Origin: a virus
Length of the DNA stretch: 44,178 nt
Strand: one strand, 5' to 3'
IMG/VR virus record: IMGVR_UViG_3300020119_000007
Span: 1-44,178 of that record
Part shown: in pieces, positions 1 through 44,178 of the stretch
Layout of the letters: each line of letters opens with the position of its first letter
Numbering within the stretch: the first letter of the stretch is position 1
Made by a program: the position numbers and the translations under genes
The notes under the pieces: generated by a model
Seen by the model: only the letters and a program-made list of their open reading frames with translations
What the model was told of the DNA's origin: nothing
Database searches by the model: none

Positions 1-127
1 ACTTTTTTAATATCGTCTTTTTCGCATTCCGTCGAATAGCTTTTGTCGTAGTCTGGCCAAATGCCGTTGTACACGTTATCGCAGTACACGCGCTGTTGTT
101 GCGTTGCGTCGTCCATATCCATTTGTG
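1..127. repeat. Direct terminal repeat, left copy (identical to 44052-44178)
   Basis: The first 127 bases are identical to the last 127 bases. Both copies lie inside the same small minus-strand gene, which becomes complete when the ends are joined. 127 is a common maximum k-mer length of short-read assemblers, so I read this as the overlap of a circular contig rather than a biological terminal repeat. A true short direct terminal repeat cannot be excluded from sequence alone. Confidence 0.95.
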
Positions 128-191
128 CGGCCAGACTCATTAAGACGCATACGGCAACCAGGGCGCACAGAAAGCGAAGAACTTTATTCAT
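1..191 (-). CDS. Small exported or membrane-anchored protein (cut by the window edge)
   Basis: The ATG at 191 follows a GGAG ribosome site near 200-203 and a consensus promoter at 221-249. Joined across the circle, the gene ends at a TAG at 44042-44044 and encodes 66 aa; 63 codons lie here. The N-terminus (MNKVLRFLCALVAVCVLMSL) has two basic residues and a hydrophobic stretch, typical of a signal peptide or single anchor. The polar remainder has two cysteines and many acidic residues. I do not recognise the family. Its own promoter and envelope targeting suggest a host-surface or periplasmic role, but that is inference. Confidence 0.75.
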   Translation of the reverse strand, partial: MNKVLRFLCALVAVCVLMSLAAQMDMDDATQQQRVYCDNVYNGIWPDYDKSYSTECEKDDIKK

Positions 192-220
192 TATTTTAAC
201 TCCGTTGATTGAATACGTCA

Positions 221-249
221 ATTATACGTTAAGTCTTCGTATAATTCAA
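221..249 (-). promoter_or_regulatory. Sigma70-type promoter TTGAAT-N17-TATAAT
   Basis: On the minus strand the -35 box TTGAAT (244-249) and a perfect -10 box TATAAT (221-226) are separated by exactly 17 bases. The transcript would begin near 214 and read the exported-protein gene starting at 191, then run through the circular junction. It overlaps the stop codon of the upstream gene. Confidence 0.75.
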
Positions 250-570
250 GCGTCTTGCGACTTCTTCGATTCCTACTACTGCAACTTGCTTTCCAATGTC
301 CAAGCCTTGCAACAACGACAAAAGGCCGGGAACTAAATTGTCCTGGCCTTGTTCTTCGCATGTGTCAATCATCTGTTGGATTGCCACGCTATGAAGTTGC
401 ACGGTTTGGTATAGAAACGACGCCGCACGAAGAAGATTGTAGTAGCCATTGCCTACACTTTGTTCGGTCATTACTACGACTTGTTCGGCCAAAAACGGAT
501 TCATGTCTACAACAGCCCCGCCAGGCATACGAACGAATTTCGCGTTGATTATTTGTTCATGATTTAGCAT
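229..570 (-). CDS. Hypothetical phage protein, 113 aa
   Basis: The gene follows its neighbour (stop at 583) closely. The start context is unusual: stop TAA, then TGTGGGGATGCA, then ATG, so a variant of the genome-wide TGTGGGC motif occupies the ribosome-binding position. The product has no signal peptide or membrane segment and is predicted mostly helical, with many Gln, Val and Leu. I do not recognise the family. It is the last gene before the promoter at 221-249. Confidence 0.7.
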   Translation of the reverse strand: MLNHEQIINAKFVRMPGGAVVDMNPFLAEQVVVMTEQSVGNGYYNLLRAASFLYQTVQLHSVAIQQMIDTCEEQGQDNLVPGLLSLLQGLDIGKQVAVVGIEEVARRLNYTKT

Positions 571-582
571 TGCATCCCCACA

Positions 583-807
583 TTAAGCGAAGTTAGGAAT
601 TATAAGGTTCGGATTGCCGCCCGCAGCATGAAAGCCGCGTGCATACTGGCATGCTTCGACGGCCTGCATATGACCGCCGCAATTGTCGCATACGAAGCAC
701 TGGCCCAGGTAGAACGGCGGCGATACGTCGGCGAAAGCGTGTTGTTTGCATTCGTCAAGCTTTTTACGGTTTGCCTTGATGGCTTCGTAGCGTTCATGCA
801 TGTTCAT
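583..807 (-). CDS. Small zinc-ribbon-like protein, 74 aa
   Basis: I chose the ATG at 807, giving MNMHERYEAIK, preceded by AAGG. The frame is open further upstream with a TTG at 843. The start overlaps the end of the next upstream gene (stop at 794), which implies translational coupling. A CxxC pair (CFVCDNCGGHM) followed by another Cys-containing segment suggests metal binding by the C-terminal half. Function unknown. It lies in a string of small coupled genes, several of them cysteine-rich. Confidence 0.7.
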   Translation of the reverse strand: MNMHERYEAIKANRKKLDECKQHAFADVSPPFYLGQCFVCDNCGGHMQAVEACQYARGFHAAGGNPNLIIPNFA

Positions 808-1018
808 AGCGCGGCCTTGTAAGTTCGTTAACAGGTTGTACAACGAATTCGCCTTTATCTACGATTGCGTGCGCGTTGCAAGCTACGCACTTATAGCTAA
901 AGCCTTGTGTGCATCCTACGCCGCTATCAATCAATGCGCAAACACAGTCGGCACCGCTACGGCAGCGCGAAACAATGCCTAAGCCGTGGCACTGTGGGCA
1001 ATCTTTGTTAGTGGTCAT
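794..1018 (-). CDS. DnaJ-type zinc-finger-like small protein, 74 aa
   Basis: The product begins MTTNKDCPQCHGLG. The CxxCxGxG element resembles one half of the DnaJ cysteine-rich domain and occurs in many small phage proteins. Further Cys pairs (CRSGADCVC and CVAC) could complete two zinc sites. No J domain is present, so this is not a co-chaperone in the usual sense. The chosen ATG overlaps the end of the upstream gene (stop at 1008) by 11 bases. Two in-frame ATGs upstream (1042 and 1054) are alternatives. Exact role unknown. Confidence 0.7.
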   Translation of the reverse strand: MTTNKDCPQCHGLGIVSRCRSGADCVCALIDSGVGCTQGFSYKCVACNAHAIVDKGEFVVQPVNELTRPRYEHA

Positions 1019-1205
1019 ATTTGCTTTCTTCTTGCATGCGGTCATATTCGTCATAGATTGCCGAATCTACATCGGAATCTTCCAGTTGTTCGAAGTATTC
1101 GCGGTCTTCTTCGTTGCCTTTAAATTCGACGCTTTCAATAACGCCGAAGTCAAAAGAAACTTCCAAGTCCATTTTAACGCCGTCAATTTCGATGTTCATC
1201 AACAT
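1008..1205 (-). CDS. Small acidic protein, 65 aa
   Basis: A strong GGAGG ribosome site stands 5 bases before the ATG at 1205. The N-terminal half is strand-like (MNIEIDGVKMDLEVSFDF) and the C-terminal half is very rich in Asp and Glu. It is the first gene behind the promoter candidate at 1231-1259. Small acidic early phage proteins often act as inhibitors or DNA mimics of host proteins, but nothing here identifies a target. Confidence 0.75.
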   Translation of the reverse strand: MLMNIEIDGVKMDLEVSFDFGVIESVEFKGNEEDREYFEQLEDSDVDSAIYDEYDRMQEESKYDH

Positions 1206-1230
1206 AGTATCCTCCGTTTCGATAAGTAAG

Positions 1231-1259
1231 ATAGTACGTCAATGCTACGACGATTGCAA
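1231..1259 (-). promoter_or_regulatory. Promoter candidate TTGCAA-N17-TACTAT
   Basis: The minus strand carries TTGCAA (1254-1259), a 17-base spacer and TACTAT (1231-1236), just upstream of the GGAGG and ATG of the acidic-protein gene. The spacer and flanks (1235-1254 and 1256-1268) are repeated in swapped order at 3186-3218, which supports a functional or duplicated regulatory element. Confidence 0.5.
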
Positions 1260-1262
1260 GAA

Positions 1263-1595
1263 CTATTTAACTTCTTCGCCGCTGCAAGCTTTCTTAAACG
1301 AAGTTGGCGGTATTGGGCCGACATATACCGGCATACCTAGCGCATCGCTTACGACGAAGTATGCGCGTACAGGCTGGCCGAAGCGGTTAAGGCCGCTTAC
1401 GATACCGCATACGTTGCCGAATGGGCCAGGGCGGCTATATACGGTCGCGCTTTCGAATGCTACGGCGCTTGCGTTGTTAAGCGAAGCCTTGACCAGCGAT
1501 TCGGCAATAGCCTTAGACTTGTCGGCGTAGCTAACTTCGTCGGCGTGTGCCAGGCTTGCAAGGGTCATCAATACGGCAAAGATAATCGTTTTCAT
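1263..1595 (-). CDS. Secreted (periplasmic) hypothetical protein, 110 aa
   Basis: The N-terminus MKTIIFAVLMTLASLAHADE is a classic Sec signal peptide with an AHA cleavage site near residue 18. The mature part of about 90 aa has two cysteines that could form a disulfide in the periplasm. A GAAGGATG ribosome site lies inside the preceding 35-aa gene, whose TGA overlaps this ATG. Family not recognised. A periplasmic product in an early phage arm could concern superinfection exclusion or envelope modification, but this is inference. Confidence 0.75.
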   Translation of the reverse strand: MKTIIFAVLMTLASLAHADEVSYADKSKAIAESLVKASLNNASAVAFESATVYSRPGPFGNVCGIVSGLNRFGQPVRAYFVVSDALGMPVYVGPIPPTSFKKACSGEEVK

Positions 1596-1699
1596 TTCGG
1601 TTCATCCTTCTTTTGTTGACAGGGCCAACACTTCGACCATGCGGAACTATACCACTTTCCGCACATACCGCACAAGTTACCGTTGCGAATATACGTCAT
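1592..1699 (-). CDS. 35-aa CxxC zinc-ribbon mini-protein
   Basis: This very small frame reads MTYIRNGNLCGMCGKWYSS and continues to a second pair, CWPC, ending in a Lys-rich tail. Both ends overlap neighbours in the four-base ATGA manner: its ATG with the TGA of the gene ending at 1696, and its TGA with the ATG at 1595. Two CxxC pairs about 15 residues apart fit a single zinc ribbon. The ribosome site of the downstream signal-peptide gene lies inside it. Perfect coupling on both sides makes a real gene likely. Confidence 0.7.
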   Translation of the reverse strand: MTYIRNGNLCGMCGKWYSSAWSKCWPCQQKKDEPK

Positions 1700-1965
1700 G
1701 ATGCGTTGACCGGCGTGTATTGAACAACTTTGCTAGCGTCGATAATTTTAACTTCGCCGTGTATAACTTCGGTAAATGCGCAATCGTTATCGCGGTCAAG
1801 AATCAAATTGCCGCTGTCGTCTTGCTGGTAGACTTCTACATAGCCTTCTTCTTCGTCAGCTACGATAACTTTGTCTATGAATTTGCCGTTAAGCATAACC
1901 ATAGCGTTAAGGCAAAGCGGCCCTTTAATCGGGTCTTCGCGGTCTGTGTTTGCGTCAAGTCTCAT
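1696..1965 (-). CDS. Hypothetical acidic protein, 89 aa
   Basis: The ATG at 1965 has GAGGTG upstream and overlaps the TGA of the previous gene (ATGA). The product is acidic and predicted mostly beta strand (MVMLNGKFIDKVIVADEEEG). No transmembrane segment or known motif is visible. It is part of the coupled chain running from about 2830 down to 1263. Confidence 0.75.
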   Translation of the reverse strand: MRLDANTDREDPIKGPLCLNAMVMLNGKFIDKVIVADEEEGYVEVYQQDDSGNLILDRDNDCAFTEVIHGEVKIIDASKVVQYTPVNAS

Positions 1966-2144
1966 GCTGGCACCTCGCAACCCATGTAGCCGTTAGAACC
2001 AAGCGTAAGCTTCGAACCATCACGAAACTTGTAATGCGTGTATTCGACGCCTTCTTTAACTTCGTCGTGAAATTCAACGCACTTACGTTCGGCACGTTCG
2101 CGCATAGGTTCTTCGTTATAAAATTCTTCTGCAATGCTTTCCAT
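1962..2144 (-). CDS. Hypothetical protein, 60 aa
   Basis: The start ATG (2144-2142) overlaps the TAA of the nuclease gene as TAATG, with GGGGGT a short distance upstream. The helical, acidic N-terminal half is followed by a strand-rich end (YTHYKFRDGSKLTLGSNGY). It may be an accessory factor of the adjacent VRR-NUC nuclease, given the coupling, but no domain is recognised. An upstream in-frame TTG at 2156 is a less likely start. Confidence 0.7.
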   Translation of the reverse strand: MESIAEEFYNEEPMRERAERKCVEFHDEVKEGVEYTHYKFRDGSKLTLGSNGYMGCEVPA

Positions 2145-2647
2145 TATGACCCCCAATTAAGATACGCTGTTAAGTTCTCTACTGCTTCAATCCAACTATA
2201 GCATACTACGAAGCCAAAGCCTTGACTTTTTACGAATTCGCCGAAACTACGTTGTTCATCCGATACACCTCCTTTTGAAGTTGCCTTAACTGGCTTTTCG
2301 CTAGGCTTTTTCATTTCGATGAACAAGCCGCTGTATTCGCCGCGCTTTACGGCCAAGAACGTATCAGATACGCCGCTGCGTACGCCTTCGGCCTTCAATG
2401 CACCGCCGCGTATGGCGCGGGTCTTTTCGTCGTCGCCACGGCTACCGCCGTTTGGTATAGCGAAGAAGAAATGAAGTTCGGGAATAGGGCAGGCCGGAAT
2501 AGAAGCTTTCGCATCGGCCAGGGGCATACCTGCGGCCCATGCATTCGCTATTGCTATGCCTTGATGTTCGGCGATAGCGCACCATGCGAATAACGCAACT
2601 TGGTGCGCATGTTCGGTATTAGACTTCGCCAGGGTTGCGGGCGTCAT
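2144..2647 (-). CDS. VRR-NUC domain nuclease, 167 aa
   Basis: The product matches the VRR-NUC branch of the PD-(D/E)XK nucleases. The sequence shows LHFFFAIPNGG early, then GVSDTFLAVKRGEYSGLFIEMKKP, which holds the catalytic Asp and the ExK pair, then SDEQRSFGEFVKSQGF near the end. Stand-alone VRR-NUC proteins of phages are thought to be structure-specific or Holliday-junction-type endonucleases acting in replication, recombination or packaging. The length is normal for the family plus an N-terminal helical segment of about 45 residues. It sits between tiny genes of unknown function. Confidence 0.88.
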   Translation of the reverse strand: MTPATLAKSNTEHAHQVALFAWCAIAEHQGIAIANAWAAGMPLADAKASIPACPIPELHFFFAIPNGGSRGDDEKTRAIRGGALKAEGVRSGVSDTFLAVKRGEYSGLFIEMKKPSEKPVKATSKGGVSDEQRSFGEFVKSQGFGFVVCYSWIEAVENLTAYLNWGS

Positions 2648-2656
2648 GATGCGCGC

Positions 2657-2830
2657 CTATTCTGCAATACAGCAGGTAACATGATGAATCAAAGCTTCGT
2701 CGCGTAGCTGCAAAGTCTTGTAAGTGTTCAACAAAATTTGTTGCGCTTCTACGAAGTTTGACGCCGGTACGTCGTCCCAAAATATAACGTTGCCAGCCTT
2801 GTTAAAGAATGTTACGGTCCAAAATTTCAT
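2657..2830 (-). CDS. Hypothetical protein, 57 aa
   Basis: The ATG at 2830 is preceded by GGAGT at good spacing; the frame reads MKFWTVTFFNKAGNVIFWDD and ends at TAG 2657-2659. The aromatic, strand-forming start resembles many small phage proteins of unknown function. It fills the whole gap between the terminator at 2847-2867 and the nuclease gene. Confidence 0.7.
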   Translation of the reverse strand: MKFWTVTFFNKAGNVIFWDDVPASNFVEAQQILLNTYKTLQLRDEALIHHVTCCIAE

Positions 2831-2846
2831 GTTCAATACTCCAATG

Positions 2847-2867
2847 AAAAAGCCCCTGTACAGGGGC
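2847..2867 (-). terminator. Rho-independent terminator
   Basis: On the minus strand GCCCCT-GTAC-AGGGGC is followed by five T residues. It lies directly behind the stop of the gene at 2873-3130 and ahead of the 57-aa gene, splitting the left arm into separate transcription units or acting as a leaky attenuator. Confidence 0.85.
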
Positions 2868-2872
2868 GATGG

Positions 2873-3130
2873 TTAGCTGTAGCTCTTTTGAAGTTCTTTT
2901 GTTTCGGCGTAGCTTACAACAGGAATGCCCATTGCAACAAGGCGTTCCATTGCTTCAACTTCCGAATCAATCCAAAGCTTGCAACGTGCTTTAGCTTGGG
3001 CGATAGCTGCAACGTCGCGTGCTTCAATTGCGGCTGTAAGTTCGTCGGCATGTTTTTCAAAACACTTACGCGAAACTTGAATGCTGTTAAAACGCTTTGC
3101 AATTTCTTCGCCTTGTTTCTTCGTAATCAT
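2873..3130 (-). CDS. Hypothetical helical protein, 85 aa
   Basis: CGGAG lies upstream of the ATG at 3130. The protein is almost entirely predicted alpha-helical with alternating charges (MITKKQGEEIAKRFNSIQVS), like a short coiled coil, and has two cysteines. No known domain. It is a single-gene unit bounded by a promoter candidate at 3161-3189 and a terminator at 2847-2867. Confidence 0.72.
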   Translation of the reverse strand: MITKKQGEEIAKRFNSIQVSRKCFEKHADELTAAIEARDVAAIAQAKARCKLWIDSEVEAMERLVAMGIPVVSYAETKELQKSYS

Positions 3131-3160
3131 GGTTTGCTCCGGTTCGGTTGGTATGTAGTG

Positions 3161-3189
3161 AATATACGCCCAATATCAAACGAAAGCAA
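3161..3189 (-). promoter_or_regulatory. Promoter candidate TTGCTT-N17-TATATT
   Basis: The minus strand shows TTGCTT (3184-3189), 17 bases, then TATATT (3161-3166), upstream of the gene starting at 3130. Directly upstream, 3195-3223 carries TAAAAT and the 20-base repeat shared with 1235-1254, so a second, weaker start may overlap the 3' end of the membrane-protein gene. Confidence 0.5.
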
Positions 3190-3218
3190 GAACTATTTTA
3201 CGTCAATGCTACGACGAT
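3186..3218. repeat. Permuted repeat shared with 1235-1268
   Basis: TACGTCAATGCTACGACGAT occurs at 3199-3218 and at 1235-1254, both on the + strand. GCAAGAACTATTT occurs at 3186-3198 and at 1256-1268. The two blocks are in swapped order in the two places. Here the 20-mer encodes the C-terminus of a membrane protein; at 1235 it is non-coding and forms a promoter spacer. Confidence 0.85.
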
Positions 3219-3351
3219 GTTCGTACATGCGGCGAATGTCTTGTTTCCTGGCACGGCGCGACAACAAGAACACTACGACGAATAGGCACAGCGCCGAACC
3301 GGCCAGGATGCCAAAGACGAAGCCCAGGCATAGCAATTCGGCGGCTGTCAA
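3193..3351 (-). CDS. Single-span membrane protein, 52 aa
   Basis: A TTG start (3351-3349) overlaps the TGA of the upstream zinc-finger gene as TTGA. The frame reads (M)TAAELLCLGFVFGILAGSA and continues hydrophobic through residue 30. It then turns strongly basic (SRRARKQDIRRMYEHRRS), predicting one membrane span with a positively charged cytoplasmic tail. This composition is very unlikely by chance in a shadow frame. Function unknown; small inner-membrane proteins in phage early arms sometimes affect host envelope or exclusion. Confidence 0.65.
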   Translation of the reverse strand: MTAAELLCLGFVFGILAGSALCLFVVVFLLSRRARKQDIRRMYEHRRSIDVK

Positions 3352-3536
3352 GGCAGGCCCAGGCGATCACGACAGCGGCAGCACACGCCCAGGACTAGGC
3401 GCGGCATTGGTTCGCCACATTCGACGCATTCGCCCTTGCCGCCTACGGGCATGAACGCGATTTGCTGGCGTATTGCTGCGGTCTGTGCATCAAGAATAAT
3501 TGCGGCCTTAACTTCTGTGTCGTCTACGATATCCAT
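3348..3536 (-). CDS. DksA/TraR-type C4 zinc-finger protein, 62 aa
   Basis: AAGGAT precedes the ATG at 3536. The C-terminus has GECVECGEPMP followed by CCRCRDRL, the CxxC...CxxC arrangement of the DksA/TraR zinc finger; the short length and helical N-terminus fit the TraR-like phage members. TraR-type proteins bind in the secondary channel of RNA polymerase and can modulate promoters without ppGpp. Whether this one does so is inference. Confidence 0.75.
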   Translation of the reverse strand: MDIVDDTEVKAAIILDAQTAAIRQQIAFMPVGGKGECVECGEPMPRLVLGVCCRCRDRLGLP

Positions 3537-3542
3537 TCGTTA

Positions 3543-3782
3543 CTATCCTTTGTATCCTGTTGTAGTCTTTACCAGTGCAAACAATCCACCGATGCTAGTA
3601 CGACGGCCAACAAGCACGTTGCGCGGTTCTGCCTGGCGATACAGCAGCCAATAAATACGATTGGTCATGCCGCCTAGCTTACCTTGCACTTGTTCGCTAC
3701 GTTCAACTATGAAGCATTTGCCTTCAAGCGCCATAGTCTTAGCGTGCTTTAACTTCGTTGCATCGGTATAGTTCGCTACCAT
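3543..3782 (-). CDS. Hypothetical protein, 79 aa
   Basis: It is closely packed between the DksA-like gene and the RF-1-like gene (3-base gap upstream). The product is basic, with a helical start and a strand-rich middle (IYWLLYRQAEPRNVLVGRRT). No signal, membrane span or known motif is visible. The weak ribosome site suggests coupling to the upstream gene. Confidence 0.65.
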   Translation of the reverse strand: MVANYTDATKLKHAKTMALEGKCFIVERSEQVQGKLGGMTNRIYWLLYRQAEPRNVLVGRRTSIGGLFALVKTTTGYKG

Positions 3783-3785
3783 GAT

Positions 3786-4226
3786 TTACTTTCTTATGTG
3801 TTTGCATCCGCTACAACGCTTGTCTTTGTCTGAAATATCGTACATGCATGCTGTTGTAAAAACGTGATGAATAGGCACCATAACCGGCGTGCGAGTTGTC
3901 GAACCTGGCCCGTACTTCCATCCCGCTTGTGCATGGTGCGTCGTAACGCCTAATAGCGGGCGCGGTCGATCATGACAACCATACAGCTTTACTTGACTTG
4001 GCGCAATAGTCGTTTTAGCAATGGCTTCGTACTTTGCGACAGCTTCGCAAAGATCGGCATAAGCATTTGCCCGGTTACGATGTACGCTACGGTCGTCCGA
4101 CTTCGTTACGATGATACCGCTTGGCTTGTGCAAGATAGACACGGCGACAGGTTGCGCAGTTGACCAACCGCCTACGCGTTTCGCGTGGAACACGTCAATT
4201 TTCAAATCTTCGGGTTTAAGTTCCAT
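3786..4226 (-). CDS. Peptide chain release factor (RF-1 domain)-like protein lacking the GGQ glutamine, 146 aa
   Basis: I chose the ATG at 4226, with AAAAGG upstream. Residues about 8-62 follow the RF-1/PrfH catalytic domain: IDVFHAKRVGGW, then VSILHKPSGIIVTKSDDRS, then HRNRANAYADL. These correspond to the family's GGQ loop, ITHxPTGIVV strand and RSQHxNKxxA helix. The position of the catalytic GGQ glutamine is Trp (GGW). Gln is needed to position water for peptidyl-tRNA hydrolysis, so this may be inactive in termination or have a different role. The C-terminal half (about 85 aa) is unassigned and has CSGCK near the end. No stop-codon-recognition domain is present. Confidence 0.65.
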   Translation of the reverse strand: MELKPEDLKIDVFHAKRVGGWSTAQPVAVSILHKPSGIIVTKSDDRSVHRNRANAYADLCEAVAKYEAIAKTTIAPSQVKLYGCHDRPRPLLGVTTHHAQAGWKYGPGSTTRTPVMVPIHHVFTTACMYDISDKDKRCSGCKHIRK

Positions 4227-4228
4227 GG

Positions 4229-4468
4229 TTAATCGCCTTTTAAATCTTTTTTCGATTGATAGAACTGCCAGCCGCACATACTGCAAATCTTTGTGCCGTT
4301 ATAAGTAAATGCGTAGCAGTTATGGCAAACCTTCAACTGTGCATCGAGTTCAATCTTTGCCTTTGCTTCTTTAATTTCTTTTTCAAGTTTTGCTTCAATC
4401 TCCTTTACCAATGCTTCTTGATAAGGACGCAACTTAACTTGTTCGTCTAGCTCGCGAATAGTCTTCAT
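4229..4468 (-). CDS. Coiled-coil zinc-ribbon protein, 79 aa
   Basis: Residues about 10-45 form a charged Lys/Glu coiled coil. This is followed by CHNC and CSMC, a C4 zinc ribbon, and a basic tail. The start ATG at 4468 has no normal purine-rich ribosome site; instead TGTGGGCTAAAT lies immediately before it, a full copy of the genome-wide TGTGGGC motif. It is one of several zinc-ribbon proteins in this arm; function unknown. Confidence 0.75.
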   Translation of the reverse strand: MKTIRELDEQVKLRPYQEALVKEIEAKLEKEIKEAKAKIELDAQLKVCHNCYAFTYNGTKICSMCGWQFYQSKKDLKGD

Positions 4469-4498
4469 ATTTAGCCCACATTGATTGTTAGAAGTCGA

Positions 4499-4744
4499 TT
4501 AAGCTGTGCGCGCAACTTCGACACAGTTATGCGGTTCGCCGTGTTCGACAACAACGAACTTCTTGCCGTCTTTGCTCTTACGGCTGGCGATAGTGCGAAG
4601 CGATTTTACGTTAGCTTCGGCGGCAGGGATCGTAAAGCATTTGCCGACTTCCAGTTGTTCGAATGGATACACTTGTTTTTGAACTGCGCCGGTTGGTTGC
4701 GGCGACATTGCTTGCGGGCTTGCGTCAGTGATTACGATAGACAT
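4499..4744 (-). CDS. Phage protein with YPFEQLxVG domain, 81 aa
   Basis: The ATG at 4744 has AAAGGAG upstream; longer frames reaching into the repeat region are not supported. The product has YPFEQLEVGKCFTIP followed by a basic helix (RTIASRKSKDGKKFVVVEH). It is related to the larger protein at 43286-43930, which has YPFDEMSKGQSFFV, so the genome carries two paralogues. I believe this corresponds to a small domain of unknown function common in phages (possibly DUF7303). It is the first gene downstream of the repeat-rich region. Confidence 0.78.
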   Translation of the reverse strand: MSIVITDASPQAMSPQPTGAVQKQVYPFEQLEVGKCFTIPAAEANVKSLRTIASRKSKDGKKFVVVEHGEPHNCVEVARTA

Positions 4745-4949
4745 TTGGGAATCTCCTTTGAGTAAGTACGACCATCCTAACATGGGCTGTTGATCGTTGT
4801 CAACAACAATCAACACGGCAACGTTGATCCAACAGCGCAACACCCATTCGACTCGTATAAGGGTTTATTTAGTAGTTAAGTAATTGATTTATATATATAT
4901 TTAATATATTTAATAAGTTTAATAGTGAAAAGTACCTGTTTATCGTTGA

Positions 4950-5025
4950 CTGTTGATATGAACGATCAACAGGGAAATGACATACTGTTGATTAACGTTG
5001 ATCGTTGTAGCGTTGATATCAACAG
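4950..5025. repeat. Palindromic CTGTTGAT/ATCAACAG repeats (core cluster)
   Basis: Within 76 bp are five GTTGAT/ATCAAC arms plus additional CGTTGAT spacing. They include an 8-bp perfect inverted repeat with 7-bp spacer (4950-4957 and 4965-4972) and a 12-bp perfect palindrome (5012-5023). Dyad symmetry suggests binding by a dimeric protein; candidates encoded here are the HTH protein (9466-9675) and the product of 5221-5901. Confidence 0.85.
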
Positions 5026-5173
5026 ACAACAGGTAGGTAATATATGTCTAGGTCATTAAACTCGTTAAATACGCTAAATGTCCTTTGTATTCAATCACTT
5101 GCGCGTATAACGACCCCTTATACGTGTCAAACGCTACTGTTGATCGTTGATCCAACACACAACAGGCCAGGAC

Positions 5174-5199
5174 AAAAAAAAAGACAGCCGAAGCTGTCT
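5174..5199 (-). terminator. Strong rho-independent terminator
   Basis: The minus strand reads AGACAGC-TTCG-GCTGTCT followed by a run of nine T (5174-5182 as A on the + strand). It is 22 bases past the stop of the gene at 5221-5901 and shields the repeat region from upstream transcription. Confidence 0.93.
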
Positions 5200-5220
5200 A
5201 GAAGGTTTGAACGTAGTTTG

Positions 5221-5901
5221 TTATTCAGAACAACCGAACAACGATAGAACATCGTCGCGCTTATAGTATTCACCGTTAGCGCGTGTAACGATTGTGGCGA
5301 AGCGGATACCGTAGCGCGGTAAGCATTGGTCAAGCATATCCGCGTCAGGCGTTGCATGCACAATGTAGCCGTTTGCAGGGTTGCGCAAAATAGCGTTAGG
5401 CTTCGATACGTCTACGACGGTTTTAGCAGCCTGATTTGCCGGGTTAATGTGGGCATTGTCTGTAGGGGCTGGCACAACGGCGTTGAATACTTCGATTGCG
5501 GTAACAGGCTTCGGAATGCCGCTTGCGTCAAGCCTGTATGCAATGACAGAATCGACAGCAGGGGCCGCAGGCGCTACCAGGGGAACAAACGGGCCGCTAC
5601 CGCGTACGCTGTCATTGTCGAAGGCTATGTAAGCAGGGTCGAGCTTGATGCCCACACTTACATGCGGCCCGGTGCCTGGCAGGTTCTCGCGTGGCGCGGT
5701 ATCGAACGATTGCCGGTAAGCGCCCATTACATAGCCTTCCTGTTTCTTCGACAGGCCGCAGTGTTTAACCAGACGATGAAAGTTCGCTTCGTTAGGTTCA
5801 ACATGCCGACGTTCATACGCCCATTCGACAAGTTGCTTCCATGTTTCGCGCCCGATCATGACGCCGTTTGCTACGTCTATTTTAAGTTGTGCGATGTTCA
5901 T
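5221..5901 (-). CDS. Hypothetical protein, 226 aa
   Basis: AAGGAG precedes the ATG at 5901. Residues 1-70 are helical and basic (MNIAQLKIDVANGVMIGRET; KHCGLSKKQEGYVMGAYR) and look nucleic-acid-binding in character. A Pro/Ala/Val-rich linker covers about 100-150, and a compact C-terminal domain of about 60 residues ends LSLFGCSE. No family recognised. Because it ends next to the iteron-like region and lies in the PrimPol half of the genome, an origin-binding role is possible, but this is positional inference only. Two TGTGGGC motifs of opposite strand lie inside it, 202 bp apart. Confidence 0.72.
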   Translation of the reverse strand: MNIAQLKIDVANGVMIGRETWKQLVEWAYERRHVEPNEANFHRLVKHCGLSKKQEGYVMGAYRQSFDTAPRENLPGTGPHVSVGIKLDPAYIAFDNDSVRGSGPFVPLVAPAAPAVDSVIAYRLDASGIPKPVTAIEVFNAVVPAPTDNAHINPANQAAKTVVDVSKPNAILRNPANGYIVHATPDADMLDQCLPRYGIRFATIVTRANGEYYKRDDVLSLFGCSE

Positions 5902-6152
5902 TGCTTTTGCTCCTTGGTTTTAAAAATTGCGTTGTACAAATTTTGACGGTTAAAGCCTGGCACTTTACGAAACTTCAACAAACCAGTAGTAGGAAAGTAA
6001 TCGGCTACGATTGCCTTGTCTACTTTAATCATCAAGTGGATACCTTGATTGTTGGTTTGCCAGGTAAATCCGGCGTTATGCAGATCGAATTCGGCGCTTG
6101 CTATCAGCATGCACTTTTCATCGAAATGTTCTTTAGTTTTACTAAGCTGCAT
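5898..6152 (-). CDS. Hypothetical protein, 84 aa
   Basis: The ATG at 6152 follows AAGGAG; the longer open frame to 6233 is not supported. The stop overlaps the ATG of the next gene by four bases. The product has an internal strand-rich domain (FDLHNAGFTWQTNNQGIHL) and a Lys-rich end. Family not recognised; co-translated with the 226-aa gene. Confidence 0.7.
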   Translation of the reverse strand: MQLSKTKEHFDEKCMLIASAEFDLHNAGFTWQTNNQGIHLMIKVDKAIVADYFPTTGLLKFRKVPGFNRQNLYNAIFKTKEQKQ

Positions 6153-6156
6153 TTCG

Positions 6157-6405
6157 TTAGCTCCTTGGTTTAGGTAAGCGAATACGGTACGGCCCAGGAA
6201 CAAGCGACAGTACCGAACCATTGTAACGCACAAAATTTGCGTCGATTTGATGCACGGTAGGACAGACTAGCCATTTTGACCATGCGTTTTGAAACCCGTT
6301 AAACTCGTATTGCCTTACGAATGCAACGCCGTCTTGCCTTACGGCGATTTCGATTGAAACGGCTTCGGGTGTATGGCCGTAAAACAAAGACGTTGCGTTG
6401 CACAT
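6157..6405 (-). CDS. Hypothetical protein, 82 aa
   Basis: AAGGGG lies before the ATG at 6405. The protein appears mostly beta-stranded (VSIEIAVRQDGVAFVRQYEF) and aromatic-rich, with a basic C-terminus (YRIRLPKPRS). No membrane span or motif. It is the third gene of the cluster 6871 to 5221. Confidence 0.68.
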   Translation of the reverse strand: MCNATSLFYGHTPEAVSIEIAVRQDGVAFVRQYEFNGFQNAWSKWLVCPTVHQIDANFVRYNGSVLSLVPGPYRIRLPKPRS

Positions 6406-6414
6406 GACGGCCCC

Positions 6415-6639
6415 TTATTCGAAGGTTACTACGTCGGACAGGCCAAGAGCGCGCACAGCTGTTTTGCGGCGTTCCAAAGCTTTGTCGCCTGGCGCGCTAC
6501 GCAACCAAATATCGGCGGATTTCTGCGCATAAGCCGGATTGCTATACGGCGGATTAATACACTGTTGCAAGCGCAAAATCTCTCTGCATTCGTTTTTATT
6601 AAGCGTCAACTCTACGCCTTTGATAGTAACTTTGACCAT
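6415..6639 (-). CDS. Hypothetical protein, 74 aa
   Basis: AAGGAG stands before the ATG at 6639. The N-terminal part resembles a short strand-helix unit (MVKVTIKGVELTLNKNECRE), followed by a helical basic segment. No known domain. A GC-rich hairpin (6660-6673) lies between it and the preceding gene. Confidence 0.7.
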   Translation of the reverse strand: MVKVTIKGVELTLNKNECREILRLQQCINPPYSNPAYAQKSADIWLRSAPGDKALERRKTAVRALGLSDVVTFE

Positions 6640-6659
6640 TTCGCAAACTCCTTAAAGTT

Positions 6660-6673
6660 GGCCCCGAAGGGCC
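6660..6673 (-). promoter_or_regulatory. GC hairpin, possible attenuator
   Basis: The minus strand shows GGCCC-TTCG-GGGCC followed by AACTTT. The stem is short but all G-C with a stable UUCG loop; the T tract is only three bases, so a partial terminator or mRNA-stabilising hairpin is more likely than a full stop. Confidence 0.5.
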
Positions 6674-6679
6674 GTTTGA

Positions 6680-6871
6680 TTATTTAACTGGAATTTCTTT
6701 TTCCATTTTGTCGGCTAATTTAATTGCGTCATCGCGGGACATTGGTTTTGTAAGAATTTTCGCGCCCATTGCCATAGAACCGCCGTCAGTGCGTTGGCCT
6801 TCAATTACGACGAACAACGGGCTGTTAATTTCGTGGTGTTGAACGATGTTAAAACGTGGATTCTTGTGCAT
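6680..6871 (-). CDS. Hypothetical protein, 63 aa
   Basis: AAAGGAA precedes the ATG at 6871, and a near-consensus promoter lies at 6910-6937. The product reads as a beta hairpin start (FNIVQHHEINSPLFVVIEGQ) followed by a helix rich in Lys and Asp. It is the first gene of the 6871-5221 operon. Family not recognised. Confidence 0.72.
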   Translation of the reverse strand: MHKNPRFNIVQHHEINSPLFVVIEGQRTDGGSMAMGAKILTKPMSRDDAIKLADKMEKEIPVK

Positions 6872-6909
6872 GATATTTTCCTTTAAGTAGTTGTGTGCCG
6901 ATGAATTTA

Positions 6910-6937
6910 ATTATACGCCGTTAAACTACGTCGTCAA
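6910..6937 (-). promoter_or_regulatory. Strong sigma70-type promoter TTGACG-N16-TATAAT
   Basis: The minus strand has TTGACG (6932-6937), 16 bases and a perfect TATAAT (6910-6915), about 38 bases ahead of the ATG at 6871. It sits just beyond the terminator at 6982-7018 and begins a new transcription unit. Confidence 0.8.
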
Positions 6938-6979
6938 CTACTTTCGCAAACTACGTTGAAGAAATGCGACAGACAATAG

Positions 6980-7081
6980 AAAAAGCCCCTGAACCGCATT
7001 TCTGCAATCAGGGGCTTTATCATGGGCGCTTCCGCTTTCGCGGGCCGGTCGAAACACGGCTATCGGGCTGCTACCAACCGA
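6980..7081 (-). ncRNA. Small structured RNA candidate (about 100 nt)
   Basis: The 101-bp gap behind the PrimPol gene (7019-7119) carries no supported ORF. It has a promoter (TTGACA-N17-CATGAT, 7088-7116) whose transcript would begin near 7081 and end at the terminator at 6982-7018. The predicted RNA contains a CCGC-GAAA-GCGG tetraloop hairpin and other GC-rich complementary segments. I could not fold it as a tRNA. It may instead be only the 3' untranslated tail of the PrimPol mRNA. Confidence 0.45.
6982..7018 (-). terminator. Rho-independent terminator with 11-bp stem
   Basis: AAAGCCCCTGA (6982-6992) and TCAGGGGCTTT (7008-7018) form a perfect 11-bp stem with a 15-base loop. On the minus strand the stem is followed by T residues (TTTTTC). 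It ends the primase-polymerase transcript and/or the small RNA candidate at 6980-7081. Confidence 0.88.
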
Positions 7082-7087
7082 ACCCCG

Positions 7088-7116
7088 ATCATGGGGCATT
7101 GCGGCCAGGCTGTCAA
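7088..7116 (-). promoter_or_regulatory. Promoter candidate TTGACA-N17-CATGAT
   Basis: A perfect -35 box TTGACA (7111-7116 on the minus strand) is spaced by 17 bases from CATGAT (7088-7093). It starts just past the PrimPol stop codon and points at the small RNA candidate. Confidence 0.55.
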
Positions 7117-7119
7117 GCG

Positions 7120-9465
7120 CTACAGGCAAAATACTTTCGGCGTAGCGATCATGTAACACTTCGCCGTAGTGTTGTGGTCTTTCGACAGTGTAGCGCGGCT
7201 AACTTCTTGAAGGTCGCCACGGTCAACAAGGGTCTTTATTGCGATTTCAATTGCCTTGCCACTTCCCCGACGATCCTTGCGAAATACGGCGATTGCTGCC
7301 AGGCGACGCGACACATAGCTAAACGGTATGATACGTTCGCTGTGCAGTCCAATAGGCGACGTACTATACTTCTGTACTTCTGACCATGGCTTTACGATGT
7401 AGTCATGCACAACGCGAACAACTTCGTTCAACTGCTTCTGTTCGTCGTTGTCGCTTCCTACGTCGCCAGCATCGAAACGGCCTAACAGGTTACGAACGTC
7501 GGCAACAATGATCGTTGTAGCCCATGCAAAGATTTCGCTTGTAATCATAGGTTCGTATGGGTTGCATCCAACGGCGATCAACGAAGCCAGTTTAAGCGCT
7601 TTCATGTGGGCGCGGGACCAAAGTTGTTTCTTTACTTCGCGGTCTGAACCATTAGTATTGGAACGACAATATTCTTCGAATGCGTCGGCTTCTAAATCTA
7701 CGCCCTGTCGATACCCGACGTTAATTGCCTTGTGTTGGCTGTTCAACATCAACGCATGTGCGCAAAGGGTCGAAAGCATTTCGATAACTTCGAACGATGG
7801 CCGTACAGTAGAACCGTGCTTGTTCAACGGCGGTACGATGCCTTTAAACTCGATGGTAGTAAAACGCGGTAACAAGCCTTCCGAAATCATATCTTCGTTA
7901 AGCGCTTCGTAAAAGCGTTCCGGCGTCGATTCGCCCAGGACGGTAAAGGACGGCGCAAGAATTGCTGTTGTATTCTTATCGCGGTCGCTGTAAATAGTTG
8001 GCCGCATAATCTTACCTTCGCCCGACTTGTTATACAGGTCAAGCAACATACGGCGCAAACCTAACAAGTGCGGCGGGGCGTGTGGCGCGCACATTTGTTG
8101 CATCATCAAGCCGAATTCGCCAATCAAGCTTACAAAAGATACGGCGGTCTTTGACATATACTTTGTAAGTGCTTGCGACGATGAAATTTCGGCAGGGCCG
8201 ATGAATTCACTTGCAGCAGGCACAGCGCGCAAAACTTGGGCCATCAACTTATCAATACCGCTTGCGATTGCTTCTTTGCCAGTTCCGGTAGGGGCCAGCA
8301 ACAACACATATTGGTTAAGTCCTGTTCCAGATACGTTGTATGCCCTGCCCACAATACCGGCTACTAGGCCAAGCGCACCAGCAAGGGCGATTTCGGCAAC
8401 AGGCCGGGGCGCTTGTGCGTAAATAAACTTGGCGATTTCGCCGACCAGGCCAGGCGGCACACTGTATATACTGTTCAATGGTTGCGGCGTTGCTTGCTCG
8501 GTTTCGTGTTGCACTGGCGCGGCCTTCATTGTTCGTGCATCGTCTTTGCGGCGGCGCAGTTCTATAGCTTCGTTAACTTGATTACGCAATCCTTCGATAT
8601 CAACAGGCGGTAACATACGGTCAAAGCATTTTGCAAGCATGTAGTTAATACGATACTGCGCCCGCGATTTCTCGCGCTGGCCTAACTTCGACGACAAGAA
8701 CAACTTTTGCACTTGCTGGCGGTTTTCGCTGTAGAACGCGATAATATCAACCAGGGCTAAATCTGCTTCGGATTGCGAAGGATAATACTTACCCCAATCG
8801 CCGTTGTAATACAGGTCTGTAAATTTCTGTCCGTTCGCTGCTGTGCCTGCCATTTCCAATACGGCTTCGTCGGTAAGCTTTGCGTTTTCAAGGCCAGCGT
8901 AAAACGATTGTGCGTTACGACCCTTGCCCATTTGTTCCCAAAGGCCGTTAAGCAATTCGTCTTGGTCTACGATAGGCAAATTGTTGTAAAGATTGCCTGT
9001 CATCGTCATGTAACGTTGACTCGTATAGACTTCGATAGACGAACGCTTACGACCGGACGGCAACGAACCTTTGCAAATAATGTGCAAGCCCTGGCCCGAT
9101 GGCGAAAACTCCGAATACGAATTAAATTCGCGGTAAATGTCCTGTTGCCGCTGCATTACTTCGTCCGGTTTATCGTGTTTAAACGTACCGTCTTCTTTAG
9201 TTTCGTATGGGTTGTCCAGATCGACAAAGCCGAACGGGTCGCCTTCGGTTAATACAAACCCGATACCGGCGTAACCATTATTGTTTGTTGCGGCTGTAAC
9301 TGCTTCGTCAAACGTTGCCCATGTTGAAGGGTCGTTTACGTCGGCATGCCACAGATTGCGCGGCGAATACGGAACTTTGGTAGGCTTTGAACCTTCCTTT
9401 TCTTCGTATCTCCAAACAACCCATTGCGGCCAAACTCGCATTTCCTGCGGAATGTTCTGATACAT
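7120..9465 (-). CDS. Primase-polymerase (AEP/PrimPol) fused to helicase-like ATPase, 781 aa
   Basis: Residues 1-180 carry archaeo-eukaryotic-primase motifs: FGFVDLDN (metal-binding D-x-D), SPSGQGLHI (the SxxGxxH element) and IEVYTSQRYMTMTG. Residues about 210-290 resemble the helix-bundle domain of NrS-1-type and plasmid primases (GDWGKYYPSQSEADLALVDI). From about 335 on there is a DUF3987-like ATPase with Walker A APTGTGKEA. Such enzymes make primers and can extend them, and some initiate only at a defined template sequence. Start: AAGG and a TAA from the HTH gene immediately precede the ATG. It likely primes replication for the phage PolB. Confidence 0.88.
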   Translation of the reverse strand: MYQNIPQEMRVWPQWVVWRYEEKEGSKPTKVPYSPRNLWHADVNDPSTWATFDEAVTAATNNNGYAGIGFVLTEGDPFGFVDLDNPYETKEDGTFKHDKPDEVMQRQQDIYREFNSYSEFSPSGQGLHIICKGSLPSGRKRSSIEVYTSQRYMTMTGNLYNNLPIVDQDELLNGLWEQMGKGRNAQSFYAGLENAKLTDEAVLEMAGTAANGQKFTDLYYNGDWGKYYPSQSEADLALVDIIAFYSENRQQVQKLFLSSKLGQREKSRAQYRINYMLAKCFDRMLPPVDIEGLRNQVNEAIELRRRKDDARTMKAAPVQHETEQATPQPLNSIYSVPPGLVGEIAKFIYAQAPRPVAEIALAGALGLVAGIVGRAYNVSGTGLNQYVLLLAPTGTGKEAIASGIDKLMAQVLRAVPAASEFIGPAEISSSQALTKYMSKTAVSFVSLIGEFGLMMQQMCAPHAPPHLLGLRRMLLDLYNKSGEGKIMRPTIYSDRDKNTTAILAPSFTVLGESTPERFYEALNEDMISEGLLPRFTTIEFKGIVPPLNKHGSTVRPSFEVIEMLSTLCAHALMLNSQHKAINVGYRQGVDLEADAFEEYCRSNTNGSDREVKKQLWSRAHMKALKLASLIAVGCNPYEPMITSEIFAWATTIIVADVRNLLGRFDAGDVGSDNDEQKQLNEVVRVVHDYIVKPWSEVQKYSTSPIGLHSERIIPFSYVSRRLAAIAVFRKDRRGSGKAIEIAIKTLVDRGDLQEVSRATLSKDHNTTAKCYMIATPKVFCL

Positions 9466-9675
9466 TTAGCGCGCCTTCTTTGCGTTGTTCTTCAAGTAAG
9501 CGTTAAGCGTTTCAATAGTGTTTACGCCAGGGTTCAAGATATCGCCGCGTGCGAAGCTGTTAAGCCAGGCCACAGACACGCCAATATCTTCGGCAATCTT
9601 CGCTGTAGAAAGGGATTGCGGACGGTCAACAAGTAGTTGCCGCGTGCTGTCGCGCAGCGTTGTAACTTCGGTCAT
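9466..9675 (-). CDS. Small HTH DNA-binding protein, 69 aa
   Basis: Residues about 21-62 form a helix-turn-helix of the Cro/phage-repressor type: LSTAKIAEDIGVSVAWLNSF, followed by GDILNPGVNTIETLNAYL, the usual third to fifth helices. It is the first gene of the leftward unit. Its start lies at the divergent control region, where it could autoregulate and control the rightward replication operon, much as Cro does. It is also a candidate binder of the GTTGAT palindromes. There is no catalytic or peptidase domain, and no integrase nearby to suggest lysogeny. Confidence 0.78.
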   Translation of the reverse strand: MTEVTTLRDSTRQLLVDRPQSLSTAKIAEDIGVSVAWLNSFARGDILNPGVNTIETLNAYLKNNAKKAR

Positions 9676-9717
9676 GATGCGTAGCCTTGAATGTGGGCAA
9701 GATGGTTGATACCCCGC

Positions 9718-9746
9718 AATATACCGGCTAAAATTCTGTTGCGCAA
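9718..9746 (-). promoter_or_regulatory. Leftward promoter candidate TTGCGC-N17-TATATT
   Basis: The minus strand reads TTGCGC (9741-9746), 17 bases, TATATT (9718-9723). It would transcribe the HTH gene and the PrimPol gene. Confidence 0.5.
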
Positions 9747-9759
9747 GCTAAAATATTGT

Positions 9760-9789
9760 TTGACCGCAATCCACGATTCAGGGTATTGT
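9760..9789 (+). promoter_or_regulatory. Rightward promoter candidate TTGACC-N18-TATTGT
   Basis: TTGACC (9760-9765), an 18-base spacer and TATTGT (9784-9789) lie 45 bases before the ATG of the MazG-like gene, which has AGGGGAA as ribosome site. Confidence 0.5.
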
Positions 9790-9834
9790 GTTGAACGTTG
9801 GCAATCCGCCGACGCCTACCAGGGGAATGTAAAT

Positions 9835-10512
9835 ATGTCGAACGATCAAACGAAGGGCTACGGCGTATGCCGCAGCGTTGAAGATGCGCACACAGTAGCA
9901 GCCCAGGCGAAGGCCGCAGGGTTGCAAGGCTGCTACCCTAGCGCCGCCGTTGTGTTGTCGGACGAATTGACGAAGCCAGCTTTCAACTACGGGGCCGAAG
10001 CAATCAGCACTTTGTCGAACCAGTTTCACGGCGATTTGGTTTCGTTGGCGCTGTTCGACAACACTTTGTCGCGTGCAATCGAAGCATTGAAAGAACTTGA
10101 CGCGATCAAGAAAACGCTTTTCTACGGCAAGCCATTGCCGGAACATATCGACCCGCAAGCGCAACACGCTTTCGAAAACTGCACCGGTTTGCCAGCGTGG
10201 TTTAAAAACGCATCGTTCGGCGAAATGATGATACACGGCATCGTAGGCAGTGCAACCGAAGTCGGCGAACAACTAGAAGCGCTTTACGCAACCATCTTTC
10301 AAGGCCAAGACTTCGACGAAATCAACATCAAGGAAGAAACCGGCGACCAATTTTGGTACAACGCCGTAGTTGCTTATGCCTGCGGCTTTTCTTTCGACGA
10401 CGCGCAACGCATCAACATTGCGAAACTTCGCGCCCGCTATCCAAACAAATTCACCGAATACGACGCGATCAACCGAAATTTGGTTGAAGAACGCCGTATT
10501 TTGTCGAAATAG
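9835..10512 (+). CDS. MazG-like all-alpha NTP pyrophosphohydrolase, 225 aa
   Basis: AGGGGAA precedes the ATG at 9835; the open frame upstream to 9691 reads through promoter sequence and was rejected. The C-terminal half carries the all-alpha NTP-PPase signature: GIVGSATEVGEQLEAL then IKEETGDQFWYNAVVA (E..E and E..D metal ligands), followed by IAKLRARYP. The N-terminal 100 residues are a phage-specific extension. Such enzymes hydrolyse NTPs or dNTPs to monophosphates and may clean the nucleotide pool or lower host (p)ppGpp. First gene of the rightward operon. Confidence 0.82.
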   Translation: MSNDQTKGYGVCRSVEDAHTVAAQAKAAGLQGCYPSAAVVLSDELTKPAFNYGAEAISTLSNQFHGDLVSLALFDNTLSRAIEALKELDAIKKTLFYGKPLPEHIDPQAQHAFENCTGLPAWFKNASFGEMMIHGIVGSATEVGEQLEALYATIFQGQDFDEINIKEETGDQFWYNAVVAYACGFSFDDAQRINIAKLRARYPNKFTEYDAINRNLVEERRILSK

Positions 10513-10513
10513 T

Positions 10514-10542
10514 TTGACTCCGTAAATTGGCCGTAGTATAGT
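10514..10542 (+). promoter_or_regulatory. Strong sigma70-type promoter TTGACT-N17-TATAGT
   Basis: TTGACT (10514-10519), exactly 17 bases, TATAGT (10537-10542): 5 of 6 matches in each box. It begins directly behind the MazG stop and drives the recombination/replication genes from 10592. Confidence 0.85.
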
Positions 10543-10591
10543 TCTTCTATCCGAAGCAACTTGCTACGGCCCAACCGAAAAGGAAATAACC

Positions 10592-11101
10592 ATGGTCCCG
10601 CAAAAAATCGAAGTCGCCGACCGCAAGACCGGCGTAATCAAGGTCTACACCGAAATTGAATGGAAAGCGGAACACGACTGCATTCTTAAAGCTTGGGAAG
10701 ATTCGAAGTCGGCGCTTGAACGCGCCAAAGAAGCAGAAATGGAATTGCGCAAAGATTATGTTGCGTTTGCTTCCGATCCTACCAAGCACGCCGGAACCGA
10801 GAACGTCGAACTTGCGGACGGCTGGAAAGCGAAGATTGTCAAGAAGCTTAACTATAGCTGGATCAAAGAAGGCGAAAAAATCGCCAAACACAAAATTGAC
10901 GACGTTCTGGATTTGATCGAAAAGACCGTCGAAAACGGCGGCTTGATTGCCGAACGTTTGGTCAAGTGGACGCCTGAACTTTCGTTGACCGAATACAAGC
11001 TGTTGCCGGAACAAGCCAAGAAATTGATTGATACCGTCATCGTAACCACGGACGCGGCCCCGTCGCTGGAAATCGTAGCGCCGAAGGGTAGTAAGCGTTA
11101 A
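10592..11101 (+). CDS. Conserved phage protein upstream of Sak4-like ATPase, 169 aa
   Basis: A ribosome site AAAGGAA precedes the ATG. The protein is Lys/Glu-rich and mostly helical, with a small beta core (ENVELADGWKAKIVKKLNYS). Proteins of this size and composition commonly precede AAA-type recombinase and DUF669-like SSB genes in siphophages (possibly DUF7173), so a role in recombination or replication is likely. No catalytic motif is visible. First gene behind the promoter at 10514-10542. Confidence 0.75.
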   Translation: MVPQKIEVADRKTGVIKVYTEIEWKAEHDCILKAWEDSKSALERAKEAEMELRKDYVAFASDPTKHAGTENVELADGWKAKIVKKLNYSWIKEGEKIAKHKIDDVLDLIEKTVENGGLIAERLVKWTPELSLTEYKLLPEQAKKLIDTVIVTTDAAPSLEIVAPKGSKR

Positions 11102-11109
11102 ACCAACAA

Positions 11110-11137
11110 GCCCCGGTTGCCCACATACAGCCGGGGC
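11110..11137 (+). promoter_or_regulatory. GC hairpin with a TGTGGGC motif in its loop
   Basis: GCCCCGG (11110-11116) and CCGGGGC (11131-11137) form a 7-bp all-GC stem. Its 14-base loop contains GCCCACA (11119-11125), the genome-wide motif. No T tract follows, so it is not a standard terminator. It sits just before the ribosome site of the Sak4-like gene. Confidence 0.6.
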
Positions 11138-11148
11138 GGAAAGCAACC

Positions 11149-11826
11149 ATGAACAACAAAGACTTAAAGCCAGCTTCGCAACTGGCGCAACGTTTCGGCG
11201 TAAAGGCCGTATGTTTTGGCGGGCCAGGTAGCGGAAAAACGCCGTTGCTTACTACCGCACCGCGCCCGGTACTTTGCGCCGTTGAACCTGGCTTGCTGTC
11301 TATGCGCAATTCGAACATTCCAACATGGGAAGCGTACACCCGCCCGAAGATTGAAGAATTCTTTACTTGGTTCTTTACGTCATCGGAAGCGAAGCAATAC
11401 GACACCTTGGGTATCGACAGTATTTCGCAGTTGGCCGAAATCATCCTAACCGACGAACTTAACCCAAAGAAAAACAAAGACGGTCGCGCCGCATATGGTA
11501 AAATGTCAATCGCAACGATGGAACTTATCAACGCGCTTTACTACTTACCACAAAAGCACATTCTTTTGATTGCCAAACAAGGCATCGAAGACGGAACAGG
11601 TTTAAAGAAGCCGTATTTTCCCGGCCAGGACTTGAACGTAAAAGTCCCGCACATGTACGACGAAATTTTGCATTTGGGTTTGCACAGTGTTCCCGGCATG
11701 GTACAGCCGCAACGCGCAATTCGTACAATGCAAAACTTCGAATACATGGCGCGGGATCGTAGCGGGCGACTTGCCGAACTTGAACCGCCAGATTTAAGCG
11801 CATTGTTTACCAAAGCAATGTCGTAA
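11149..11826 (+). CDS. Sak4-like RecA-fold ATPase (single-strand annealing/recombination), 225 aa
   Basis: GGPGSGKTPLL near residues 24-34 is a Walker A motif, and YDTLGIDSISQL about residue 86 supplies a Walker B-like Asp. The size and fold fit the AAA_24/Sak4 group of phage RecA-core recombinases. These anneal single strands together with a partner SSB, and here the SSB gene follows directly. The hairpin at 11110-11137 lies in its leader and a terminator-like repeat follows its stop. Confidence 0.82.
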   Translation: MNNKDLKPASQLAQRFGVKAVCFGGPGSGKTPLLTTAPRPVLCAVEPGLLSMRNSNIPTWEAYTRPKIEEFFTWFFTSSEAKQYDTLGIDSISQLAEIILTDELNPKKNKDGRAAYGKMSIATMELINALYYLPQKHILLIAKQGIEDGTGLKKPYFPGQDLNVKVPHMYDEILHLGLHSVPGMVQPQRAIRTMQNFEYMARDRSGRLAELEPPDLSALFTKAMS

Positions 11827-11837
11827 GAAACGGCCAA

Positions 11838-11869
11838 CCTGTCAAGCCGCATAATTGACAGGACTTTTT
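11838..11869 (+). terminator. Terminator-like inverted repeat
   Basis: CCTGTCAA (11838-11845) and TTGACAGG (11855-11862) form an 8-bp stem with a 9-base loop, followed two bases later by TTTTT. The moderate stem strength suggests partial termination between the ATPase and SSB genes. The embedded TTGACA is part of this stem rather than a promoter. Confidence 0.55.
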
Positions 11870-11885
11870 GCAAAAAGGTAATATC

Positions 11886-12647
11886 ATGGCTCAACTTATC
11901 GCAGCATTCAACGCGCATCAATTCGACCCAACCCAAGGCGGCGGAAGCCTGCCAGTTGGCAAACACCCGGTCGTAATCACCGAATCCGAAGTCAAGGCCA
12001 ACAGCGCCAACGACGGCGGCTATTTGGAACTGCTGTTGAAAATCATTGACGGCCCCGCCGCAGGTACTACAGGCGCTTACCGCCTGAATCTCTATAATAA
12101 GTCGGAAAAGGCCGTCGAAATTGCGCACCGTCAAATGTCCGCACTGTGCCACGTAATCGGCGTCTACAACGTGCAAGATACCCAAGCAATGCACAATCTG
12201 CCCTTCGTAATCGAAGTCGGCATGCAAAAGGGCGAAGAAGCGGCGCAGAAGGGTTACACCGAAGTTAAAAAAGTGTTCGACATTAACGGCAACGAACCAG
12301 GCAAAGCAGGTGCGGGCGCACAGCAAGCGGCCCCGGCGCAGGGTTTCGCCCAACAACAGCCGCAAGGCCAACCGCAGCAATTCGCCCAACAGCAACCGCA
12401 ACAACAGCAGCAACCAGCGGCGGGCGGTTGGGGCGGTCAACCGCAAGGCCAGCCAGCGCAGCAAGGCGGCGGCTTCCAGCAGCCAGCGCAGCAACAGCAG
12501 GCGCAAGGCGGCGCGGCATGGGGCCAGGGCGGGCAACCAGCGCAACAGCAGGCCCAACCGCAGCAGCAAGCGGCCCCGGCGCAGGCTGGCGGCTGGCAGC
12601 AGAACCAGGGACCGGCAGCAGGCGCACCGGCATGGGGTCAGAAGTAA
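11886..12647 (+). CDS. DUF669-like single-stranded DNA-binding protein with Q/G/A-rich tail, 253 aa
   Basis: I chose the ATG at 11886 with AAAAAGG upstream rather than the in-frame TTG at 11868. Residues 1-140 match the DUF669 type of phage SSB/recombination partner (MAQLIAAFNAHQFDP at the start; HRQMSALCHVIGV in the middle). Residues about 145-253 are low complexity Gln, Ala, Gly and Pro with spaced Trp-Gly units (GGWGG, AAWGQ, GGWQQ, PAWGQK). Unlike bacterial SSB there is no acidic DDIPF tip; that tip appears on the clamp homologue instead. A strong terminator follows. Confidence 0.8.
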   Translation: MAQLIAAFNAHQFDPTQGGGSLPVGKHPVVITESEVKANSANDGGYLELLLKIIDGPAAGTTGAYRLNLYNKSEKAVEIAHRQMSALCHVIGVYNVQDTQAMHNLPFVIEVGMQKGEEAAQKGYTEVKKVFDINGNEPGKAGAGAQQAAPAQGFAQQQPQGQPQQFAQQQPQQQQQPAAGGWGGQPQGQPAQQGGGFQQPAQQQQAQGGAAWGQGGQPAQQQAQPQQQAAPAQAGGWQQNQGPAAGAPAWGQK

Positions 12648-12667
12648 TACCGTCGTAGTTTAACAAC

Positions 12668-12694
12668 GTAGGGGTTTCGGCCCCTACTCTTTTT
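12668..12694 (+). terminator. Rho-independent terminator after SSB gene
   Basis: GTAGGGG (12668-12674), loop TTTCGG, CCCCTAC (12681-12687), then TCTTTTT. It is correctly placed 20 bases behind the SSB stop and probably makes SSB mRNA more abundant than the downstream replication genes. Confidence 0.88.
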
Positions 12695-12707
12695 ATAAAG
12701 GCGCGTT

Positions 12708-13211
12708 GTGCAATCTAACATCTTACCAGCGTTGCCAGTTCCAACCCATTGCGACAACTGCAATTCAACACGCATTGAATTTACTTCGAACGATAAAGTC
12801 TACGGGCGTAAGCTTGGCAATTGGCCGTATGCTTACTACTGCAACGACTGTACAGCCGCCGTAGGTTGTCACCCAAACACACAAACCCCGCTTGGTCGTA
12901 TGGCCGACAGAGACACAAGATTTTTACGCAAACATGCGCATTTGGCTTTAGACCCATTTTGGGAAAATCAATACATGACGCGAAGCAAAGCCTATGCATG
13001 GCTAGCCGCCGCACTTGAAATTGATTTAGAAAGCTGTCATATATCGTTGCTTTCAAAAGAACAATTAACCACAACTATAAAAATTTGTACCGAGTATTTG
13101 CAACAAAATATTAAATCCCTTGAACGTCGGAAAGCGAAGAAAAATGCAAAATCAACAGAACGAAACAAACGGTCAAGCGGGTTCGTCGAACGGCGGAAAG
13201 CAAAGCGTTGA
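12708..13211 (+). CDS. DUF3268-like zinc-finger protein, 167 aa
   Basis: The start is a GTG at 12708 with AAAGG upstream. The first 100 residues fit the DUF3268 zinc-finger family: HCDNCNS, VYGRKLGNWPYAYYCNDCTA, VGCHPNTQTPLGRMAD, then a helical AHLALDPFW and SKAYAWLAAAL. A very basic C-terminal tail (about 35 residues with repeated ERRKAKK) suggests nucleic-acid contact. Its 3' end overlaps the start of the nuclease gene by 68 bases in another frame. Confidence 0.82.
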   Translation: MQSNILPALPVPTHCDNCNSTRIEFTSNDKVYGRKLGNWPYAYYCNDCTAAVGCHPNTQTPLGRMADRDTRFLRKHAHLALDPFWENQYMTRSKAYAWLAAALEIDLESCHISLLSKEQLTTTIKICTEYLQQNIKSLERRKAKKNAKSTERNKRSSGFVERRKAKR

Positions 13212-14094
13212 TCTCTCGGCCCCTGGCGTTGCAAAGCAAGTAGCAAGGCAGGTTCTTGAAGACGTAGACCGTTATTGCGCTACAACGTATGATGACGGCC
13301 ACCGTAACCACTTGGGCGCATCGTTGATCGGTCGCGAATGCAAACGCTTTCTTTGGTACGTATTCCGTTGGTGTCACAAAGAACAGTTTGACGGACGCAT
13401 GCAACGGCTGTTTAACCGTGGGCATCGCGAAGAAGCGCGCTTTATTGAATGGCTGGAAGGTATCGGCGCTAAAGTTTGGTTTGAAAATCGCGACGTAGCG
13501 CCGAACGAAAAAGGCGAATACCCGCAGTATCGCATTACCGGGGCAAAAGGCCACTTCGGCGGATCGTTGGACGCGATCATTATTTTGCCAGAACGTTACG
13601 GCATTTCCGAACCTATTTTGGGCGAATTTAAAACCAACGGCACGGGTTCAGGTTTCGATAAGCTGGAAAAAGACGGAATGGCCGTAGCCAAAGCCGAACA
13701 CTACGCCCAAACTTCAACATACGGAAAGAAATACAATTTTCGCTATGTTCTTTACATGAACATTAACAAGAACGATGACAGCATACACGTTGAACTTGTA
13801 AAGCTGAATCATCAACTTGGCGAACAAATGGAAACCAAGGCTGAATTGATTATTTTTTCCCAGGTTCCGCCGCCTAGGTTATCGGACAACATTACGTTCC
13901 GAAGCTGCGCGTATTGTTCAATGAAAGAAATTTGCCACAAAGGCGCAGTTGTCGAACGCAATTGCCGTAGCTGCAAAAACGCAACACCTGTCGAAAATGC
14001 GCAATGGTTTTGTAGCGTGCATAACGACGTAATCCCAAAACATATTATTCCGCTGGCCTGCGATTCTTACAAGTCAATTACCGATAATGTCTAA
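13144..14094 (+). CDS. Fe-S PD-(D/E)XK exonuclease (Cas4/RecB-like), 316 aa
   Basis: The nuclease core reads GGSLDAIII (catalytic Asp) followed by ILGEFKT (the ExK). A Cys in IGRECKRFLWY near residue 60 plus three Cys in CAYCSMKEIC near 260 form the typical cluster pattern of Cas4/AddB iron-sulfur nucleases. A further C-terminal CxxC...C region is present. Proteins of this kind resect DNA ends for recombination and packaging precursors. I prefer the ATG at 13144; an in-frame TTG at 13120 exists. Its stop overlaps the helicase start by 8 bases. Confidence 0.85.
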   Translation: MQNQQNETNGQAGSSNGGKQSVDLSAPGVAKQVARQVLEDVDRYCATTYDDGHRNHLGASLIGRECKRFLWYVFRWCHKEQFDGRMQRLFNRGHREEARFIEWLEGIGAKVWFENRDVAPNEKGEYPQYRITGAKGHFGGSLDAIIILPERYGISEPILGEFKTNGTGSGFDKLEKDGMAVAKAEHYAQTSTYGKKYNFRYVLYMNINKNDDSIHVELVKLNHQLGEQMETKAELIIFSQVPPPRLSDNITFRSCAYCSMKEICHKGAVVERNCRSCKNATPVENAQWFCSVHNDVIPKHIIPLACDSYKSITDNV

Positions 14095-15745
14095 CATTTA
14101 TATTCCGCGATGGTATCAAAACGAAGCCGAATATTCGGTCTTCGATTACTTCGAAAGCGGTAAGCGCGGAAACCCTGTAGTTGCGATGCCAACCGGAACC
14201 GGCAAAAGCATCGTAATTGCAAACCTTATTCGCCGCATTTTTTGCATGCATCCTAACCAGCGCGTAATGATGCTTACGCACGTTAAGAAGTTGATTCAAC
14301 AGAACGCCGAAAAGTTAATGTCTGTCTGGCCGACTGCGCCGCTTGGCATTTATAGCGCGGGATTGAAAAGCCGCGATATGATTATGCCTATTGTGTTTGG
14401 CGGTATTCAATCAGTAGCAAAAGCTATTGCGCGCAGCTTGGAAGACGAAGGCAACCAGCTATTGCCGCAGCATATGAAACATTTTGGATGGCGCGATCTA
14501 ATCTTTATCGACGAAGCCCATTTGTTAAGTCCTAACGAAGATAGCGAATATCAATACGTAATTGCAGAATTAAAAAAGATTAACCCATATCTTAAAGTAA
14601 TCGGCTTTACGGCAACGCCTTACCGCATGAAACAGGGCATGATTACAGACGATGACGGAATTTTTACCGACATTTGTTACGACATTACCGGCATTGAAGC
14701 ATTTAACCGCATGATTGCCGAAGGCTTTATGTCGCCAATCATCGCCAAGCCGACTAGAACAATTATCGACGTTTCCGGCGTAGGTATGACAGGCAGCGAA
14801 TTCAATCAAAAGCAATTGAATAACGTTGTCGATACCGACGAAGTTACTTACAACGCCGTAAAAGAAATGGTAGAATACGGGGCTAACCGTAATTCATGGA
14901 TGGTATTCGGGTCAAGCATTGAAAACGCCGAACACATTAACGCAATGCTGCAAAGCTTCGGCGTTAATTCTGTCGTTGTGCATTCGAAGTTAAAAGATTC
15001 CGACCAACGTATTTTAGATTTTCAGAACGGGCAGTATCAATGCATCGTAAATAAGGATATGCTTACAACCGGGTTTGACCATCCCCCGATTGATTTTATA
15101 GCCGATTTGCAGCCCACAATGTCGCCCGGCAAACACGTTCAAAAATGGGGGCGTGGTACGCGGCCTTCGCCAGCGACGTATAAGAACAACTGTCTAGGTT
15201 TGGACTTCGCGGGCAATGTTCGTAGGCTTGGGCCGATCAATGACCCTGTTAAGCCGCGTAAGCCAGGCCAGGGCGGGGGCGATGCACCAATACGTATTTG
15301 CGATTCATGCGGCGCATACAATCATGCATCGGCGCGCACTTGCTGCAACTGCGGCGTAGAATTCAGTTTCGAAACAAAGATATTCGGCACAGCAGGAACC
15401 GAAGCATTCTTACGTAGTGATGCCCCTATCGTCGAATACTTCAAAGTAGCCAAAGTAATTTATAACCTACATGAAAAGAAGGACGCCAACGGAACATTAA
15501 CTAGCCCGCCATCAATTAAAGTGTCGTACTTTTGTGGGCTGCATATGTTTCATGAATGGGTTATGCTAGAGCATCCCGGCATGGCGTCGAAGCGCGCCCG
15601 CGATTGGTGGCGTTCAAGGCATCAAGAAGAACCGCCGCCGACAACGCATCAAGCTTTGCAACGTGTTTCAGAACTAAGAAAGCCAGCGCAAATAAGAGTT
15701 TGGGTTAATAAGAAATATCCAGACATTTTAGGTTACGAATATTAA
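14087..15745 (+). CDS. SF2 DEAH-box helicase with zinc ribbon, 552 aa
   Basis: Motif I AMPTGTGKS (about residue 30), motif II FIDEAH (about 145), motif III GFTATPYR (about 168), a motif V-like MLTTGFDHP and motif VI WGRGTRPSP (about 355) define an SSL2/UvsW-type superfamily 2 helicase. After the helicase core, CDSCGAYNHASARTCCNCG forms a zinc ribbon. A ~100-residue C-terminal region (YFCGLHMFHEWVMLEHPG) is shared by related phage helicases. It probably opens the duplex at the fork or remodels branched DNA, and is coupled to the nuclease by overlap. Confidence 0.88.
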   Translation: MSNIYIPRWYQNEAEYSVFDYFESGKRGNPVVAMPTGTGKSIVIANLIRRIFCMHPNQRVMMLTHVKKLIQQNAEKLMSVWPTAPLGIYSAGLKSRDMIMPIVFGGIQSVAKAIARSLEDEGNQLLPQHMKHFGWRDLIFIDEAHLLSPNEDSEYQYVIAELKKINPYLKVIGFTATPYRMKQGMITDDDGIFTDICYDITGIEAFNRMIAEGFMSPIIAKPTRTIIDVSGVGMTGSEFNQKQLNNVVDTDEVTYNAVKEMVEYGANRNSWMVFGSSIENAEHINAMLQSFGVNSVVVHSKLKDSDQRILDFQNGQYQCIVNKDMLTTGFDHPPIDFIADLQPTMSPGKHVQKWGRGTRPSPATYKNNCLGLDFAGNVRRLGPINDPVKPRKPGQGGGDAPIRICDSCGAYNHASARTCCNCGVEFSFETKIFGTAGTEAFLRSDAPIVEYFKVAKVIYNLHEKKDANGTLTSPPSIKVSYFCGLHMFHEWVMLEHPGMASKRARDWWRSRHQEEPPPTTHQALQRVSELRKPAQIRVWVNKKYPDILGYEY

Positions 15746-15755
15746 AGGTGAAATC

Positions 15756-16937
15756 ATGGACTTAGACGCAAACGTACCAATCCCAGGCGCAACCGCAGCA
15801 GTACCGGCTAAACCAGCCCGCCGCCGTGCATCGCCGAAACCAAAGGCCGAACCAGTCGCCGAAGTTGCCAACCCTGCGGCGGGCTTGTTGCGTGCATTGA
15901 AGTTCATTTCAATTGCACAGAAGAAGGCCGGTACGCCGGTTCAACAATTCTGCAACTTATCGTATCATTGGGCCGCAGCTACAAACGAAACTTTAACGGT
16001 TGCAACGCGCATTGAAGAAGACTTGACAGCTTGCCCGCATACTTTAAGTTTGATTGACGCACTTTCGAAGTGTTCCGGCGATTTGGCAATTACCCAACTT
16101 TCGCCGCAAACGCTGGCCGTAGATTCGGGCCTGTTTAAAGGTCTGGTCAATTGCGCAAGCTTTGACGAAATCCAGATACCCGCCCCCGATCCGATTTGCG
16201 CGGCTGCGAACGATCGTATTAAATTCGCCCTTGGGGCGGTCGCCTGCCTGGCAACGGACGGTGCGCCAACGGCCCGCAATGCGTCCGTGCTGCTGCAATC
16301 GGGTAGCGCCGTGGCAACCAACGGCCACGCGCTGTTGGAAGCCTGGCACGGCGTCGATTTGCCCCCAAATCTGTTGATTCCGAAGGTTTCGGCGGTCGCT
16401 ATCGCCAAATGCGACAAAACGCTTACAGGCTTCGGGTTTTCGCCGTCTTCTGCAACGTTTTGGTTCGAAGACGGTTCTTTCATTAAGACGCAACTTTACA
16501 ACGAACAATACCCGAACTATCATTCTGTTATTGACGTAGCCGGGTTAAGCCCTGCGCCGCTTCCTTCCGTCTTCTTCAAAGGTGTAAAAGCAATCGAATC
16601 GTTTAGCGAAGATTCAATTGTGTATTTTCACGAAGGTATCTTGAAGTCTAACAAGCGTATGGAAAACGCAAGCACTTACAAGATTGAAGGTTTGCCGCAA
16701 GGCTTTGCTTTTAATGCGAAGTATCTTATCATGCTAGAATCTGCAATGAAGACCGTAGCATTTCAAGATGCGGCTAACGGGCCTAAAGCGTACTTCTTTG
16801 GCGAAAACATACGCGGCGTGCTTATGGGCGTAGCAATGAACGAAAAAGAACGTCGCGAATACGAACACGGCCCCGAAGAACAACGCCAACGGCCAACAGG
16901 TGATTTTAGCGATATGGACGACGACATACCTTTCTGA
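15756..16937 (+). CDS. DnaN-like sliding clamp homologue with an SSB-type C-terminal tip, 393 aa
   Basis: AAAGGTG precedes the ATG. Residues 1-45 are a basic, Pro/Ala-rich linker. The body shows beta-clamp features: ATNGHALLEAWHG (clamp TDGHRLA segment), LLIPKVSAVAIAK, and KTQLYNEQYPNYHSVI (the KxxxGxFPDYxxVxP strand). The last residues are DFSDMDDDIPF, nearly identical to the acidic tip of bacterial SSB (E. coli MDFDDDIPF). The tip is preceded by a charged linker, the layout used by SSB to recruit partner enzymes. The gene lies between helicase and polymerase, so a processivity role for PolB is likely. No clamp-loader gene is seen. Confidence 0.78.
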   Translation: MDLDANVPIPGATAAVPAKPARRRASPKPKAEPVAEVANPAAGLLRALKFISIAQKKAGTPVQQFCNLSYHWAAATNETLTVATRIEEDLTACPHTLSLIDALSKCSGDLAITQLSPQTLAVDSGLFKGLVNCASFDEIQIPAPDPICAAANDRIKFALGAVACLATDGAPTARNASVLLQSGSAVATNGHALLEAWHGVDLPPNLLIPKVSAVAIAKCDKTLTGFGFSPSSATFWFEDGSFIKTQLYNEQYPNYHSVIDVAGLSPAPLPSVFFKGVKAIESFSEDSIVYFHEGILKSNKRMENASTYKIEGLPQGFAFNAKYLIMLESAMKTVAFQDAANGPKAYFFGENIRGVLMGVAMNEKERREYEHGPEEQRQRPTGDFSDMDDDIPF

Positions 16938-16945
16938 GACCGAAG

Positions 16946-19051
16946 ATGAAACTTAAAACAATAAATGAACAAGGCTTCGTAGTCGCCAAAGATCAAAGGG
17001 TAATCGACAAGGTTACGCTTAATCTACAGCGGTCGTTGAAGCCGGTTACGTACTTTAATGATATGGAACTTATGGCCGTTGCCCCTGGCAGCGTATTTAT
17101 TTTCGATAGCGAATGCTATCCTAACTTTTGGTACATATCGTTTAAGTGCGTCGTAACCGGCAAAGTTGTTTCGTTCGAACTGTCGCCAGCATCGCCAACT
17201 ATCAACGTAAATAAACTTCGTTGGATGCTATGGCGATATTGCTTCGTAGGTTTCAACTCGCGCAAATATGATATGCCGATGTTAGCTTACGCAATGAAAG
17301 GCGCAACTTGCCAGCAACTAAAGCAAGCTAACGATTTTTTGATTATTAAAGTAGAAGACCAATACGGCAAAGAAAACAACGTAACGACATTTGACTTTGA
17401 ACGCGAATTTAAAGTAAAGGTCGAACAGTACAACCATATTGACTTAATCGAAGTCGCCCCGTTGCAAGGTTCATTGAAGCTTTACGCCGGTCGCCTGCAT
17501 TGCCAACGTATGCAGGATTTGCCATTTCCGCCAGACCATCACCTAACCGAAGAAGAAGCCGCAATTGTAAGGCCGTATTGCGACAACGACTTAGATAACA
17601 CTATGTTACTTTGGTCGGATTTGTTGCCGCAATTGACGTTGCGCGAAAACTTAGGCAAAGAATACGGGCTTGATTTGCGGTCGAAATCGGATGCACAATT
17701 GGCCGAAGCTGTCATTAATTCCGAACTGGCTAAATTGACCGGCAAGTATCCCAAGAAGCCCACATTAGAATACGGCACGATATTGCAATACACGGTTCCC
17801 GACTGCATATCGTATAAGTCGCCGGAACTGCAAGCCATGCTTGAAAGCGTGCGCGCTGCCAGGTTCGAACTAGACGCCTTGGGTTCGCCTATCTGGCCGG
17901 TCGGCTTGGGTCAAAAAGAAAAGAATACATCGGGTAATGACGTATGGGTTTTGAAAGTCAACGTCGGCAACAACGTATATAAAATGGGCATGGGCGGCTT
18001 GCACTCGCAAGAAAAGTCGGTTACGCATTTGGCCGATTCCAACACTATTTTGGAAGACGACGATTTCGATTCGTTCTATCCGTATATTATCATTTCACAG
18101 CGTTTGTTTCCGTCGCACTTGGGCGAAGCCTTTTTGCAAGTCTACGAAAACATCGTCAAGACACGTATCAACGCAAAGCGCCAGGCGGCGGCATGCAAGG
18201 CAAGCGGCGACAAAGAAGGCGAACGCGCTTGGAAAGTCATTGCCGACAGCTTGAAGATTACGATTAACGGATCATTCGGCAAACTTGGCAACAAGTATTC
18301 AACAATTTATGCGCCGCAATTGATGTTGCAAGTAACGATTACAGGGCAGCTTATTTTGTTAATGCTTATTGAAATGCTGGAAAATGCAGGCATTGAATGC
18401 ATAAGCGCAAACACTGACGGCGTTATTTCCAAGTTCCGGCCAGACCAGAACGCAACAAAGCGCGCTGTTATTAAAGAAATTGAACGCATTACCAGCTTTA
18501 CGACAGAAGCAACACGCTACGGCGGCGTCTACAATCGGGACGTAAATAACTACCTGGCGACCAAACTAAAATTTGACAAGAACACAAACGAATGGACAAA
18601 CGAAATCGAAGAAATAAAAGTTAAAGGCATTTATTCCGAAAAAGGATCGGCACTTAACAGCGTGCTTTCTAAGAACCCTGAAACGCTTATTTGTTCGGAT
18701 GCGTTGCAAGCCTTCCTTCGCTACGGAACGCCGGTTGAACAGACTATTACGCAATGCAAAGACATTCGCCGTTTTACGGCTTTGAAGAACGTTAAAGGCG
18801 GTGGCGAAAAAGGCGGCAAGTATTTAGGCAAGGTCGTTCGCTGGTATTATGCGAAGAATGAGGCAGGCTTTATAGCATATGTGGGCAGCGGTAACAAGGT
18901 TAGTAAATCTGACGGCGCACGGCCTTTGATGGATTTACCAAACGAATTTCCAACGGATATTAATTACAACTGGTATATAAAAGAAACAAAGGATATGCTT
19001 TACGATATCGGACTTTGGCAGAAACCTAAAACAATGCCTTTGTTCTTCTAA
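16946..19051 (+). CDS. Family B DNA polymerase with 3'-5' exonuclease, 701 aa
   Basis: Exonuclease motifs: FIFDSECYPN (ExoI, D-x-E, about residue 50), FNSRKYDMPML (ExoII, about 100) and YCDNDLDNTML (ExoIII, about 213). Polymerase motifs: DDFDSFYPYI (A, about 372), KITINGSFGKLGN (B, about 437) and ISANTDGVI (C, about 492). Motif C has Asn where the first Asp of DTD is usual. The length fits phage PolB enzymes that are not protein-primed of the phi29 kind; priming probably comes from the PrimPol. Last gene of the rightward operon, followed by a bidirectional terminator. Confidence 0.9.
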   Translation: MKLKTINEQGFVVAKDQRVIDKVTLNLQRSLKPVTYFNDMELMAVAPGSVFIFDSECYPNFWYISFKCVVTGKVVSFELSPASPTINVNKLRWMLWRYCFVGFNSRKYDMPMLAYAMKGATCQQLKQANDFLIIKVEDQYGKENNVTTFDFEREFKVKVEQYNHIDLIEVAPLQGSLKLYAGRLHCQRMQDLPFPPDHHLTEEEAAIVRPYCDNDLDNTMLLWSDLLPQLTLRENLGKEYGLDLRSKSDAQLAEAVINSELAKLTGKYPKKPTLEYGTILQYTVPDCISYKSPELQAMLESVRAARFELDALGSPIWPVGLGQKEKNTSGNDVWVLKVNVGNNVYKMGMGGLHSQEKSVTHLADSNTILEDDDFDSFYPYIIISQRLFPSHLGEAFLQVYENIVKTRINAKRQAAACKASGDKEGERAWKVIADSLKITINGSFGKLGNKYSTIYAPQLMLQVTITGQLILLMLIEMLENAGIECISANTDGVISKFRPDQNATKRAVIKEIERITSFTTEATRYGGVYNRDVNNYLATKLKFDKNTNEWTNEIEEIKVKGIYSEKGSALNSVLSKNPETLICSDALQAFLRYGTPVEQTITQCKDIRRFTALKNVKGGGEKGGKYLGKVVRWYYAKNEAGFIAYVGSGNKVSKSDGARPLMDLPNEFPTDINYNWYIKETKDMLYDIGLWQKPKTMPLFF

Positions 19052-19054
19052 TTG

Positions 19055-19078
19055 AAAAGACCGCCGAAGCGGTCTTTT
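19055..19078. terminator. Bidirectional terminator between convergent operons
   Basis: AAAAGACCGC (19055-19064), loop CGAA and GCGGTCTTTT (19069-19078) form a perfect 10-bp stem with T runs on both strands. It ends the rightward polymerase transcript and, from the other side, the leftward tail-fibre transcript whose stop is at 19082. Confidence 0.95.
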
Positions 19079-19081
19079 TTT

Positions 19082-21160
19082 TTATGCAAGGTTCATTGTG
19101 AAATCATAAGGCACACTAAAGCCGAACGAAAGGTTGTTGAGATAAGGAGTTACCGAACCTAACATAATAGCGTTTTGAAGGTTCGTTTTATAAACGGTGC
19201 TAATGGCCCCGGCTGCTGTCAAAGTCATAGGCGCGTAAGGGTCAATACCTGAACTACTCAGGTATTGAACTTGACGGCTGTTTGCAGCGTCAATATTTTT
19301 ATTAACCGGGTAATCGAAACCGGCAGGAATTGCGCCGCCAGCCGAAGTTTCAAGTTTAAGGCTAAACAACAAAGCGCCGCCATTGCGTTTAACGTGGCAA
19401 AGATAAGGCATGAACGTAAATTTGTTTTGGAAGATAGACGCCGGATCAAATTGCAAAGGCCAGGCATAATCATGCAAAGCCAAAACTTGTTCTTTAGAAG
19501 TGCAAACAAGGCCGATAGCTTTAGAAACTGTTTCGAACATCCATTTTTGGCCTTCGGCGTTCGGGTGCGTAACATCGGACCATTTAAGCAACGTGCTTAC
19601 CAAGTAATAACTAGCGCTGTATTCAACCGTCAAGGTTTGATCGCGGGTTACATAGTCAGGCAAGCCCACATAAGTACCCCGCGTTTCAATTGAAGCCCGC
19701 TTCAAGCCTTTACGGCATGGATTGGAAGGGTCGGCATACCAACAGCAATCTACAACAACCAAAGTGGTATTGTATTTAAGGCAGTATTTAATAACCCAAT
19801 CAATGCGCTGTTGAAAAGCCGTATTGTATGCAGAATCCGAAGCGCAATCGCCGTAATCATTCGCGCCCAATGCCAAGATTAACATTGAACCCATGCACAG
19901 CTTTTCAATGCAAGCTTCTGTCGCTGGTTTCAAACGTCGGCCAGACTGGCTAAAGTTTTGAACAACGTTGCGGGCGCGTGGCGAAGTCGCAGCGGGCGGA
20001 AATTCGTAGCCGATGCCGCACAACGTAACTGTTCCAGAAACAACAGCAAGCCTTAATTTGAAGCTTCCTTTCTTGTTATCGACCATGTTAATCAGAACGC
20101 TTTTAGCGTTGTCCCTGGCCGCATTTGTATCTACGTTGGAAGCTGCGCCGCCGTTTACGGAATAACTGAACACGCCTGCGCCTACGTCCGAAATGTACCA
20201 AATTCGAACAGACGATTGGAACGTAGGTACATCGAATTCAATGTAATTGCCAGCAACCGCCGAAGTATAAGACAACCCTTGCAAAACGTCTTCGCCGCCT
20301 GTTGTCGATTCCGCTGCGGTAAATGAATGACCCGGCGAGAAAGTTACTTCGTGAACTTCTTTGGAAAGTGTTGGACCTGTTCCCAGGTCAAGAAGCGGCG
20401 TAAATCCGTAACCCTTGCCGCCGAATTGTGCGTTAATGGCGCGTTTCAAAAGATTTACCCAACCATTTTGATAAAGGTTGCCAGCGAAAGCACCGTGTGA
20501 AATGCTGTCGCCAGCTACGATAATTGCGCCGTCCAAACCAGGGGGGATAGTATAGCGGGCGTCAATACTGGTAGCCTTCAATGTAGCTTCGGCGATAGTT
20601 TGCGCTTGCGAAACATGTTTACGATTCGCTTTAAAAATATGGTTATCGGCGCTAAGTTTGAAGTTGCCGCCGTAATAGTTGTTGCCTGTAGGCTGGCGGT
20701 CAACTTTGTAAGTTTTACCTTCCAAGTCAATATCGCGGCCAGTAAACAGCGTTTCAAGATACGTAAAGCTTGCAGTATCGTTAATTACACCGTCGCCAGT
20801 TGCGCCGCTGAAAAGCGCTTTGATTGGCTCTTGATGAATTGCCAATTTGTGCGAATTGAAATCGGTATTGAACACGCCCGAAGTATGATCAAGCAAAACG
20901 ATATAAACGATGTTGTCTTTAACAACCAGGTCGTTTGCATCGTAGTCGGTTGCAGTTGCCCAAGCGCCGCGACTAATAAACTTCAAATAACGCCCGTTCA
21001 AATCGTTTTCTTTGCGCGCCATAAACGCGGTAATACTTTCGACTTCGCGGGGCGTTTCTTCGTTGGTGTTGTAAGTGCCTGTTCCATTTACGAAGGTGTC
21101 AATTCTTTCTTCGTTTTCCTTGAAACGGGCAATTGCTTCGTCGGCTGGCAGTTGGGACAT
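19082..21160 (-). CDS. Tail fibre protein with SGNH hydrolase domain, 692 aa
   Basis: AAGGAG precedes the ATG. Residues about 1-110 look like a helical fibre attachment region (MSQLPADEAIARFKENEERI). From about 215 an SGNH/GDSL hydrolase domain is visible: IIVAGDSISHG (Ser block), LILALGANDYGD (the Gly/Asn block) and VTHPNAEGQKW (the Asp/His block). A C-terminal beta-rich segment follows. Such domains in tail fibres deacetylate or de-esterify surface polysaccharide during adsorption. Last gene of the late operon, as usual for receptor-binding fibres. Confidence 0.87.
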   Translation of the reverse strand: MSQLPADEAIARFKENEERIDTFVNGTGTYNTNEETPREVESITAFMARKENDLNGRYLKFISRGAWATATDYDANDLVVKDNIVYIVLLDHTSGVFNTDFNSHKLAIHQEPIKALFSGATGDGVINDTASFTYLETLFTGRDIDLEGKTYKVDRQPTGNNYYGGNFKLSADNHIFKANRKHVSQAQTIAEATLKATSIDARYTIPPGLDGAIIVAGDSISHGAFAGNLYQNGWVNLLKRAINAQFGGKGYGFTPLLDLGTGPTLSKEVHEVTFSPGHSFTAAESTTGGEDVLQGLSYTSAVAGNYIEFDVPTFQSSVRIWYISDVGAGVFSYSVNGGAASNVDTNAARDNAKSVLINMVDNKKGSFKLRLAVVSGTVTLCGIGYEFPPAATSPRARNVVQNFSQSGRRLKPATEACIEKLCMGSMLILALGANDYGDCASDSAYNTAFQQRIDWVIKYCLKYNTTLVVVDCCWYADPSNPCRKGLKRASIETRGTYVGLPDYVTRDQTLTVEYSASYYLVSTLLKWSDVTHPNAEGQKWMFETVSKAIGLVCTSKEQVLALHDYAWPLQFDPASIFQNKFTFMPYLCHVKRNGGALLFSLKLETSAGGAIPAGFDYPVNKNIDAANSRQVQYLSSSGIDPYAPMTLTAAGAISTVYKTNLQNAIMLGSVTPYLNNLSFGFSVPYDFTMNLA

Positions 21161-21188
21161 TTTAAATACTCCTTATTGTGGGCAACGC

Positions 21189-24086
21189 TTAGACAAAATC
21201 GCCGTCTACATTGATAATCCCGTTTATAAAATCGGTGTCATTTTCGTAGTAACGTGCGTCGTAATTAACGGCGCGAACCGTAGAAGTTTGGTTATTTTCT
21301 GGCGATTTTTCCGTTACTAAGAACGCATTTTCGCCTGTATCTGAATTGCCCACAAGTATAAATGTTGTTTTAGCGTAAAAATCATCTTCGACAGCCAACG
21401 GAATGCGGGGTGGTCTTGTCAAAATAACTTCGTCGGTATGTTCGCCAGGCAGAACCGGAATTGATTCTACTGTTTCGTCGGCGTATTGCACAAAAATAGA
21501 ATGGCCGTCAGGATCATTAAAAGTTACTTCGTGCGACAGCTTCAACACAAGGCCGGTTTGCAATTCAACTTGGCCGTCTTGCGTTTCGCTTCGCGTGTTA
21601 TCGGCAACCAAAATACGGTCATTGGTTACTAACAAATCGGCTTCTTGTGTAGCTTTAAATTCGATAACTACGTTTTGGTAACGTACTTTGTTCCAAATAC
21701 GCCAGGCGTGCAAATATGCTTGCAGTTTAGACCGAATGCCTAGACTTTCAATTTCTTTTGGGTTGACAGCGGTTTTGTCTTCGGGAATATAATACGTTAC
21801 CAATGCGTCGTCGGTCGGGTCTACATATTGGAATGAAACACCGTCGAAAGAATCCTGATTGCCAAATCTAACGGTTCGCGTTTCGCTAGCTGGTAATTTG
21901 TTTTGATGGTTAAACAAAAGCGTACTGTTGTTCGTAGAACGTTCAAAGTTCATACGAAGAATACTACCGCGTCGATACGCTGTGCAAAAAATAGCATCGC
22001 CAATAACTCTTACTGTTTCTTCAAATGAGAGATTGTTATTGTCGAAGGTGTAAGAAAATTCACCGGCTAAGTCTGTGCCGAAGTATTCGCGAACTTCGGC
22101 AACGGCATTATAAATTGAATCAAAGTCAATTTCGGCAGGTTGCCGATTGCCGATACGCGGGTCTAAGCAAACAGCCGAAATAATTTCATCCGCCGAATTC
22201 GTAGCGTAAAGTTCTTCTGTGAAAGTTGAACCGGATACACGCAAAGGAATCATACGCGTAACTAACATGTTAAGCTTACGTTCTTTGATTTGCAAAGCAC
22301 CTTCTGTAGCGTATGTAATGCTTTGAACTGTCGTAATTTCTCCAAAATCTACATCGGAAACAGGGGCCGAAGAATAAACGTCGCGCCATTTAACCTCATC
22401 AACTACCGAACCTTCGTACTTAAAATCTTTGTTGCTGGTACGTCGTGCGCGAACTTTGCAACGGCCTACGAAAGTAACGTCGGCTGTAAGAGTAGTCGCA
22501 ACCATGTTGCGCGTTTTAGAAGAACCAGTAAGCGTAGTCGAGAACAATTCAACAGCGCCACGGCTTGAACCGTCCATGTTAATTGGCGTAACTTCAAGTT
22601 CAACGCTAGTAATTAAACCAACTTGATTTTTGCCATCGTCTTTGTACATGCCATTCGGAGCAACGAAGTTTGCCAAAACTTGGGTAAGGTCTTTTGCAGG
22701 AATTACAAAAGGCCCAATCCATTTGTTAGCTTGGGTTGACAACGTAGGGCTAACATAATTGGTCGTTCCGATGGTCGCCCAGGCCGGTTTAATTGTTTCA
22801 GGTGAAACCAAAGTCATTTCAAGTTTGCTTACACTTGCAATCACATAAGTGCCGTCAAGGTCGAAAACAGGCGGGCCGTTTGGAGTTTTCAATACAGCCG
22901 AAGCTGTCGAAGGAATTCCAGCACGCTCCCATTGAGGATTTATCGTAGACGGCGAATCCAAAGTAATTACGCAATAATCTTGCGCTGTTTCCAAAAGATG
23001 CGCAACCGCCGTAATCTGGTAAGTTCCCGAAAGATCATATGTGTTAGTTACAAAATCGTCGCTGTCCGTTGCATTGAACAAAGCATGTTCAATAATTAAA
23101 TCGTCGCCAACAACAAATTGTGTTGGAAGCGTCGAAGACGGAATAGGAAAACGAAAATAACCAGTGCTATCAGCGGCGATTACTTCCGTAGTAATCGCAA
23201 ACGAAGAATTTTCAACAGCATTGATAATTTCTAAATTTTCACCCGACGTAAAGTCTTTTGTAAAATCGTAGTCATCCGAAATGCCAAAGCCATCAAGAAC
23301 AATCTTAAATTGAATTTTGTTAGGCGATACAAAACGAATATTAGAACGACCAACTACAGTTTGATCGTTTGGAGCGCGAAGAACTTGGCCGTTTACAGAG
23401 TTGGAACGAATGACGCTCAACACTGGCGTTGCAATCGGATCGCCAATGCTTAACTGTGGGCTATCGCCAGAATTAGGCGACGTATAAGGACCGTAGATTT
23501 CAACAGAAGTTCCGGCAATATCGGACGACAAAGTTCTATCGTCGCGAATATCGGATACTTCAAAGTAGCCGCGTCCGATACACATGTACGCGTATTCTAC
23601 TTCTTGATTTTCGATGAATAATTTATATGGTACGGCGATAAGGTCCGGCGTGCTGCGAACAGTTCCGTAAATGTCCGGGATTCTGCCATTAGGACGCGGC
23701 TTGTTAGTACGTTCGGAAAGTTCGTTGTTGGGCGAAGATGATTGCGTGTTACGAAGTGCCGAATTTGGCGGCGTCATGTTCGAAGCCAATACGACAACGG
23801 CAACAACAAGAACCGCAATAACCGCGTAAATCACCCAAGCTGCAACAGGTGCGCCGGGATAGACAATTACGTAAAACGGGCCTTCCATTTCGCCTAAGCG
23901 TTCTACTTCGGCTTCGTTGGTTGGCGTAACGTCTGTGACTTGCGAAATTTGGTTTGTGTAAATCCTGGCACTATCCGGCCATTCTACGAACTGTTCTTGC
24001 AAAAACGCCCGAATATCTTCTACGTCGTGCGTTGTCCAAGTGGCCGGTTCGAACGGGTTCAATGCCAAGATTACATGCTGTTTCAT
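21189..24086 (-). CDS. TipJ-like central tail tip protein, 965 aa
   Basis: The first about 100 residues include two close hydrophobic segments (VAAWVIYAVIAVLVVAVVVL). They are followed by the characteristic phage tip sequence NKPRPNGRIPDIYGTVRSTPDL and a long series of beta-rich domains. This matches the host-specificity/TipJ family of siphophages. It acts at the distal end of the tail and joins the fibres. It overlaps the NlpC/P60 gene upstream, the standard order of hub, peptidase, tip and fibre. Confidence 0.87.
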   Translation of the reverse strand: MKQHVILALNPFEPATWTTHDVEDIRAFLQEQFVEWPDSARIYTNQISQVTDVTPTNEAEVERLGEMEGPFYVIVYPGAPVAAWVIYAVIAVLVVAVVVLASNMTPPNSALRNTQSSSPNNELSERTNKPRPNGRIPDIYGTVRSTPDLIAVPYKLFIENQEVEYAYMCIGRGYFEVSDIRDDRTLSSDIAGTSVEIYGPYTSPNSGDSPQLSIGDPIATPVLSVIRSNSVNGQVLRAPNDQTVVGRSNIRFVSPNKIQFKIVLDGFGISDDYDFTKDFTSGENLEIINAVENSSFAITTEVIAADSTGYFRFPIPSSTLPTQFVVGDDLIIEHALFNATDSDDFVTNTYDLSGTYQITAVAHLLETAQDYCVITLDSPSTINPQWERAGIPSTASAVLKTPNGPPVFDLDGTYVIASVSKLEMTLVSPETIKPAWATIGTTNYVSPTLSTQANKWIGPFVIPAKDLTQVLANFVAPNGMYKDDGKNQVGLITSVELEVTPINMDGSSRGAVELFSTTLTGSSKTRNMVATTLTADVTFVGRCKVRARRTSNKDFKYEGSVVDEVKWRDVYSSAPVSDVDFGEITTVQSITYATEGALQIKERKLNMLVTRMIPLRVSGSTFTEELYATNSADEIISAVCLDPRIGNRQPAEIDFDSIYNAVAEVREYFGTDLAGEFSYTFDNNNLSFEETVRVIGDAIFCTAYRRGSILRMNFERSTNNSTLLFNHQNKLPASETRTVRFGNQDSFDGVSFQYVDPTDDALVTYYIPEDKTAVNPKEIESLGIRSKLQAYLHAWRIWNKVRYQNVVIEFKATQEADLLVTNDRILVADNTRSETQDGQVELQTGLVLKLSHEVTFNDPDGHSIFVQYADETVESIPVLPGEHTDEVILTRPPRIPLAVEDDFYAKTTFILVGNSDTGENAFLVTEKSPENNQTSTVRAVNYDARYYENDTDFINGIINVDGDFV

Positions 24087-24433
24087 TTATAGTACCCCAA
24101 TGTTTTAAATCCGATAGAAGCTATTTCAATCGGTTGATATTCTACGCCGCTTTGTTGAATATGAAACACACGCCCATTAAGAAAAATGCCCACATGGGGC
24201 GGGAAGCGGGGCCGACTCATAACGACGATGCAAGGGCTACGCGGCCCCGCCAGGCGTTCAAAGCCGCGCATCATGCCGAAAGATACGCGCCGGTCGGCAG
24301 AAGGCCGCAGCAGGCCAGCAAGGCGACTAGCCATCGGTTGCCCTGTTAAGTGTTCCCATACTTCGCAAACAAAGTGCGCGCAATTATACGTATTCTTATC
24401 GTATTTGCGATGAAAGAAAGCGTCAATACTCAT
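24083..24433 (-). CDS. NlpC/P60-type tail endopeptidase, 116 aa
   Basis: YNCAHFVCEVWEHLTG carries the catalytic Cys and the following helix, and PHVGIFLNGRVFHI carries the catalytic His region of NlpC/P60 (CHAP-like) cysteine peptidases. The length matches compact phage tail versions such as the lambda K C-terminal domain. It probably cleaves peptidoglycan during DNA entry or processes the tip. The start ATG overlaps the upstream TGA (ATGA). Confidence 0.87.
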   Translation of the reverse strand: MSIDAFFHRKYDKNTYNCAHFVCEVWEHLTGQPMASRLAGLLRPSADRRVSFGMMRGFERLAGPRSPCIVVMSRPRFPPHVGIFLNGRVFHIQQSGVEYQPIEIASIGFKTLGYYK

Positions 24434-24930
24434 AGGAACCCGCGAAGCATTACGAACCGATCAAACTTGTAAAGTTCGCCGGTCTTAGTTACGTTCAACG
24501 CTGGCGCTTTGGCTTCAAAGGTTGCACCTTCTTTGTTGAAAGAAAAGGCTTCAATTTGAAGAAAAATCGGCCCTAACATTGGTTCCGTAAGATCGTCAGA
24601 ACGATAAGTACGATACAAAACATTCGGTTTGGTTAGGAAGCTGTTAGCTTCTTTAACCGCGTCCATTTCTTTTGGTAAAACTTCGCCAAGATCGCCAATG
24701 TTTACGACGATTGATTGGTCTAAGTCATCGCGGGAAGCACCGACAGAAATTTGCAAAGGATAATAATCAAACGTTGCAATTTCCCCGGTTTCCAACTTTA
24801 CCGTTACGCCTTCTACAGCGTTACGAACGATTCTATATTTTTTAGTAAAACTTGGGTGCGTTATCTCCAATAGTTCAAGTTGAACTATGCTAGATGCGCA
24901 CCTTAAAAAGAAATCGGCGTAGTTCGACAT
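24430..24930 (-). CDS. DUF1833-type tail protein, 166 aa
   Basis: The protein (MSNYADFFLRCASSIVQLELLEITHP start, KLETGEIATFDYYPLQIS core, EANSFLTKPNVLYRTYRSDD) fits the DUF1833 family, found beside NlpC/P60 peptidases in siphophage tail modules. It probably belongs to the tail hub, at the position of lambda L. Start and stop overlap both neighbours (TAATG upstream and ATGA downstream). Confidence 0.83.
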   Translation of the reverse strand: MSNYADFFLRCASSIVQLELLEITHPSFTKKYRIVRNAVEGVTVKLETGEIATFDYYPLQISVGASRDDLDQSIVVNIGDLGEVLPKEMDAVKEANSFLTKPNVLYRTYRSDDLTEPMLGPIFLQIEAFSFNKEGATFEAKAPALNVTKTGELYKFDRFVMLRGFL

Positions 24931-25409
24931 TATACGATTCCTGGCAAATCAACGTTTACAATTGTATTCAATCGGTCTTCCCAATATGCGAACCCTGCGC
25001 CGAATTCGTTATACATGAAAACATAATCAGCGGCAAATTCCGATACAGGCAAAGGATAGACTTCAAGTTCGGCAGTTACGAAATACGTCAATCCTTTCTG
25101 ACTATTTAAAACCATAGAACCGGGCCGGAAATAAGCCTTGTGCGTGGTAAGCCTTGGTTCGTCCAAAAGCAAGTCGATTTCAAACGGCAATGAACCGCTT
25201 GCAACGACCGCTTTATAAAACGAACGAATGTAAGTGTATTCGGCGGGGCCGACGTTCCAAGCAACCATTACACGCGACGTAGAACCCATGATATCCCGAC
25301 GATAGCGCGATGCGCCACCGTCTAACTGTGTGGCTACAGTTTCGATGCCATCGGTTACAGAATACGCCGAATTATCAGGGGGCAAAACAAACTTGGTCAA
25401 TGCGGCCAT
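24930..25409 (-). CDS. Minor tail (distal tail-like) protein, 159 aa
   Basis: GAAGGGG precedes the ATG. The sequence is beta-rich with a central SFYKAVVASGSLPFEIDLLL segment, and its position directly behind the tape measure gene corresponds to lambda M or the distal tail protein. No catalytic motif. The specific family is not certain from sequence. Confidence 0.75.
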   Translation of the reverse strand: MAALTKFVLPPDNSAYSVTDGIETVATQLDGGASRYRRDIMGSTSRVMVAWNVGPAEYTYIRSFYKAVVASGSLPFEIDLLLDEPRLTTHKAYFRPGSMVLNSQKGLTYFVTAELEVYPLPVSEFAADYVFMYNEFGAGFAYWEDRLNTIVNVDLPGIV

Positions 25410-25411
25410 TC

Positions 25412-28400
25412 TTAGCCCCTTCTACGTTGGGTTTGTGTACTCTTACCTAGCGATTTAGACACGCTAGAATTTGCGTTAGACAAATTCGCTGCAATTACGT
25501 TTGGCGCTTCGCGGCGAACAATTGTTTTAGCTTCGTCGCGTGCAATAATGCGAATTTCGCTAGCGCTAAGTTGTTGTACTTCAAATTCTTTAGACCCGCC
25601 GTAATTTTCAATGTTTACGCTAACGTTAGGTCCGACTTGCGCAGCTTTACCGGCATTCGAACTATTCATTGATACGCCAGCCGCGCCACGATTCATTGCT
25701 TCAAGTGCGCCGCGATTACGTGCGGTTGCGGCGGCGTTGACTACGAATTCTTTTCCGTGTACTACGCCCGCAACGTCTTTAGTTCCGCCGTTGCCAGTGT
25801 AGCCGCCTTGTTCGAAACCAGCCGCGCTAATTGCGGCTAATCCTTCGGACAAAGCTACAGCGCCAACGATGCCGGACATTGCCGGAATACTGTTTGCCCC
25901 GAAGCTGGCAAGCGAAACCATCGCGGCAGCAGGTGCCCAAGCCGTTGCCGTTGTTGCAGCAGCGGTTACGGACATTGCTGTTTGCGCCGTCATTGCCGTA
26001 GCGGCGATTGTTTCGCCAAGTGCAGCATTAATTACGTATTGAATACCAAGCTTGACAAGTGCCGAAATCAAACCTGCAATCGCTTCTTTAGCTACGTTGT
26101 TCAACGACTCGCGCAAGTTGTCGCCATACACGATAGCGCGACCTACGCTGTTTGCGAATCCATCCGTAAAGCTTTGGAAAAACTGACCAAAAGAATCTGT
26201 CATACTACGTTGCACATTTTCGTAGCTGCTTACCAGGGTTCCTAAGCTTGCTACGGCCATATCTGCAAAGCTTCCGTCGCCCATATTGATTTTCAGATTC
26301 GCAGCGTCAACGCCCAACTTAACAAGGCGTTGTGAATACTGGTCAAGCGTAATCATACCTTGCGCAAACGCTTGGTTAAGCGCGGTCGTTTGATTTTGCA
26401 AAGTCAATTGCGCGCCTTGCGTTTCGCTGTAAATCTTGTTCAATTCCTGATTTACACCTTTTTGATTTTGCAGCGCTTGAAACTTCGCTTGAAGTGTAAG
26501 CAAATCTTTTTCGTTAAGTACGATGCCTTTAGCAAGCAATTCGTTTTGAACTTGCTGCATTTGTTGCGCGATTTCTTGTTGTGGCCCGACTTTCATCAAC
26601 AACGCGCTTTGTTGTTCCATTTCGCGATTAATCAAATACAAAGGATCAATTGCGGCCTTGTATGCTTCCGCAGCCATTGTTACTGTTCGCTGATAACGTT
26701 CGCCCGAAATTGCGCCCATTTCTAACAGCTTTGCGGCTGCTGTAAGTTGTGCGTTATAGTCGCGCAAAGGTGCAATTGATGCTTCGTAAATCGCGTCGAA
26801 TGCTTGTTGAGTTACTTTAGCGTCTTCTACTGCCTTAATTTTACCGCGCAAAGATTCGCGTTCCGTATCGCTAAGTTTAATCTTCTTCGAAGCCAAGTTG
26901 ATTTCGATCTGATCCAACTTTGCCAAAGCTTCGCGCTCCGGTTTAAGCAAATTAATACCGCGCAATTCCTTGTCAAGTTCCGCGTTAATGTGGGCTAATG
27001 CCATTGCCCGATTTTCAGCAGCTTTCAAAGCTTTTGCGTTCGGCGCTGTAGGATCGGCTACGCCAGTTCCACGCAAACCGCCGTTATTGGCAGCTTGCGC
27101 AGCTTCGGCAGCGCGGCGGGCTTCGCTAACCTTCTTAGCACGGTTGCTAATTGCGGCAACTGCACCGCCTACAAAATCGGTATCAAATGCGTCTTTGAAC
27201 GATTTCTTTACGACGCCTGCCAAGTCGCCAGCAGCGCCGGTAACTTCCATTTTGTATTGGTCCAATGACACTTTTAAATCTTCGTCGAATACTTTGCCAA
27301 GCCCGATTTTTTCGGAAGCTTGGTTAGCTACGTGCGTAAGCTTATTGATACCTGCAAGCGCGCCATTAATCATCATTTCGTTAGCTGTTATTACCAAATT
27401 CACAGCTAAAGCGAAAATGTCTTTCATCGCACCAGGGAATAACTTCCATCCATTTACGACGGCGTTAAACGTTGCGACAAACGTTGCAATTGTCCAATTT
27501 GAAGTTGTTTTCCAAATCGACATAATGAAGCCGCCGATATTTCGGAATTGTTCGCCCATTCCGTTAGTTTTGGAATTTACCCAATCAATCGCTGTACCCC
27601 ATGCCGAACTTACCCAATCTGCGGCGGCTACTGCGCCATCGGCTACAAACCCCCATGTAGCTTTTGCTGTATCTTTCAACGTTACTAAACCGTCGTCAGA
27701 CACGGCGACTTGATCGCCAAACAACGCGATGGCCGCAACGGCTGCGGTAATGCCCACAACTAGCAGGCCGATAGGGTTTGACGCGATTGCCACCGTAAAC
27801 GAAACTACGGCGCTTGTTGCGGCATAAAGCATAGCAACCAATGCGGGACCAAACGCGACAAGCAATGCAGCGCCCAGGACGGCAAGCCCTAACGCAACCG
27901 CTTTCATGTTTTCGCCCAAGAATCCCATAAACTGCGCCAGCGCGGCAGTAATACCAATTGCCTTGTTCATTTCGCCGAAGAACTGAATAGCGTTGTTCTT
28001 CAATACGGTAAAGCCCTGGCCCATAGTCATCGTTGTTTTTGCAAACTTCGAATCGGCAAAACCTTCAAGCTTTTTAAACGCTTGAAACAAAACTTCGCCT
28101 GTAATTTTGCCTTCGCTTGAAGCTTTCTTCAAAGCGCTTTCGGTAATATGCAAAACATCGGCGATGGAACGCCGAACAGCTTTAGGCATGTTTTCGGACA
28201 ACGAACGGAATTCGTCGGCTTGCAAAACGTTAGCGTTAAATGCCTGGCTAAGTTGAAGCAGTGCCGCCGCTTGTTCGGTTGCAGTTGTTCCGCCAACTAC
28301 GAACAATTTGTTAATGGTCCGCATCATTCGAACGGTATCGTCTTGCGATTTACCCAAAGTAATCAACGACGAATCAAAACGCGAAAACGATTGCGCTACG

Positions 28401-29122
28401 GCGTCAACAGGTGTTCGGGTTTCGTTAGCAATGTCGAATACTTTTTGCGTTACAGTCGTAAGCTGCTGTTCGCTGTCGGTTACGACTTGAAGTTTGTTTT
28501 GCAAAAGCGTATAAGCTTCGCCAAGTGCCAGCACAGAAGCGATAGACACAGATACGCCAGCAATACCGGCGGCAGCTTGAACAAAATTCTTCAATCCGCC
28601 TGCGGCGTTATTCGACGATTGCGCGGCGCGGTCTTGCGCTTGTTGCAGGCGCAGCGCGGCCAGGGCGGCACGGTCGGACGCGGCTTGCGCTTGGGCTGCG
28701 GCGGCTGCTGTGCGGGCCTGTTCGGTCGCCAGGCGTTGCGCAGCGTTCGCGGCCTGCTGTTGGGCCAGCGTGGCGCGGGCCTGCTGTGCGGCTAGCCTGG
28801 CCGCTGCTGTAGCTGCCAACGTATTCGCCGCGTTCGAACGCTGTTGCGCTAGCGTAGCATTTGCCGTAGCCGCCGCTGTACGTGCAACTTCTGTCGCTAG
28901 CCGCTGTTGAGCTAACGCCAATTTTGCCGCCGATAAACCAGAACCGTTTAATTGCGTAATCAGTTGTTGCAAAGCGCCGCTGTTCAACGCGTTAAGTTGC
29001 GTCTTCAAACGTTCAACCGCCGTTCCTGCATCGCGGGAATTCTTTGCAATGGTTTGAATCTTCGTCGCAATAGCCGACGAAACTTTATCTTGAATTACAA
29101 TATCAATGCGTTCGTCGGACAT
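25412..29122 (-). CDS. Tape measure protein, 1236 aa
   Basis: Residues 1-190 are a long Ala/Gln/Arg-rich coiled coil. Residues about 195-390 fit the tape-measure N-terminal domain (FDIANETRTPVDAVAQSFSR; ALLQLSQAFNANVLQADEF; RSLSENMPKAVRRSIADV). Hydrophobic helices at about 400-460 (AVALGLAVLGAALLVAFGPA) resemble the membrane-inserting part. A helical body and a Gly/Ala-rich C-terminus follow. By the usual ~1.5 angstrom per residue the tail would be about 185 nm. The start is close to a TGTGGGC motif (minus-strand GCCCACA just before ATG) and has only a weak AGAGAAAG ribosome site. Confidence 0.92.
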   Translation of the reverse strand: MSDERIDIVIQDKVSSAIATKIQTIAKNSRDAGTAVERLKTQLNALNSGALQQLITQLNGSGLSAAKLALAQQRLATEVARTAAATANATLAQQRSNAANTLAATAAARLAAQQARATLAQQQAANAAQRLATEQARTAAAAAQAQAASDRAALAALRLQQAQDRAAQSSNNAAGGLKNFVQAAAGIAGVSVSIASVLALGEAYTLLQNKLQVVTDSEQQLTTVTQKVFDIANETRTPVDAVAQSFSRFDSSLITLGKSQDDTVRMMRTINKLFVVGGTTATEQAAALLQLSQAFNANVLQADEFRSLSENMPKAVRRSIADVLHITESALKKASSEGKITGEVLFQAFKKLEGFADSKFAKTTMTMGQGFTVLKNNAIQFFGEMNKAIGITAALAQFMGFLGENMKAVALGLAVLGAALLVAFGPALVAMLYAATSAVVSFTVAIASNPIGLLVVGITAAVAAIALFGDQVAVSDDGLVTLKDTAKATWGFVADGAVAAADWVSSAWGTAIDWVNSKTNGMGEQFRNIGGFIMSIWKTTSNWTIATFVATFNAVVNGWKLFPGAMKDIFALAVNLVITANEMMINGALAGINKLTHVANQASEKIGLGKVFDEDLKVSLDQYKMEVTGAAGDLAGVVKKSFKDAFDTDFVGGAVAAISNRAKKVSEARRAAEAAQAANNGGLRGTGVADPTAPNAKALKAAENRAMALAHINAELDKELRGINLLKPEREALAKLDQIEINLASKKIKLSDTERESLRGKIKAVEDAKVTQQAFDAIYEASIAPLRDYNAQLTAAAKLLEMGAISGERYQRTVTMAAEAYKAAIDPLYLINREMEQQSALLMKVGPQQEIAQQMQQVQNELLAKGIVLNEKDLLTLQAKFQALQNQKGVNQELNKIYSETQGAQLTLQNQTTALNQAFAQGMITLDQYSQRLVKLGVDAANLKINMGDGSFADMAVASLGTLVSSYENVQRSMTDSFGQFFQSFTDGFANSVGRAIVYGDNLRESLNNVAKEAIAGLISALVKLGIQYVINAALGETIAATAMTAQTAMSVTAAATTATAWAPAAAMVSLASFGANSIPAMSGIVGAVALSEGLAAISAAGFEQGGYTGNGGTKDVAGVVHGKEFVVNAAATARNRGALEAMNRGAAGVSMNSSNAGKAAQVGPNVSVNIENYGGSKEFEVQQLSASEIRIIARDEAKTIVRREAPNVIAANLSNANSSVSKSLGKSTQTQRRRG

Positions 29123-29134
29123 TGTGGGCTTTCT

Positions 29135-29569
29135 CTAAAAACGAATCTTAGATTTCTTAATATTTTTTATGCCGATTAACCTGGAACGTTCGACGAAACC
29201 AGCCGGGGCTTGCTTCGAATAACCATCGTTTAATCGACGAATATACGGCAATACGTTGCTGATAAAGATTGTAACGCCTGGCTTCTTAGATTGCAAAACA
29301 TTACGCGCATTTTCTCGCGTTTGTTTTGAACTTGCCGCCTTTGTTGAACCAGATTCGCCGGGATAATGCGGCGGTATTTTCGAACTAACTTTGCCACCCA
29401 AAGCAACCTGCCAATTCGATACAGCTTGCGAAGTATCCACCGGCGTTACTTTCGATAAGTCGTCAATGATTGCCATTGCCGTAGAAACAGCAACGCCGCT
29501 AACCTTCTTTGGAAGTTCAGCGGCGCGCTTTTCTAGGCTGTCCGCTAAGTCAAAAAGCGTCTTTGCCAT
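29135..29569 (-). CDS. HK97 gp10-like neck/tail completion protein, 144 aa
   Basis: The ATG overlaps the TAA of the frameshift extension (TAATG). The helical N-terminus (ADSLEKRAAELPKKVSGVAV) and the central VDTSQAVSNWQVALGG with PGESG and later NVLPYIRRLNDGYSKQAP match the HK97 gp10-type family of tail completion proteins. The placement between the chaperone and tape measure genes is unusual, since gp10-type genes normally lie upstream of the tail tube. Confidence 0.75.
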   Translation of the reverse strand: MAKTLFDLADSLEKRAAELPKKVSGVAVSTAMAIIDDLSKVTPVDTSQAVSNWQVALGGKVSSKIPPHYPGESGSTKAASSKQTRENARNVLQSKKPGVTIFISNVLPYIRRLNDGYSKQAPAGFVERSRLIGIKNIKKSKIRF

Positions 29570-29913
29570 TATTTCCCCGATTTCGGTTGTTTGTTCTTTA
29601 ATAGCACTAAATGCGCGTTGTCCATTCGTCTAAGGAAAAAATGCAAGTCTTCGTATTGTTCATCGCTTAATTTATACGAACGTGCGTACCTGTCAATGCT
29701 TGACCACGGAATAGGCGTTAATGCCATTGCGTGTGTACGTTCGCTGTCTAAATCAAAAAATGCGTTAAGAAAAAGTTGAAGACCTTCTATTAACTCGGGA
29801 CTGTTTGCAATACGATCCGGTAAAGGTTCGCCGGATCGTATTGCTTGCCTGGCGATGTTCTGTTCTATCGGTGCAAGGTCAATTAAATAGAACAGAACGT
29901 CGGTTAGTTTTTT
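29569..29913 (-). CDS. Tail assembly chaperone, -1 frameshift extension (GT-type, 112 aa added)
   Basis: This frame has no start codon. It is entered by a -1 ribosomal frameshift at AAAAAAC (29907-29913 on the minus strand), two codons before the TAA of the shorter chaperone. The shifted frame begins LTDVLFYLIDLAPIEQ, stays open for 112 codons and ends at TAA 29571-29569, overlapping the next ATG. The fusion would be about 251 aa. Eight bases after the slippery site lies a perfect 12-bp stem-loop, as expected of a frameshift stimulator. The long product should bridge the tape measure protein and tail tube during tail assembly, like lambda gpGT. Confidence 0.88.
   Translation of the reverse strand, partial: KKLTDVLFYLIDLAPIEQNIARQAIRSGEPLPDRIANSPELIEGLQLFLNAFFDLDSERTHAMALTPIPWSSIDRYARSYKLSDEQYEDLHFFLRRMDNAHLVLLKNKQPKSGK
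29807..29844 (-). promoter_or_regulatory. Perfect 14-bp inverted repeat within the frameshift extension
   Basis: GCAATACGATCCGG (29807-29820) and CCGGATCGTATTGC (29831-29844) are perfect inverted copies with a 10-base loop. There is no T tract, so it is not a terminator. It lies 13 bases beyond the frameshift hairpin on the mRNA, so the two form tandem stem-loops. Confidence 0.85.
29857..29898 (-). promoter_or_regulatory. Frameshift-stimulating stem-loop
   Basis: On the mRNA GTTCTGTTCTAT (29898-29887) pairs perfectly with ATAGAACAGAAC (29868-29857), giving a 12-bp stem and 18-base loop. The stem starts 8 bases after the slippery heptamer AAAAAAC, within the usual 5-9 base range for -1 frameshift stimulators. 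Confidence 0.88.
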
Positions 29914-30323
29914 GCTTCTTCTTCAATTGCGGCGTCCCGGAATTCGGAAGCCTTCGAAGCACGCGCTTGCAGGTCGTCGTAGAAGTCTGGCAATTCCATG
30001 AACAACTTCAATGCTGCTTCTTTCGAATACGGCACAACTTCGCCTTTGCGGTTCTGTACGTTTTTCCAGCCCAACAGAATCGTATCGACGAAAACTTGCA
30101 TCGAAATTTTTTCGGCCAAACCGTTGTCCATCGTTTCGAGTTGAATCGAACGACGGTGCGGCTTCGTTGCGGCTTCAAGCCGTTTAGTGTAACGAGTGTT
30201 TGAACGCGACATGCGCGTAACGTTGAACGTTGGAACAGTGCCGTCCTTGTTCGGGCTGTATTCCATTGGTACGCCGCCAACTTCAAGTTCTTTGTTGGTT
30301 TCGAAATTTTCGTAGAGAGACAT
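29904..30323 (-). CDS. Tail assembly chaperone, short form (G-type), 139 aa
   Basis: AGGAG precedes the ATG. The acidic, helical C-terminus (DLQARASKASEFRDAAIEEE) and location between the tail tube and tape measure genes identify the G-type chaperone. It ends in the slippery codons GCA AAA AAC TAA, where a fraction of ribosomes shift to the -1 frame to make the 251-aa form. In this family the ratio of short to long product matters for tail assembly. A terminator at 30347-30373 lies upstream, between it and the tail tube gene. Confidence 0.88.
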   Translation of the reverse strand: MSLYENFETNKELEVGGVPMEYSPNKDGTVPTFNVTRMSRSNTRYTKRLEAATKPHRRSIQLETMDNGLAEKISMQVFVDTILLGWKNVQNRKGEVVPYSKEAALKLFMELPDFYDDLQARASKASEFRDAAIEEEAKN

Positions 30324-30346
30324 TTTTATAACTCCTAGTTAGGTGG

Positions 30347-30373
30347 AAAAACAGGGACTTTTAAGCCCCTGTT
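30347..30373 (-). terminator. Terminator after tail tube gene
   Basis: On the minus strand AACAGGG pairs with CCCTGTT around a 10-base loop, followed by TTTT. It likely lets only part of late transcripts continue, so that tail tube protein is made in excess over chaperone and tape measure. Confidence 0.8.
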
Positions 30374-30406
30374 AGTTTAAAGCAATTTCAACAAAAACGC
30401 GAGCAA

Positions 30407-31936
30407 TTACGCTGGCATGCCCACATTAGGCAGATACGGGAAGAACGTTGCCAACATCGTGTAGCCCAGGGCGTTTTCTGCGCCTGCTGCTTCCAACGGC
30501 AGCATGATTGCGGCGTCTTTTTCGACGTTCAACCGGCCACCGCCCAGGCCCAACAGCGGAACATCGAAAGCAACGCCCGCGTTGTCATGCGCTGCAATGA
30601 TGTTCAACGAAACATCGGCGTTATTGCGAACGGCGCGCACAGCTTGCACGGTCGTAAAATACGCCGTTACGCTGCCCGAAACTTCGAAGTCGCCCGCAGT
30701 TGCATCGAATGCGCCCAGGACAGCAACGGCCTTCGACGGCGAAACGTTGTTATTGATTGCCAACGTCATTTCGGTAACGTAGCCGAACAACGATGCGTTG
30801 TTGATTTCCAGCGGGTCAACGATGTTCATTCGCAGGCGGTAGATATCCGACGAAGTGTTGTACGCCGATTCGCCAGGAATTGCGATACGCGCACCGTCTT
30901 TGATGCCTTCCGCGCCGGTAACGAATTCGTTGTCCATTGCAACGAAAGTCAAATCGGCGTTGAGTTTGTCGGCCTGCGGAATGTTCAACGTAAATTCATT
31001 GGGGATTGCGCCCAACAGGTATTCGGCTTGCGTACCGTCGTCGTCTTCGCCCAACTGACGTTCGATTTGATACGAACGGCGAACGATAAGCGAAGGGTCT
31101 TTTTCGTTGCGCAGAACGACGCCGAAGAAAATACGAAGCGTCTTGCCGGTTCCAGGTTCGCTGGTCGCTACGAACGTGGTTTCGCTGAAAGCGATTTCCG
31201 TTGCCGAAATTGACTTGATACGACCGTAGCCGGGATCGTTCGAAGCAAACGAAGTTCCCGCGCTGTCGCCACCGATGAAAATCCATTCGCCAGGCGTAAG
31301 GCCCAACGTCGTAAGGTTCGTTGCAGCCGAAACCATTTTTACGCCGGTTGCGCTGGCAACCAACGATACATCGGTTGCCGGGAATTGGAAGCCGACAGCT
31401 TCGAATTTCGCGGCGGCTGGCGGCGCAGCTTCGGCGGCAAGCACCTTCGTTACGGTGACAAGGCCGGAAGCAACGGCGGAAACTTGGGCAAGCCCGTTGT
31501 TAGCTGCGATACCGAATGCCGTTGCCAAAACCAGATGGCCGACTTTGAATACGCCCAGGCCAGCGGCGGCGGTAAAGCCATTTGCGCCGTTGATCGCGGT
31601 AACGACAACTTTGCTCGCGTTCAATGGTTCGGTTGAAGGCTTTTCGCGGGCAGTTGCGAAGAAGAAGCCTTGCAACAGACGTTGAAGGTTCGATTGCGTG
31701 TAGTCGGTATTGAAGCCGCCCGATGCGTCCAAATCGGTAACGGTTCCTTTCTGACGTTGGCGCGATGCGTTGATCGGATTCCGGGCTACGTTGGTAATTT
31801 CGCCGCCCAGGTCGCTATACGAGTTCGGTTCAAGACCGCGCCAAATTGCGTCGGCACCGTCAACGCCTGGCAGCACTTTAAGCGTTGCTTCTTCGGCGTA
31901 AGCCAAGCCCGTAACATTGGAATCAATTTTATTCAC
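30407..31936 (-). CDS. Major tail tube protein, 509 aa
   Basis: The start is GTG at 31936 with AAGGAG upstream. The sequence is beta-rich (PNEFTLNIPQADKLNADLTF; IVDPLEINNASLFGYVTEMTLAINNNVSPSKA), matching siphophage tail tube proteins. It sits between the tail terminator and the chaperone, the usual order. At 509 residues it is about twice the common length. The middle (about 120-270) includes a domain reading VKMVSAATNLTTLGLTPGEW that may be an inserted surface domain. A terminator follows. Confidence 0.82.
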   Translation of the reverse strand: MNKIDSNVTGLAYAEEATLKVLPGVDGADAIWRGLEPNSYSDLGGEITNVARNPINASRQRQKGTVTDLDASGGFNTDYTQSNLQRLLQGFFFATAREKPSTEPLNASKVVVTAINGANGFTAAAGLGVFKVGHLVLATAFGIAANNGLAQVSAVASGLVTVTKVLAAEAAPPAAAKFEAVGFQFPATDVSLVASATGVKMVSAATNLTTLGLTPGEWIFIGGDSAGTSFASNDPGYGRIKSISATEIAFSETTFVATSEPGTGKTLRIFFGVVLRNEKDPSLIVRRSYQIERQLGEDDDGTQAEYLLGAIPNEFTLNIPQADKLNADLTFVAMDNEFVTGAEGIKDGARIAIPGESAYNTSSDIYRLRMNIVDPLEINNASLFGYVTEMTLAINNNVSPSKAVAVLGAFDATAGDFEVSGSVTAYFTTVQAVRAVRNNADVSLNIIAAHDNAGVAFDVPLLGLGGGRLNVEKDAAIMLPLEAAGAENALGYTMLATFFPYLPNVGMPA

Positions 31937-31948
31937 TTTTAAAACTCC

Positions 31949-32398
31949 TTAACTTATTTCGTCGTATTCGTATTCGGCAACGACGTTAAACCGATACGCG
32001 CTTTCTTCCTTCGGCAATTCATTGATACGGACATTGCGAAACCACACTTTACCCGATGTTGCTTTACCGCGAAAGGCATTGCGCGCAATCACTGCCAATT
32101 TCCGGCCTTTTTCCATCGCTTCAACGTCGGATATAGGGCAGAACAATTGAACGAATAACAGGCCGTCGGCAGTGTACCGGCGTTTGCCGTTTTCATCGGC
32201 GATTGTGCTTTGTTCTTCAATCACGGTTTGTTGCGAAACACGACACCAAAACTTAGAAGCATCCGGCGTCGTACCTTCGTCAATACCTTGCCAACGAACG
32301 TCGGGCATATAGCCGACAATCGCGGGCGCGCTTGCGCTGAAAGCTGCATTGAACAATGCAAACATTTGGTCAACGGCGCTAATGTAGTCTGTTGTCAT
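31949..32398 (-). CDS. Tail terminator (gpU-like) protein, 149 aa
   Basis: Position directly before the tail tube gene and a mixed alpha/beta sequence (FCRVSQQTV-like strand, LLFVQLFCPIS, KGRKLAVIARNAFRG helix, VRINELPKEESAYRFNVVAEY end) fit tail terminator proteins. These cap the finished tube and join it to the head. The start ATG overlaps the upstream gene's TGA by four bases. Confidence 0.8.
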   Translation of the reverse strand: MTTDYISAVDQMFALFNAAFSASAPAIVGYMPDVRWQGIDEGTTPDASKFWCRVSQQTVIEEQSTIADENGKRRYTADGLLFVQLFCPISDVEAMEKGRKLAVIARNAFRGKATSGKVWFRNVRINELPKEESAYRFNVVAEYEYDEIS

Positions 32399-32775
32399 TG
32401 GTCGAATTCAATCGTGTATAAAATAATCTGGCCGTTAGGCGAAAGCGGGTCAATTGACTTAATGCGCAATACTTCGCCAGTGCTTCGAATAACAACGTCT
32501 TTTGCCGAAGGAACAAACGAAACAGCAGCCATTAGCCCGCTTGTCGAACCTGTAGGAACTTCAGTTCCTTTTAAGTATTGAACAAGCGCATTTACCGAAC
32601 TTGAAGGCAAAAACAAAATTGGAATGTCTTCGTAGTCTACTGGCGTATCGGCAACCGGCTTCCAAGGTTCCCCAACGTTCGGCGTAACGGCAGTCGGAGC
32701 GCGCCAAGTGCAAAGTTCGCCGTTCTTCAAAATGGCGCGTTTGGCCGTAGCAATTTGGCGATCAAAGCGACCCAT
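32395..32775 (-). CDS. Head-tail connector (head closure-like) protein, 126 aa
   Basis: I chose ATG 32775 (MGRFDRQIATAKRAI), because the upstream frame overlaps the neighbouring gene. The length, the helical N-terminus and the beta-rich C-terminus (VVIRSTGEVLRIKSIDPLSP; ILYTIEFDQ) fit head-closure or stopper proteins at this position. Assignment rests mainly on order. Confidence 0.72.
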   Translation of the reverse strand: MGRFDRQIATAKRAILKNGELCTWRAPTAVTPNVGEPWKPVADTPVDYEDIPILFLPSSSVNALVQYLKGTEVPTGSTSGLMAAVSFVPSAKDVVIRSTGEVLRIKSIDPLSPNGQIILYTIEFDQ

Positions 32776-32776
32776 G

Positions 32777-33289
32777 TTAAGCCCGATAGGTACGAAGGAA
32801 GATGCCCACACTAGGCGCGGCACCGAACAGCGGGGCAAGCAGAGCTTCAACCGATGAAATTTCAGGCAAGCCAGTTGCTGTAACCTTGTCCGAAAACTTT
32901 TGCGTAATTGGGCCTACTGTGTCTTCGATAAGCAAAGGGCCACCCGCATATGTGGGCTGCAATACAATGCCTTCTTTTGCTTCGATGACTAAGCGCATTT
33001 GCGCTTCTTTCAAGACCGAAGGAATCAACGTAGGGTCTTGCTCAAACGTGTCAATAACGACGTTGTATCTTGGAAATTGCAGAACTTGAATCGGACTTAC
33101 TTTAGTGCCTTGATACCGAGCGCGTTGCGCTTCAAGGTAGTCCATTGCCGTAATCATCAACGGCGTTACATCGGCGTCAACAGCGGACAATACAACGCCG
33201 CGTGCTAAAGCATAAGCGCGGGCTTCGTCAATCGTAACGTAGGAATTAGCGTTAGCAACGATTGAACCGTCTTCAACAATGATACTCAT
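32777..33289 (-). CDS. Head-tail adaptor (DnaT_2/gp6-like) protein, 170 aa
   Basis: The start reads IVEDGSIVANANSYVTIDEA and ARAYALARGV, the signature of the family annotated as putative DnaT-like ssDNA-binding protein. In phages this family is thought to be a head-tail adaptor of the gp6/gp15 fold. The context (between capsid-associated and closure genes) supports the adaptor role rather than DNA replication. Confidence 0.78.
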   Translation of the reverse strand: MSIIVEDGSIVANANSYVTIDEARAYALARGVVLSAVDADVTPLMITAMDYLEAQRARYQGTKVSPIQVLQFPRYNVVIDTFEQDPTLIPSVLKEAQMRLVIEAKEGIVLQPTYAGGPLLIEDTVGPITQKFSDKVTATGLPEISSVEALLAPLFGAAPSVGIFLRTYRA

Positions 33290-33305
33290 AACGAAGCCCT
33301 GCCTT

Positions 33306-33824
33306 TTAGGTTACAGTGATAACAGCCGTAGCCGTAATAGTTTTACCGGACGCATACGTATGCGTTGCGGTAATCGTGGTCGTACCGGCTGCGACGCCCG
33401 TAACCAAACCGCCAGCCGATACCGTAGCTTTCGCAGGAACCGAACTTGCGTAGGTTGTCGAAACCGCCGTAACATCGGTAACAGTAAGTGCTGAAATATC
33501 AGCACCGACAACCGACAGCGTTTGCAACTGGCGCGTTGCCGTACCGGCGATTGCAAAAGAACCAGTCGCCGACAACAGCGAAAGTTTTGCAGGCCGCAGA
33601 ACGTCGGGGATACCGTAGTTCGGAACAGCGTTAAACGCCGTAGGAATCGTACCGGCGACGTAATCCGAAGCTTCGATACCGTGGCCGAACGAACCGGACA
33701 GCAGCGCGTTACGAACACCAACCGTATAGCCAGGAACGCCAAGCGCAACCAGCGCCGCGATTTGGGCCGCTTCCGTCACCGTAGCAACAGGGCCAGCCGT
33801 GAAATACAAAACTTTCTTGGTCAT
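33306..33824 (-). CDS. Capsid-associated protein with bacterial Ig-like (Big_2) domain, 172 aa
   Basis: AAGGGG precedes the ATG. The N-terminal 85 residues are unassigned. Residues about 95-172 form an Ig-like Big_2 fold: LSVVGADISALTVTD then YASSVPAKATVSAGGLVTGV and AAGTTTITATHTYASGK. Ig-like domains on phage heads decorate the capsid and may bind surface carbohydrate weakly. It is located just behind the capsid gene block, so a decoration protein is likely. Confidence 0.8.
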   Translation of the reverse strand: MTKKVLYFTAGPVATVTEAAQIAALVALGVPGYTVGVRNALLSGSFGHGIEASDYVAGTIPTAFNAVPNYGIPDVLRPAKLSLLSATGSFAIAGTATRQLQTLSVVGADISALTVTDVTAVSTTYASSVPAKATVSAGGLVTGVAAGTTTITATHTYASGKTITATAVITVT

Positions 33825-33836
33825 GACAGCCCCTTG

Positions 33837-34247
33837 TTAGGCGTTGGCTTTCCAGCCTGCGGCAGCAGCCGGGGCGGGGGTTGGGTCTTTGACCGGGGCC
33901 GAACCCTTGGGGCCAGGCTTGGAAGCGGCTGGCGTGGCCTTTCCGGCGTCCGCTGCGGCTTCTTCGGGTTCTGGCACTGGCGGCAAACCGGCCGCACGGC
34001 GGCTGCGGCGTTCCATTTCGCCAACCTGCCAGGCTTCGATTGCTTCGCGGGCAGTTGGGCGCGCATCGGCGTAGCGTTGCGGAACGATACCGGCTACGCC
34101 GTCGCACACTTCAAGCGCGCCTTCGGTCGAAACCAACGTAGCATTGCGAAACGCGACGTTGGGGCCAAGTTCCATTGCTTCGTCCGATTCTGCATCGGTA
34201 GCGATTGCCGAAGCAATGAAAAACAAAATTCGCGGAAACTTACGCAT
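33837..34247 (-). CDS. Small head protein with Ala/Pro-rich tail, 136 aa
   Basis: AGGAG precedes the ATG at 34247; the longer frame through the terminator and capsid gene is rejected. The N-terminal half includes VAFRNATLVSTEGALEVCDG and a helical REAIEAWQVGEMERRSRRAAG. The last about 45 residues are Ala/Pro/Lys-rich and probably disordered. It sits between the major capsid and Ig-domain genes; perhaps a head completion or decoration factor. Family not recognised. Confidence 0.72.
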   Translation of the reverse strand: MRKFPRILFFIASAIATDAESDEAMELGPNVAFRNATLVSTEGALEVCDGVAGIVPQRYADARPTAREAIEAWQVGEMERRSRRAAGLPPVPEPEEAAADAGKATPAASKPGPKGSAPVKDPTPAPAAAAGWKANA

Positions 34248-34281
34248 TTTAAAAACTCCTATTGAATTTGACAGCAGATAG

Positions 34282-34302
34282 AAAAACAGGGGCCGAAGCC
34301 CC
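34282..34302 (-). terminator. Terminator after major capsid gene
   Basis: GGGGC-TTCG-GCCCC on the minus strand followed by TG and five T residues, 13 bases behind the capsid gene stop. Together with the terminator after the tail tube gene it suggests graded late expression. Confidence 0.85.
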
Positions 34303-34314
34303 CCGCCGTTCTGC

Positions 34315-35280
34315 TTAGTTGGTTTCGACGATGACGCCCGCAATGTCCTTGTTGGACGTTGCGTATTTGTCCCAACTGCCCGCCATACCGACAGCCGCAT
34401 CCGTAGGCGATTTACCGCCCGTAGTTTTGTCCCAGGCGAAGCCCTTGATTCCCAGGTTGTACGACCATTCGGCTTGGAACGTGCGGGCGATATTTTCATC
34501 GCCGTTTTTCGTTTCAATGTTGTCCGTGTAGTCGTCGTTCTGGTCAATCTGAATTGCGCCAGGAACCAGGCCGAGATTGTGATACACGTTAGGCGAACCC
34601 GCCGCAATCAGCGCCGGACTGTCGGTAACGACGAACACGCGCCCGAACGGATCGGCGGTAACGTTGACCGTGCCGTAGGTGAACAGGTTTGCGGCGTTCG
34701 TGATGTTGTTACCGTAGTAATCATGCATCGGCGTACTGTGTACGATCCATGCGGCGATTTCTGCGGAACGGTCGCCGAACTTGGCCGCGCCTTTGTTCAA
34801 GTGCGAAGGGGTCAGCGTGTCGGGGGTTTGGCCGGTCGCGTCGTAGATAACCGCCGCGATTTGGGCCAGCGCCGAATAGCAGCCGGTAATGGACAGGTTC
34901 AACATATCGGCAAGCATGTCTTGCGCAAGTTGTTGACCCATGGCAGCGCCCGCAACTTCGGGGTTTTGCTGAATCCATTTGAACTGGCCGGGGTCCATTT
35001 CGACAGGCGGCGTACCGGCTGCGATTTTGACCATGTTATCGACAATGTGCGCAAGCTTCTTGCTCGCGACAGTGCCGGAACCGTAGGCGTTGCGACGACG
35101 TACCAAGCCGGAAATTTTGGCGTAGAACGCTTTTTCGCTGTAGTCGCCTTGATGCGAAGACGACGAAAGAACAATCGTATTGCGCGAAGCGCCGTTGAAC
35201 AGGTCGATTTGTTGGGCGATGGTTTCGGTCATCGCAAGGTAAGCGTATTCGCTGAATACTGCCAGGTCGGAAAGTGCCAC
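34315..35280 (-). CDS. Major capsid protein, 321 aa
   Basis: Position after the scaffold gene, length, and composition (EYAYLAMTETIAQQIDLFNG near the N-terminus; AAWIVHSTPMHDYYGNNI; PFGRVFVVTDSPAL in the middle) fit an HK97-fold major capsid protein of the type paired with a separate scaffold rather than a fused protease. AAGGAG precedes the start, and a terminator follows the stop. No prohead protease gene is seen. Confidence 0.85.
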   Translation of the reverse strand: MALSDLAVFSEYAYLAMTETIAQQIDLFNGASRNTIVLSSSSHQGDYSEKAFYAKISGLVRRRNAYGSGTVASKKLAHIVDNMVKIAAGTPPVEMDPGQFKWIQQNPEVAGAAMGQQLAQDMLADMLNLSITGCYSALAQIAAVIYDATGQTPDTLTPSHLNKGAAKFGDRSAEIAAWIVHSTPMHDYYGNNITNAANLFTYGTVNVTADPFGRVFVVTDSPALIAAGSPNVYHNLGLVPGAIQIDQNDDYTDNIETKNGDENIARTFQAEWSYNLGIKGFAWDKTTGGKSPTDAAVGMAGSWDKYATSNKDIAGVIVETN

Positions 35281-35285
35281 GGTAT

Positions 35286-36005
35286 TTACTCCTTGTTCGC
35301 TTCGCGTTTCGCCGACAAGGTAGCCGCAAGGTCACGCGGATTCATTGACGAATACGAAGCAGGTTTATCGGTTTGGTTTTGTTGACCGGCACCGCCGTTC
35401 GTCTTACTGAATCCATCTTTTGCGGCACCGCCGCCAGATGCTTTGCTGCCCACAATGATACCGGAATATTCTTTGTTTGCAACGAATTCTTTTGAAAGAT
35501 CGTCGATAGTCATAGCCGAAGCTTTACCATCGGCCCCCAGGATACGCAACGTAGGTTCGTCGCCGTCGAAATCGACAATCAAACGTTCCTTGATGGCCTT
35601 TTGCATAAGCGCCGGTACGGTCGAAATCTTCGCTGCCAATGCGGAAGCGGTTCCGTCGATAAGCGTTTTCTTCGTGTGTTCGGTAAGCTTCGCAATTTTC
35701 GCGTTGCTTGCGGTTTCGGCTTCTTCGCTCTTTTTTTTCCATGCCTTTTCGAGCGTTTCGATATCGCCTTTCTTTTTAGCGCCAAGATCGGCGCTTGTTT
35801 CGACTTGCTCGCGCAGTTCGTCGCGCTCGCGTTCGGCGTCTTCGCGGCGTTGCTTTTCGCGGTCGCGTGCGCGCTTCAATGCGCCTGTGTCTTCGTCGCC
35901 GTCAATGTCCAAGACGTATTCGCCGTCTTTTTCCTTGTATTCGCTTTGAATGTCTTTCGACTTCTTTTCGAATTCTTCTTTGGTCAATTTGCGTTTAAGT
36001 GCCAT
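35286..36005 (-). CDS. Scaffold protein, 239 aa
   Basis: Residues about 40-135 form a long, highly charged coiled coil (RAREKQRRED-like, then TLEKAWKKKSEEAETASNAK). The C-terminal part is Gly/Ser/Asn-rich and ends in a basic helix (PRDLAATLSAKREANKE) of the type that docks to capsid subunits. It lies immediately before the capsid gene. AAGGAG precedes the ATG. Confidence 0.87.
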   Translation of the reverse strand: MALKRKLTKEEFEKKSKDIQSEYKEKDGEYVLDIDGDEDTGALKRARDREKQRREDAERERDELREQVETSADLGAKKKGDIETLEKAWKKKSEEAETASNAKIAKLTEHTKKTLIDGTASALAAKISTVPALMQKAIKERLIVDFDGDEPTLRILGADGKASAMTIDDLSKEFVANKEYSGIIVGSKASGGGAAKDGFSKTNGGAGQQNQTDKPASYSSMNPRDLAATLSAKREANKE

Positions 36006-36040
36006 TTCAAGGACTCCTTGTGTTATACCGATACACTGTA

Positions 36041-37141
36041 TCAGCGGGTTAAAATTAGTTTAAGCTTTGCTTGAAAACCTTCGACTGTAAGCGGGTTAAC
36101 TTCGTCGAATTGCGGCAAGTCCGTTTTGTTTAGTTTTTTACGCCGCAAAGCATCGGCCTTGTTTGCGCCAAGTATATCATCTTGCACGCTGTTAGGTTGG
36201 TTATTAATGAAGTCAAAATAACTTGACGGTGCTACGTTATCATCGCCAGAAACGACCGGCACCGTTTTAGAACGGCAGCGTATATGCGCCGGGGGCAACG
36301 GGCCAGCCCCGTAATTAAAAACACGGTTGTTTCGGCCTTTGCAAATTTCAGTTGTGCCGCTGTCGATTACGGAAACCCAACGATAGCGGCCATAAAACAC
36401 GGACGCAATGCCAGCTTGAAGAACCGACGTTGTATGCTGAATTACGGTTGCTGTAACGGCCCCTGCCTGGCTATTAACCCTTGCAAAAATGCCGTCGCGA
36501 TAGTTGCGCGCTTTGGTCCCTGTAATTTCGGCAAGCACTGCGGCAACTGTCGAACGATTGGCGTAACCTTTGCGTACAGCGTTTTCAACAGCCATTGACG
36601 ACGATGCTACGAAAGCGGATATGAACGGAAGCGGAAGAATGCCGTTAGCAGGGATAGGCGCGTTGATGATAGCAGCCCAAAGCTTCGATGAATCGCCGTC
36701 ATTCTGTGGGCTTAAGAACCAGAACAGCGGATACAGACTATCATTTTCATTTTCGGCTTGTGCAGCTTCTAAAGCTTCGTCGCTTTCTTCTTCGTCCGCT
36801 GGTTCTTCGTCTTCGCCTTCCGGCCTTTGCAATGTTGCGAAAATGCTTTTAGAAACGACAATATCAGCGTTCATAAAATCTTGCATTTCGGCGATAAGCT
36901 TTGCCGTGTAAGCGCTATAAACTCGGTTTTGAATTTGGCGCAGTTCGACAAGAAAAGACCGAAGCGCCGTTTTACTCAAAGCGTCAAGTGTACCAAAGCG
37001 AAGCTTGCCGAACAAGACTAGAAATTCTTTGTCAAGTTCACGCAATACTTTATTGAATTCTATAGCATGATAAGCCTTTACGCCTTCTACGTAAATTTGA
37101 TGGCGCGTTAAAACTTCAAACAATCTTGTGTTAGTTACCAT
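36041..37141 (-). CDS. Head morphogenesis protein (SPP1 gp7/Mu F-like), 366 aa
   Basis: The C-terminal part WVSVIDSGTTEICKGRNNRV, later PLPPAHIRCRSKTVPV, is the core signature of the phage head morphogenesis family. The N-terminal 120 residues are helical, followed by a very acidic stretch (about 110-135, EGEDEEPADEEESDE). These minor head proteins bind the portal and DNA and can leave the capsid with it. Here it is separated from the portal gene by a fibre-like gene. Confidence 0.85.
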   Translation of the reverse strand: MVTNTRLFEVLTRHQIYVEGVKAYHAIEFNKVLRELDKEFLVLFGKLRFGTLDALSKTALRSFLVELRQIQNRVYSAYTAKLIAEMQDFMNADIVVSKSIFATLQRPEGEDEEPADEEESDEALEAAQAENENDSLYPLFWFLSPQNDGDSSKLWAAIINAPIPANGILPLPFISAFVASSSMAVENAVRKGYANRSTVAAVLAEITGTKARNYRDGIFARVNSQAGAVTATVIQHTTSVLQAGIASVFYGRYRWVSVIDSGTTEICKGRNNRVFNYGAGPLPPAHIRCRSKTVPVVSGDDNVAPSSYFDFINNQPNSVQDDILGANKADALRRKKLNKTDLPQFDEVNPLTVEGFQAKLKLILTR

Positions 37142-37155
37142 GGCGGAAAAATCCT

Positions 37156-38223
37156 TTAAGTTTTAAATACAATTCCGTCTAAAGATACATAGCTTGCGTT
37201 ACCGGAATTAAACGTAACTACGCCAGCAGTATCAATGCGAACATCGCCAAGGGTTCCGCCTGAAATTACGGCATATATTTTTATATTGCCGGGACGAAAA
37301 CCGGAAGGCAAAGTAAATATAGGGCTTCCGGTTCCGGGTCCGGCAACTACACCTTTCAAAAATACAAAGCCGAATTCGTCAATCATGTAACCTGCAACTT
37401 CATAACCGCCGCCCAGGTTAGACCAACCGCTAGAAAAAGTTGGTGCAACAAATGCAGCTTGTGCTTTGTTAGCCTTCAAAGCAATTGCCGCAGCTTGTGC
37501 TGTTGACACTGGCTTGCCAGCATCCGAAGTATTATCGACGTTGTTAAGCGACAACAAAGTTTTGGCCGTTGCTGCGCTCAATACTTCGGGTGCGCCTGCG
37601 CCTGCTGTATTACGGCCAAGCAAAGAAGCCGTAGCCATGTTTGCCATTTTTGTCAATGTTACGGCAGCATTTGCAATTGTTGCGGCAAATGATCCGCCGC
37701 CACTTCCTGTTACATCGCCAGTAAGTGTAATTGTTTGATCGCCTGTATTCGTTCCGCTAACGGTTCCGCTACCTGTCGGGTAACTACCTGCAATTTGTGC
37801 GCCAACTTCGGTGTAAGTGTAAGTTGGTTTCGTAGGCTGCTTAGCCCATGCATATACGTCGCTAGCTGGCAAAGAAGACGGCGTAGTATAGCTAATAACG
37901 CCGGTCGTAGAATTGTACGATAAAGAACCGCTTACGCTAATTGCGGTACGACTTCTTGCATTGGTATAGTAAAGGTTAGTACCTTCTGCAATATGCCCTG
38001 AATCCGGCAATTCCGCGTCAGGCACTTTACCGCCTACCAAAGTAGCGAATGCGCCCGATAAAGACGCTGTGAAAAACGCTTTTAAATCCGCAACGGTCAA
38101 CTTCATAACTAAGCCGCTTGGAACGTCTTTAATTAAAAAGCTATCCGCGTCGTCTAAATCGACGTAATCAATTTCTGGCGAATCGTCGAATCGCTTTTCT
38201 AATGCAATGTCAAAGATAGTCAT
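37156..38223 (-). CDS. Fibre-like protein in the head module, 355 aa
   Basis: Its modules are typical of phage fibres: HIAEGTNLYYTNARSRTAIS with SGSLSYNSTTGVISY, then SGTNTGDQTITLTGDVTGSG, then LLSLNNVDNTSDAGKPVSTA. A C-terminal globular receptor-binding-like domain (about 265-355, FGFVFLKGVVAGPGTGSPIF) follows. It lies between portal and gp7-like genes, not in the tail region, so a head fibre or a tail fibre transcribed from an unusual place is possible. The ATG at 38223 follows TAATGTGGGCATCGT, with the TGTGGGC motif in the ribosome-binding position. Confidence 0.82.
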   Translation of the reverse strand: MTIFDIALEKRFDDSPEIDYVDLDDADSFLIKDVPSGLVMKLTVADLKAFFTASLSGAFATLVGGKVPDAELPDSGHIAEGTNLYYTNARSRTAISVSGSLSYNSTTGVISYTTPSSLPASDVYAWAKQPTKPTYTYTEVGAQIAGSYPTGSGTVSGTNTGDQTITLTGDVTGSGGGSFAATIANAAVTLTKMANMATASLLGRNTAGAGAPEVLSAATAKTLLSLNNVDNTSDAGKPVSTAQAAAIALKANKAQAAFVAPTFSSGWSNLGGGYEVAGYMIDEFGFVFLKGVVAGPGTGSPIFTLPSGFRPGNIKIYAVISGGTLGDVRIDTAGVVTFNSGNASYVSLDGIVFKT

Positions 38224-38235
38224 ACGATGCCCACA

Positions 38236-39741
38236 TTAAGCGCCAGGGGGTTTAGCTGCTGGCTTGGTTCCTGCTGCGGCGGCGGCTGCGGCCTGTGCTG
38301 CGATATCGGCTTGGGCTTGCGCTTCTTCCAAGCCCAGGTCAACAGACAGCGCCAATTCTTCGTCAATCTTCTGTTTGGCTTCGGCGTCGTCAAGTTTGGC
38401 GATACCAGCGCGGCGAAGATTGGCGCGCATTTCTTCGAAGCAGATAGCACCGGCTTGCCATTCGGCGATAAGCTGCGCCCGTTCTTGCGGGTCCATTTTC
38501 GATAAATCGAAATCTGTATTCAAATCGTATTTGACTTCAACTTCTGTAGTGTTTACGAAGATGGAACACCATTCAAACGCCCATTTAAAAGCGGCGCTGA
38601 TATTCTTTGCGGTCGAAGACAGCGTAGAAGTTTCGGCAGTGTTTTCAATGCTGGCTTCGGTTGCCGTTCGCTGTGTCGTTTTTTCTTGAACGATCTTTGC
38701 GCCCAAGGCTACCATTTGGCGCTCTTTATGGCCCATTTCTTCGAATGGCATCGTGTTAGGTTCGGCTTGCAGCAAACCAGCATCGCCGCCAACAGGCAGC
38801 GGAACAGCGCCACGCGAGCCAAGCGCAATTACGCCTTGTAATACGTTCTTTACCCAATCTTCGGTAAGGCCGGAAAAATACGGCGTAGGCTGGCCGACGA
38901 TATAGCATGATTCTTCGTAGTCGGCACTGTTTCTATAGTGCGCGATATTAATTGATGCCAGGTCATACAGCGGCGGCAAGTCCGGCGTATCGTCGTTGTT
39001 TTCCGAACCAATAAACGTAAACGGAATTTCAACGAGATTGTTACCGGCTGCATCCTTTGGATAAAACGGCCCTTGGGCAATCTGGTAAATCTGTTGACCG
39101 CCTTTGCGCCAAATCGTTACTTCGTATTTATCTTCAACAAGGCGAAGTACGCGCCATTGATCGGCTTTCTTCATTTCGAAACCATCGTCGCTAACTACGT
39201 AGGTTTCTTTAAGTACGACAAGCGACAAAACTTCTTTCGAACCGCGAACGATTTTACGCCAATTGATTACGTCCCATGGCGCATAAGCGTTTATGGTCGG
39301 GCGAACTTCGCCTTTATCAAGCTGGTCTTTCGTTGCCGCTGCATCGGTTGTTGGATAGTCCACCAACAGGCCAGAACGGCCATATGCCAGCGTGTACAAC
39401 GTTACACGCTTCGCCAATTGTTCGGCACTAACGCCGCCGCCGTCCGCGTCCTTAACAACAATGTCAAGATAGCCGGGAACTTCAACAACCGGTAGGCGTG
39501 CAAACACTTGACCGGCCAGGCCAGCCAAAGTATGTTGTGTTACGTTGTAAAATACGGCGCGTTCTTTGTAGGATTTGTAACGCTGAATATTCGCCGGGGT
39601 TACGTCTTCGGCGTTTGGCCGTGGCAAATACTTATCCCCTGCTTTTTTAATTGCCGGTTCGCCTTCGATGCAATCGCGAATCAGATAATACGACGGTAAC
39701 AGCTTTTTTACTTCTTCGCGAACGAATGCGACGTTTGGCAT
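38236..39741 (-). CDS. Portal protein (DUF4055-type), 501 aa
   Basis: The protein fits the DUF4055 portal family: RYKSYKERAVFYNVTQHTLA near residue 55, LYTLAYGRSGLLVDYP near 145, PFTFIGSENNDDTPDLPPLY near 240, and helical NIAHYRNSADYEESCYIVGQ after it. The C-terminus is an Ala/Gln-rich helical and Pro-rich tail. It forms the dodecameric DNA channel at one capsid vertex and follows terminase in the standard order. Confidence 0.88.
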   Translation of the reverse strand: MPNVAFVREEVKKLLPSYYLIRDCIEGEPAIKKAGDKYLPRPNAEDVTPANIQRYKSYKERAVFYNVTQHTLAGLAGQVFARLPVVEVPGYLDIVVKDADGGGVSAEQLAKRVTLYTLAYGRSGLLVDYPTTDAAATKDQLDKGEVRPTINAYAPWDVINWRKIVRGSKEVLSLVVLKETYVVSDDGFEMKKADQWRVLRLVEDKYEVTIWRKGGQQIYQIAQGPFYPKDAAGNNLVEIPFTFIGSENNDDTPDLPPLYDLASINIAHYRNSADYEESCYIVGQPTPYFSGLTEDWVKNVLQGVIALGSRGAVPLPVGGDAGLLQAEPNTMPFEEMGHKERQMVALGAKIVQEKTTQRTATEASIENTAETSTLSSTAKNISAAFKWAFEWCSIFVNTTEVEVKYDLNTDFDLSKMDPQERAQLIAEWQAGAICFEEMRANLRRAGIAKLDDAEAKQKIDEELALSVDLGLEEAQAQADIAAQAAAAAAAGTKPAAKPPGA

Positions 39742-39753
39742 GATGGCCCCTAG

Positions 39754-41328
39754 TTAGGTTGGATGCGTTGTTTTAATCTTACGGGCGAAACGGTTATTGC
39801 CCTTTAATACACGATAGCGAACCATATCATAAGGATGGTCTTCGGCGGAAGTATCTACGTCGTCGAATTTGATAGGGTCACGCGGCAATGTGGGGATCGT
39901 GTCTATAGAAGCTATGCAGCAGTCCATAAAATAAAGCGCTGGCCCTTCGCCCTTCGTAGCAGCTTCCAGACGGTCGCGCACCAACTGCAAGCCGTTACGG
40001 CGGCTACCTGGCGACTTGTCCGATTCCGTCCAACGAATGCCCTTATCCGACATTTTCTTTTCAATGGTATCTACGTCAGATTCGCGAACGTCCCGAATCT
40101 GATTATCCGCTGGCCCCGGCCATGGTTGCGACGTAATCCAACCGTTCAACATCATGACCACTTCGCGATCTTTAATACCTTGGGCTACGTCGCCCGCGCT
40201 TAACTTCAATCCTTTATTCGTTCCAATTTCTTTTGTTCCGTACCATTCGGCGAATTGAATCAACGAACCGGCAGGCGGGCAGAAAGTGCGGGTCGTACCG
40301 TCTTTGTAATGTATCGTTGCTTCTTCGCCGTTGGCTTCTGCAAACCAGCCCACACTAAACGGGTGCGACGATCCCCAATCGAAAGCGCGATCAATAAGCC
40401 AGGTCGGCGGGATTACGAAGCGCGGTACAACGTGCGTTTTGATATTCCATACGTCATCAAGTGCGCCGCCCGTTACGATATCCCAATCACCATACAACCA
40501 AGCCTTGCGCAAGTTTTCGTCAGTGATACTTTCAAGTTCCGCGATGTATTCAGGGCGAAGATAAATGTTTTCGCGATACGAACCAAAGATAGTAACTTGC
40601 GTCTTAACTACGAAGTCGTTTTCTTGCGTTTGCGGGTTGAATACTTCAACTTGCGTTTTCAAAACAACGCCGCGTGGCGCTTTGTTAATGAAACGACGCT
40701 TAACCCAATTATGACCAGGGCCATTAGGGTTAGTAGTGCTGAATACTTCAAGCGGGATCGGCGGCAAAGGCTTGCCATCCGGCGTTAGATAGTTTCCGTT
40801 CTTATCCTTCGGCGTGTCGCGTTCTGGTTCAAAAGACGAACGATTTACCGACATAAACTTATCGTAAAGTTCGGACGTTGGATATTTGGTCAATTCGTTC
40901 CAGCCTACGAATGGGTATTCGTGGCCGTGAAAGCCGTCATAGTCGCCGATCTTCTTTACGTGCCTAAACAAAAGTTCTTCGCCTGTCGGCCAAACCCATT
41001 TGTAAGACGCGGCGGATTCCATGAACTTAGCACCGTCGAAAAACTTTGGAAACCATTTTTTAGATTCGGCGACAAGGCCCGACAGGTTATCGAATTCAAG
41101 GTCAAAGATAACGCCGCGCCAGTATTCGCCATAGCCCAGGCCAACACGGCGACGGAAGCGCATAAGTTGCGTAATGGTCTTACCTGGCCCGCGTGCGCCT
41201 TCGTAAAGGGTATGCGAACAGCGCGTATCAATTGCCAGTTCTTGCGATGAATTTGGTATAGGTTGCCAAACTACGTCGAATGCTGGCGGCGCTACCTTCG
41301 TTGCCTTAGTGGCGGCTAGTGCTAACAT
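39754..41328 (-). CDS. Terminase large subunit, 524 aa
   Basis: HTLYEGARGPGKT about residue 43 is the Walker A motif. YPFVGWNELTKY about residue 140 is the Walker B with catalytic Glu. VFSTTNPNGPGHNWVKRRF is a coupling (motif III) segment. In the C-terminal half LIDRAFDWGSSHPFSVGWF begins the RNase H-like nuclease domain with a metal-binding Asp. It overlaps the small subunit by 23 bases and has AAAGGGA before the ATG. Packaging strategy cannot be read from the window. Confidence 0.92.
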   Translation of the reverse strand: MLALAATKATKVAPPAFDVVWQPIPNSSQELAIDTRCSHTLYEGARGPGKTITQLMRFRRRVGLGYGEYWRGVIFDLEFDNLSGLVAESKKWFPKFFDGAKFMESAASYKWVWPTGEELLFRHVKKIGDYDGFHGHEYPFVGWNELTKYPTSELYDKFMSVNRSSFEPERDTPKDKNGNYLTPDGKPLPPIPLEVFSTTNPNGPGHNWVKRRFINKAPRGVVLKTQVEVFNPQTQENDFVVKTQVTIFGSYRENIYLRPEYIAELESITDENLRKAWLYGDWDIVTGGALDDVWNIKTHVVPRFVIPPTWLIDRAFDWGSSHPFSVGWFAEANGEEATIHYKDGTTRTFCPPAGSLIQFAEWYGTKEIGTNKGLKLSAGDVAQGIKDREVVMMLNGWITSQPWPGPADNQIRDVRESDVDTIEKKMSDKGIRWTESDKSPGSRRNGLQLVRDRLEAATKGEGPALYFMDCCIASIDTIPTLPRDPIKFDDVDTSAEDHPYDMVRYRVLKGNNRFARKIKTTHPT

Positions 41329-41776
41329 TGAGCAATTCCCTTTGTTGGCGTTCCGCTTTCATTTCCCATTCGTCGTTTGTTCCAAGGTCTTTCACGACCA
41401 TTACTTTATTTGTAACGACGTTGGTAACAATGTTTGTATTTGGCTTTTCAATGAAGCCGCGAACTTCGGCGTACAGCTTTGCAATCTTTACAAAGTCTTC
41501 TGTAACTACGTAGTCCTTTTGCAGTCGTTCCCAAATCTTGCGGCAAAGTTCGGCCTTACCTGGCAAGAACGCGCCTTCGCCTTCTTCGCTAGTAATGCGT
41601 TCTTGTTCGGCTAATACAAAGGGGTCTTTCGGCCATGTGTGGGCAGCGCGTAGCGCCAGGCCGGTATCGTCGGGAAAAACTTGAAGCGCTGCCTTGAATG
41701 CGTCGGCAGGATTTTTAAGCAGTTCGACAGCAAAGGCTGTCTTGCATTCTTCGTTGTTGATTCGGTCGTCGATCAT
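41306..41776 (-). CDS. Terminase small subunit, 156 aa
   Basis: Position before and overlapping TerL, length and composition fit TerS. An N-terminal helical region (NEECKTAFAVELLKNPADAF) is followed by a segment reminiscent of phage TerS HTH proteins. A charged C-terminus follows. A promoter candidate (41808-41836) lies 32 bases upstream. It should recognise the packaging start site. Confidence 0.82.
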   Translation of the reverse strand: MIDDRINNEECKTAFAVELLKNPADAFKAALQVFPDDTGLALRAAHTWPKDPFVLAEQERITSEEGEGAFLPGKAELCRKIWERLQKDYVVTEDFVKIAKLYAEVRGFIEKPNTNIVTNVVTNKVMVVKDLGTNDEWEMKAERQQRELLNVSTSRH

Positions 41777-41807
41777 GGCGCATGCTTTCTGAAATTCTCA
41801 TAGCGCC

Positions 41808-41836
41808 ATGATACGACAGGGCTTGACCGTAGGCAA
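41808..41836 (-). promoter_or_regulatory. Promoter candidate TTGCCT-N17-TATCAT before terminase
   Basis: The minus strand reads TTGCCT (41831-41836), 17 bases, TATCAT (41808-41813), placed in the 62-bp gap between the Rz gene stop (41839) and the TerS start. It would drive packaging and head genes separately from lysis. Confidence 0.6.
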
Positions 41837-41838
41837 GA

Positions 41839-42339
41839 CTAATCTACTTTGCAAGCCTTTTGATACACTACAACCAGGCCGCGCAGTTCGTCGATACGAA
41901 TGTTAGCGGCGTCCAAATCGCCGCCTAGTTCGATAATTTTTCCTGCAACTCCGTCAAGATTGACTTCGCCCGCTGTAGGCCCGTTGGTTGGTTCGGTTGC
42001 GTTGCTGGCCGCATCGCGTGCGCTGGCGGCGGGGGCGGGGTTGGCGTTGGTACAGGAACGTTTGACGCGCAACCGGCCAAGTTCAGCGTTAGCAGCGTCA
42101 AGACGGCCAGTAAGTGCGGCAACTTTCGATTCTGTTTCATTTCCTACCCCTTCGATAGCTTTATTCGTAGCGGCTTCTTTCGCCGCAACCTTTGGAATTT
42201 CTTTAACGATGGTTTTATTAACCTTCGCTTCGTTGACGGCGCGTTCGTGCCTTACGCCCATTGCAAACGCCATCATTGATAGCAATGCAGCGCCAGAAAC
42301 ATACATGATGATTCTGTTAGCAGTATTCGAAGCCATCAT
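41839..42339 (-). CDS. Rz: Rz-like inner membrane spanin, 166 aa
   Basis: A single N-terminal membrane segment (RIIMYVSGAALLSMMAFAMG) is followed by a long helical periplasmic region (KVNKTIVKEIPKVAAKEAAT; ALTGRLDAANAELGRLRVK) as in i-spanins. The lysis cassette context and the nested lipoprotein frame confirm it. It pairs with the Rz1 lipoprotein to fuse inner and outer membranes after endolysin action. Confidence 0.87.
   Translation of the reverse strand: MMASNTANRIIMYVSGAALLSMMAFAMGVRHERAVNEAKVNKTIVKEIPKVAAKEAATNKAIEGVGNETESKVAALTGRLDAANAELGRLRVKRSCTNANPAPAASARDAASNATEPTNGPTAGEVNLDGVAGKIIELGGDLDAANIRIDELRGLVVVYQKACKVD
41925..42140 (-). CDS. Rz1: Rz1-like outer membrane lipoprotein spanin, nested in Rz, 71 aa
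   Basis: Entirely inside the Rz gene in another frame. The signal sequence MKQNRKLPHLLAVLTLLTLN ends at the lipobox LAGC, with the lipidated Cys at residue 24. A proline-rich stretch (VPVPTPTPPPPP) typical of o-spanins follows, then a helical end. Fully embedded Rz1 genes are well known from lambda. Confidence 0.87.
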   Translation of the reverse strand: MKQNRKLPHLLAVLTLLTLNLAGCASNVPVPTPTPPPPPAHAMRPATQPNQPTGLQRAKSILTELQEKLSN

Positions 42340-42768
42340 TTAACTAACCTTCTTTCCGCTTCGAAGCTGCGCCAGGCTAAGGCCGTTCGTGTATTGGAAG
42401 TGGGCCAGTTCTTTAAAACTTTCCCAATCGCCCGCCCATTCAAGCCCACATGCTTTACCGATGGCCCCGATTTGCTTCCACAGCTTGCCATCTTCGCCCG
42501 ACGTTCCCCATACGGGTTTGCCATTACGAAGCGGTACAACGTCGAATGCGCAACGGAAGTTATGCCAGGAATACCCGCCCTTCGCGTTGGTTACGACGTT
42601 GCCGGGGGCTGTACGGCCTTGGGCGTAAAGTGCGTCTTGACTCTCGTAATCGCGGAAGGTAGACGTTACGAGAATGTCGATACCTGCGGCCTTGCATGCG
42701 TCTAGGAACGCGGCGGCTTTGGACGACACAGCTTTGTCCAAATCTTCTAGCTTACGACTGTTTATCAT
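42340..42768 (-). CDS. Endolysin, M15-type L-Ala-D-Glu peptidase, 142 aa
   Basis: The ATG at 42768 has AAGGAAA upstream and overlaps the holin gene by 17 bases. STFRDYESQDALYAQGR (with the zinc-site region), SWHNFRCAFDVVPL (the H...D zinc ligands) and LAHFQY (catalytic/zinc His) are the M15C/CwlK-VanY signature. It cleaves peptide cross-bridges of peptidoglycan. There is no signal peptide, so release depends on the holin. Confidence 0.9.
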   Translation of the reverse strand: MINSRKLEDLDKAVSSKAAAFLDACKAAGIDILVTSTFRDYESQDALYAQGRTAPGNVVTNAKGGYSWHNFRCAFDVVPLRNGKPVWGTSGEDGKLWKQIGAIGKACGLEWAGDWESFKELAHFQYTNGLSLAQLRSGKKVS

Positions 42769-43138
42769 TTTGGTTTCCTTGGGTAATTCCTGCATCTTCG
42801 CCAACCGGGGCGATACCGAAAATACGGTCGCGCAAACGCTCAAATCCGGCAATGGCGCGTGTACCCATGTGGCCCGAAATTGCGATAAGAATTGCCGACA
42901 TTTCGCCGTTTATCTTCGAATATGAACAGAACATATACGTCAATAAACCGGCGAAAGATGAAATGACCAGATCAAACGCGAGTTCGCGAAGATTGAATTT
43001 GGAATGCGTCATACGCATACGTTGGATATGCGATACTACCCCGCCCCAGGACGATAGCATAAACGTCCAAACAAACGGCCATACGTTCTTGAAAAATTCG
43101 CTGATTGCGATGTATGTATCTGTTTGCTTTTCGGGCAT
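42752..43138 (-). CDS. Holin, 128 aa
   Basis: Location directly before and overlapping the endolysin, and two to three hydrophobic segments (KNVWPFVWTFMLSSWGGVV; LAFDLVISSFAGLLTYMFCS; MSAILIAISGHMG) with a charged C-terminus, fit LydA/lambda-like holins. It times lysis by permeabilising the inner membrane. Upstream there is a terminator (43218-43245) but no clear promoter. Confidence 0.82.
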   Translation of the reverse strand: MPEKQTDTYIAISEFFKNVWPFVWTFMLSSWGGVVSHIQRMRMTHSKFNLRELAFDLVISSFAGLLTYMFCSYSKINGEMSAILIAISGHMGTRAIAGFERLRDRIFGIAPVGEDAGITQGNQNDKQS

Positions 43139-43217
43139 GGCGAGTTCTCTTTTCGGTTATTGTTTGCGCGTGTTCAATAACGCGGTTTCCGAATGATAAC
43201 AACCCTTGCGCCAAAAG

Positions 43218-43245
43218 AAAAGCCCCGCACGTATGCGGGGCTTTT
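43218..43245 (-). terminator. Terminator between 43286 gene and holin
   Basis: AAAAGCCCCGC (43218-43228) and GCGGGGCTTTT (43235-43245) form a perfect 11-bp stem with a 6-base loop; T tracts follow on both strands. It stops transcription of the gene at 43286-43930 and would insulate the lysis genes. Confidence 0.92.
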
Positions 43246-43285
43246 GCACAACACAGCTAGCAGGGCGTTTGCCCTGCCTGGCCGA

Positions 43286-43930
43286 TTACAGGGTACGCCA
43301 GACGCGAGCGCCCTTGACGCCGTTTTCTTCGACGCTGCGCACGACGAATTGGCGGGTAACTTCCATCTTCGGACGCTGTACGGTCTTCGTCGAAAGTACG
43401 ACGAACGAACCGTCGCGCTTGACGCGCTTGCCTGCGTCGTCCAGTTGGTATTCTTTTTCTTCGACGGTTTCCATTTCGGCGGTTTCAACCGAATAGCGGG
43501 CGGTTGCGCTCGATACGGTCGAAGCCAGGGACTTTGCAGGGTCCGGCTTGTCGGCGGTCGCGGCGACGAAGAACGATTGACCTTTGCTCATTTCGTCGAA
43601 CGGGTAGACGTTGCCGCCACGGCCACCGCGTTTGATGGTTGGCAGTTCAACAGCGTCGTCCAGCTTGAAGGCCGACTTGACAGCGGCAGCGCCGGGGGTT
43701 GGTGCGTTGGTGTTCGTGTTCATGGATTCGATACCTTTTTGGGTTGCGCGGGTTGCGACTTCGCCCGCTTCGTTGGTAATGCCGGGATTGATTTCGACCA
43801 AGCCTTGTTCGACCAGCGGGCCGTGTACGGCGGCGGAAGTGAACAGGCCGTCAGCGCCAGCGGCGACGATCATTGCCAGGGTGATGACGGCAGCGTTTTG
43901 AACTGCTTTGGATTTGCCTTTGGTAGCCAT
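43286..43930 (-). CDS. Phage protein with YPFDEMxxG domain and helical N-terminus, 214 aa
   Basis: AAGGAG precedes the ATG. Residues about 15-75 may form a winged-helix-like unit (ITLAMIVAAGADGLFTSAAV; GPLVEQGLVEI). Residues about 107-214 hold YPFDEMSKGQSFFV, a basic helix and a C-terminal ENGVKGARVWRTL, the domain shared with the 81-aa protein at 4499-4744 but interrupted by a charged insertion (KEYQLDDAGKRVKRDGS). It is a one-gene unit with its own strong promoter and terminator, suggesting high and independent expression, possibly early. Function unknown. Confidence 0.78.
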   Translation of the reverse strand: MATKGKSKAVQNAAVITLAMIVAAGADGLFTSAAVHGPLVEQGLVEINPGITNEAGEVATRATQKGIESMNTNTNAPTPGAAAVKSAFKLDDAVELPTIKRGGRGGNVYPFDEMSKGQSFFVAATADKPDPAKSLASTVSSATARYSVETAEMETVEEKEYQLDDAGKRVKRDGSFVVLSTKTVQRPKMEVTRQFVVRSVEENGVKGARVWRTL

Positions 43931-44000
43931 TTGTAATACTCCTTGTTGTTCGCCGCTTGGCGGCTGGTTTAGGTTCGAACCGAATCAGTCGGTAAGTGAT

Positions 44001-44029
44001 ACTTTAAAGACTTCGTTTAACTTCGTCAA
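44001..44029 (-). promoter_or_regulatory. Promoter TTGACG-N17-TAAAGT
   Basis: The minus strand has TTGACG (44024-44029), 17 bases and TAAAGT (44001-44006) about 70 bases upstream of the ATG at 43930. A long leader with an inverted repeat (GCCGCCAAGCGGC, 43951-43963) precedes the ribosome site. Confidence 0.72.
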
Positions 44030-44041
44030 GCTTATTTCAAA

Positions 44042-44178
44042 CTATTTCGAAACTTTTTTAATATCGTCTTTTTCGCATTCCGTCGAATAGCTTTTGTCGT
44101 AGTCTGGCCAAATGCCGTTGTACACGTTATCGCAGTACACGCGCTGTTGTTGCGTTGCGTCGTCCATATCCATTTGTG
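44042..44178 (-). CDS. 3' part of the small exported protein gene (continues at 1-191)
   Basis: This carries the last 45 codons and the TAG (44042-44044) of the gene whose start is at 191 on the other side of the circular junction. Most of it duplicates 1-127. The C-terminus reads KDDIKKVSK. It should not be counted as a second gene. Confidence 0.8.
   Translation of the reverse strand, partial: QMDMDDATQQQRVYCDNVYNGIWPDYDKSYSTECEKDDIKKVSK
44052..44178. repeat. Direct terminal repeat, right copy
   Basis: Identical to 1-127; see the left copy. Removing one copy gives a 44,051-bp circular unit. Confidence 0.95.

Follow-up and report, generated by a model that had tools for sequence, protein, structure and literature searches.

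The phage genome analyzed here carries a short asymmetric word, TGTGGGC, that is enriched and evenly spaced along each strand, and such an array was confined to phages with one primase family. Its most likely role is therefore to mark set positions at which synthesis of each strand begins. Judged from sequence, its sites are probably genome-encoded primer-initiation (single-strand initiation) sites, on both strands, for the phage PrimPol-helicase. An earlier note had proposed a PrimPol template site on both strands; as a candidate this is supported, having survived the refutations that could be computed, and the motif tracks the primase and contains the GTGG that matches NrS-1 PrimPol.

The window (the whole stretch of DNA that was analyzed, 44,178 nucleotides) is a complete circular 44-kb genome whose ends share a direct repeat of 127 bp. 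Pseudomonas phage 73 is a relative: the replication genes of the window are 60 to 67% identical to those of Septimatrevirus, the genus of phage 73, and the gene order is alike. The genes that matter for the argument are these:

7120..9465, - strand, PrimPol-helicase, 781 aa, presumed reader of the TGTGGGC sites (phrog_3022, E 1.7e-257)
8620..8871, - strand, PrimPol helix-bundle region (aa 199-282), presumed template-recognition part (PF22763 sub-threshold; helical in the AlphaFold model)
9466..9675, - strand, small Cro/CI-like HTH protein adjoining PrimPol, rival reader (phrog_9425, E 7e-4)
16946..19051, + strand, DNA polymerase, presumed primer extender (phrog_1252, E 9e-202)
15756..16937, + strand, DNA polymerase processivity factor (clamp) (phrog_947, E 7e-59)
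11868..12647, + strand, single-strand DNA binding protein (DUF669) (phrog_6015, E 8e-84; PF05037)

Enrichment and even spacing of TGTGGGC on each strand

Our recount agreed with the earlier note that there are 29 exact copies of TGTGGGC from 993 to 42450 (13 on the + strand, 16 on the - strand) and that 28 of them are followed by A or T. Together with three near-copies they make up a 32-site set:

993..999, +, TGTGGGC, exact
4474..4480, -, TGTGGGC, exact
5448..5454, +, TGTGGGC, exact
5650..5656, -, TGTGGGC, exact
7605..7611, +, TGTGGGC, exact, the sole copy with G as next base
8347..8353, -, TGTGGGC, exact
9692..9698, +, TGTGGGC, exact
11119..11125, -, TGTGGGC, exact
15112..15118, -, TGTGGGC, exact
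15533..15539, +, TGTGGGC, exact
17758..17764, -, TGTGGGC, exact
18880..18886, +, TGTGGGC, exact
19664..19670, -, TGTGGGC, exact
21177..21183, +, TGTGGGC, exact
21348..21354, -, TGTGGGC, exact
23455..23461, +, TGTGGGC, exact
24188..24194, -, TGTGGGC, exact
26989..26995, +, TGTGGGC, exact
27752..27758, -, TGTGGGC, exact
29123..29129, +, TGTGGGC, exact
30419..30425, -, TGTGGGC, exact
32804..32810, -, TGTGGGC, exact
32951..32957, +, TGTGGGC, exact
35448..35454, -, TGTGGGC, exact
36705..36711, +, TGTGGGC, exact
38229..38235, -, TGTGGGC, exact
40348..40354, -, TGTGGGC, exact
41638..41644, +, TGTGGGC, exact
42444..42450, -, TGTGGGC, exact
576..582, -, TGTGGGG, probable functional variant inside the longest - strand gap (variant class z 5.0)
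13417..13423, +, CGTGGGC, probable functional variant inside the longest + strand gap (variant class z 4.4)
39889..39895, +, TGTGGGG, probable functional variant inside a long + strand gap (variant class z 5.0)

Markov models of order 2 and order 3 predict 2.4 and 2.6 copies of TGTGGGC, respectively, rather than about 30, and the word is the most over-represented 7-mer in the window (z 15.7). The excess claimed earlier thus holds, but it is about 11-fold and not 5-fold. The most over-represented 8-mer is TGTGGGCA, with 16 copies against 0.6 expected.

The gaps between same-strand copies are too even to be random, with CVs of 0.34 and 0.39 (p of about 1e-4 or below per strand), and TGTGGGC is the most evenly spaced of 876 7-mers tested. 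Missed copies could have destroyed the pattern; instead, the near-copies at 576 (-), 13417 (+), and 39889 (+) fall within long gaps of their own strands, and counting them lowers the CV to 0.28 on each strand. In pooled genomes, the TGTGGGG class shuns canonical sites on the same strand (z 5.0). The CGTGGGC class avoids them on both strands (z 4.4 for the same strand, 4.2 for the opposite one), and the variant at 13417 is less certain because the opposite-strand value is also high. The relevant spacing is about 2.6 to 3.4 kb per strand and not the interval of about 1.5 kb first suggested.

Orientation changes at 25 of the 28 steps between exact sites (permutation p = 1.4e-5), so the alternation described in the earlier note is real. 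However, when the sites of one strand were rotated against those of the other, the mean was 22.6 circular changes versus 26 observed (p 0.09). Each strand is evenly filled independently, and therefore the orientations seem to alternate; the alternation is mainly a by-product of this. Could the alternation itself be functional, with opposite-strand sites acting in pairs? The 25 changes speak for it, as do 30 of 32 circular steps when variants are included and a weak combined excess over rotation (Stouffer z 1.7). Yet all 21 genomes fell within the rotation range (all p 0.097 or more), and opposite-strand sites ignore each other, at unconstrained distances from 147 bp upward. We consider pairing highly improbable.

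Independence from gene direction, also claimed before, largely holds: 16 of the 32 sites lie on the coding strand, 11 lie on the anti-coding strand, and 5 are outside called ORFs. A stoperator, whose orientation should follow transcription, was rejected on the same count (16 co-directional, 11 opposed, 5 outside ORFs). Nor did we keep the idea that the unequal strand counts reveal the direction of replication: the inequality becomes smaller when the TGTGGG[A/G/T] and CGTGGG variants are included, and it partly reflects the coding strand.

The array tracks a phrog_3022-type primase

An array of this kind was present in every one of the 22 phages examined that have a phrog_3022-type primase, with hosts as different as E. 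coli, Rhodobacter, and Synechococcus. All of these phages keep the TGTGG core; the 3' part differs by lineage, and the spelling shifts along the PrimPol family, with about eight spellings visible so far. TGTGGGC is the top 7-mer for per-strand evenness in the window, phage 73, AH03, and RcTitan. Sister words hold the top evenness rank in Loki, 9g, and VspDsh_1, and in Halfdan, Erebus, Siara, CAjan, BP63, and Ssp-JY38 the first-ranked 7-mer is a TGTGG- or GTGG-word. The array word is TGTGGTTA in CAjan and TGTGGGCA in Halfdan. In BP63, RHEph26, and Erebus, a pyrimidine run lies directly 5' of GTG, the place at which enzymes of this kind begin their primers. At most IMG/VR loci with weak TGTGGGC (L038, L062, and L063, for example), TGTGGG remains the top GTGG-containing hexamer or one of the top ones, within the limits set by short contigs. 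AAGGAGT, over-represented in several relatives, was set aside because it resembles a Shine-Dalgarno sequence.

The same-strand repulsion recurs in these genomes. Among pairs less than 1.5 kb apart, 58 were same-strand and 217 opposite-strand (16 genomes pooled). The 757 same-strand gaps in 22 phages have a median of 2.4 kb, and 6% are below 1 kb versus 31% expected. An IMG/VR replicate of 67 loci gave 120 same-strand pairs below 1 kb against 220 expected from strand shuffles. The motif occurs at shifted positions in relatives that share this PrimPol family, a comparison that the earlier note had proposed as a check: sites turn over with evenness retained. At 68 to 78% nucleotide identity, 60 to 65% of sites are kept in place versus 12 to 24% for control words.

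These data bear on whether codon usage, restriction pressure, or some other bias of mutation or word use could have produced the array incidentally. The majority-coding strand does have slightly more sites (167 versus 126 in majority-coding regions), which would fit such a bias. However, Markov expectation falls far short of 29 copies, compositionally very different genomes share the array word, and sites turn over with evenness kept. Moreover, word bias does not produce even spacing, and the spacing data reject this reading, to which we give almost no chance.

Conversely, the array was absent from all five phages examined that lack a phrog_3022-type primase. RcMcLean shares the DNA polymerase family but has a different primase and no array. 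In Moraxella phage Mcat27 we found no phrog_3022-type primase, and TGTGG words are neither enriched nor evenly spaced, though it shares phrog_1990 (E 1e-123), phrog_16 (E 3e-98), phrog_124, and phrog_2300/6015 with the window, having the same Sak4, SSB-like, Cas4, and helicase families. Thus, the motif goes with the phrog_3022-type primase rather than with the separable neighboring replication or recombination genes (the clamp is not among the separable ones). That every phage with an HBD-type PrimPol has an array was also considered and rejected: NrS-1, phi105, and Bas82 were tested and lack it. In the NrS-1 genome, no such word is enriched or evenly spaced, though its enzyme is the best studied related one.

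Mcat27 is also informative about Chi-like recombination signals, in which the Cas4/RecB-type exonuclease and SF2 helicase of the phage would recognize a G-rich one-stranded word and start recombination-dependent replication. Chi sites of the RecBCD type are short, asymmetric, G-rich, over-represented, and strand-acting, and the window encodes a Cas4 exonuclease, an SF2 helicase, Sak4, and SSB. Even spacing would be equally expected of any function that needs per-strand coverage, such as a Chi-like site. However, Mcat27 has these families and no array, so the array does not follow the nuclease and helicase, and there is no reason to expect pyrimidines just 5' of GTG at a Chi-like site. We regard this reading as unlikely.

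The sites might instead be bound as double-stranded DNA by the small HTH protein beside PrimPol, serving as a genome-wide silencer, stoperator, or organizer. In most relatives, an HTH gene adjoins PrimPol, and the NrS-1 primase has a CII-like gene as its neighbor. Against this, the motif is asymmetric and non-palindromic, its orientation does not follow transcription, and double-stranded binding leaves the same-strand-only repulsion unexplained. In addition, the neighboring HTH proteins match different families, and RcMcLean, which has no array, also encodes an HTH protein next to its primase, which is of another kind. Binding by the HTH protein is very unlikely.

The PrimPol-helicase and a proposed mechanism of priming

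In a profile search, the window PrimPol matched phrog_3022 over its full length (aa 1-772, E 1.7e-257). Residues 10-263 match the NrS-1 primase (E 2e-26), with D82, D84, and H128 aligned to NrS-1 D78, D80, and H115; the catalytic acidic pair and histidine of AEP/PrimPol enzymes are thus conserved, and E145 is invariant across family members. The C terminus matches MCM-type AAA+ helicases, and the AlphaFold model matched both NrS-1 N300 (about 300 columns) and MCM helicases. PF22763 (HBD) fell on aa 231-263 with an E value of 2.4e-5, under the curated Pfam cut-off, and the NrS-1 HBD residues R249, K251, and Y261 had no one-to-one alignment with the window PrimPol. The NrS-1 head and tail domains (PF22761 and PF22762) were absent by Pfam search. 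Self-sufficient replication of the NrS-1 type does not fit, as the window phage encodes a separate DNA polymerase and clamp.

As expected of a single-strand initiation site, the word is asymmetric and strand specific, TGTGG contains GTGG, and evenness exists within each strand only. What we infer is direct binding of PrimPol to the sites, the position at which the primer starts, and the use of both strands in replication. Unwinding of the phage genome would expose single-stranded template, on which the putative helix-bundle domain of PrimPol would recognize GTGG plus the lineage-specific 3' part (GCA in the window). The catalytic domain would then start a primer opposite the bases directly 5' of GTG (a conserved T, sometimes C), and therefore a purine would be the first base of the primer. 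Extension toward the template 5' end would fall to the phage DNA polymerase and its clamp. Selection would retain at least one site per 2 to 4 kb on each strand, and the sites would set the starts of Okazaki-like fragments or of complementary-strand synthesis on displaced strands.

Lagging-strand starts are usually attributed to chance occurrences of very short words recognized by the primase. In this whole family of phages, the start sites appear to be longer and dedicated, to be regularly spaced along both strands, and to take a new spelling when the primase changes. It is possible, and we suggest it tentatively, that starts of DNA synthesis are hard-wired on both strands of the whole chromosome by a selected, primase-coevolving array, every 2 to 3.5 kb per strand, giving discontinuous copying from fixed places, perhaps without dependence on a unique origin. 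If priming at these sites is true, boundaries of Okazaki-like fragments could be read directly from genome sequence, primase specificity could be inferred from sequence alone, and template recognition by PrimPol could be tested in many natural enzyme/site pairs, including those of CAjan and Halfdan, which infect laboratory E. coli.

Comparison with known systems

We found no report of a comparable array in open-licence full text. Mycobacteriophage stoperators are likewise asymmetric words repeated over a phage genome, but the orientation of the window sites is unrelated to transcription and their spacing is even per strand. Unlike Chi, the window-type word tracks a primase and not a nuclease or helicase.

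The closer parallels are primases. NrS-1 PrimPol recognizes 5'-GTGA/GTGG-3' and TTTGGTTA, with GTGA/GTGG the most efficient sites; its HBD binds the site, and synthesis begins mainly at the first base upstream (PMC8718748). The catalytic region is homologous to that of the window enzyme, the helix-bundle region probably so, and the GTGG core is common to both (PMC8718748). However, the window word is longer, genome-wide, and strand-balanced, whereas the NrS-1 genome has no array, and the window PrimPol has an MCM-like C-terminal part and a separate DNA polymerase. In pRN1 ORF904, GTG is needed, the HBD of this AEP primase reads it, and the primer is made opposite the bases 5' of GTG; this is a plasmid enzyme with a three-base motif, and the passages on this enzyme describe no array (PMC8076596). 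RSF1010 ssiA and ssiB are likewise primer starts, recognized by RepB', the AEP primase that the mobile element itself encodes, but there are two sites per plasmid, compared with about 15 per strand along the whole genome of the window (PMC4538821).

The window genome and its TGTGGGC sites

A 127-bp direct repeat at the window ends (1-127 and 44052-44178) indicates that the assembly is complete and circularly closed, with about 44,051 unique bases. KP1, PaMx42, and 73 are among the named phages closest to it, with PrimPol identities of 62 to 65%. Besides the features listed here, the window encodes a DNA polymerase (phrog_1252), a clamp, Sak4, an SSB, a Cas4 exonuclease, and an SF2 helicase. 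Separately, CCTGGC/GCCAGG is heavily enriched across the window (70 copies against 20 expected; z, 10.9), and akin words such as CCTGGGC are likewise over-represented.

Selected features of the window
7120-9465, minus strand: primase (PrimPol), family match to phrog_3022
9466-9675: small Cro/CI-like HTH gene immediately upstream of PrimPol; found in most relatives, with varying HTH family
19082-21160: probable tailspike, judged from GDSL-esterase and endosialidase-N-terminal-like matches; lies between the DNA polymerase gene and tail genes

Exact matching bore out the 29 TGTGGGC sites (13 on the plus and 16 on the minus strand) counted in the earlier note, and the Markov-background check proposed there gave 2.4 to 2.6 expected copies under order-2 and order-3 models. 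TGTGGGC is the most over-represented 7-mer in the window (z, 15.7), and TGTGGGCA is the top 8-mer. The alternation of orientation that the note had described is real: orientation switches at 25 of the 28 steps between successive sites (permutation P = 1.4e-5). However, rotating the minus-strand sites against the plus-strand sites recreated most of it, in the window and in 20 other genomes. Thus, alternation is mainly a by-product of the even filling of each strand, perhaps with a weak residual coupling between strands (Stouffer z, 1.7).

We found that same-strand gaps in the window are under-dispersed (coefficient of variation [CV], 0.34 on plus and 0.39 on minus; P of about 1e-4 or below for each). 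The smallest same-strand gaps are 2087 bp (plus) and 1176 bp (minus), whereas opposite-strand sites lie as little as 147 bp apart. When the 876 7-mers with enough copies in the window were ranked by per-strand evenness, a measure independent of enrichment, TGTGGGC came first. Over 22 phages, the 757 same-strand gaps have a median of 2.4 kb (quartiles, 1.8 to 3.2 kb), and only 6% are under 1 kb, against 31% expected. Even spacing was significant in 21 of these phages (Fisher P at most 1.3e-3), several records being 39- to 50-kb slices handled as circular, a small approximation. The exception, Vibrio phage 1.117.O, became significant when both of its spellings were counted.

Spelling, position, and specificity of the array

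The proposed comparison with relatives showed that related phages carry the array, with moved positions and lineage-specific spellings. TGTGGGC is the first or second 7-mer in DLP_2, KP1, PaMx42, phage 73, and PSV3. Several records named Pseudomonas phage PSV3, including L006, have fragmented replication genes and are possibly error-prone assemblies. Erwinia phage AH03, Rhodobacter phage RcTitan, Sphingomonas phage Birtae, and Achromobacter phage Axy19 also carry TGTGGGC in strong excess; in Lokiviruses infecting Acinetobacter and E. coli, the enriched word is TGTGGG(C). Among 69 PrimPol loci from IMG/VR that exceed 9 kb (GC, 0.34 to 0.57), 47 show clear enrichment of TGTGGGC as a TGTGGNN word (z above 5), and a TGTGGG word leads in most of the others. 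Remoter relatives use different spellings with equal regularity.

Spellings of the array in remoter relatives
TGTGGTCA: 9g, JG012, VspDsh_1, Siara
TGTGGTTA: CAjan
TGTGGTCA and TGTGGCCA together: Vibrio phage 1.117.O
CTGTGGA(C): Erebus
CTGTGG: RHEph26
TTGTGGGT: BP63
CTGTGGCA: Ssp-JY38

In 1.117.O, each spelling is uneven on its own, and even spacing emerges when the two are combined (CV, 0.37/0.32; P below 1e-4); the two make up one evenly spaced array. The Septimatrevirus genomes are mutually related and hence are not independent tests; independent support is provided by the distant lineages with other spellings.

At 68 to 78% nucleotide identity, 60 to 65% of sites are kept in place, against 12 to 24% for control words, whereas near 54 to 61% identity just 0 to 4 of 10 to 15 sites remain. 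Therefore, on these small counts, the sites are under selection with turnover: positions shift while spacing is maintained.

We then asked which one-mismatch words keep away from canonical sites of the same strand, pooling the genomes that spell the word TGTGGGC. TGTGGGA, TGTGGGG, and TGTGGGT do so (z, 4.1 to 5.1) and show nothing significant relative to the opposite strand; CGTGGGC avoids sites on the same strand (z, 4.4) but also on the opposite one (4.2). Abundant words, for example TGTCGGC (201 copies) and TGCGGGC (177 copies), are random relative to canonical sites in these genomes. Therefore, the in silico specificity is roughly [T/C]GTGGG, with C favored next. Three variants occupy long same-strand gaps of the window, giving 32 sites with CVs of 0.28/0.28, a gain that is not fully independent evidence because the pool defining the variant classes includes the window.

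The gene that tracks the array

Every array-bearing phage examined has a primase of the phrog_3022 type, assigned by profile match in the window, 9g, Erebus, RHEph26, Siara, BP63, and Ssp-JY38 and by full-length similarity to, or alignment with, the window protein in the others. BP63 and Ssp-JY38 were absent among the tblastn matches listed for the window PrimPol and were chosen for their Cas4 genes; nonetheless, both have the array and the primase.

Positions of the BP63 and Ssp-JY38 primases, both assigned to phrog_3022 by profile match
BP63 (record L102), 47244-49778
Ssp-JY38 (record L107), 26701-29238

RcMcLean, which has no array, shares the DNA polymerase family (E = 1e-172) but has a different primase (PF09250, PriCT_2, VapE-like). 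Mcat27 shares the Sak4, SSB-like, Cas4, and SF2 helicase families; it also has no array, and no gene of the phrog_3022 primase type was seen in it. NrS-1, phi105, and Bas82, with phrog_1829 primases, have no array. Hosts, virion types, and most other genes vary among array-positive phages. That the array follows the primase while other features vary points to PrimPol as the probable reader of the word, although the genomes compared do not dissociate the clamp from PrimPol and the negatives are few.

The annotated phage 9g primase (L012:19683-21950) is about 80 residues short at its N terminus, and its alignment shows K at the position of the second catalytic Asp, which may reflect a misannotated start codon or a real loss. 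In RcTitan, the PrimPol-adjacent HTH appears fused to an endonuclease.

PrimPol and proposed priming at the sites

The N-terminal 260 residues of PrimPol match the NrS-1 primase (E = 2e-26). Its AlphaFold model (mean pLDDT, 87) best matches NrS-1 N300 structures, with the pRN1 primase next; for the C-terminal part, the matches are MCM-type AAA+ helicases. The match to the helix-bundle domain (HBD) is sub-threshold, and the key residues of NrS-1 lack one-to-one counterparts in the alignment.

We suggest that the sites are where the PrimPol-helicase would encounter the word on a single-stranded template and prime, the phage polymerase then extending the primer. GTGG is invariant in the arrays, with T (or C) as the base before it. 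Several more upstream bases are pyrimidines in BP63, RHEph26, and Erebus (51 of 52 adjoining TGTGGG in BP63; 36 of 37 adjoining CTGTGG in RHEph26), a pattern that would suit primers beginning there with purines. In the TGTGGGC group, the upstream bases are A/T-rich instead.

GTG is the motif bound by the HBD of pRN1 ORF904, and the enzyme builds its first dinucleotide opposite the two bases lying upstream (PMC8076596). The NrS-1 HBD likewise binds the recognition site, and synthesis begins for the most part at the base immediately upstream (PMC8718748). The most efficient NrS-1 sites are 5'-GTGA-3' and 5'-GTGG-3' (PMC8718748), so that the GTGG constant in the arrays is also among the sites that NrS-1 PrimPol uses best.
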